Source of the DNA: a virus
Reading direction: 5' to 3' (one strand)
Length of the DNA: 25,035 bases
IMG/VR virus record: IMGVR_UViG_3300034198_006942
Span: 1-25,035 of that record
The notes under the pieces are model-generated. The model saw only the letters and a program-made list of their open reading frames with translations. It did not search any database and was not told the DNA's origin. Of the stretch, positions 1-25,035 are shown piece after piece; within the stretch, counting starts at the first letter, position 1, and the number at the start of each line of letters is the position of its first letter. A program made the position numbers and the translations under genes.

Positions 1-7
1 ACCCGAC

Positions 8-448
8 ATGGGAGACATTATTGGAATTGCCGAGAAGGCAGAGGACACCCTCAACACCCTTCTCGCTGACGACGGGTTCAGCCTGTCAAGCGCACGACTT
101 TATGGCGTGACACTCGGTGGAGAGGAAGGCGTAATGCTTTCGTTACTCTCGGAACACCCTGATGTTTACGACTTGCTGGAAAGCAAGAAAGCAAAGTTGG
201 CATTGTCATTTGACTTCATCGGAGTTGTGACAACTGGTTGGGCTGCCCCACTCAATGAAAACGGCGAAGTAGAGGGCGCACCCTCTCAACACGCAGAGCG
301 TCGCCGTGTACGACTGATGGTTATCGCTGACAAGGAAGGCGTAGCAAGCGTCTTGCGTTTTGCTGACACACCTGACGAGGTTGTAACAGACCCAGGCTCG
401 GCTACTGGCTCACTCGCTGACGCTATTCAGAAGTTAGTTCAGTCTTAG
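8..448 (+). CDS. Hypothetical phage protein, 146 aa
   Basis: I do not recognise a named family. The protein is soluble with no membrane segment or signal peptide. It has an N-terminal part with regularly spaced acidic and hydrophobic residues, a central beta-rich hydrophobic stretch (around residues 65-80), and an arginine cluster (AERRRVRLMVI, about 97-107) followed by an acidic C-terminus. The ATG at base 8 is the only visible start, but the window begins seven bases upstream in the same open frame, so the true start could lie outside. The gene is followed within 15 bases by a hairpin terminator, so it is the last gene of a transcript entering from the left. Function unknown. Confidence 0.75.
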   Translation: MGDIIGIAEKAEDTLNTLLADDGFSLSSARLYGVTLGGEEGVMLSLLSEHPDVYDLLESKKAKLALSFDFIGVVTTGWAAPLNENGEVEGAPSQHAERRRVRLMVIADKEGVASVLRFADTPDEVVTDPGSATGSLADAIQKLVQS

Positions 449-460
449 TAGAAGTGGCTA

Positions 461-489
461 GCCCTCTCGGGTAAAACCGAGGGGGCTTT
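461..489 (+). terminator. Hairpin terminator after the first gene
   Basis: A 10-bp stem (461-470 with 477-486, one G-T pair) and a six-base loop are followed by a short TTT. The T-run is weak and runs directly into the first copy of the CCGCCACCG repeat. Confidence 0.6.
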
Positions 490-500
490 CCGCCACCGTA
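486..500 (+). repeat. Intergenic repeat B, copy 1 (CTTTCCGCCACCGTA)
   Basis: One of five plus-strand copies of a core CCGCCACCG usually preceded by CCTTT. It lies right behind a terminator and opens a stretch (to 631) that has no credible gene and ends in promoter repeat copy 1. That stretch also holds a TCGCCGGC octamer (576-583), a GGGGCCCC palindrome and an A-tract near 609-615 just upstream of the promoter. Confidence 0.75.
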
Positions 501-631
501 CGAGATAGAGAAACACTTTTGTTTGCGCTCTTGGGGCCCCGCGACCGGCTCTTTGACGCTCTCTCCCTCGGGACTTCGCCGGCATCGGCTTGTGCATTTG
601 TGCTTGTGAAAAAAAGAACTTAGTTTGCAGG

Positions 632-669
632 TTGGCATTGTGCCTAATAAGCCCTACATTGAAGACATG
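632..669 (+). promoter_or_regulatory. Leaderless promoter repeat A, copy 1
   Basis: -35 TTGGCA (632-637), 17-bp spacer ending CCTAATAAGCCC, -10 TACATT (655-660), six bases GAAGAC, then ATG at 667. An A-tract about 20 bases upstream of the -35 could act as an UP element. Confidence 0.85.
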
Positions 670-762
670 AGCGAATACGAAATTCCAGAAATGCCCGACC
701 ACTGCCATTGCAGTAGCAACGGAGAGTGCAGTGTTTGTCTCTCCCTATTGGGGGAGTCATGA
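667..762 (+). CDS. Small Cys-rich protein, 31 aa
   Basis: This short gene is supported by its start codon lying exactly six bases after the -10 of promoter repeat copy 1, and by the ATGA overlap with the next gene. It encodes HCHC near residue 13 and two further cysteines (CSVC) near residue 22, so it may bind one metal ion. It is too short for a family assignment. It could partly serve as a leader that delivers ribosomes to the following gene, whose GGGGGAG ribosome site lies inside this reading frame. Confidence 0.6.
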   Translation: MSEYEIPEMPDHCHCSSNGECSVCLSLLGES

Positions 763-1151
763 GCGAAACGCTTATCACTGGCGAGATAACCAACGAATGC
801 ACTTGTGTGCAGGAAGATGGAGAGCCACAGACCTATTGCTATGGAGACTGTTGGGAGATGTCGGTAGACGACTTCACCAATGTCACCGATGAACTTCGCA
901 AGTCTAACGAAACGGACTACTGGAAGGTAGAGAATATCCGCTTGTGGAACGGCAGTGTTTCAGGACACTTTCACGCTGAAAAAGTTGAGGACATTATCCG
1001 AGGCATGGCAGTGAACGGAACTTGGAATATGCGCTACAAAGTATTTAGTGACCGCATTGAGTACAGCCTTGCCCACCACGATGCCCCAATGGGAAGCACG
1101 AGCGTGTTACGCCCGATGACGGAAGAAGAGTACGAGGAAGTGAGATGGTGA
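759..1151 (+). CDS. Conserved-type actinophage hypothetical, 130 aa
   Basis: The frame is open from an earlier ATG at 726, but I chose 759. It has a GGGGGAG Shine-Dalgarno seven bases upstream and overlaps the previous stop as ATGA. The N-terminus is Cys-rich (ECTC near residue 12, CYGDC around 27-31), followed by an acidic DDF segment. The C-terminal half has conserved-looking SLAHHDAP and GSTSV stretches. It resembles a hypothetical protein common in actinobacteriophages (from memory, not checked). Function unknown. The next gene starts inside its stop codon. Confidence 0.8.
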   Translation: MSETLITGEITNECTCVQEDGEPQTYCYGDCWEMSVDDFTNVTDELRKSNETDYWKVENIRLWNGSVSGHFHAEKVEDIIRGMAVNGTWNMRYKVFSDRIEYSLAHHDAPMGSTSVLRPMTEEEYEEVRW

Positions 1152-1297
1152 AGCCTGAACAGCCCCGTGAAGAAGATGGGCAACTCCACGAGAGCAAGTG
1201 TCCCTGCAACGAGTGTGAAACTTGGGCGTGGGCGTTGCTTGATTGGGAAGACCAAGAGAGAAAAGAAGGAAGAGACCCTCATGACGATAATCGTTGA
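1148..1297 (+). CDS. Small acidic protein with CPCNEC motif, 49 aa
   Basis: GTG start overlapping the previous stop as GTGA, an arrangement used repeatedly in this window. The product has CPCNEC at residues 18-23 and a Trp-rich segment after it, then a charged tail (QERKEGRDPHDDNR). The Cys cluster suggests metal binding, but no family is recognised. It overlaps the start of the next gene by 17 bases, which supports a coupled operon. The same DNA in another frame can be read as an N-terminal extension of the next gene, but the ribosome site and family length argue against that. Confidence 0.6.
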   Translation: MKPEQPREEDGQLHESKCPCNECETWAWALLDWEDQERKEGRDPHDDNR

Positions 1298-1493
1298 ACT
1301 CATACACACAGATGACCCACACACAAAACTGAAGCGTGGAGACCGGGGCTTGCTGCTGCGCAAGCGCAAAGACCCTTGGGGTGAGGTTGTAGACGTAGCG
1401 TGGGACAACGGCTCAACCTTGTCGCTTGTCGCCGGCGAGGACTCATGGACTGAACGAGCCCCGCACCCCGACGACGACTTCATGTACGACTGA
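1281..1493 (+). CDS. DUF4314 family protein, 70 aa
   Basis: The sequence matches the DUF4314 pattern I know from phages and Gram-positive bacteria: VELIHTDDPHTKLKRGDRG, then a short beta hairpin, then VAWDNGSTLSLVAGED. The fold is a small beta barrel and the role is unknown. The frame is open from 1167, but the ATG at 1281 has an AAGGAAGAG ribosome site and gives the usual family length with the domain at the N-terminus. It is the last gene of the operon starting at promoter copy 1. A TCGCCGGC octamer lies inside it at 1429-1436. Confidence 0.8.
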   Translation: MTIIVELIHTDDPHTKLKRGDRGLLLRKRKDPWGEVVDVAWDNGSTLSLVAGEDSWTERAPHPDDDFMYD

Positions 1494-1512
1494 AAATAAT
1501 TTGTGACCGAGG

Positions 1513-1550
1513 TTGTTGTTATCCCTAATAAGCCCTACATTGAGGGTATG
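1513..1550 (+). promoter_or_regulatory. Leaderless promoter repeat A, copy 2
   Basis: -35 TTGTTG (1513-1518), 17-bp spacer, -10 TACATT (1536-1541), six bases, ATG at 1548. It starts 19 bases after the previous stop codon. Confidence 0.85.
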
Positions 1551-1778
1551 AAGGTAAAGCACCCACACATCAACGTCCCATTGGTCGGAGAAGACGGAAA
1601 CGCATTCTCCATTCTTGGAAGAGTCTCGCGCATTATGAAGCGCAACGGTCTCCGAGACGAGTGGGACGAGTTCCACAAGGAAGCCACATCAGGCGACTAC
1701 GACAACTTGCTCCGCACGGTCATGTCGTGGTTTGCGGTGGACGAAGATTACGAAGAGAAAGGTTGTGATTGCCCCTAA
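1548..1778 (+). CDS. Conserved phage hypothetical, 76 aa
   Basis: The start is set by promoter copy 2. An upstream in-frame ATG at 1503 would only add a peptide encoded by the promoter repeat itself. The core (GEDGNAFSILGRVSRIMKR, then EFHKEATSGDYDNLLRTVM) is a pattern I associate with a small helical hypothetical protein widespread in phages and plasmids. It ends in an acidic tail with CDCP. No enzymatic motif is visible. The 3' end overlaps the -35 and spacer of promoter copy 3, so the end of this gene and the next promoter share DNA. Confidence 0.8.
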   Translation: MKVKHPHINVPLVGEDGNAFSILGRVSRIMKRNGLRDEWDEFHKEATSGDYDNLLRTVMSWFAVDEDYEEKGCDCP

Positions 1779-1800
1779 TAAGGCATACACTGAAGTCATG
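1763..1800 (+). promoter_or_regulatory. Leaderless promoter repeat A, copy 3
   Basis: -35 TTGTGA (1763-1768), 17-bp spacer, -10 TACACT (1786-1791), six bases, ATG at 1798. It lies across the stop codon of the previous gene (TAA 1776-1778). Confidence 0.85.
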
Positions 1801-2145
1801 AACAAAGCACTTGTTATCCCAGCAGAAGGTTCACCCTTCACTACTATCGTTGCCCAACCTGAAGGCGACTTCATCAACAAGACAGTCGGCGGTTGGTTTG
1901 ACTGTGTTCGCTCCAAGTCATTTCATGGCTACGTGAACGACACAGGTCTCATTGACGGACTCCCATTCAACCCGATTGCGAGCATTGTGTTCGGTCAGGT
2001 TATTTGCGGTGACGCAATTCTGTTCGGCTCATTCAGCGCAAGCGGTGAGTATGACGGTTACGAGCACAGCATTGACCCGATGGTGGTTACGGCAGTGAAC
2101 CAGCAGTACATGTTGTATCGCACTAACTCGGAAGCGAAGGTGTGA
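1798..2145 (+). CDS. DUF3846-like protein, 115 aa
   Basis: The protein resembles DUF3846: an N-terminal VIPAEG strand, a central VGGWFDCV (the family has a VGG[W/Y]-type core), then YVNDTGLIDGLPFNPIAS, which matches the family's 'N-E-x-G-L-x-x-L-P-x-N' region, followed by VICGDAILFG. The family is common in phages and mobile elements and has no established role. The start is set by promoter copy 3. The open frame from 1732 would translate the promoter repeat and overlap the previous gene. It is the first gene of a three-gene group with the next two Cys-rich proteins. Confidence 0.75.
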   Translation: MNKALVIPAEGSPFTTIVAQPEGDFINKTVGGWFDCVRSKSFHGYVNDTGLIDGLPFNPIASIVFGQVICGDAILFGSFSASGEYDGYEHSIDPMVVTAVNQQYMLYRTNSEAKV

Positions 2146-2147
2146 CC

Positions 2148-2282
2148 ATGTGGTTTCTGTTTGGTATCCTCATCGGGTACTACATCGCCAGCCATGACTG
2201 GAGCGACTTGTGGGAAGAAGAAATTGACTGCACACACGCTTGGAGTAACGACCACTGTTATGTGTGTGGGCTTGACCGTTGA
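2148..2282 (+). CDS. Small membrane-anchored zinc-knuckle-type protein, 44 aa
   Basis: Starts two bases after the previous stop with a modest AAGG ribosome site. The N-terminus (WFLFGILIGYYIA) is a likely single membrane segment. The C-terminus has C-x-H, then C-x-x-C-G-L, consistent with a small zinc site (residues about 28-41). Stop and next start overlap as TTGA. Function unknown. Confidence 0.6.
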   Translation: MWFLFGILIGYYIASHDWSDLWEEEIDCTHAWSNDHCYVCGLDR

Positions 2283-2485
2283 GTCTCTCGCCGGCCCCGC
2301 TTTGCGAGTATTGCCGAGGTGACGAAGAGTCGCCAGCGATGAAGGTAGTCGCTTACGAGTACGTTGAGACTGGGCTCAGGTACTCGGGGCTTGCCTGCAA
2401 GGTGTGTGCTGACTACATTGAGTCCGAGTATTGCGATGGAACAATTATTGCTTGGCAGGTTGTTGTTGAGGATAATAAGCCGTAA
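2279..2485 (+). CDS. Cys-rich hypothetical protein, 68 aa
   Basis: TTG start overlapping the previous TGA. Contains CEYC at residues 9-12 and CKVC around 41-44, a two-knuckle arrangement typical of small zinc-binding proteins, then ESEYCDGTIIAWQV. The last codons (DNKP then TAA) are encoded by promoter repeat copy 4, and the stop codon forms the first bases of its -10 element. A TCGCCGGC octamer lies at codons 3-6. Function unknown. Confidence 0.65.
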   Translation: MSLSPAPLCEYCRGDEESPAMKVVAYEYVETGLRYSGLACKVCADYIESEYCDGTIIAWQVVVEDNKP

Positions 2486-2496
2486 GATGGTGTCAT
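2460..2496 (+). promoter_or_regulatory. Promoter repeat A, copy 4 (no ATG at +1)
   Basis: -35 TTGTTG (2460-2465), 17-bp spacer with GATAATAAGCCG, -10 TAAGAT (2483-2488), six bases GGTGTC, then ATAAGG where other copies have ATG. The transcript would begin near 2495 and carry a 17-base leader with a GAGGAG ribosome site before the ATG at 2512. Confidence 0.75.
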
Positions 2497-2511
2497 AAGG
2501 AAAGAGGAGAT

Positions 2512-2622
2512 ATGGCTGAACTAATACTAATCGCTAGACTTGCCTTGTCTGTTGGACTTGGTTACATAGTATGGTTTTTAACTGGTATCTGGTATGACGC
2601 AGTGTTTAAGGACAGGGACTAA
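2512..2622 (+). CDS. Small membrane protein, 36 aa
   Basis: ATG preceded by AAGAGGAGAT, one of the strongest Shine-Dalgarno sequences in the window. This fits its promoter copy lacking a leaderless ATG. The peptide has a single membrane segment (LILIARLALSVGLGYIVWFL, residues 4-23) and a short charged tail ending KDRD. Such small proteins in phages may act in lysis or superinfection control, but nothing in the sequence assigns a role. Confidence 0.65.
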   Translation: MAELILIARLALSVGLGYIVWFLTGIWYDAVFKDRD

Positions 2623-2623
2623 A

Positions 2624-2640
2624 TCCTTTCCGCCACCGTG
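2624..2640 (+). repeat. Intergenic repeat B, copy 2
   Basis: TCCTTTCCGCCACCGTG, two bases after the stop of the previous gene. After it, 2641-2823 has no credible gene. It carries a tRNA-like folded segment (2661-2746) and then leads to promoter copy 5. Confidence 0.75.
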
Positions 2641-2660
2641 CTCACATGAGAAACACAATC

Positions 2661-2746
2661 GGGTGATGGGACATTAGCCCCGAGTTATGCGCTGATAGAA
2701 GGTTCATAACAAAGGGCACAGGGGTGGTTCAACTCCACCCCCACCC
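2661..2746 (+). ncRNA. Candidate tRNA-like structured RNA segment
   Basis: A hairpin with a 5-6 bp GGTGG/CCACC stem and the seven-base loop TTCAACT (2728-2734) has the exact T-arm loop consensus of tRNA and tmRNA (T-T-C-R-A-N-Y, closed by G-C). GGGTG (2661-2665) can pair with CACCC (2742-2746) as a closing helix. Between them is a long hairpin: GCCC with GGGC, then GTTATG with CATAAC (2684-2689 and 2705-2710) around a 15-base loop. No normal D-arm or anticodon arm can be drawn, and there is no CCA after a discriminator. It is therefore not an ordinary tRNA; it may be a tRNA mimic or a decayed tRNA. Confidence 0.35.
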
Positions 2747-2823
2747 ACTAAGAGCGCGGGGCTTGTCTTCCTTCCCTTTCTGCAAGCCTCGCTCTCTACT
2801 TCTAAATAAATCTGCACGGCAGG

Positions 2824-2861
2824 TTGTTGTTGTGCGTAATAAGCCATACATTGAAGTTATG
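2824..2861 (+). promoter_or_regulatory. Leaderless promoter repeat A, copy 5
   Basis: -35 TTGTTG (2824-2829), 17-bp spacer, -10 TACATT (2847-2852), six bases GAAGTT, ATG at 2859. Intergenic, with an AT-rich stretch (about 2800-2812) upstream. Confidence 0.85.
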
Positions 2862-3131
2862 AGAAACCCAATTATCACCACACCTACTGGCGAAGTCATG
2901 TTGTTCAACGACGGAAACCTTATGAGCCTAGACACGAACAGCGAGATAATCACCGAATGGTGGTACAGCCCTGAATGGCAGGCACTCAAACTTTCCTATG
3001 GCGACAAAGCCTATTACTATCGGGGAGTGCCTTACAGCGTTATCCACGAGATGTTGTGCGTAGACAGCCTCGGTAAGTTCGCCAACTTGGTTATCAAGCC
3101 CAACTACGAAGTACAAGAGGCGGTCAAGTGA
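2859..3131 (+). CDS. KTSC-domain protein, 90 aa
   Basis: The C-terminal two thirds match the KTSC domain: a beta-strand region ALKLSYGDKAYYYRGVPYSVIHEML followed by DSLGKFANLVIKPNY (about residues 45-83). Three of the family's four naming residues can be aligned by eye. The family is small and often linked to RNA or nucleotide metabolism contexts, but its activity is not established. The start is fixed by promoter copy 5. The longer frame from 2724 runs through the promoter repeat and the tRNA-like segment and is rejected. The next short gene starts in its stop codon (GTGA). Confidence 0.75.
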   Translation: MRNPIITTPTGEVMLFNDGNLMSLDTNSEIITEWWYSPEWQALKLSYGDKAYYYRGVPYSVIHEMLCVDSLGKFANLVIKPNYEVQEAVK

Positions 3132-3202
3132 GCGAGCCAACGCCCCTCACAGACCTCATCAAGAGGTGGGTAGACAGGAACAAGCCGACATGGGTTGGGT
3201 AA
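3128..3202 (+). CDS. Possible 24-aa peptide
   Basis: GTG start overlapping the previous TGA, the same GTGA junction seen at five other places in the window. The peptide is mixed-charge (LIKRWVDRNKPTWVG) and too short to classify. It overlaps the start of the next gene by 13 bases, so it may simply bridge translation from the KTSC gene to the next gene. Confidence 0.4.
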   Translation: MSEPTPLTDLIKRWVDRNKPTWVG

Positions 3203-3369
3203 CTAACTATGTGGCTTACCGAATTGGTAGGCGTGTGAGTCAGCCCCGCCCTCAACCTCAACAATGTATTCCACAGTTCCTGCATAACGAAGAACCCGAG
3301 TGCATTCACTTTGCATCATTTTGTCGCAGTTACGGAAGTTGTGACGGACAGGTTTGTGAGTACGAATGA
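3190..3369 (+). CDS. Cys-rich hypothetical protein, 59 aa
   Basis: I chose the ATG at 3190 over the GTG at 3166 because an AGGAAC stretch lies upstream and the ATG is the first strong start. The C-terminal half carries five cysteines and a histidine (around residues 26-57), suggesting metal binding. The middle is basic and Gln/Pro-rich. The stop overlaps the next start as ATGA. Its DNA contains a D-loop-like string (ACCGAATTGGTAGGC) but no tRNA fold. Function unknown. Confidence 0.55.
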   Translation: MGWVTNYVAYRIGRRVSQPRPQPQQCIPQFLHNEEPECIHFASFCRSYGSCDGQVCEYE

Positions 3370-3746
3370 AAGTTATTGAACGACTGTCGTTCGGGTGGGA
3401 GACACAAGTATCCCAATACCCGACACACGGGAGCCCCGGGATTTCATACTTCCGAGGAGACTTGGGTGACAAGTGGGTGGACTGCCTACTCCACAGAGAC
3501 GACAACGGGGAACTGGCAGGGATACTGAACTACTACTCCGTAGACCTTCCACCTGAAAACGCTGGCAACTTCACTCTCATGGTTCGCCCTGACGCACAAA
3601 GAACTGGCGTGGCGACGGGGCTGCTGCGTGAAGCGTTCGCCCGATGGGACATTGACCCTCGTGAACAGACTTACACACAAGAAGGCGTGGAGTTTATGAA
3701 AAAGTTTCTGCGCACGAATGTTGTGTTTGTACCTAATAAGCCTTAG
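3366..3746 (+). CDS. GNAT-like N-acetyltransferase, 126 aa
   Basis: The pattern FTLMVRPDAQRTGVATGLLREAF (about residues 73-95) matches the acetyl-CoA-binding motif A of GCN5-related acetyltransferases (V-x-P-x-x-[Q/R]-x-x-G-x-[G/A]). The protein is shorter than usual and ends soon after a helix, YTQEGVEFMKKF, which matches the domain's last helix. Substrate is unknown; phage GNATs may modify host proteins or antibiotics. The last codons (PNKP) are encoded by promoter copy 6, and the TAG stop is the start of its -10 element. ATGA overlap with the upstream gene. Confidence 0.7.
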   Translation: MKVIERLSFGWETQVSQYPTHGSPGISYFRGDLGDKWVDCLLHRDDNGELAGILNYYSVDLPPENAGNFTLMVRPDAQRTGVATGLLREAFARWDIDPREQTYTQEGVEFMKKFLRTNVVFVPNKP

Positions 3747-3758
3747 ATTGAAGTCATG
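3721..3758 (+). promoter_or_regulatory. Leaderless promoter repeat A, copy 6
   Basis: -35 TTGTGT (3721-3726), 17-bp spacer with CCTAATAAGCC, -10 TAGATT (3744-3749), six bases GAAGTC, ATG at 3756. Fully embedded in the end of the acetyltransferase gene. Confidence 0.85.
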
Positions 3759-4073
3759 AGTAACTACACAGACCACTACACCTACTACAACAACCTCACC
3801 GATGCTGAACTTCTTAGCATTATTGACGAGAACTACTACGGCATCGGCGCAACAGGCGTAGATGCGTTAGAAAACTTGCTAGCCGACATTGGTGAAGGCG
3901 TGTGGGAGCGTCACGGTGTTCCCGTGTCTCGCATGAACCGAATCACGGTGATGCTTGTAAAGTCGTTCAACGACCGTCAGGTATGGAATGTGGTGGCAGG
4001 ACTCGTGACTGACGCACAGCGCAAGCAGATGACAAGCCGACCACGCCGAAGTATCCTAATGAGGAAGCGATGA
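3756..4073 (+). CDS. Hypothetical protein, 105 aa
   Basis: Start fixed by promoter copy 6. The N-terminus is rich in Tyr and Asn (TDHYTYYNNLTDAELLSIID), followed by a predicted helical body and a strongly basic C-terminus (SRPRRSILMRKR), which could contact nucleic acid. No recognised domain. ATGA overlap with the following 28-aa frame. Confidence 0.7.
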   Translation: MSNYTDHYTYYNNLTDAELLSIIDENYYGIGATGVDALENLLADIGEGVWERHGVPVSRMNRITVMLVKSFNDRQVWNVVAGLVTDAQRKQMTSRPRRSILMRKR

Positions 4074-4156
4074 AAGAGGTTTGTCCTCACGCTCACCCGT
4101 GGCGGTACGCTCTTGCGTGTCGTATGGAACTAATCCGAAAGAGGTTCAATAAGTGA
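4070..4156 (+). CDS. Small basic peptide, 28 aa
   Basis: Overlaps the previous gene as ATGA and the next as GTGA, so it fits exactly between two coupled genes. It contains CPHAHPW and a second Cys at residue 17, then a basic helix (MELIRKRFNK). Too short to classify. The double overlap is the main evidence for translation. Confidence 0.5.
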   Translation: MKEVCPHAHPWRYALACRMELIRKRFNK

Positions 4157-4548
4157 ACTGCACGAACTGTGGGCTAGAAGCCCCGACATCACAACAGCCC
4201 GACAAGTACCTTGATGCTGGTTGGTCATTCAACTGGCTTGCGCTCGGACATTACGGTGGTTTTACAGACTGCCTTCCAGAGCGAGACAAGAACCCAAACG
4301 ACCCCGAGTACATCGCCCACCTATGTCATGACTGTTGCGTGACTTTGTTGCTTGCGATGCCGGGACTCGCCGGCGTTGTCTTCCCTGAAGGTGGTGGTGG
4401 ACACCCCAACCAAAACGAACATGACACCGAAGATGGAACATTGACTTCACCTTGTTGTCAATGGGCTTGGACATGGAAGAAAAGCCCCGCTGGTTATGAC
4501 ACATACTTCGGCACGGCTGAAGGTGGCTGGAAGAAAATGGATGACTGA
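4153..4548 (+). CDS. Cys-rich hypothetical protein, 131 aa
   Basis: GTG start overlapping the previous TGA. N-terminal CTNCG (residues 3-7), central CHDCC (about 58-62) and C-terminal PCCQWAW give three cysteine clusters, consistent with one or more zinc sites. The middle has a Gly-rich segment (VFPEGGGGHPNQNEHD), and Trp is frequent at the end. No family recognised. Last gene of the operon from promoter copy 6; its stop is immediately followed by promoter copy 7. A TCGCCGGC octamer lies at 4367-4374. Confidence 0.7.
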   Translation: MNCTNCGLEAPTSQQPDKYLDAGWSFNWLALGHYGGFTDCLPERDKNPNDPEYIAHLCHDCCVTLLLAMPGLAGVVFPEGGGGHPNQNEHDTEDGTLTSPCCQWAWTWKKSPAGYDTYFGTAEGGWKKMDD

Positions 4549-4550
4549 GG

Positions 4551-4588
4551 TTGTGGTTACCGCTAATAAGCCATACATTGAAGTTATG
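4551..4588 (+). promoter_or_regulatory. Leaderless promoter repeat A, copy 7
   Basis: -35 TTGTGG (4551-4556), 17-bp spacer, -10 TACATT (4574-4579), six bases GAAGTT, ATG at 4586. It begins two bases after the stop codon of the previous gene. Confidence 0.85.
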
Positions 4589-4819
4589 AAGACAGCAGTT
4601 AGTTCAGTAAATCGCCCAATACGTTTTGTTGGAAGCAAAGAAGAAGCGGAAGCGAACTTCAAGTCGCACGACTTCCGTGTCTTTGACGGTGAAGCATTGT
4701 GCCTCGGCTGCGACTGCAAGCCTCATCACGCTCACGCATCGTACCCTTGTGGAGTTGAAGCCCCTCGTGAAACAGAAACTGTGTGGAACGATGGAACAGT
4801 TACAACGGTTCCTGAATGA
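4586..4819 (+). CDS. Hypothetical protein with CLGCDC cluster, 77 aa
   Basis: Start fixed by promoter copy 7. The frame from 4496 only adds the end of the previous gene region and the promoter repeat. Contains CLGCDCKPHHAH (around residues 39-50) and another Cys at 55, a likely metal site, after a segment FVGSKEEAEANFKSHDFRVF that could form a helix-strand unit. Acidic C-terminus. ATGA overlap with the next gene. Confidence 0.7.
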   Translation: MKTAVSSVNRPIRFVGSKEEAEANFKSHDFRVFDGEALCLGCDCKPHHAHASYPCGVEAPRETETVWNDGTVTTVPE

Positions 4820-5016
4820 ACAAGATGCCACCGCTTTACAAGTGTGAAGTATGCGGTGTTGGTCTTGACCCAAAGGGCGGGACTGTGCTCAAACTCGTGA
4901 CGGGTTGGGTGAAGGGAACTGGACGCAACATCATTTACTTGGAAGAGAACCATTACAGGTTTATCCATGAAGTGTGTCGTTCCAAAGAGTCTTCCGCCAC
5001 CGATACACTTTTCTAA
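4816..5016 (+). CDS. Zinc-finger-like protein, 66 aa
   Basis: ATGA overlap with the previous gene. CEVCG at residues 10-14 and H-x-x-C (HEVC) at about 51-54 form a plausible zinc site around a beta-rich core (GGTVLKLVTGWVKGTG). Small CxxC proteins with a KLVxGW stretch are familiar from actinophages, without a named family. The end of the gene contains a degenerate copy of repeat B. Confidence 0.7.
   Translation: MNKMPPLYKCEVCGVGLDPKGGTVLKLVTGWVKGTGRNIIYLEENHYRFIHEVCRSKESSATDTLF
4991..5004 (+). repeat. Intergenic repeat B, copy 3 (degenerate, inside gene end)
   Basis: CTTCCGCCACCGAT, one base shorter in the CTTT run than the other copies, followed by ACACTTTT as in copy 4. It lies in the last codons of the zinc-finger-like gene. 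The 70-base gap to promoter copy 8 has T- and A-tracts (5066-5079) but no gene. Confidence 0.6.
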
Positions 5017-5086
5017 CACTTTAGTAAAACAAACGGGGCTGACAAAGCGCTGCGAGAAAGTTGCTAAAAACATTTTTTGTGTGAGG

Positions 5087-5124
5087 TTGTTGCTGTCCCT
5101 AATAAGCCCTACGATAAAGTTATG
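5087..5124 (+). promoter_or_regulatory. Leaderless promoter repeat A, copy 8
   Basis: -35 TTGTTG (5087-5092), 17-bp spacer with CCCTAATAAGCCC, -10 TACGAT (5110-5115), six bases AAAGTT, ATG at 5122. T-rich UP-like stretch just upstream. Confidence 0.8.
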
Positions 5125-5454
5125 AATATCCGCTCATTCCCTTCCCGCCATACACGCCTGCGCTTTGCGCTCGCTTCTGTCCTCGTTCGGTTCGCCGTTC
5201 GTGTATGCCCTCTAAACTTTGCTGACCGCTTTGCTGAAGAAACAGAAGAGGCTTGTCAAGAACTCGTAGAGAGTGACCCGTTCTACATGGAACTCGGCAA
5301 GGCTTGGGACATAGTCGGTTGGACTTACGAAGGTGAGGCTTACTGCCCTGACCACCGTCCTGAAGTGTGTTGCTCTCCTGACGCCCCGCAACCCGTCTTT
5401 GCTTCTGACGAACAGGACTTTGCTTGCAGAACTTGTGAGAAGGCGTTAGACTAA
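5122..5454 (+). CDS. Hypothetical protein with C-terminal zinc-binding-type motif, 110 aa
   Basis: Start fixed by promoter copy 8. The N-terminus is basic (SRHTRLRFALASVLVRFAVR) and amphipathic. The C-terminus has WTYEGEAYCPDH, then a second cluster ACRTC (around 102-106), separated by PVFASDEQDF. This arrangement recalls a small zinc-ribbon hypothetical seen in actinophages. The basic N-terminal helix is unlike its neighbours. Function unknown. Confidence 0.7.
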   Translation: MNIRSFPSRHTRLRFALASVLVRFAVRVCPLNFADRFAEETEEACQELVESDPFYMELGKAWDIVGWTYEGEAYCPDHRPEVCCSPDAPQPVFASDEQDFACRTCEKALD

Positions 5455-5458
5455 CCGC

Positions 5459-5680
5459 ATGGACGAACCTAATTTTGACGCAGTGTTTGAGACGCTCGCT
5501 CGCATGGAACAAACTCTTGCTCGTGTAGAGAAGTTAGTTACTGATTTCAGCAAGATAGGACCGATGGCCCCGCTGCCGGTAGAAAACTGGAACGGCGAAG
5601 AATCTTCAATTGGAGGGCGAATGAAGTCGCTCAAAGATTACAACTTCGTAGTTGCGCCAAATCCATCTAAGAAAGACTAA
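5459..5680 (+). CDS. Coiled-coil hypothetical protein, 73 aa
   Basis: Starts five bases after the previous stop without a clear ribosome site, so translation probably depends on the upstream gene. Residues 8-31 (VFETLARMEQTLARVEKLVTDF) form a short heptad pattern typical of a coiled coil, followed by a Pro-rich linker and a basic tail. It may oligomerise. No family recognised. Followed by a terminator. Confidence 0.65.
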   Translation: MDEPNFDAVFETLARMEQTLARVEKLVTDFSKIGPMAPLPVENWNGEESSIGGRMKSLKDYNFVVAPNPSKKD

Positions 5681-5732
5681 AGTTCCTAAGACCTCGGGAA
5701 ACCCCCACAAACCCCCCATTCTGAGGCGACAG

Positions 5733-5759
5733 TGCCCTACTCTTCGGAGTGGGGCATTT
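5733..5759 (+). terminator. Hairpin terminator between convergent operons
   Basis: A 10-bp stem (5733-5742 with 5747-5756, one G-T pair) with a TTCG tetraloop is followed by TTTGTTG. The stem also encodes the C-terminus of the minus-strand membrane protein, so both convergent transcripts cross it. Confidence 0.8.
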
Positions 5760-5994
5760 GTTGTTTACGGGCAAGGTCGGGACTTGCAGCGTTGCGCCAC
5801 TGAATTGCATTTTTTGCATGAACGCTTCCGTAAGCGAGTGCGCCGAAAATAAAGCCGTACTGCTTGGTGACGATTGCATAAACCATCCAAAGACATTCAT
5901 TAAGAAAAGCAATACCCCAAGCCCACCAATGTCTTTTACCGATGAGCCAGAGCCCCGTCACTCCGAGCGAACTCAGAGCCCATGACCACCACAT
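5737..5994 (-). CDS. Small multi-pass membrane protein, 85 aa
   Basis: Trp-rich membrane protein: WALSSLGVTGLWLIG (residues 4-18), WWAWGIAFLNECLWMVYAIV (about 23-42) and GFIFGALAYGSVHAK (47-61) give three hydrophobic segments. The pattern of GLWLIGK and W-x-W-x-x-x-x-x-x-E-x-L-W resembles a small membrane protein frequent in actinophages (memory, unnamed). It is the second gene of a minus-strand pair, its ATG overlapping the previous TGA as TGATG. Possible roles include superinfection exclusion or transport; none is demonstrated. Confidence 0.75.
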   Translation of the reverse strand: MWWSWALSSLGVTGLWLIGKRHWWAWGIAFLNECLWMVYAIVTKQYGFIFGALAYGSVHAKNAIQWRNAASPDLARKQQMPHSEE

Positions 5995-6242
5995 CAGGAC
6001 GCTGAACGGCGAATTTTATTTGCTTGGCTGTACAAGCCCATCAAAGCATCGTCAAGTTGATGCCCAGAAGAAGAAGCAATAAACTTCATATCATTGCGAG
6101 TCCAGCACGTTACATTCCAACGACCAGCCTGACGAAGAATCTCAAAATCAAGTTCCATCATGTCAAACCACTTCGTGAATTGGGCAATGTCATATCCGCT
6201 TGCTGCGGGACTATTCTGTTCTGTTCCCCATGATGATGGCAT
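5994..6242 (-). CDS. Hypothetical protein, 82 aa
   Basis: First gene of a two-gene minus-strand operon within an otherwise plus-strand array. The sequence is mixed alpha/beta (FTKWFDMMELDFEILRQAGRWNVTCWTRNDMKF, then GHQLDDALMGLYSQANKI). The second half resembles a compact strand-helix unit, but no family is recognised. A minus-strand -10 TAGTAT lies exactly six bases before the ATG, so this gene also appears leaderless. Its spacer lacks the TAATAAGCC core of the repeat family. Confidence 0.65.
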   Translation of the reverse strand: MPSSWGTEQNSPAASGYDIAQFTKWFDMMELDFEILRQAGRWNVTCWTRNDMKFIASSSGHQLDDALMGLYSQANKIRRSAS

Positions 6243-6254
6243 GTTGAGATACTA
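6243..6254 (-). promoter_or_regulatory. Leaderless -10 for the minus-strand pair
   Basis: On the minus strand TAGTAT (6249-6254) is followed by six bases (CTCAAC) and the ATG at 6242. No convincing -35 at 17 bp; the T-rich stretch 6261-6267 is AT-rich spacer. It lies back to back with promoter copy 9. Confidence 0.5.
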
Positions 6255-6276
6255 GCAAACATTTTTTACTCACAGG

Positions 6277-6305
6277 TTGCAAGTCTCCCCAATAAGCCGT
6301 AACAT
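6277..6305 (+). promoter_or_regulatory. Promoter repeat A, copy 9 (before an RNA gene)
   Basis: -35 TTGCAA (6277-6282), 17-bp spacer with CCCCAATAAGCCG, -10 TAACAT (6300-6305). A second TAGTAT (6305-6310) overlaps. No ATG stands at the expected +1; instead a hairpin-rich segment begins at about 6312. Confidence 0.7.
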
Positions 6306-6311
6306 AGTATG

Positions 6312-6478
6312 TAGATGAGATAAAACCTCATCGGTGGGTAAACCTACAAAGCCCCACACTGTTGAAGCCGAAAGGTGGAGGTGTGAAGGACGGTGTAGCC
6401 CACACAACCAATTTCTGCTAACGGAGAAATGGAAATAGCCCACTAGCCCTCGGACACGACAGGCAAGTGGGTTTTTTT
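6312..6478 (+). ncRNA. Candidate structured small RNA, about 165 nt
   Basis: The segment has its own promoter and ends in a strong terminator, with no open frame of note. Hairpin 1: GATGAG (6314-6319) with CTCATC (6327-6332) and a 7-base loop. A middle region has competing GTGGG/CCCAC and CACAC/GTGTG pairings, and CC-GAAA-GG (6368-6375) looks like a GNRA-capped element. Hairpin 3: CC(A)ATTTCT with AGAAATGG (6408-6432). Terminator: CCCACT (6439-6444) with AGTGGG (6466-6471), an inner GCC/GGC and TCG-GACA-CGA, then seven T. It matches no RNA family that I recognise. It could be a regulatory RNA, an RNA-polymerase-binding RNA or a host-targeting antisense RNA. Confidence 0.65.
6439..6478 (+). 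terminator. Intrinsic terminator of the small RNA
   Basis: Stem CCCACT/AGTGGG continued by GCC/GGC and TCG/CGA around a GACA loop, followed directly by seven T (6472-6478). Confidence 0.85.
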
Positions 6479-6523
6479 CTGTCTATGAGCACGTGCGCCA
6501 GTAGTCCCGCGTATTATTGTTAC

Positions 6524-6625
6524 ATGTCAGAAAACCCACCCCCACCTCCTCCTGAGAAAAAGAAAAAGCCAAGACCGCAGTTTATTAAACCTGTCAAACC
6601 ACGCAGGTGCGGAACCTGTCATTAG
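6524..6625 (+). CDS. Pro/Lys-rich small protein, 33 aa
   Basis: A -10-like TATTAT (6512-6517) lies exactly six bases before the ATG, suggesting a leaderless transcript. The peptide has a run of six Pro after MSEN, then EKKKKPRPQ, and ends in RRCGTCH. The C-x-x-C-H end could bind metal but is isolated. The composition suggests a flexible basic peptide that may touch nucleic acid. Evidence for translation is only the start arrangement and its position between an RNA gene and promoter copy 10. Confidence 0.5.
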   Translation: MSENPPPPPPEKKKKPRPQFIKPVKPRRCGTCH

Positions 6626-6626
6626 G

Positions 6627-6664
6627 TTGTTAAAACTTTAGTTAAGCCCTATGATGTACACATG
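6627..6664 (+). promoter_or_regulatory. Leaderless promoter repeat A, copy 10
   Basis: -35 TTGTTA (6627-6632), 17-bp spacer with a diverged TTAGTTAAGCCC core, -10 TATGAT (6650-6655), six bases GTACAC, ATG at 6662. Confidence 0.75.
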
Positions 6665-6928
6665 GCAAAAGAATTAACACCTGTACAAATGGGCATGGAC
6701 TTTGAGGACTGGCTGGCTATCGGTCATTCGCAGGGTTGGTGCGGGGCTCCCGTGTGCTACACGCATGACGGACTCCCAACAACAGCCGAGGAGGACGAAG
6801 AGTTTGAGGAGCATGACCCGTGTATCCACATCATTCGTCTGTACGACAGCCCCGAAGACCGAGCAAAGATTGAAGAGAACCACTCCCCCTCGGTATGGCG
6901 TGGCTCCAATAGAGGTCTCGGTAAATAA
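6662..6928 (+). CDS. Conserved phage hypothetical, 88 aa
   Basis: Start fixed by promoter copy 10. The segment MGMDFEDWLAIGHSQGWCGAPVCYTHDG followed by an acidic run and HDPCIHIIRLYD looks like a hypothetical protein I associate with many actinobacteriophages, with conserved Trp, Cys and His. CGAPVC and the later CIH could bind metal. C-terminal NHSPSVWRGSNRG is also typical of that family. Function unknown. Confidence 0.8.
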   Translation: MAKELTPVQMGMDFEDWLAIGHSQGWCGAPVCYTHDGLPTTAEEDEEFEEHDPCIHIIRLYDSPEDRAKIEENHSPSVWRGSNRGLGK

Positions 6929-6939
6929 TCTTCACCATG

Positions 6940-6977
6940 TTGTGATTGTCGGTAATAAGCCATAGTATGTATTTATG
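6940..6977 (+). promoter_or_regulatory. Leaderless promoter repeat A, copy 11
   Basis: -35 TTGTGA (6940-6945), 17-bp spacer with GGTAATAAGCCA, -10 TAGTAT (6963-6968), six bases GTATTT, ATG at 6975. Confidence 0.85.
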
Positions 6978-7142
6978 GAAGTACAAGAGACACGTAAACC
7001 AAAAGCATGGCGTAATGGCAGATACATTTACTGCATGACCCACGGTCAGACGCAGTGCTACGACATTGAACTCGTCTACGGAGATAACCCTTTGCTAGAG
7101 GGTGGACGTAAGTGCGATTGGTGTAAGGCGAAACTGAAGTGA
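6975..7142 (+). CDS. Small zinc-ribbon-type protein, 55 aa
   Basis: Start fixed by promoter copy 11. Residues 19-28 hold two cysteines (YCMTHGQTQC) and residues 47-50 hold CDWC, an arrangement typical of a small zinc ribbon. Basic at both ends. The following gene begins with GTG inside its TGA. No specific family recognised. Confidence 0.65.
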   Translation: MEVQETRKPKAWRNGRYIYCMTHGQTQCYDIELVYGDNPLLEGGRKCDWCKAKLK

Positions 7143-7399
7143 CCACAGAGTTTGAAGCCTTTGAGAACCTAGTCAAGTCCCTGCATGACCATCCCACCAA
7201 CAGGGATAAGAGACATGGTCAGATGTACTTCAAGGTTCTTAGTGAGATACGCCCCGCTATTGCAGAAGTAATCACGGGAACCATGTTTGACCCGTTCTAC
7301 AAAGACGAGATACATCCAAGTACGTCAGAGATTGTACAGCGCTACTGGCACTTCCCTCAAGATGAAGTGCTTGGCGACTTTGTAGGGAAAAGTGAATAA
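7139..7399 (+). CDS. Hypothetical protein, 86 aa
   Basis: GTG start overlapping the previous stop (GTGA). Acidic, mostly helical sequence (FEAFENLVKSLHDHP, FKVLSEIRPAIAEVITG, PSTSEIVQRYWHF) without cysteines, unlike its neighbours. No motif recognised. It is the last gene before the origin-like intergenic region. Confidence 0.7.
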   Translation: MTTEFEAFENLVKSLHDHPTNRDKRHGQMYFKVLSEIRPAIAEVITGTMFDPFYKDEIHPSTSEIVQRYWHFPQDEVLGDFVGKSE

Positions 7400-7450
7400 G
7401 TCGGGGCTTCGCCGGCGTTGTCTTCTTCCGTCTAAATAATCACACCCAAT

Positions 7451-7467
7451 TCCTTTCCGCCACCGTA
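7451..7467 (+). repeat. Intergenic repeat B, copy 4
   Basis: TCCTTTCCGCCACCGTA followed by ACACTTTT. It opens the origin-like stretch. Upstream, 7409-7416 holds a TCGCCGGC octamer whose right flank (GTTGTCTTC) matches that of the octamer at 4367. Confidence 0.75.
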
Positions 7468-7524
7468 ACACTTTTCGGTATCTATTAAGTTTCGTTACAC
7501 TCCTGAGTCAGTTGCGTTACGCTC

Positions 7525-7533
7525 TGTGGATAA
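7525..7533 (-). other. DnaA box (TTATCCACA on minus strand)
   Basis: Exact match to the consensus DnaA-binding 9-mer. A chance 9-mer, but its place beside a parS site in a non-coding stretch makes it notable. Confidence 0.55.
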
Positions 7534-7565
7534 CTTTGTGCGATTGTGAATGTTAGGCATGCCTA

Positions 7566-7583
7566 ATGTTTCACGTGAAACAT
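7566..7583. other. parS: parS-type palindrome
   Basis: An 18-bp perfect palindrome whose central 16 bp, TGTTTCACGTGAAACA (7567-7582), equals the chromosomal parS consensus bound by ParB in Actinobacteria and Bacillus. No parA or parB gene is visible in the window, so host ParB or a phage ParB encoded elsewhere would be the partner. Confidence 0.85.
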
Positions 7584-7585
7584 AG

Positions 7586-7608
7586 GTAGGTTGCTAAAAA
7601 AAACCTAC
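7586..7608 (+). other. Hairpin between parS and promoter copy 12
   Basis: GTAGGTT (7586-7592) pairs with AACCTAC (7602-7608) around an A-rich nine-base loop. No T-run follows, so it is not a terminator. It ends eight bases before the -35 of promoter copy 12 and may act as an upstream A-tract or regulator site. Confidence 0.4.
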
Positions 7609-7616
7609 TCGGCAGG

Positions 7617-7654
7617 TTGTCTCTGTCCCTAATAAGCCATACAGTGATGTCATG
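7617..7654 (+). promoter_or_regulatory. Leaderless promoter repeat A, copy 12
   Basis: -35 TTGTCT (7617-7622), 17-bp spacer with CCCTAATAAGCCA, -10 TACAGT (7640-7645), six bases GATGTC, ATG at 7652. Confidence 0.85.
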
Positions 7655-7867
7655 AAGGAAATGAAGACCCAAATAGAAGAAGTCGCAAGACTTGCCGAAG
7701 AACTCAAAGAGGCTCTCAAAGGGCTCACGGGCCCGAGCGGTCGGATGACGACCTACTGGAACGGAAAGCCTGCCGACTGGCCAGCGAACTTGCCGTGGAG
7801 CGACGAAGCGGTCGCCCGAGCCAGCAACGCTCTCGGGTCGCTGACGCTGGAAGAGGAGGATGAGTGA
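7652..7867 (+). CDS. Small hypothetical protein with N-terminal coiled coil, 71 aa
   Basis: Start fixed by promoter copy 12. Residues 1-26 (MKTQIEEVARLAEELKEALKGL) form an amphipathic helix or short coiled coil. Then comes a Gly/Pro linker, a Trp-rich WNGKPADWPANLPW, and an acidic end. GTGA overlap with the next gene. It lies just after the parS region, but nothing in it resembles ParB or a ParB-like helix-turn-helix. Confidence 0.65.
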   Translation: MKEMKTQIEEVARLAEELKEALKGLTGPSGRMTTYWNGKPADWPANLPWSDEAVARASNALGSLTLEEEDE

Positions 7868-8160
7868 CCGAGCGAATAACGCCGACCAAGCGCAGAGCCG
7901 AGCGAAAGGCAGAGCAGAAGCGCATCTCACGAAACTGGAAGCGCAGACAGGCGTACTACCTCAAGTTCGTAGCCGACCGACCCGCTCGCTGTCACGACTG
8001 CGGGACTACAAAAACCGCAAAAGAAATGTTTAAGTACGCACGGCGAGAAGTGAGCGTCAACAACCAGTGTCGCCCGTGCTCCGACAAAGAGTTTGAGATG
8101 GACTACGGGTACGAGCCCGAGTACGAAGGCGACCGCATCTACTGGAAAACGCATCCCTAG
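7864..8160 (+). CDS. Basic treble-clef-type zinc protein, 98 aa
   Basis: GTG start overlapping the previous stop. A very basic N-terminal helix (TKRRAERKAEQKRISRNWKRRQ) precedes CHDC (residues 43-46) and CRPC (about 69-72), separated by a stretch with NNQ before the second pair. This is reminiscent of HNH-like or treble-clef zinc knuckles, but the catalytic His-Asn-His set is not present. Probably a nucleic-acid-binding protein. Followed by a terminator. Confidence 0.7.
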   Translation: MTERITPTKRRAERKAEQKRISRNWKRRQAYYLKFVADRPARCHDCGTTKTAKEMFKYARREVSVNNQCRPCSDKEFEMDYGYEPEYEGDRIYWKTHP

Positions 8161-8204
8161 CGCGGGGCTAGAAGACACACCCGCAACAAGTTCCCTTCAT
8201 CAGA

Positions 8205-8237
8205 GAACCCGCCCGCACTTCCGCAGGCGGGCTCTTT
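8205..8237 (+). terminator. Hairpin terminator
   Basis: Nine-base arms 8205-8213 and 8226-8234 (one mismatch) form a GC-rich stem followed by TTT. Confidence 0.6.
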
Positions 8238-8257
8238 GGCGTGTGACGAGAGCCACG

Positions 8258-8295
8258 TTGTGATTACCCCTAATAAGCCATACATTGGAGTCATG
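8258..8295 (+). promoter_or_regulatory. Leaderless promoter repeat A, copy 13
   Basis: -35 TTGTGA (8258-8263), 17-bp spacer with CCCTAATAAGCCA, -10 TACATT (8281-8286), six bases GGAGTC, ATG at 8293. Confidence 0.85.
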
Positions 8296-8382
8296 AAAGG
8301 GAAGGAGGAGAAAATGAATACATGCCCAAATTGTGGCTATGAGTACGGCTACGATAAGCCTGACGATTGCCACTGCGACTAG
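8293..8382 (+). CDS. Mini zinc-knuckle peptide, 29 aa
   Basis: Leaderless ATG at promoter copy 13, with a second ATG at 8314 that has a strong GGAGGAG site just upstream and would give 22 aa in the same frame. CPNCG (residues 11-15) and CHC at the end form a plausible single zinc site. A strong terminator follows immediately, so this tiny gene is a complete transcription unit of its own. Confidence 0.6.
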   Translation: MKGKEEKMNTCPNCGYEYGYDKPDDCHCD

Positions 8383-8400
8383 TTCGCACAGCCTACGAGA

Positions 8401-8432
8401 ACCCACCTGTTGCCCTCCGCAGGTGGGTTTTT
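8401..8432 (+). terminator. Intrinsic terminator
   Basis: Perfect 9-bp stem ACCCACCTG (8401-8409) with CAGGTGGGT (8420-8428), followed by a run of T. Confidence 0.9.
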
Positions 8433-8458
8433 CGCTGTATCCCTTTATGTCTGGTTTC

Positions 8459-8496
8459 TGGCGACGGGCGCAGCCCCGCATTACACTGGGGACGTG
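8459..8496 (+). promoter_or_regulatory. Leaderless promoter of the SNF2 helicase
   Basis: -10 TACACT (8482-8487), six bases GGGGAC, GTG at 8494. TGGCGA (8459-8464) stands 17 bp upstream as a weak -35. The geometry is that of the repeat family but the TAATAAGCC core is absent. Confidence 0.6.
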
Positions 8497-10413
8497 AGTT
8501 CTCTACATCTTGACGATGACCACTTGGTTCTAGACTTCCCTTATGACGCACAGCAGGTAGCCGAGGTGAAGCGCATCTACGGAGCAAAGTGGGACAAGGT
8601 CGGTCGGGTTTGGCGACTCCCGATGGTTTCGTTGGATGATGCACGGGACTTCGCCGGCCGCTGCGGAATACCAGTTTCTTCAGAATTAATGGTGTTTACT
8701 CTTCCAGCCCACAAAAACGAGGAAAAGGGAATCTACATAAACGGCAGTTGGATTTATTTGTCGTTTGGTTATGACCCAGTAATGGTGAGGTCTGTCAAGG
8801 GAATTGCTGGAATTACATGGCATGCGAAGACAAAGGCGTGGCGAGCCCCGATGACTTCAATAGCGGAAGTTGTTAAGTGGGGTGACACCTTTAAGCAGGT
8901 TGTCCCAGACGATGTTCGCAGTGCGCTGTCCGAGGTGGAGAACTCCCTTACTGAACTAAAGGAAGCATCCAGACTGACTGATGCGGATATTGAAATCCCG
9001 GGACTTACCGGAACGTTACTGCCGTACCAGAGAGCAGGAGTTGCATATGCAAGCAAGGCGAGGCAAACATTCATTGCCGATGAAATGGGACTTGGTAAGA
9101 CGCTTCAAGCAATGTCTACGCTTGAGGTCACTAACTTGGAGAACCCGTCGTTTCCCGCAGTAGTTGTTTGTCCAGCGACACTTGTTCTTAACTGGAAGGC
9201 TGAGTACACTCGTTGGTTTCCTCATCGCAATGTATCTGTAGTCACCGATAGGAAGACATTCCCAACAGACTATGACATTGTTGTTATTAGTTATTCTAAC
9301 GTTAATCACTGGGAAAAACAACTTCTTAATCACAAATCTTATGTGTTTGATGAAAGTCATTACTGCAAGAACCCATCTGCACAGCGAACCAAAAGTGCGG
9401 TGAAGATTGCACGTTCAGCCCCGGCATCTGGAGTTGTACTCTGTTTGACAGGAACACCAGTTACCAACCGACCAGCCGAGTATGCAAGCCAACTCAAAAT
9501 CATTGGGAAGTTGGACAAGTTCGGAGGAGAGTGGGGCTTCTACAGACGTTACTGCAACGCTTTCAAAGATAAGTGGGGGCAGTGGCATCTTGAAGGTCAC
9601 AGCAACCTAGAGGAATTAAACGAGAGATTGCGTTCGCTCTGTTACATCAGGCGCACAAAAGAACAAGTGCTAACCGAACTGCCACCTGTTATTCACGACC
9701 CCGTGCTTATTGACGGGACTGCAGCCGGTATGAAGGAATACAAAAAAGCCGAAACTGACATCGTTGAATACTTGGTTCAGAGGGCTAAGGAAATTGCGTT
9801 GGAACTTGGAGAGTCACCAAACTCGGCAGCCGTTGTAGCACGCATCAAAGCAGAAAGCAACCAACATCTGGTTCGCTTGTCAGTTCTTCGTCGTTTGTCA
9901 GCAAAAGCAAAGATGCCCGCAATTAAGGAGTGGGTGGAGTCCCGTGTGGCGGAGGGACGCAAAGTTGTTATTGCGGCTCATCACAGAGACGTAGTGGACG
10001 AGTTAGCCAAAGAGTTCGGCAACTTACGCATTCAAGGGGGCATGGATATCGGTGAGATAGAAGCGCAGAAGCATAAGTTTATGACATTGCCATGTGAAGA
10101 AGCACCTGTGATTGTCCTCTCAATCCAAGCAGCAAAGACGGGGCATAACCTGCAAGTTGCACAAGACGTACTTTTTGTTGAACTTCCGTGGACGCCCGCT
10201 GATGTAGACCAAACCTACAGTCGCTGTCATAGATTGGGGCAGAAGTCTTCCGTTACGGCGACTTACTTGCTTGGTAATGGAACGATAGATGAGGAAATCT
10301 ACAACCTCATTGAACGCAAGCGTGGTGTTGTAAACCAAGCGGTTGATGGCGGCAGCCCCGAGAATGAGTCCGCATCTTCGTTGATTATGGGAATGTTGTT
10401 CAAAGATTTGTGA
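8494..10413 (+). CDS. SNF2-family DNA helicase/translocase with HARP-like N-terminal repeats, 639 aa
   Basis: ATP-driven DNA translocase of superfamily 2, probably used in phage replication fork repair or recombination. From the GTG start: two HARP-like modules (about residues 10-60 with GAKWDKVGRVWRLP, and 80-135 with GITWHAKTKAWRAP), as in annealing helicases of the SMARCAL1 type. Then the helicase core: Walker A DEMGLGKT (196-203), DESH box (286-289), LTGTP (318-322), and motif VI QTYSRCHRLGQ (573-583). The open frame begins at 8410, inside the upstream terminator. I chose GTG 8494 because a TACACT -10 lies six bases before it and because all conserved sequence lies after it. It carries a TCGCCGGC octamer at 8651. 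Confidence 0.9.
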   Translation: MSSLHLDDDHLVLDFPYDAQQVAEVKRIYGAKWDKVGRVWRLPMVSLDDARDFAGRCGIPVSSELMVFTLPAHKNEEKGIYINGSWIYLSFGYDPVMVRSVKGIAGITWHAKTKAWRAPMTSIAEVVKWGDTFKQVVPDDVRSALSEVENSLTELKEASRLTDADIEIPGLTGTLLPYQRAGVAYASKARQTFIADEMGLGKTLQAMSTLEVTNLENPSFPAVVVCPATLVLNWKAEYTRWFPHRNVSVVTDRKTFPTDYDIVVISYSNVNHWEKQLLNHKSYVFDESHYCKNPSAQRTKSAVKIARSAPASGVVLCLTGTPVTNRPAEYASQLKIIGKLDKFGGEWGFYRRYCNAFKDKWGQWHLEGHSNLEELNERLRSLCYIRRTKEQVLTELPPVIHDPVLIDGTAAGMKEYKKAETDIVEYLVQRAKEIALELGESPNSAAVVARIKAESNQHLVRLSVLRRLSAKAKMPAIKEWVESRVAEGRKVVIAAHHRDVVDELAKEFGNLRIQGGMDIGEIEAQKHKFMTLPCEEAPVIVLSIQAAKTGHNLQVAQDVLFVELPWTPADVDQTYSRCHRLGQKSSVTATYLLGNGTIDEEIYNLIERKRGVVNQAVDGGSPENESASSLIMGMLFKDL

Positions 10414-10420
10414 TAACAGG

Positions 10421-10458
10421 TTGTGTATGGGTCTAATAAGGCATACATTGAAGACATG
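10421..10458 (+). promoter_or_regulatory. Leaderless promoter repeat A, copy 14
   Basis: -35 TTGTGT (10421-10426), 17-bp spacer with TCTAATAAGGCA, -10 TACATT (10444-10449), six bases GAAGAC, ATG at 10456. Confidence 0.85.
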
Positions 10459-10635
10459 AAAGAAGAAGTAAAAGACTCACTCATAGGCATAGGGTACGGT
10501 CTAGCAATAGCCCTACTCGCAGTCTTTGGGGTAATCAGCGGTAAGACCGCAATAATCATTGGATTAGGAACGGTTGCATTTAGTTTCGTTCTCATCTTTG
10601 TCTCAATCGTCACAGAAGTAATGAAGGAAAAGTAA
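10456..10635 (+). CDS. Small two-segment membrane protein, 59 aa
   Basis: Start fixed by promoter copy 14; an upstream in-frame start at 10423 lies in the promoter repeat. Two hydrophobic segments (IGIGYGLAIALLAVFGVISG, about 10-29, and AIIIGLGTVAFSFVLIFVSIV, about 32-52) with charged ends (MKEEVKD, EVMKEK) form a hairpin membrane topology. A holin-like size and shape are possible, but there is no adjacent lysin. TAATG overlap with the next gene. Confidence 0.7.
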   Translation: MKEEVKDSLIGIGYGLAIALLAVFGVISGKTAIIIGLGTVAFSFVLIFVSIVTEVMKEK

Positions 10636-10736
10636 TGGACTTAGCAGTCAATCTCCACCCAGTAGTAGTCGTGTTCTTTGTAACAGCACTCATCGGACTC
10701 CGTATCCTGAAGTTGGAACGATTCAATAAGAAATAA
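10635..10736 (+). CDS. Small single-pass membrane protein, 33 aa
   Basis: ATG overlaps the previous stop as TAATG. One hydrophobic segment (HPVVVVFFVTALIGLRIL, residues 8-25) and a basic tail (KLERFNKK). Probably acts with the preceding membrane protein. No family recognised. Confidence 0.6.
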   Translation: MDLAVNLHPVVVVFFVTALIGLRILKLERFNKK

Positions 10737-10749
10737 AGGTTCGCAAAGT

Positions 10750-10766
10750 TCCTTTCCGCCACCGTA
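10750..10766 (+). repeat. Intergenic repeat B, copy 5
   Basis: TCCTTTCCGCCACCGTA, 14 bases after the previous stop. The stretch 10767-10883 has no gene. It shares TCCCTCGGGACT with the copy-1 stretch (565-575) and ends in an A-tract before promoter copy 15. Confidence 0.75.
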
Positions 10767-10883
10767 CTATGTTTCAGTTTTGTATGAAATGCTTTCCCTC
10801 GGGACTGCTGTATGGGCGTGTCTTCCGTGATGACCTGTTTGTTTTCGGTGAAAAATCTTCACAAAAAAACTTTTGGTCTAAGG

Positions 10884-10921
10884 TTGTTATTATTCCTAAT
10901 AAGGCATAGAGTGTACTCATG
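10884..10921 (+). promoter_or_regulatory. Leaderless promoter repeat A, copy 15
   Basis: -35 TTGTTA (10884-10889), 17-bp spacer with CCTAATAAGGCA, -10 TAGAGT (10907-10912), six bases GTACTC, ATG at 10919. A seven-base A-tract (10862-10868) lies upstream. Confidence 0.85.
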
Positions 10922-11092
10922 AAGCAAGACCTACTAAGCACATTCACTCACATCACTCGCATTGACGAAAGGGTAATACTCCGAACGGAGAAGTCCGAAG
11001 ACAACGCAAAAGAGATAGCGTGTATCAACGAAGCGCAAGCCGTAGGAGTTGAGAAGTTACTCAAGAGCCTGTGGGGAGTGCGTCAAGCATAA
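10919..11092 (+). CDS. Small hypothetical protein, 57 aa
   Basis: Start fixed by promoter copy 15, stop followed by an intrinsic terminator, so it forms a one-gene transcription unit. The sequence is predicted helical and mixed-charge (FTHITRIDERVILRTEKSED, then INEAQAVGVEKLLKSLWGV). No motif recognised. Confidence 0.7.
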   Translation: MKQDLLSTFTHITRIDERVILRTEKSEDNAKEIACINEAQAVGVEKLLKSLWGVRQA

Positions 11093-11112
11093 CCTCACAC
11101 ACAAGAAGCCTC

Positions 11113-11150
11113 AGCCCCAGTTCCCCTTCATTTAGGGGCTGGGGCTTTTT
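11113..11150 (+). terminator. Intrinsic terminator
   Basis: AGCCCCAG and CCCC (11113-11126) pair with GGGG and CTGGGGCT (11135-11146), with a two-T bulge, followed by TTTTT. Confidence 0.9.
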
Positions 11151-11168
11151 GCTGTCTTGGCACACCTG

Positions 11169-11198
11169 TTGCAAGTAGCCCCGTGTTTCATGTATGCT
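11169..11198 (+). promoter_or_regulatory. Promoter of the DUF932 gene
   Basis: -35 TTGCAA (11169-11174), 18-bp spacer, extended -10 TGTATGCT (TATGCT 11193-11198). The transcript would carry a leader of about 20 bases with AAGGTG before the ATG, unlike the leaderless family. Confidence 0.6.
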
Positions 11199-11226
11199 CA
11201 GATAAATCTAATGAGAAGGTGCTGGT

Positions 11227-12252
11227 ATGGCTCACGAACTGGAAATGACTGCAAGCGGAGTAGCACGCATGGCGTACGCCGATAGGGAAATCCCTTGGCA
11301 CAGGCTCGGGAAGCCGATGAAGGGCTTACAGACGGCAGAGGCGATGCTCTCGGCTGCTCAGGCTGACTTTGATGTCATTCTCACTAAGGTCGTAGCAGTA
11401 GACGACAACGGCAACATCTTTCGCAATCCAGATGGCAGCCCCGTTTTTGTAGAAGACAGCCGAGCCACGATGCGCATGAACTTGGATGGAAGTTATGACG
11501 GATTGGCGACAGTTGGAACACGATTTGTGGTTCAGCAAAATAAGGAATGTCTTGACAGAGCATTGGCAATCGTCGGGGCTTCTAAAGGCGACGCGTTGGT
11601 AGATACTTGCGGTGTACTTAACGGTGGGCGAGAGTTCTTCGCTTGTCTTGACCTTGGGGAAATCATCATTGACCCGAAGGGTGTTGCCGACAAGATTAAC
11701 CGTTACCTGCTCGTACGCAACGGTCATGACGGGAAGACTGCCATTACATACGCAAACACACCAATCAGAGCCGTATGTAAGAACACTGTTATGGCGGGAC
11801 TCGCCGGCGCACGTTCAGTCTTCACAGCACGCCACACTCGTAATGCCGACCAAGCAATCGAAGATGCGCAACGAGTTCTTGAACTTTCTACAATGTATTC
11901 AACAGAATTTGCACACCTCGCTACTCGTTTACTGGGAATACCCGTAATGGCTGGTTCATCATCACTTGACAAAATCGTTAATGGCGTTTTCCCTCACAAG
12001 CACGGAGAGACAGAGCGTCAGCGCAAGAATGTAGACGACATCCATTTGATGGTGCGTGGTCTGTATGTAAACACCAAAAACGCAGGCGGATATGGGTTTA
12101 ACGGCTGGTCTGCTTACAACGCTGTCGGTGAATACTTGGACCATTACCGGGACGCCAAGGCCGACGAACGTGCGATTGCGTCAATGGATGTGAACTCATG
12201 GGTGTCTCGCAAGAAAGCAACTGCTCAAGAAATTATTCTGTCGCTCGCTTGA
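11227..12252 (+). CDS. DUF932 / phage-plasmid-like protein, 341 aa
   Basis: Matches the DUF932 (TIGR03299-type) protein found in many phages and plasmids. N-terminal MAHELEMTASGVARMAYADREIPWHRLGKPM is the typical opening, with a WHRLG core. The middle (YLLVRNGHDGKTAITYANTPIRAVCKNT, about 165-192) carries the characteristic HDGK and T-P-x-R-x-V-C-x-N. The C-terminal half is helical. The function is not established; links to replication or to gene transfer have been suggested for relatives. The start has an AAGGTG ribosome site. A TCGCCGGC octamer lies at 11801-11808. Confidence 0.85.
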   Translation: MAHELEMTASGVARMAYADREIPWHRLGKPMKGLQTAEAMLSAAQADFDVILTKVVAVDDNGNIFRNPDGSPVFVEDSRATMRMNLDGSYDGLATVGTRFVVQQNKECLDRALAIVGASKGDALVDTCGVLNGGREFFACLDLGEIIIDPKGVADKINRYLLVRNGHDGKTAITYANTPIRAVCKNTVMAGLAGARSVFTARHTRNADQAIEDAQRVLELSTMYSTEFAHLATRLLGIPVMAGSSSLDKIVNGVFPHKHGETERQRKNVDDIHLMVRGLYVNTKNAGGYGFNGWSAYNAVGEYLDHYRDAKADERAIASMDVNSWVSRKKATAQEIILSLA

Positions 12253-12254
12253 CA
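12249..12254 (+). promoter_or_regulatory. Possible -35 (TTGACA) for the downstream gene pair
   Basis: A perfect TTGACA overlaps the DUF932 stop codon, but no good TAnnnT stands 16-19 bp after it (nearest TAGGCA at 12273). TACATT at 12290 is another possible -10. Confidence 0.35.
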
Positions 12255-12305
12255 TAAAGAAGTGGGACAATGTAGGCACAGGGATGCAGTACATTGGGGA
12301 GCAGT

Positions 12306-12707
12306 ATGGATGAAGATTTTGAACCAGAAGAAGAGTTTGAAGTCCCGAACGAGATACTCGCAGAGTTCGTCGGTTCATTCATGTCTATTGCAGGTTCCGC
12401 CGAAATGATGTACAGAAAGCATTATTGTGAACTGATTGCTCAAAAGGTTTACAACCAATTTGGTCTTGATGGTATGTGCGAACTAATGATGGCGATGGAT
12501 AAGCGTGCTGATTGGATTTCGGATATTATTCTGGAAGCCCCGGATTTGGAGAACATTGCGTTCAAGAAATACGGAATCTACGACCCTGACCTTTCAGCGA
12601 AGGCTCGTCAGACGAAGGCTATTGCGGAGATGAACACAAAGTTGTGGAGACTCAGACGCAAGTACGCAAAAATTATTGTTGATGAAATCATGGGAGAAGA
12701 ACAGTGA
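12306..12707 (+). CDS. Hypothetical acidic helical protein, 133 aa
   Basis: Start at the ATG with GGGGAG five bases upstream; an earlier in-frame start at 12294 lacks a site. The N-terminus is strongly acidic (DEDFEPEEEFEVPNE), followed by a helical body with many Met (EMMYRKHYCELIAQ, GMCELMMAMDKR) and a basic helix near the end (MNTKLWRLRRKYAKI). No family recognised. GTGA overlap with the next gene. Confidence 0.75.
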   Translation: MDEDFEPEEEFEVPNEILAEFVGSFMSIAGSAEMMYRKHYCELIAQKVYNQFGLDGMCELMMAMDKRADWISDIILEAPDLENIAFKKYGIYDPDLSAKARQTKAIAEMNTKLWRLRRKYAKIIVDEIMGEEQ

Positions 12708-12946
12708 CCATCACGAGATTCGGAAGCATTAGACCGTTTGACGGAACTGAAGCAGAAAAGATTGCAAACCACAAGACGCACGATATGAATCCAGAAAAGG
12801 TGAACTGGAACGTACCTAAAGCATGGTTGGAGCAGACGGATGTTCCTCTGTCAGAGTTCCAAGACCGGTGTTCAAAGTGCGGGGCGTGGGAAAAAGGCGA
12901 CAAGTACGACTGGCCTTGCGGTAAGCCTGGGACATACGGCGATTAA
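12704..12946 (+). CDS. Hypothetical protein with CxxC, 80 aa
   Basis: GTG start overlapping the previous stop. The C-terminal part holds CSKCG (about 56-60) and a third Cys in WPCGK (about 72), a possible zinc site. The N-terminal part (FGSIRPFDGTEAEKIANH) is unlike any family known to me. It is the last plus-strand gene before the minus-strand lysis cluster. Confidence 0.7.
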   Translation: MTITRFGSIRPFDGTEAEKIANHKTHDMNPEKVNWNVPKAWLEQTDVPLSEFQDRCSKCGAWEKGDKYDWPCGKPGTYGD

Positions 12947-12952
12947 TAAAGG

Positions 12953-12990
12953 TTGCTATTGTGCCTAATAAGCGATAGTATGTGCTTATG
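12953..12990 (+). promoter_or_regulatory. Leaderless promoter repeat A, copy 16, pointing antisense
   Basis: -35 TTGCTA (12953-12958), 17-bp spacer with CCTAATAAGCGA, -10 TAGTAT (12976-12981), six bases GTGCTT, ATG at 12988. Transcription from it would run against the minus-strand zinc-ribbon and muramidase genes. Confidence 0.8.
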
Positions 12991-13162
12991 AATCAAGGGA
13001 GTTGTAGTAATCATCGTGCTTCTTTGCAACGATATTAGTTACTTCTTTACACACAGGACAACGAGGAGTTCTACCCTCCATGAAGTGTGAAGGAATCTCA
13101 CCACACGAACACTTCAGGAATATCTCAACTCCGTACTGACGAATTAGTTCTTTGCGAGACAT
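12986..13162 (-). CDS. Zinc-ribbon protein, 58 aa
   Basis: Read on the minus strand from the ATG at 13162, which overlaps the stop of the muramidase gene as TAATG. The sequence has LKCSCGEIPSHF and then CPVCK (residues 18-21 and 35-38), a clear two-knuckle zinc ribbon, followed by a helix (EVTNIVAKKHDDYYNSLD). It is translationally coupled to the muramidase and lies directly over the start of the antisense transcript of promoter copy 16. Function unknown; possibly a small regulator. Confidence 0.7.
   Translation of the reverse strand: MSRKELIRQYGVEIFLKCSCGEIPSHFMEGRTPRCPVCKEVTNIVAKKHDDYYNSLDS
12988..13038 (+). CDS. Possible 16-aa leaderless peptide (antisense)
   Basis: The ATG sits at the expected +1 of promoter copy 16, but the frame ends after 16 codons and lies opposite the zinc-ribbon gene. 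It may be translated, or the promoter may only serve to make an antisense RNA. Confidence 0.25.
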   Translation: MNQGSCSNHRASLQRY

Positions 13163-14133
13163 TACTTACTACCGCTCGTTGCCTTCCAGTGCCCAATACC
13201 GCCATTATCAAAAAGATACTTGGCTACTTTGAGATTGCATTTTGAGTTGAGAAGAACATTGAGATTTGTTCCTCCGCACACCTGTCTAGTCACCGTTCTC
13301 CATGATGAGTTGATTTGTAGTAATCCATAGTCTCTAGTCCCATTGGAGTTCGGCTTGGAAACAACCTTTTCCTGACAGCGACTTTCTCTCCACATAATGT
13401 ACGAGAACTTCTTTACAGGTACAAGTCCTTGTGCTTTTAATTTGCTTTCCCACTGGGGGCAACTTTTAACTTCCGATGTAAGACTTTGGGAAGAAACTTT
13501 CCCCGATAGTCCCGCTGCCTTCACTGACGAAGTTGGGCGAGTCTTCAGCCATTCAGCCATTCCTGCTTCGGTGTATCTATCTCGTGCAGGTTTGCGAGTT
13601 TTCCAGTTGACGCAATTCTTGCCCCAGTTGCTGATGTTCTTGGCACCAACTGCTGGTCTGAAGAAAGGCTTATTATTTAACTTGTCATCCAGAGTCCCGT
13701 AAACGTTCTTTGTTTGAAACCCAAAGAAGGCAGTGCGGTTAGCGACAATGATTTGTTCATGCTTTGTTGCTTTTGATGGGCGAGAACCAAACTGTTTGCC
13801 TCCGAAGTTAACCCATACTGACTGCGCCATTCCAAGTCCACCAGAAAAGTAGCCACCGTCATTCCATTTATGATTTGTCTCGCACCATGAAACTGCTTCC
13901 CAAAAGGCAATAGAACCGCCCTTTTTTGACTTCAATTGCAAGACTAACTCTGGGTGCATACCACTTGCAGACATAGCCGTAACTTTAAATAAGTCAGGGC
14001 TCAACGACTGCGGAACAGAAGTTGATGGAGATGCAACAGTCGGAGGTGAATCCGTAGCCTCGGCTTTCGTCGTCAGTCCAGTAAAGGAAATAATAGATAG
14101 AGAGATAGCCAAAAGGCGTACGGGGTGTTTCAA
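13162..14133 (-). CDS. Secreted two-domain muramidase (Rpf-like plus lysozyme-like), 323 aa
   Basis: Cell-wall hydrolase probably cleaving peptidoglycan glycan strands. It starts with a signal peptide (KHPVRLLAISLSIISFTGL, cleavage likely after AEA near residue 26) and a Ser/Pro/Thr linker. Domain 1 (about 73-195) is a transglycosylase-like or Rpf-type module: FWEAVSWCE with catalytic Glu 85, then WNDGGYFSGGLGMAQ. Domain 2 (about 225-320) is lysozyme/SLT-like: IMWRESRC with Glu 250, DYGLLQIN (268-275) and several Cys. The frame is open to a TTG at 14178, but I prefer the TTG at 14133: it has AGGAG six bases upstream and places the signal peptide at the N-terminus. Coupled to the zinc-ribbon gene; no holin adjoins. 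Confidence 0.85.
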   Translation of the reverse strand: MKHPVRLLAISLSIISFTGLTTKAEATDSPPTVASPSTSVPQSLSPDLFKVTAMSASGMHPELVLQLKSKKGGSIAFWEAVSWCETNHKWNDGGYFSGGLGMAQSVWVNFGGKQFGSRPSKATKHEQIIVANRTAFFGFQTKNVYGTLDDKLNNKPFFRPAVGAKNISNWGKNCVNWKTRKPARDRYTEAGMAEWLKTRPTSSVKAAGLSGKVSSQSLTSEVKSCPQWESKLKAQGLVPVKKFSYIMWRESRCQEKVVSKPNSNGTRDYGLLQINSSWRTVTRQVCGGTNLNVLLNSKCNLKVAKYLFDNGGIGHWKATSGSK

Positions 14134-14253
14134 GAGTTTCTCCTGTGCTCGGCGGATAGGGCAACAGGCTGTTAACAAGCGCCTGCCTATGTCGTCGTCA
14201 GTGTTAACTGAGTAATACTATTTTATCAGCGGAACAAGCGTTTGGGCAGATTA

Positions 14254-14314
14254 TGAAACCCTTACGCACCAAGGTTTTGCGGGGCTCGCCGGCTGAAACC
14301 CTTGCCAGATAAGG
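14254..14314. repeat. Two 21-bp direct repeats 40 bp apart upstream of the muramidase
   Basis: TGAAACCCTTACGCACCAAGG (14254-14274) and a second unit (14294-14314) share TGAAACCCTT, then a varied seven-base core, then AAGG. In each the outer AAGG/CCTT can pair. The 40-bp spacing equals about four helical turns, and a TCGCCGGC octamer (14286-14293) lies between. They may be operators for the minus-strand muramidase operon. Confidence 0.5.
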
Positions 14315-14320
14315 CTCAAA

Positions 14321-14587
14321 TCAGGGGTTATTTTCCAAAAAAGTTTTGATGTATGTTTCTATGTCCTGAATAGCCATTTTCACCACTATTTCACTATTAG
14401 ACACGACTTCTGTGACCTCAAAGCCGAGGGAGTCAAGCAGGTGTCCAGCAACTTCCTCATAATCCTCAAGCATTATCTGTTCTTCTTCAGCGGGAAGAGT
14501 GTCAAAGTCAACGTCAGCCATCTCTAATAGCATCTTCGCCATGTGCTTTGTAACTTCCACACGCATTTCAAAAGAATTTAAACTCAT
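14321..14587 (-). CDS. Small acidic hypothetical protein, 88 aa
   Basis: The start at 14587 is set by promoter copy 17. The longer frame from 14665 would overlap the SSB start and run through the promoter. The protein is predicted all-helical and acidic (MAKMLLEMADVDFDTLPAEEEQIMLEDYEEVAGHLLDSLGF), with a C-terminal strand-helix part. No motif recognised. Small acidic phage proteins may mimic DNA or inhibit host enzymes, but this is a guess. Confidence 0.7.
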   Translation of the reverse strand: MSLNSFEMRVEVTKHMAKMLLEMADVDFDTLPAEEEQIMLEDYEEVAGHLLDSLGFEVTEVVSNSEIVVKMAIQDIETYIKTFLENNP

Positions 14588-14622
14588 GAGTTGATTGTAT
14601 GCCTTAATGCTGGTAACGTCAA
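14585..14622 (-). promoter_or_regulatory. Leaderless promoter repeat A, copy 17 (minus strand)
   Basis: -35 TTGACG (14617-14622), 17-bp spacer with the diverged core CATTAAGGCA, -10 TACAAT (14594-14599), six bases CAACTC, ATG at 14587-14585. The only minus-strand copy, and the one closest to a consensus sigma-A promoter. Confidence 0.8.
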
Positions 14623-14658
14623 CCTCGCCCAATACGTATTTATGTAGATAGGAATAAC

Positions 14659-15090
14659 ATGGCACTTACACCCACAACTCTGGTAGGAAACCTCACATCC
14701 GACCCAGAACTCAAGTACACAACAACACAGAAAGCAAAATTGACTTTCTCTATTGCTGTGAACGACAATTATGTTGATGCTTCAGGCGAAAAAGTTGAGA
14801 AGGCTTCCTTCTTTAACGTTGTCGTTTGGGGATACACAGCAGAACATGCAGCCAATGTCTTGGAAAAAGGCATCGGAGTAGTTGTAGTCGGGACTCTTGA
14901 CCAGCGGTCATGGGAAGACAAGGATGGACAGAAGCGTTCAACCGTAGAAGTCAAGGCACAAGAAGTCGGCATCATCTGTCGTTCTATTGAGTCTCTTGAG
15001 CGCCGTAAGGTTAATGCTGAAGGAGCACAAGCACCTAAGCGTGCAAAGCCAGCAACAACAGCACCAACACCCGAGGACGAACCGTTCTAA
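14659..15090 (+). CDS. ssb: Single-stranded DNA-binding protein, 143 aa
   Basis: Binds and protects single-stranded DNA during phage replication. The OB-fold spans about residues 1-108: LVGNLTSDPELKYT opening, FSIAVNDNYVDASGE, then ASFFNVVVWGYTAEHAANVLEKG and the WEDKDGQKRSTVEVKAQEVG strand. The flexible linker is Ala/Pro-rich. The tail ends EDEPF, matching the acidic tip by which bacterial SSBs recruit partner proteins. The start has an AGGAA site, with the divergent acidic-protein gene just upstream. It ends with its own terminator. Confidence 0.95.
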   Translation: MALTPTTLVGNLTSDPELKYTTTQKAKLTFSIAVNDNYVDASGEKVEKASFFNVVVWGYTAEHAANVLEKGIGVVVVGTLDQRSWEDKDGQKRSTVEVKAQEVGIICRSIESLERRKVNAEGAQAPKRAKPATTAPTPEDEPF

Positions 15091-15115
15091 TTCTGTATTA
15101 ATAACAGAAAACTAA

Positions 15116-15147
15116 AGCCCGTCTGCCTTTTTGGTGGGCGGGCTTTT
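15116..15147 (+). terminator. Intrinsic terminator after ssb
   Basis: Twelve-base arms 15116-15127 and 15133-15144 (with wobble pairs) around TTTTT, followed by TTT. Confidence 0.85.
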
Positions 15148-15161
15148 GTTATTGTATGGGC

Positions 15162-15575
15162 ATGACGACCGAACGTAGGAAAGCACCTCGCAGAGAAGTG
15201 AAAGAAATACGAAGAGTCGGTTCGTGGGGAAATGTTGAATATCACCACGTTCTTGTGTGCGGTCACATTGAGAAGAAACCCCGGGCCTCTTCAGCCCCGA
15301 AAATTGCATGTGCATGGTGTCTTCGCACAGAAGCAAAAGAACTTGAAATGGTTGCACTAACTCAAACAGTAAGACCGCAAATAGATGATGAAAATTTGGC
15401 GAGCGAAGAAACAGAAGTTAAGATGGCGCAAGCATCTATCGCATCACAATTCGGTGTTAGAGCAGACGCAGTTGATGTAGTAACAAAAGATGTAGACGGT
15501 GTTTTACAAATTCGTTACGCAACAGTGTTTCTAACTGAGAAAGATGTCCGTAGGATAGCGGGACAACAGACCTGA
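15162..15575 (+). CDS. Hypothetical protein with small zinc-ribbon motif, 137 aa
   Basis: I chose the ATG at 15162 over 15156, because TATTGT (15150-15155) lies exactly six bases before it, as in the leaderless genes. The basic N-terminus (TTERRKAPRREVKEIRR) precedes CGH (around 33) and CAWC (about 50-53), a possible zinc ribbon. The remainder alternates helix and strand (MAQASIASQFGVRADAVDVV). It lies directly before whiB and may be co-transcribed with it. No family recognised. Confidence 0.7.
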   Translation: MTTERRKAPRREVKEIRRVGSWGNVEYHHVLVCGHIEKKPRASSAPKIACAWCLRTEAKELEMVALTQTVRPQIDDENLASEETEVKMAQASIASQFGVRADAVDVVTKDVDGVLQIRYATVFLTEKDVRRIAGQQT

Positions 15576-15585
15576 GGAGGTTCAC

Positions 15586-15927
15586 ATGGAACAGGGGGCA
15601 TTCGCACCTGAAGGTGGGGCATGTGTAGGAAAACCAACCGAGTGGTGGTTTCCATTACAGAAGACTGGTCGCAAAGAAGAAGTAGACGAACTTCGCAAGA
15701 ACACAGCGCAAGCAAAGATTGTTTGTTCAGGTTGTTCAGTATCTAGAGAATGTCTTGAATACTCACTTGAGTGGGAACCTTGGGGTATTTGGGGCGGCAT
15801 GGAAGAGCAAGAACGTGCACATCTTCGTTGGAGTCGTAAGTTACGTTTACATCGTGATGGTCGTATTGTTTTTAGAGGCGTCGGTATGCGTGATGCAAAT
15901 GGTGATGTATTCGCCGGCCGGAACTGA
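15586..15927 (+). CDS. whiB: WhiB-family Fe-S transcription regulator, 113 aa
   Basis: WhiB-like proteins are Actinobacteria- and actinophage-specific [4Fe-4S] regulators that bind the primary sigma factor. Four Cys are present: Cys13, then C-x-x-C at 47-50 and Cys56 (CSGCSVSREC), followed by GIWGG (67-71) and a basic C-terminus (WSRKLRLHRDGR) as DNA contact. The ATG has a GAGGAGG site eight bases upstream. This gene is the best evidence for an actinobacterial host. It is a candidate regulator of the repeated leaderless promoters, since WhiB proteins act at sigma-A promoters. A TCGCCGGC octamer overlaps its 3' end (15911-15918). Confidence 0.93.
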   Translation: MEQGAFAPEGGACVGKPTEWWFPLQKTGRKEEVDELRKNTAQAKIVCSGCSVSRECLEYSLEWEPWGIWGGMEEQERAHLRWSRKLRLHRDGRIVFRGVGMRDANGDVFAGRN

Positions 15928-15935
15928 GCAGCCCC

Positions 15936-17663
15936 GTGCTTGAACATACTAATCAATTCTTATCCAAACTTAATGGTGTTCGTGAAACATCAAACGGATG
16001 GGAAGCACGCTGTCCATGTCGCAACGATGATGACAACCCATCACTTGCTGTTAGTGAAGATGAAACAAACGGGAACATTCTTCTCACTTGCCATCGTGGT
16101 TCACCATGTTCTTCTAAAGAGATTTGCGAATCAATGGGGTTAACGCAGACTGCCTTGTTCGCTCCATCAAAACGTGTCACTAAAGAAAAGTTGACATTGG
16201 TTAAGTCGTATGACTATTATGATGAAAGCGGAGAACTTCAGTTCCAAAAACTACGTTATGTAGATAGTGCTGGTAAGAAAACATTCCGTCAACGCAAGCC
16301 TGATGGTAAAGGTGGTTGGGAGTATTCACTAGGTGATATCCCAAAGATTCTTTACCGCTTACCTCAAGTGCTTCAAGCCGTCAAGAGCAATCAACCTGTA
16401 TGGGTAGTTGAAGGTGAAAAAGACGTAGAGACCCTCATCGCAATGGGGATTGTCGCAACAACAATGCCTGGTGGTGCAGGTAAGTGGCTTGATATCCACA
16501 CTAAGGCTCTCGCTGGAGCAGTAGTAGAGATTATTGCGGACCGAGACGAAGTTGGCATGGCTCACGCACAGGTCGTACTTAGAGAGTTAACTAAGGCTGG
16601 ATGCCAAGCACAGATTTGGGCATCGCCAAAACATAAAGACATTACTGACCACCTCGGTGCTGGTATGAGTATTGATGAACTGGAGTACGTAGACCCAGTC
16701 GCCGGCATAGAAGTCCCGTTGAAGACAGACGATGCGGAAGAAGTAGAAGTAGTTGAAAACCCATTCGCAGATGCGGCTCAGAAGTTAACTGAACTACTTA
16801 CCCGTACAGACTTGACACCACAACAGTTGTTGGTAAAAGCAAATAGTATTGCTACGAGCGTTGGGCAAAACGCACCAGTTGACTTTGGTCGTCTTGTTGT
16901 ATGGGATGAGTTCGTAGAAGAAGAGTTTGACGATTCGTATGACTGGATTATTGAGGGCCTATTAGAGCGGGGCGAACGAGTCATCGTCGTCGCTGCTGAA
17001 GGTGTTGGTAAGACGATGCTTGCACGACAGATGGCAATCCTCTGTGCTTGTGGTATCCACCCATTCACGTATCAGCGCATGAATCCAATTCGTACATTGA
17101 CTATCGACTTAGAAAACCCAGAACGCATCATTAAACGCACATCTACTGACATTATGAAGCGGGCTAAGGCTCGTAGCGGAATGAAGAAGGTAGATGCGCA
17201 GTTGCTTATCAAACCTGCTGGTCTTGACTTGATGAAATCTAGTGATAGAGATATTCTGGAACGAGCGATTGAGACAGCAAAGCCTGAACTTCTAGTTATG
17301 GGACCTTTGTACAAGGCGTTCGTAGACCCAGGTGGGAGAACATCAGAGTCGGTCGCCATTGAGGTGGCTAAGTATCTTGACTATGTCAGAGACACATACA
17401 AGTGTGCATTGTGGTTAGAGCATCACGCTCCTTTGGGGGAGAGCATGAATAACCGACAGTTACGTCCATTTGGTTCTGCTGTGTGGTCCCGTTGGCCTGA
17501 GTTCGGTATCTCTCTTACTCCAGACATTGGTGGGGGTGTTCCATTCCTGTACGATGTAAAACACTTCAGAGGTGCACGTGATGAGCGTCAATGGCCTACT
17601 AAAATAAAGCGTGGGACATTATTCCCATTTGAGGTCGTAGAGTTTGCGAAGGTCACCACATGA
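15936..17663 (+). CDS. Primase-helicase (Toprim plus RepA-type AAA ATPase), 575 aa
   Basis: Bifunctional replication protein. N-terminal zinc module: CPC at 26-28 with NDDDNPSL, then CH (52-53) and Cys58, as in phage-type primases. Toprim domain about 150-245: EGEKD (159-163), DRDEVG (202-207). Helicase ATPase from about 315: Walker A AAEGVGKT (353-360), Walker B region LTIDLEN (388-394), then GPLYKAF and EHHAPLG further on. This resembles RepA/DnaB-like helicases of phages and plasmids. The start is GTG at 15936, eight bases after whiB, with a weak ribosome site. ATGA overlap with the next gene. It very likely acts with the SSB encoded upstream at the phage fork. Confidence 0.9.
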   Translation: MLEHTNQFLSKLNGVRETSNGWEARCPCRNDDDNPSLAVSEDETNGNILLTCHRGSPCSSKEICESMGLTQTALFAPSKRVTKEKLTLVKSYDYYDESGELQFQKLRYVDSAGKKTFRQRKPDGKGGWEYSLGDIPKILYRLPQVLQAVKSNQPVWVVEGEKDVETLIAMGIVATTMPGGAGKWLDIHTKALAGAVVEIIADRDEVGMAHAQVVLRELTKAGCQAQIWASPKHKDITDHLGAGMSIDELEYVDPVAGIEVPLKTDDAEEVEVVENPFADAAQKLTELLTRTDLTPQQLLVKANSIATSVGQNAPVDFGRLVVWDEFVEEEFDDSYDWIIEGLLERGERVIVVAAEGVGKTMLARQMAILCACGIHPFTYQRMNPIRTLTIDLENPERIIKRTSTDIMKRAKARSGMKKVDAQLLIKPAGLDLMKSSDRDILERAIETAKPELLVMGPLYKAFVDPGGRTSESVAIEVAKYLDYVRDTYKCALWLEHHAPLGESMNNRQLRPFGSAVWSRWPEFGISLTPDIGGGVPFLYDVKHFRGARDERQWPTKIKRGTLFPFEVVEFAKVTT

Positions 17664-18274
17664 GTGAAGAAAAATCAAACAAGGTAATGACAAGGGAGTT
17701 CCTAGCGGAGCGAGACTTGCGTATCTTCAAGATGAGACAGGCTGGTGTCGCTACAGCAGAAATCGCCAGAAGATTTGAAGTTTCAACATCTGTTGTCAAC
17801 AAAGCAGTTCAGCGCCAACTTGAGAAGTTGAACCGTGAAGCCCTTATGGCATACCCTGAGGTGCTCCGTATGGAGTTGGAGCGCCTAGATAACCTGCAGT
17901 CGGCTATCTGGCCCCTCACACAGCATCGTAAGGTCCGTATGGACGATGGGTCAGAGGTTTCGGTAGAACCAGACCTCAAGGCCATACAGCAGGTTCTGTC
18001 AATCATGGATAGGCGTACTAAGTTGTTGGGCATGGAAAGCAGTAATGTCAACATCCAAATGGATGTTAGAGGAAACGAGCAGAGCCCAATCAAGGCAACT
18101 CTTGCTGGAGCCGCTGAGATTGCTATTGACGTACATGCCTTTGACCCAGAAACAGAGGCTCGTAAACTCCTAGAGATTATGGGTTCGTCAGGTGTTCTTC
18201 CTATTGAGGCAGTTAGAAGCATGCTTGGGTCAGCAGATATCCAAGATGCAGAAGTGGTAGAAGCAGATGAGTGA
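17660..18274 (+). CDS. HTH DNA-binding protein, possibly terminase small subunit, 204 aa
   Basis: ATGA overlap with the primase-helicase. N-terminal helix-turn-helix: RIFKMRQAGVATAEIARRFE then STSVVNKAVQRQLEKL (about 22-58). A helical middle region (VLRMELERLDNLQSAIWPL) is followed by a DRRTKLLGMESS segment. The combination of HTH, dimerising helices and 'RRTKLLG' resembles phage terminase small subunits or related HTH proteins. If so, the large subunit is expected beyond the window. It could also be a replication or transcription regulator, given its neighbours. Confidence 0.7.
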   Translation: MSEEKSNKVMTREFLAERDLRIFKMRQAGVATAEIARRFEVSTSVVNKAVQRQLEKLNREALMAYPEVLRMELERLDNLQSAIWPLTQHRKVRMDDGSEVSVEPDLKAIQQVLSIMDRRTKLLGMESSNVNIQMDVRGNEQSPIKATLAGAAEIAIDVHAFDPETEARKLLEIMGSSGVLPIEAVRSMLGSADIQDAEVVEADE

Positions 18275-18581
18275 AGAAGAAAATAACCTCGCTATGGCGA
18301 TGGACAAGGTAATCGATGCTGAAGGTGTAGCCGTATCGGCGGAACTTGATGCGGACAACGGCCCCGCTGGAAAGCAAATCCTCATTCGTATTCCCGAAAA
18401 AGACAGGGAAAGATGGAAACAAGCATCTGAGATTACTGGTCAAACGATGTCTCAGTTGATTCGTGACTCTGTAAACCACAGCGTCGCCGGCATTCTTGAT
18501 TGTCAGCACCCAATAAACAGACGCAGATATTACCCGTGGGCAGAGTTCTGCTTGGAGTGCGGACAGAGGCTTAGGGGCTAA
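18267..18581 (+). CDS. Ribbon-helix-helix protein with C-terminal zinc motif, 104 aa
   Basis: Overlaps the previous gene by eight bases. An acidic N-terminus is followed by QILIRIPEKDRERWKQASEIT and MSQLIRDSVNHSVAG (about 37-76), the ribbon, helix and helix of Arc/MetJ-type repressors. A C-terminal CQH and C-x-x-C (FCLECGQRL) unit suggests a zinc site. It probably acts as a dimeric DNA-binding repressor, a candidate operator-binding protein for the phage. A TCGCCGGC octamer lies at 18484-18491. TAATG overlap with the next gene. Confidence 0.75.
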   Translation: MSEEENNLAMAMDKVIDAEGVAVSAELDADNGPAGKQILIRIPEKDRERWKQASEITGQTMSQLIRDSVNHSVAGILDCQHPINRRRYYPWAEFCLECGQRLRG

Positions 18582-18739
18582 TGGAAGAAGTAGAACCCGT
18601 ACTTGTTGCTATTAGGTACTCAATATGCCATAAGTGCGAGCATCTTCGCAAGTTTCGCAAGACATGTAAGGTCTGTGGGTGTTTTGTTCTTACAAAAGTA
18701 AAGTTTGACGGAGAATCATGTCCGTTAGGAAAGTGGTGA
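18581..18739 (+). CDS. Cys-rich protein of DUF6171-like type, 52 aa
   Basis: ATG overlaps the previous stop (TAATG). CHKC (16-19), CKVCGC (29-34) and a C-P-x-G-K-W end (47-52) form two metal-binding clusters. The same order of motifs (CxxC, CKxCGCF, CPxxKW) is known from a small zinc-binding family in phages and Firmicutes that I recall as DUF6171. Function unknown. Confidence 0.65.
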   Translation: MEEVEPVLVAIRYSICHKCEHLRKFRKTCKVCGCFVLTKVKFDGESCPLGKW

Positions 18740-18740
18740 G

Positions 18741-18935
18741 ATGTTAGCAATACTTTGTTTTAGTGCATTAACTGTCTTGTTCTCAGTAAATGTAGCGCTA
18801 TGTAGAACACTTGTCAAGTCAAATAAGAAGATTCGTGTGTTGGAAGCGAAAGTTCAACAGTGCGAGGACAGGGTCAGGGGAATAAGACTGGCGCTTAAAG
18901 TCCTTGGCAAGAAAGTAATCAACTCCAAGGATTAG
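18741..18935 (+). CDS. Small membrane protein with coiled coil, 64 aa
   Basis: One N-terminal membrane segment (MLAILCFSALTVLFSVNVAL) followed by a basic coiled-coil-like helix (SNKKIRVLEAKVQQCEDRVRGIRLALKVLG). This is the shape of an i-spanin or a small phage membrane anchor, but identity is unproven. Its stop overlaps by four bases the stop of the convergent DUF5872 gene. Confidence 0.65.
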   Translation: MLAILCFSALTVLFSVNVALCRTLVKSNKKIRVLEAKVQQCEDRVRGIRLALKVLGKKVINSKD

Positions 18936-19549
18936 TCTCTGGCTCTACGTGAAGCATTCTCTGCACTTCGTGTATTTGCAACGAACTGATTACCCTGCCT
19001 ACTTCCAATGATTTTCTTACGGTTTGTTGCTGTCCTCTGCGCTGGCGTAAGACGAGACCAAGCAGAAGCAGGTAGATAACGGCGAGTCCCGCCTTTACGT
19101 ATTGCATTCTTCCCATCTGACGTTCTCCATCTCTGACGAGTCCACTTCTTTAGTGAACGTTGTGTCTTACGTAACCCACCCCTGTAGCCACCGCCTGCTT
19201 TTCTGTACTCAACTGCAAGCATTTGCGCTTTTCTAGCAGACCATTGACCAGGCTTGCCACCTTCATCTCCTGCCATAATCCTGTCTTTGATGCGCTCACG
19301 CAGTTCAGGCTTTGTGTAGGAGAGTGACTTAACTTCTTGGGATGGGTAGTTGTTAAGGAAAGAACCAATAGACGTGTCAACCCATTGGAGCGACTTCCCT
19401 TTTACTGTTTCACGAGAGTCTTCTGGGTCTAGTTTTTTGAGGAGAGCAATAATTCTCTCTTGCAGTTCAGGGTTTTCAATGGACGCAAGTGCTGTCTTGA
19501 GGTCATTAATGGTTAGTGCGTTATTGTCTTTATCTGTATTGGATATCAT
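18932..19549 (-). CDS. DUF5872 domain protein, 205 aa
   Basis: The basic C-terminal two thirds match a domain I know as DUF5872, found in phages and large DNA viruses: ERIKDRIMAGDEGGKPGQWSAR, then AVEYRKAGGGYRGG, SLKKWTRQRWRTSDGK, RYLPASAWSRLTPAQR, and RQGNQFVANT. The acidic N-terminal 75 residues are a helical extension (ASIENPELQERIIALLKKLDPED). Its ATG has a GAGG site eight bases after the stop of the giant polyprotein, so the two are coupled. The high Arg/Lys content suggests DNA binding or a packaged virion protein. Confidence 0.75.
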   Translation of the reverse strand: MISNTDKDNNALTINDLKTALASIENPELQERIIALLKKLDPEDSRETVKGKSLQWVDTSIGSFLNNYPSQEVKSLSYTKPELRERIKDRIMAGDEGGKPGQWSARKAQMLAVEYRKAGGGYRGGLRKTQRSLKKWTRQRWRTSDGKNAIRKGGTRRYLPASAWSRLTPAQRTATNRKKIIGSRQGNQFVANTRSAENASRRARD

Positions 19550-19557
19550 TTAAAACC

Positions 19558-22500
19558 TCAAAGCCAAGGAACTTTGCTATTAGCGCTTTTTGACGCTATT
19601 TCTTTTAGTCTAGCCACTGGGATGTCAAGGAACTCTGAAAGCATTAAGTAGTGCGATTCAAGAAGTATGACTGGTTTTGTGTTTTTCCCAGGCAACATGT
19701 GTGTGAGCAATTCAGCGATGTACTCACTTCTCTTTGTCTGGGCATAACGGCTAATCATCCCTGCTGCTGTATGGTCTTCGTCAGGCAGAACTTTGATTGA
19801 AGAGAGGTTAATCTCTGCCAAGCCTGCATCTTTTGCTTTTTTGATGGCGTCTTCAAGAGTCTTCACCATCTGCTCGGTGTCCTTCTCATAAGCCTTGCGC
19901 GCCTTTTTACTTCTACTCATAGCCATTGCATGGATTGTGTGTGACAGTTCATGACGGATGACATCTTCTGTTGACAACTGCCCGTCAGTGACTGAGTTTG
20001 TGATGTAGTCCCGGTTTACGATTCTCTCGGGGAATGTGATTATTCCGAACTCAGGATGGTACTCGCCCTCGATGTTGTCCCATCTTGATAGCCCAAGTCG
20101 CTTGCGGTCTCCGCCCCATACCTCATCACGCACTGCGCCCCATTTTGTAACAAGCATCATCGGGATGTCGTATTCACCAAGAAGTTCTTCAAACCCTGCC
20201 GAGTCAGCAAGAACTTTCTCAAGTTTCTGTGACAACTTTGCTTGCGCATCCCAATCAACTTCCATTCTGTCAATCATGTCAAGGATGTGTTCCCTGTCTT
20301 TGCCTTTAGAAAATGGAGACTTCTCTAATATGTCAGCAAGTTGCGATGCATTGGTTGGAACACCTCTGTCAATAAGTTCACGTCTGGTCGCCGGCTTTGG
20401 ACGAGGACTACCTTCAGGTCTGAATTTCTTTGCAAGTTTCTTTGCTGAACGGCTTTGACGAGAAGAAAGACCACTCGTAGTCTCTGTGTTTTTTAGAACA
20501 GTCTGTCTTACAATGTCGTTCTTTACGATTTCAGCCTTGACACCCTTGCTACTGCTTGAAAGACCACGGCTTGAAGAGGCATTGTGTGTATTGCCATCAT
20601 CAAGAAGCGTAATAAGTTCTTCTAACTCTGCTGTATCTGCAAAGTCGATAGCGCTATCTATCGCCCACTGCTTGATGTACCATTTATCTTCTTGTCTAAT
20701 TTCATCGCGAAGTGGCTTAAACTCTCCGTCAACACGGTTGAACTCAAACGTCTGGAACCATCCAGCCTTTAGGTTGAGCAATTCATCTTTGGATACGTTG
20801 TTCTCTTCTGCCCATCTATCCATAAGAGAGAACATGGCAAGCATATTTGCCCATTCACCATGCCTATCAAAGCCTCTACCAGTGCCCAGATGGCCCCATG
20901 AGTCGTGTGAATTAAGGTCGTTGTCGTCAAAAGGACGAACGATTGGACTTCCTAGGTCACGTAGTCCCTCTGCCCATATTCTCAACCAAGGAGAAGTTCC
21001 ATTTTCGTCAGGAGATAAACCTTCTGGCTGTGGAGAAGTTGGTCCCTGTTTTGTTTTAATGATTTCATCAAGAAGACTGGCAGCCCATGCGCTGAATTCC
21101 TTCTTAAGTCTTGTTGATTCACCCCTGAAAGCCTCGGATATTTTTGCCTTGTCACCATCATTTGTGCTTCTAGTCCAAAACTCTTCAGGAGTATCTTCTC
21201 CCATAGATTTCTTGACAAGCCTATCAATTAGTTCTTTTACTCTCTTTAGAGTTTCTTTGCTTGGGCGTACAACAGTAGACCAATCTCTATCGTCCGGTAT
21301 CTCTTCTGATAGAAGCGGATGAGGCTTGGCATAAATAAAAGGAATACCATCTTCACCAACAGATATGCGAACAGAATCAATTAACTCTTGTTTTTGACCT
21401 TCTAGAGATGGACTTACTTCTATCTTTTCTAGTTGCGGAACATCCGGAAGAACTTGTTCAAGAATTTCAACTTCAGCAGGAGACAGTTCAATCTCTTTGG
21501 CTATTTCTTCTACGCTCTTACCTGCTGGATTTGTTGGAATTCCACGAGAAGAAAGACCACCAACACGCTCCTGAATTGATGTTATTGCTTGCTTTGCGTT
21601 TAGTGGGGCAGGTCCACTGTCTCGCCGGCTCTGAATATCCTGCTGAATAGCCATGTCTACCCATCCCGCCCATGTGCTTGATGCAGGATTCTTTGGGTCT
21701 GGGTCGTTGTCTGCTACTAGGGACGCAATAGGGGTGTGTTTGCCTACGAGATGAGTTTCACCAACACTGTTCTCTTCGGTGGCATCATCGCCTATCTTCA
21801 CTCTGAAGATATGGATACCCGTGGAAGGTGCTTTACCTACACTATTGCCCCACTCATCTGTTCCTTCTTGTGCGTATCTTCCTCCATAAGAACTAAACAA
21901 GTCTTGTAGTCCTGATGCCCTGTATGTACTGCTGTACTGGTAATCGTCTGCAATCAACTGGTCGGCTACTTTGTCAAGTCTAGATAGTGTTCTGTTTCTA
22001 TCTTGAATGAGACCTTCAATATCAGAAATTCCTGATTCTCCTACGGTTCTTGTTGGGATATCTCTATCTGAACGGCTCACCCCAAGTAGCATTCTCGCTC
22101 TTCCTGCCCGCAGTGAATCTTTCGGGTCGGTTTTTGCAACTTCATTAAAGTCAATGACGCCGTTATTTTCTTCAGCCAGACGCTTTATGTCTTCCAGGAT
22201 TGATATGTCTCGTTTAGCATCGTCACGCTTGCCAACCATAAACCTTGCTGTTTCGTCATTGATTTGACGAGTATTTCCTTGAATACCAGCACCTACTTGT
22301 CCTCGTGAACGAGATGGGTCAATCATTCCATCTATCAATTCAGATGCACCCCAGTGAAGAACGTAGACAGCATCAGGGTCATTTGGGTCAGTAAACCTAG
22401 TCGCTCTATCTCTGTATGAAAGGGCATTAACCTCTGCGCTTCTTCTGCGTAGTTCTTCTGCGAGAGCAGGGTCAGCAAGGAGTTCTTCAATATGGAAGGT

Positions 22501-25035
22501 GTTGTCTGGCTTATCCTTGGTAATGAAGTCTTTTGTTTCTTCTAACTTCGTAACTTCCTTTTCAAGACGGTCTATGTCCGCTCTTCTATTGCGTCCAGCA
22601 GACTCAATATCTTTAACGTACTCAGCAATCTCTTCATCAAGAGTTAGGCCGTTCTTAATGGCTTGTGCTTCTATCTCTTCCCGTGTTGCGGTAACGGGAG
22701 GCTTGACACCTTGGTCGTTGATTCGTATGTTGTACTTTTCACCCTGCCACGAACCCGTCTCCTGAAGTTCTTCCATTGCTAGACGAAGGCGACGGTTTAT
22801 GTCGTTAAGTTCTTCAATTTCTGTGCGCTTAGCATCAATATCTGCTTGGAACTTCTCTTGCGCTTTTTCAGGCAAGCCTGATTCCGCTCTGCGGAGTGGT
22901 GCGCTAGATGAAGCAAGACCACTTGTATCCCGTGAGCGTAGTGGTACGACTCTTCCCTGACTAGGGTCGAATGTGCTTCTGTGCTCAAGTTCTATGCGAG
23001 TAATGCCATCTTCAGTAGTGTCTCTTCTTACTACTCTGAATAGACCTGCCGTAACTACCTCATCATCCTTGAGCAGTGCTACTTGTGCTCCGTTATTGAG
23101 AGTTACTAGTGTTCGTGGAGTATTGGACGGAGTAGTAAGTACTTCTCTAGTTCTGCTTTCATCACCAAATGACGTAAGTGGCAATGTGATATCTGAGTTA
23201 ATGTCAGTAGTCATCAATGATGATTCAGGACCAACATTTTCTAATACCCGTGAGTGTGGTGTATCGGTAATGTTGTCGCCGGCATGAACTGTGTAAAGAC
23301 CAGAGTATGTATGTTGTGCCATCTCTCGTACTTCATCACGAACGCCAACATCACCTGTGCTTGTTCTACCATCCATGATTGAGCCAATAACACCGCTATT
23401 TCTTTCATTGTCACCCATAGTTCCAAGACCCATAAGTGATGCAGAGATAAGGCGCATTGAGTCGTGCCCTTCTTCTGTAGACCATGCTTCTGATGCCAAG
23501 TTCCACAGGGATGGATTATCGTCACCTGTATCAAGTATCCACTTATCATCACCTAATGACATGGTGATAAGCGATGGAGAGTTCTGTGTAATAACTGCTT
23601 CAGGTAGAGGATTAAAATCTCTACGACTCGGACCCGTAGGCTTTGATGAGAAGTTGTCTGCAGTCGTAATTGTCCTCTTTGATACTGACTCAACCCGTGA
23701 TGAAAGACCGTTTGATTTATTCCAAGGTCTTTCATGTTTGCCATTAGCATCAACTTGTAGACCTAAGGCTCTTGCTACGAATCCACGCAACTCATCGCTC
23801 ATGTATCTGTTGCGCATGCCTTTATCTGGCGAGAAGAATAGCGATACTGCCTCTGCCCATAGTTCTTGCCGGTTAAACAACGCATATTCTCCACGAAGCA
23901 TTGGTAACGGAGGGTACGATGGGTCTACTGACTGCATTATCTCTTGAACTTGTCCAGTAAGAGTAGGTGACCATATTTCTGGATGTATTGCAAGTACGTC
24001 AATAAGTTGGTTAATTGAGTCCTTGGCACGTGGGTCTATTCCACTATTTGTGATAAGCGCTGATAACTGAGCACGTTGGCTAGCGTCACTTGAAAGAATG
24101 AGTGCACCCGCATTAAAGGTTCTCTTTAACTCTCTTATTCTTGCTTGACCTTCTTGCGATGATAAATGAGGAAAGAAGTAAGCAGCCTTCTCTTGCCTAA
24201 TAAGGTTCTTCTGTTGCCTATCGTTAGTACCATCTTTTTTGAAGAAGTTCATAGACATACTCATCCATAGATAATGCCCGAATTCATGACGCAAGGTGTC
24301 AGCACGACTGTATCCAAAGTTTCTTATGTACGGTTCATCGTTTACATCCGTAGCACGCATACCTGATTTGGGAAGGTATCCACTTGGGCGGTCCTGTTGC
24401 ATCATGTCTGCGGCCATATTGAGTGCAATAAAGAATGAACCCGTAGACCAACCCATAGTTCCGTGATAACCACTATCTGATGGATGTAGTGCGTCAAACA
24501 TATCACTGACTTGACCACCATTAGAAAGGAATTCATGCACTGCTTTACCATCAGTAACTATCACTGGAGGAAGTCCAAAGTTTCTAACAGCCCATGCAAA
24601 TTCAGGACTTTCCTTGAGAGCGTCTAAGACTATCTTCTTCGCTTTTTCTCTTCCTTCAGGACTAAAGTCAATAAAGACCTTTCCTTTTGTTTCGTTAACA
24701 AGTATGTCTTTTAGTTCAAGTCTGCTTGTTAGGACCTTCATGAAATCTGCTGTCCCTGGGTTTCCCCACATGCCCGTGTGCATAGCCATTTCGACCATAT
24801 CTTCGGCGTTCATTGGTACTACGGCATCCGCTATTTCTTCATCCGTAGCATCTTTTAACCAATTGGCACCACTGAGAGCATTGAATGAATCACTTGGGTC
24901 TCTTACGCCGTTTTCGTCACGCTTTACTGTTCTGCTAGAAAGACCTGATGTTGCTCGTGAAGTATCAGCAGTTAATTTGTCAATAACCTCATCACCTGAT
25001 GGTGGGTTAAACATTCTCTCAATAATCTTGTTCAT
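19558..25035 (-). CDS. Giant polyprotein with two zincin metallopeptidase domains and GLSSR spacers, 1825 aa
   Basis: The largest gene of the window. The first ATG coincides with the window end, so it may extend further. Domain A (about 36-440): HEFGH at 250-254 with ELWAEA (391-396) as likely third ligand. Domain B (about 1527-1825): HELSH at 1695-1699, then ISRYAQTKRSEYIAELLTH (about 1761-1779). Two segments between (705-1160, 1165-1490) hold a coiled coil (EKFQADIDAKRTEIEELN), a YVLHWGASELIDGMIDP region loosely like an ADP-ribosyltransferase fold, and a His-rich HDSWGHLGTGRGFDRHGEW (1377-1395). GLSSR-like motifs occur at 31, 443, 706, 1160, 1491 and 1522, always at module borders. It resembles a polyvalent, possibly virion-packaged protein that is processed. 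Confidence 0.8.
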   Translation of the reverse strand: MNKIIERMFNPPSGDEVIDKLTADTSRATSGLSSRTVKRDENGVRDPSDSFNALSGANWLKDATDEEIADAVVPMNAEDMVEMAMHTGMWGNPGTADFMKVLTSRLELKDILVNETKGKVFIDFSPEGREKAKKIVLDALKESPEFAWAVRNFGLPPVIVTDGKAVHEFLSNGGQVSDMFDALHPSDSGYHGTMGWSTGSFFIALNMAADMMQQDRPSGYLPKSGMRATDVNDEPYIRNFGYSRADTLRHEFGHYLWMSMSMNFFKKDGTNDRQQKNLIRQEKAAYFFPHLSSQEGQARIRELKRTFNAGALILSSDASQRAQLSALITNSGIDPRAKDSINQLIDVLAIHPEIWSPTLTGQVQEIMQSVDPSYPPLPMLRGEYALFNRQELWAEAVSLFFSPDKGMRNRYMSDELRGFVARALGLQVDANGKHERPWNKSNGLSSRVESVSKRTITTADNFSSKPTGPSRRDFNPLPEAVITQNSPSLITMSLGDDKWILDTGDDNPSLWNLASEAWSTEEGHDSMRLISASLMGLGTMGDNERNSGVIGSIMDGRTSTGDVGVRDEVREMAQHTYSGLYTVHAGDNITDTPHSRVLENVGPESSLMTTDINSDITLPLTSFGDESRTREVLTTPSNTPRTLVTLNNGAQVALLKDDEVVTAGLFRVVRRDTTEDGITRIELEHRSTFDPSQGRVVPLRSRDTSGLASSSAPLRRAESGLPEKAQEKFQADIDAKRTEIEELNDINRRLRLAMEELQETGSWQGEKYNIRINDQGVKPPVTATREEIEAQAIKNGLTLDEEIAEYVKDIESAGRNRRADIDRLEKEVTKLEETKDFITKDKPDNTFHIEELLADPALAEELRRRSAEVNALSYRDRATRFTDPNDPDAVYVLHWGASELIDGMIDPSRSRGQVGAGIQGNTRQINDETARFMVGKRDDAKRDISILEDIKRLAEENNGVIDFNEVAKTDPKDSLRAGRARMLLGVSRSDRDIPTRTVGESGISDIEGLIQDRNRTLSRLDKVADQLIADDYQYSSTYRASGLQDLFSSYGGRYAQEGTDEWGNSVGKAPSTGIHIFRVKIGDDATEENSVGETHLVGKHTPIASLVADNDPDPKNPASSTWAGWVDMAIQQDIQSRRDSGPAPLNAKQAITSIQERVGGLSSRGIPTNPAGKSVEEIAKEIELSPAEVEILEQVLPDVPQLEKIEVSPSLEGQKQELIDSVRISVGEDGIPFIYAKPHPLLSEEIPDDRDWSTVVRPSKETLKRVKELIDRLVKKSMGEDTPEEFWTRSTNDGDKAKISEAFRGESTRLKKEFSAWAASLLDEIIKTKQGPTSPQPEGLSPDENGTSPWLRIWAEGLRDLGSPIVRPFDDNDLNSHDSWGHLGTGRGFDRHGEWANMLAMFSLMDRWAEENNVSKDELLNLKAGWFQTFEFNRVDGEFKPLRDEIRQEDKWYIKQWAIDSAIDFADTAELEELITLLDDGNTHNASSSRGLSSSSKGVKAEIVKNDIVRQTVLKNTETTSGLSSRQSRSAKKLAKKFRPEGSPRPKPATRRELIDRGVPTNASQLADILEKSPFSKGKDREHILDMIDRMEVDWDAQAKLSQKLEKVLADSAGFEELLGEYDIPMMLVTKWGAVRDEVWGGDRKRLGLSRWDNIEGEYHPEFGIITFPERIVNRDYITNSVTDGQLSTEDVIRHELSHTIHAMAMSRSKKARKAYEKDTEQMVKTLEDAIKKAKDAGLAEINLSSIKVLPDEDHTAAGMISRYAQTKRSEYIAELLTHMLPGKNTKPVILLESHYLMLSEFLDIPVARLKEIASKSANSKVPWL

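Follow-up and report, generated by a model that had tools for sequence, protein, structure and literature searches.

A phage promoter family with a lineage-specific spacer box that appears to change in concert across genomes

Introduction

The closest described systems come from mycobacteriophages and Microbacterium phages. As outlined in PMC6550527, Cluster A mycobacteriophages carry 20-30 asymmetric stoperators per genome, mostly in one orientation and with a consensus that differs among related phages; the sites lie mostly off promoters and halt elongation under a known repressor. Cluster K phages are described as having 11-19 copies of start-associated sequences and their extended form (SAS/ESAS) beside start codons, in the half of the genome that holds the non-structural genes (PMC3203893). 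According to that account, the SAS contains AGGAG and is placed 3-7 bp ahead of the start, at the position of a ribosome site, and the ESAS are inverted repeats that differ by subcluster, for which the authors propose differing protein specificities. In Microbacterium phages of Cluster EC, each genome has 12 copies of an asymmetric 18-bp motif, which sit in small gaps between genes, 22-30 bp ahead of the start codon, and whose function is given as unknown (PMC7302621). Finally, Cluster O mycobacteriophages are reported to have leaderless SigA promoters with a -35/-17/-10 layout and +1 at the start codon (PMC4351075).

Here we analyzed a 25,035-base fragment of an uncultivated virus (IMGVR_UViG_3300034198_006942), referred to as the window, meaning this whole stretch of DNA. 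It carries actinophage features (WhiB, SSB, a SNF2-type helicase, DUF932 and a muralytic transglycosylase) and a family of promoter-like copies. Like the Cluster A stoperators, these copies are asymmetric, genome-specific, numerous and of one main orientation, but every site lies inside a core promoter, with -35 and -10 at a fixed distance. Unlike the SAS/ESAS, they have a -35/-10 frame, and the AGGAG core occurs at the ribosome-site position in none of 16 window copies. They also differ in sequence from the Cluster EC motif, for which the available part of PMC7302621 reports neither a promoter frame nor lineage-specific rewriting. The Cluster O promoters, in contrast, are few per genome, and no conserved spacer box is mentioned for them in the available part of PMC4351075. 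A box of variable sequence that sits in the core promoter of every copy, always at the same spacing, is not described for the Cluster A, K, EC or O systems in the parts of these sources consulted.

Results

A recheck of the window confirmed an earlier note on this DNA, which had listed 17 copies (Table 1). All 17 have a TTG, 17 bp between the hexamers and a TAnnnT, and in 15 of them an ATG stands exactly six bases past TAnnnT, the exceptions being the copies at 2460 (ATA) and 6277 (TAG). Conservation extends past the hexamers: the -35 region reads AGGTTGT and the spacer carries CCTAATAAGCC. The pattern TTG-N20-TAnnnT-N6-ATG had 16 matches in the window, 15 of which were family copies, compared to an expected mean of 0.23 and a largest value of 3 in 100 dinucleotide-preserving shuffles. 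With a position matrix built from the 17 copies, these scored 24-62 bits and the next best site on either strand -3.0, so that no site scored between the family and the background. The family is confined to the half of the fragment with non-structural genes (0.6-14.6 kb), and one copy is on the minus strand. The earlier proposal of a phage-wide, co-regulated promoter set is thus supported as to co-regulation, but the copies span the non-structural genes instead of the whole phage.

Table 1. Promoter copies and nearby features in the window
Feature	Position	Strand	Description
Promoter copy 1	629..660	+	AGG + -35, box CCTAATAAGCC, -10 TACATT; ATG 667, 31-aa gene
Promoter copy 2	1510..1541	+	ATG 1548, 76-aa gene
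Promoter copy 3	1760..1791	+	Overlaps end of preceding gene; ATG 1798, DUF3846 gene
Promoter copy 4 (2460)	2457..2488	+	No ATG at +1; then AAAGAGGAG, ATG 2512, leadered 36-aa gene
Promoter copy 5	2821..2852	+	ATG 2859, KTSC-domain gene
Promoter copy 6	3718..3749	+	ATG 3756, 105-aa gene
Promoter copy 7	4548..4579	+	ATG 4586, 77-aa gene
Promoter copy 8	5084..5115	+	ATG 5122, 110-aa gene
Promoter copy 9 (6277)	6274..6305	+	Without start codon; precedes apparent non-coding RNA 6312..6480
Predicted structured RNA	6312..6480	+	Fold z -3.9; ends in hairpin + T-run
Promoter copy 10	6624..6655	+	Atypical box AGTTAAGCCC; ATG 6662, 88-aa gene
Promoter copy 11	6937..6968	+	ATG 6975, 55-aa gene
Promoter copy 12	7614..7645	+	ATG 7652, 71-aa gene
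Promoter copy 13	8255..8286	+	ATG 8293, 29-aa gene
Promoter copy 14	10418..10449	+	ATG 10456, 59-aa probable membrane protein
Promoter copy 15	10881..10912	+	ATG 10919, 57-aa gene
Promoter copy 16	12950..12981	+	ATG 12988, 16-codon frame only; points toward leftward genes
Promoter copy 17	14594..14625	-	TTGACG/TACAAT, atypical box CATTAAGGCA; ATG 14587, 88-aa gene
86-aa protein	7139..7399	+	First of 58 families for divergence that follows box type (correlation only)
WhiB-family protein	15586..15927	+	C-terminal tail kept in most of AGGTTG clade

The geometry of leaderless Actinobacteria promoters, with TAnnnT ending 6-7 nt before a +1 that is the A of ATG and no Shine-Dalgarno sequence, was found in 15 of the 17 copies. 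The consensus-like -35 of primary-sigma promoters of this kind was not, as the copies keep only TTG. A generic sigma-70 scan detected just 3 of the 17, with a total number of sites no higher than in shuffles, indicating that the copies are poor consensus promoters.

The copies nevertheless appear to be promoters and not translation signals. A translational or coding element, such as a conserved upstream peptide or an mRNA start signal, might be suspected because the window segment, read in frame with the ATG, gives ..VVxPNKPYIEVM. However, among 207 ATG copies from the window and its relatives, 90 had an in-frame stop just upstream of the ATG, showing that the segment is not coding, and only 5 had a Shine-Dalgarno-like site before the ATG. 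A codon-conservation test in relatives, named in the earlier note as a way to refute its reading, was likewise negative: the frame is kept while the spacer is rewritten, and the box varies freely from phage to phage. In addition, copies precede leadered genes and apparent non-coding RNAs. The copy at 2460 lacks the ATG yet leads to a Shine-Dalgarno gene, and the copy at 6277 is followed by a strongly folding segment of ~170 nt, which had no match in Rfam. In the relative L120, a weak homologue of the 5' part of this segment comes immediately behind a copy that bears L120's own box, and conserved RNA-like segments follow promoter copies at the same offset in four relatives. We also inspected 24 high-scoring non-ATG copies, one of them the window's 2460; a Shine-Dalgarno-like site with a frame of at least 30 codons lay 16-36 nt downstream in 23 of these, a figure that is illustrative and not an unbiased estimate, because the copies were chosen by eye where a gene seemed to follow. 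A coding or translational role is therefore very improbable. The same promoter would also drive Shine-Dalgarno-led genes and apparent non-coding RNAs, and box and frame appear independent of start codons. Leaderless initiation, as first proposed, describes 15 of the window's 17 copies but is not a rule.

Relatives were recovered by means of the helicase protein, which gave 65 related loci. The closest clade, ~25 loci with ~76-89% helicase identity, and the G012/G013 lineage (63%) have the same promoter frame. AGGTTG-17-TAnnnT-6-ATG was kept in ~25 related contigs, with 10-35 copies in the well-covered ones, and the bare frame was present in 18 of 19 related records. Copies per record numbered 3-35 in the AGGTTG clade, against 0-1 for the reversed pattern, and 0-4 in other relatives. 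The nearest isolates are Arthrobacter phages (~32-34% helicase identity), and a search for a host among genome contigs had as its sole match a distant Clostridia helicase.

While the -35 and -10 are constant, each lineage has a distinct, high-information sequence in the spacer box (about -22 to -13). The window carries CTAATAAGCC; L116 has CTAATAAnGG, L120 CAATAACGG, L114 CTAGTAAGCG, L126 CTTACAAGCC, L125 GTTAGTACGCC and L132 TTATAACCG. One box, CTTACTACC, is common to L111-L118, L121 and L128, and another, CTTACAAGGC, to L122-L124. Box variants include CTAATAAGCC, CTAATAAAGG, CTTACTACCG and CTTACAAGGC. Among close relatives there are at least eight box types within one fixed promoter frame. 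An exact search of IMG/VR for the window's own box returned 103 single background matches, none of them in a family of copies.

We compared boxes within and between genomes. Within a genome, boxes differed on average at 2.49 of 10 positions (2,056 pairs), whereas reciprocal-best orthologous promoters of differently boxed phages differed at 6.78 of 10 (177 pairs), about as much as unrelated copies of the same genomes; note that kinship among the phages, and records that nearly duplicate one another, make these pairs non-independent. Thus, to judge from the sequences, the promoter stays with its orthologous gene while its box goes with the genome rather than with that gene. On the helicase tree the box type switches several times, and L125 sits inside the TTACTACC clade yet differs from it. 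It appears that a genome rewrote almost all its boxes together, as if a regulator that reads this sequence had changed its code. Copy 10 has an atypical box, as do the copies at the orthologues of its 88-aa gene.

The more distant relatives, L160 and its kin, look different: leaderless promoters built from TTGAC, 17 bp and TAnnnT number 4-17 there, whereas the AGGTTG type is represented by one copy at most. Their -35 is the consensus TTGACA, in contrast to the AGGTTG clade, which keeps TTG only. This difference suggests that the promoters of the clade came to need a factor. The assignment to sigma-A made in the earlier note therefore holds for the promoter layout, but plain sigma-A promoters are doubtful.

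The factor could belong to the host, or the box could be read by a host-specific feature of the polymerase, if these phages infect different actinobacteria. Hosts may indeed differ between lineages, a host factor varying among host species would also yield lineage-specific boxes, and no phage protein has been proven to match the box type. However, the box alone changes while -35 and -10 are constant, very close phages differ in their box (L125 versus L111-L118), and box-less promoters work in the more distant relatives. We consider a host reader unlikely. It is more improbable still that the promoters serve a polymerase or an alternative sigma factor encoded by the phage. Lineage-specific promoter sequences do resemble T7-like promoter families, and several relatives encode a sigma-4-like helix-turn-helix protein in the structural arm; but TTG/TAnnnT at 17 bp is primary-sigma geometry, and no match to a single-subunit RNA polymerase was found, although the control set was equally silent.

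A more serious alternative is that a phage repressor uses the box as its operator, in a delay or superinfection-immunity switch like the Cluster A stoperators. A protein bound between -35 and -10 would block the polymerase, the asymmetric, single-orientation, genome-specific sites resemble stoperators, and winged-helix proteins, considered below, are often repressors. Moreover, an activator model predicts that atypical boxes are paired with stronger core promoters; this prediction failed, as copies with atypical boxes had no stronger -35 or -10 hexamers. On the other hand, the clade has lost the second half of the -35 that distant relatives keep, suggesting a need for help. A search of 13 records, several of them fragments, detected neither a tyrosine nor a serine recombinase (integrase or resolvase), which argues mildly against a lysogeny switch. 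We regard the repressor as possible but the less probable reading. As to the mode of action alone, activation at a weak -35 is slightly favored over repression, because of the lost second half of the -35.

Discussion

We think it likely that the copies are promoters of one regulon, used by host RNA polymerase together with a phage-encoded box reader whose specificity switches. They would drive transcription of a set of small non-structural phage genes, with host polymerase carrying its primary sigma factor and using the weak -35 (AGGTTGTnn) and the TAnnnT -10. Transcription would start ~7 nt below the -10, mostly on the A of the ATG. The spacer box is the putative binding site of a sequence-specific regulator, which may have switched specificity several times among related phages, with nearly all boxes of a genome rewritten to match. 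Beyond the sequence patterns themselves, we infer where transcription starts, that the regulator comes from the phage, and how it acts. For the more specific picture, in which a constant polymerase frame holds a 10-bp specificity box that is exchanged in concert at 10-35 promoters per genome and tracks a code-switching phage regulator, the balance tips modestly in favor.

If true, this family documents in nature how the specificity of a transcription factor changed throughout an entire regulon. It has long been asked how a regulator can alter its DNA code if dozens of sites have to follow suit. With at least eight box types in one frame, orthologous genes and box-less distant relatives, the order of changes and the protein responsible become testable. 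The promoter motif also offers a simple handle for finding regulons in uncultivated actinophages.

By fold, the best candidate reader is a winged-helix protein of ~102 aa, proposed tentatively on the basis of a structure model (pLDDT 84) that resembles ArsR/MarR proteins. AGGTTG contigs that span the relevant region encode it, apart from the 25-kb window fragment and the G012/G013 lineage (it is missing from the 43.5-kb G012 contig); none of 8 relatives without the AGGTTG motif does. A family copy, in many cases carrying an atypical box, usually serves as its own promoter, but the divergence of the protein follows box type no more closely than that of ordinary genes does (rho 0.22). Given this background-level covariation and its absence from the window fragment and G012, we rejected it as a universal reader.

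Two other proteins were considered as readers and set aside. The 86-aa protein ranked first of 58 families for covariation with box type (rho 0.72), in a ranking that is continuous; it also occurs in relatives without AGGTTG and has no known DNA-binding fold. In the sigma-4-like protein, the recognition helix hardly varies from one box type to the next, and relatives without AGGTTG have the protein as well. Finally, the C-terminal tail of the phage WhiB protein is kept across most of the AGGTTG clade regardless of the box, and our guess is that WhiB could help to read the constant AGGTTG part of the -35.

Sequence elements associated with the family promoters

The gaps in the window about 100-200 b upstream of promoter copies hold a motif, (C)TTTCCGCCACCG, whose copy near 4990 is partly degenerate. 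In the AGGTTG relatives checked it occurs on the same strand, with 3-6 copies per locus, and the more distant relative L160, without AGGTTG, has three copies on that strand too. Among relatives, family promoters representing three box types are followed by a conserved RNA-like segment (GTGAGAGGGCAACCTCTTGCGAAATACATAGCA...), which begins at their predicted +1; it had no match in Rfam.

Promoter copy 16 (window 12950-13038) is directed into convergent leftward genes and opens a frame of 16 codons only; its transcript is possibly an antisense RNA. The box, the spacer stretch proposed as regulator site, is atypical at the promoter of one orthologous 88-aa gene (window 6624) in each lineage checked, as if these promoters were beyond the reach of the box regulator.

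Features in the window and in related phages (L and G handles, their contigs or loci)
Feature	Location	Strand	Remark
(C)TTTCCGCCACCG motif	window 486, 2626, 4990, 7453, 10752	+	five sense-strand copies
Conserved RNA-like segment (GTGAGAGGGCAACCTCTTGCGAAATACATAGCA...)	L177:15911, L203:8649; L185:3668, L187:6415	-, -; +, +	>200 nt
Second RNA-like segment with terminator	L180:8696; L187:19097	-; +	downstream of family promoter
Protein with sigma-4-like helix-turn-helix	G006:40612-41034; G012:3907-4275	-; +	and homologues; from structural arm
Second, diverged winged-helix gene copy	L126:9663-10001; L127:1483-1821
Promoters of orthologous 88-aa gene	window 6624; L122:5808, L123:8382, L124:8045, L126:7618		atypical boxes

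Candidate DNA-binding proteins and recurrent sequence words

The sigma-4-like helix-turn-helix of the G006 and G012 protein is preceded by what looks like a helicase-associated domain. The diverged second copy of the winged-helix gene, whose product is a candidate box reader, has its own family promoter.

TCGCCGGC recurs every ~1-3 kb between 576 and 23276 of the window (14 copies on the plus strand, one on the minus), covering leftward genes too, and looks like a polar DNA signal. L116 has six copies and L160 five; the other relatives checked have almost none. AGCCCCG, ~12-fold over-represented with 28 copies on both strands across the whole window, is also abundant in every relative checked.

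Follow-up and report, generated by a model that had tools for sequence, protein, structure and literature searches.

A host-type parS beside a putative early promoter in a clade of actinobacterial phages, and its occurrence in other phages

The phage DNA analysed here (the whole of an IMG/VR record of 25,035 bases, classed as linear and probably a fragment; 'the window') carries an 18-bp perfect palindrome, ATGTTTCACGTGAAACAT, that by its sequence is a chromosomal-type parS and not a chance match. For a parS that is exact, conserved and of host type, binding by host ParB is by far the simplest reading, and we consider it very probable that host ParB binds the site in some role. The actual use of such centromere-type sites at a promoter is less certain than their binding; in our judgement, the chance that parS serves mainly for promoter control here is just short of even. 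We propose, more tentatively, that this clade runs early promoters interchangeably on DnaA or ParB through one slot, so sensing the replication or origin state of the host, and that host-matched centromere sites are widespread and essentially undescribed in phages, including those with ssDNA genomes. The relevant features of the window are as follows.

7525-7533, + strand: perfect DnaA box TGTGGATAA, without a second copy in the window; the TTAGGCATGCCTAA palindrome lies 19 bp downstream
7553-7566, no strand assigned: second perfect palindrome, TTAGGCATGCCTAA, abutting the parS core; exact copy unique in the window
7566-7583, no strand assigned: parS, 18-bp perfect palindrome ATGTTTCACGTGAAACAT, exact match, kept in relatives
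7615-7645, + strand: copy of a repeated promoter-like element, with -35-like GGTTGTC and -10-like TACAGT, the start codon following 6 nt on
7652-7867, + strand: ORF of 71 aa, family A, downstream of the parS-bearing promoter-like element
15586-15927, + strand: WhiB-like regulator (Pfam PF02467, E 8.6e-15), a mark of an actinobacterial host

The parS site and the phages that carry it

The 16-bp core, TGTTTCACGTGAAACA (7567-7582), agrees with the chromosomal-type parS consensus at 16 of 16 positions, and one extra base per side extends it to the 18-bp palindrome. It is the single match in the window, even when three mismatches are allowed. The site is non-coding: it falls in the gap between the ORFs at 7139-7399 and 7652-7867 and outside every ORF of 60 aa or more that our script listed. 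The first-pass annotation had described a perfect, non-coding parS of chromosomal type within an 18-bp palindrome, and that description holds.

Relatives counted as close had a helicase identity of at least 76% and a record reaching at least 6.8 kb upstream of the helicase. parS was kept in 13 of these 15 relatives, a count that is raw with respect to shared descent: L122, L124 and L209 are near-identical around the site, as are L130 and L140. A scan that tolerated up to two mismatches anywhere returned only copies with none or one; the half-sites TGTTTC and GAAACA were invariant and each mismatch lay within the central four bases. The site is kept while most of the flanking DNA fails to align, and most genomes of the clade have a single parS. 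Distant relatives (58-65% helicase identity) had no parS, even in records of 60-138 kb. All relatives are metagenomic fragments on which genes were called mechanically.

The WhiB family is a marker of Actinobacteria. As the window and each of the 13 related records tested (14 of 14) encode a WhiB-like protein, we take the hosts to be Actinobacteria. The window also encodes an SNF2-type helicase, a primase/helicase, an SSB and many small ORFs. INPHARED contained no near-identical phage, the closest helicases being only ~33% identical, and a search of bacterial genome contigs for the host yielded no more than a few phage-like contigs that were misbinned or distant.

No ParA or ParB gene had been noticed in the window at first pass, and profile searches of this linear fragment confirmed it. 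TIGR00180 (ParB) gave nothing above cut-off in the window, itself a fragment, or in the related records, and ParA (PF13614) was found in none of 17 records comprising the window and relatives. Among 14 records, of which several are fragments, none had a tyrosine integrase (PF00589) or serine recombinase (PF00239) match; the related records used in the ParA, integrase and recombinase searches were of up to 132 kb. The only ParB-fold proteins, of ~270 aa, were in two large relatives (L184 and L185), where they scored below the family cut-off and aligned with the ParB model over its N-terminal half only. Their gene adjoins a PAPS-reductase-like gene; we read the two as a candidate IbrB/IbrA-like pair. 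With only such partial matches and no canonical ParB, a phage-owned ParB was rejected for these records. An autonomous phage ParABS, as in phage-plasmid partition, is not supported either, parA and parB not being found in the records tested. The first-pass annotation had suggested that the phage may use host ParB, for segregation as a phage-plasmid, for positioning near the host origin or as a decoy. Recruitment of host ParB remains the best general reading, whereas the phage-plasmid mode lacks support: the window and the tested relatives yielded neither ParA nor a tyrosine integrase or serine recombinase.

A composite site upstream of small genes

When the loci were aligned on parS, the abutting dyad, the promoter-like element and the distance from parS to GTTG were conserved; the rest was not. 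These elements, like the DnaA boxes of sister promoters and the parS of many unrelated cultured phages described below, had not been noted at first pass. The dyad TTAGGCATGCCTAA lies 0-1 bp from parS in the window and in eight of the 13 relative loci that have parS. When IMG/VR was scanned for the TTAGGCATGCCTAA-parS composite, seven contigs came up, all from this clade; six were known relatives and the one extra contig also had a family A gene. Beside parS in another lineage is a dyad of the TTACTTGTA-N-TGTGCAAGTAA type, such as those like TTACTTGTATTGTGCAAGTAA in L130, L133, L137 and L139.

The promoter-like element consists of GGTTGT, a -10-like hexamer and then an ATG ~6 nt downstream. About 15 near-identical copies (GGTTGT...CCTAATAAGCCATACATTGAAGTCATG) precede small ORFs between 600 and 13000 of the window, for example at 7615-7652 and 8255-8293. 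Given this spacing, the element is probably a promoter that yields leaderless transcripts. Within one phage the sequence separating -35 from -10 is uniform, but between related phages it varies, as if it were read by a phage-specific regulator. Between genes, TTTCCGCCACCG is repeated (487, 2627, 7454 and 10753 of the window, + strand; 46 copies in 280 kb of relatives), and these repeats are perhaps transcript ends.

As in promoters that answer to a host regulator, the site stands at a conserved spacing from the -35-like element. parS is 11-12, 22-24 or 32-33 bp upstream of the promoter GTTG at all sites but one, the exception being the second parS of L130/L140, which is inside the downstream reading frame. 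The spacings have a vector strength of 0.90 at a 10.5-bp period, but with the three distance classes counted as the independent events p is only ~0.05.

The family A protein has no match in Pfam or PHROGs, and AlphaFold2 gave it a low-confidence model with two helices (mean pLDDT 62). Nearly every family A gene is linked to parS, and parS precedes at least three unrelated families of small genes (A, C and D).

DnaA boxes occur in the same setting. The box in the window (7525-7533) is 32 bp upstream of the parS 18-mer. There were 58 perfect boxes in 275 kb of parS-bearing loci compared with ~2 for letter permutations of the box, a mean that is slightly too high if the permutations include the DnaA box itself. 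Near these promoters, the ends of the boxes are mostly 15-17 or 27-29 bp upstream of GTTG. In L122, L129, L133, L135 and L137 they are often paired, with a 12-bp spacing, at a fixed distance upstream of the promoters. The same gene families can have either kind of site: families A and C, which follow parS in some genomes, follow a DnaA box in L127 (A) and DnaA boxes in L129 and L142 (C). In L133 a parS lies between the divergent promoters of A and C. A distant sister clade is largely without both DnaA boxes and parS. As a general partner of phage parS, the DnaA box was not supported: 120 unrelated parS-bearing loci had 19 boxes versus ~8 when permuted (maximum 20).

Chromosomal parS in phages at large

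A survey of phages for the 16-mer, as the first-pass annotation had proposed for actinophages, found exact copies in 286 of 50,697 phage records, from actinophages and from many unrelated phages. A matched control palindrome of the same composition, TGTCTTACGTAAGACA, was present in 0 of the 50,697. The 18-mer was found in at least 120 stretches of IMG/VR and a control 18-mer in none. Because the matched control palindromes are absent, parS in phages is not attributable to chance. The carriers include phages of Listeria, Microbacterium, Arthrobacter, Gordonia, Bacillus, Lactobacillus, Ruegeria, Vibrio and Butyrivibrio, some of the Listeria records resembling short metagenomic fragments that may hold host DNA; ssDNA micro- and inoviruses are also among carriers of the 16-mer. 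Cultured phages with the same site are Gordonia phage Woes, Arthrobacter phage Nubia, Bacillus phages B103 and Goe1, and Listeria phage P100. Mycobacterium hosts share the chromosomal parS type of the window, and Mycobacterium phages are absent among the carriers listed.

Phage genomes typically have one parS and sometimes 2-6, in coding as well as non-coding DNA and in unrelated phages. A crude gene caller placed 58 of 138 IMG/VR sites in non-coding DNA, on contigs that are 92% coding, and 69% of the non-coding sites were no more than 60 bp upstream of a gene start, versus 48% of random non-coding positions. Sites inside genes were seen in the Listeria P100-like, Microbacterium and phi29-like Bacillus groups.

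Several arrangements stand apart. In Gordonia phage Woes there are two parS (L187:2563-2614 and L187:2990-3030), each centred in a longer inverted repeat; the arms of the two repeats differ. The inovirus bajarodino virus 69 (L192) has four parS in a 5.7-kb genome stretch, and Glutamicibacter phage Voltaire has two that are 19 bp apart (L190:2983-3017). In Vibrio phage phi 3, parS (L193:2934-2949) is between the pre-early genes A1 and A2, inside the terminal repeat; by analogy with T5, this region is probably the first DNA injected.

A Pseudomonas-type parS, TGTTCCACGTGGAACA, was found in 58 phage records of INPHARED, of which 17, the largest group, were Pseudomonas phages, and this suggests that the type of parS in a phage is matched to its host. 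An exception is provided by 10 Klebsiella phage records with the Pseudomonas-type site, at least some copies being inside genes; Klebsiella hosts are not known to have a chromosomal ParB. A Streptococcus-type parS was not found in any Streptococcus phage, the only matches being four chance-like ones in Sulfolobus viruses. For chromosomal parS in phages at large, the open-access literature returned nothing direct, which is weak evidence of absence. Judged from these surveys, the borrowing of host ParB looks like a common phage habit on which we found almost no literature.

Possible roles of host ParB and known systems

The site, its conservation, the composite, the linkage to a promoter and the interchange with DnaA boxes can be read directly from the DNA. 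From them we infer the binding of ParB and a regulation, including its direction, that might proceed as follows. Incoming or replicating phage DNA would nucleate host ParB-CTP at parS. There, ParB would adjoin the second operator, TTAGGCATGCCTAA, on a fixed helix face relative to the promoter ~33 bp downstream and, bound at or spreading from parS, could control transcription of the family A gene (7652-7867). Because sister promoters carry DnaA sites in the equivalent slot, this phage group appears to tie its small early genes to the two origin-binding proteins of its host, ParB and DnaA; through this coupling, the genes may follow host replication state or proximity to the origin.

Three features favour promoter control for this clade: the spacing to the promoter, the dyad next to parS and the way in which DnaA boxes can take the place of parS. 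Such control is not proposed as the general use in phages, because parS is inside genes in other phage groups; positioning, SMC loading or titration of ParB may be more general. Host ParB might load at parS and spread, with host ParA and/or SMC-ScpAB then holding, compacting, segregating or placing the phage genome near the origin or pole, and the location at a promoter being incidental. This is the known function of parS and would suit a site that occurs once or a few times per genome, within genes or between them, across unrelated phages; there are precedents in phi29 DNA, which is entrapped in spores via Spo0J/ParB by the account in PMC9437464 (citing Meijer 2005), and in SGI1, which partitions itself with parS mimics (PMC10954446). 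However, these records give no sign of a latent replicon, with integrase, ParA and canonical ParB not found in them, and positioning does not predict a fixed promoter spacing, an abutting operator or DnaA-box exchange; as the main function here we regard it as rather unlikely.

A sink for ParB is a poorer prospect. Here, replicating copies would draw host ParB and condensin away from the chromosome by titration and stall segregation or division, possibly with help from the small protein. Phage copy number would be a natural amplifier, the parS mimics of SGI1 together with the small protein Sci destabilise a helper plasmid (PMC10954446), and family A is linked to parS almost throughout; but a sink would profit from many sites, where most genomes here have one, and it needs no promoter phasing. 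The promoter context and the second dyad resemble ordinary operators, so a parS-identical operator bound by a phage-encoded or another host regulator can also be envisaged. We think this more doubtful still: the identity to parS over 16 bp, with variation only at the centre, and the host-matched parS types in unrelated phages speak against it, as does the failure to find a canonical ParB in these records. Chance, or recent capture of host oriC DNA, has only the identity to the host consensus in its favour and is contradicted by the conservation of parS in relatives, where the site persists though its flanks fail to align. The first-pass annotation had called a chance 16-mer extremely unlikely, rightly on these figures: ~6e-6 copies are expected per window, and 286 phage records carry the 16-mer with none carrying the control. 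We consider this last explanation highly improbable.

If host ParB does bind, phages of many hosts would be tapping the chromosome segregation machinery, and a role of ParB/SMC in phage DNA location, gene timing and host takeover becomes testable. A phage group that exchanges DnaA boxes and parS at the same promoters would have a novel means of following the cell cycle of its host.

Among known systems, extrachromosomal mycobacterial prophages are likewise actinophages with a parS; they reportedly carry parABS, with their own ParA and ParB and a cognate parS, whereas neither protein was found here. The 16-bp palindrome of the window is identical to the chromosomal parS, TGTTNCACGTGAAACA, of the ParABS systems of Bacillus subtilis and Corynebacterium glutamicum (PMC7022226), but is on a phage, near a phage promoter rather than oriC, and parA and parB were not found with it. 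In CtrA-controlled phages of Alphaproteobacteria, promoters have sites for a host cell-cycle regulator (PMC9437464); here, ParB and DnaA are the predicted binders, in actinobacterial hosts. The phi29 genome, as portrayed in PMC9437464, exploits host ParB and, via Spo0A sites, a host regulator; unlike that case, no sporulation is known here, and the site accompanies a second dyad and DnaA boxes within a promoter of leaderless type. SGI1 carries mimics of the parS of IncC plasmids, together with Sci, a small protein (PMC10954446), and is similar in being a mobile element with the parS of another replicon beside a small-protein gene and a ParB that is not its own. The window also has a foreign parS with ParAB not found; it is a fragment, and the larger relatives agree. 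The difference is in the partner: SGI1 borrows the ParB of a plasmid, whereas the phage site matches the ParB of the host chromosome.
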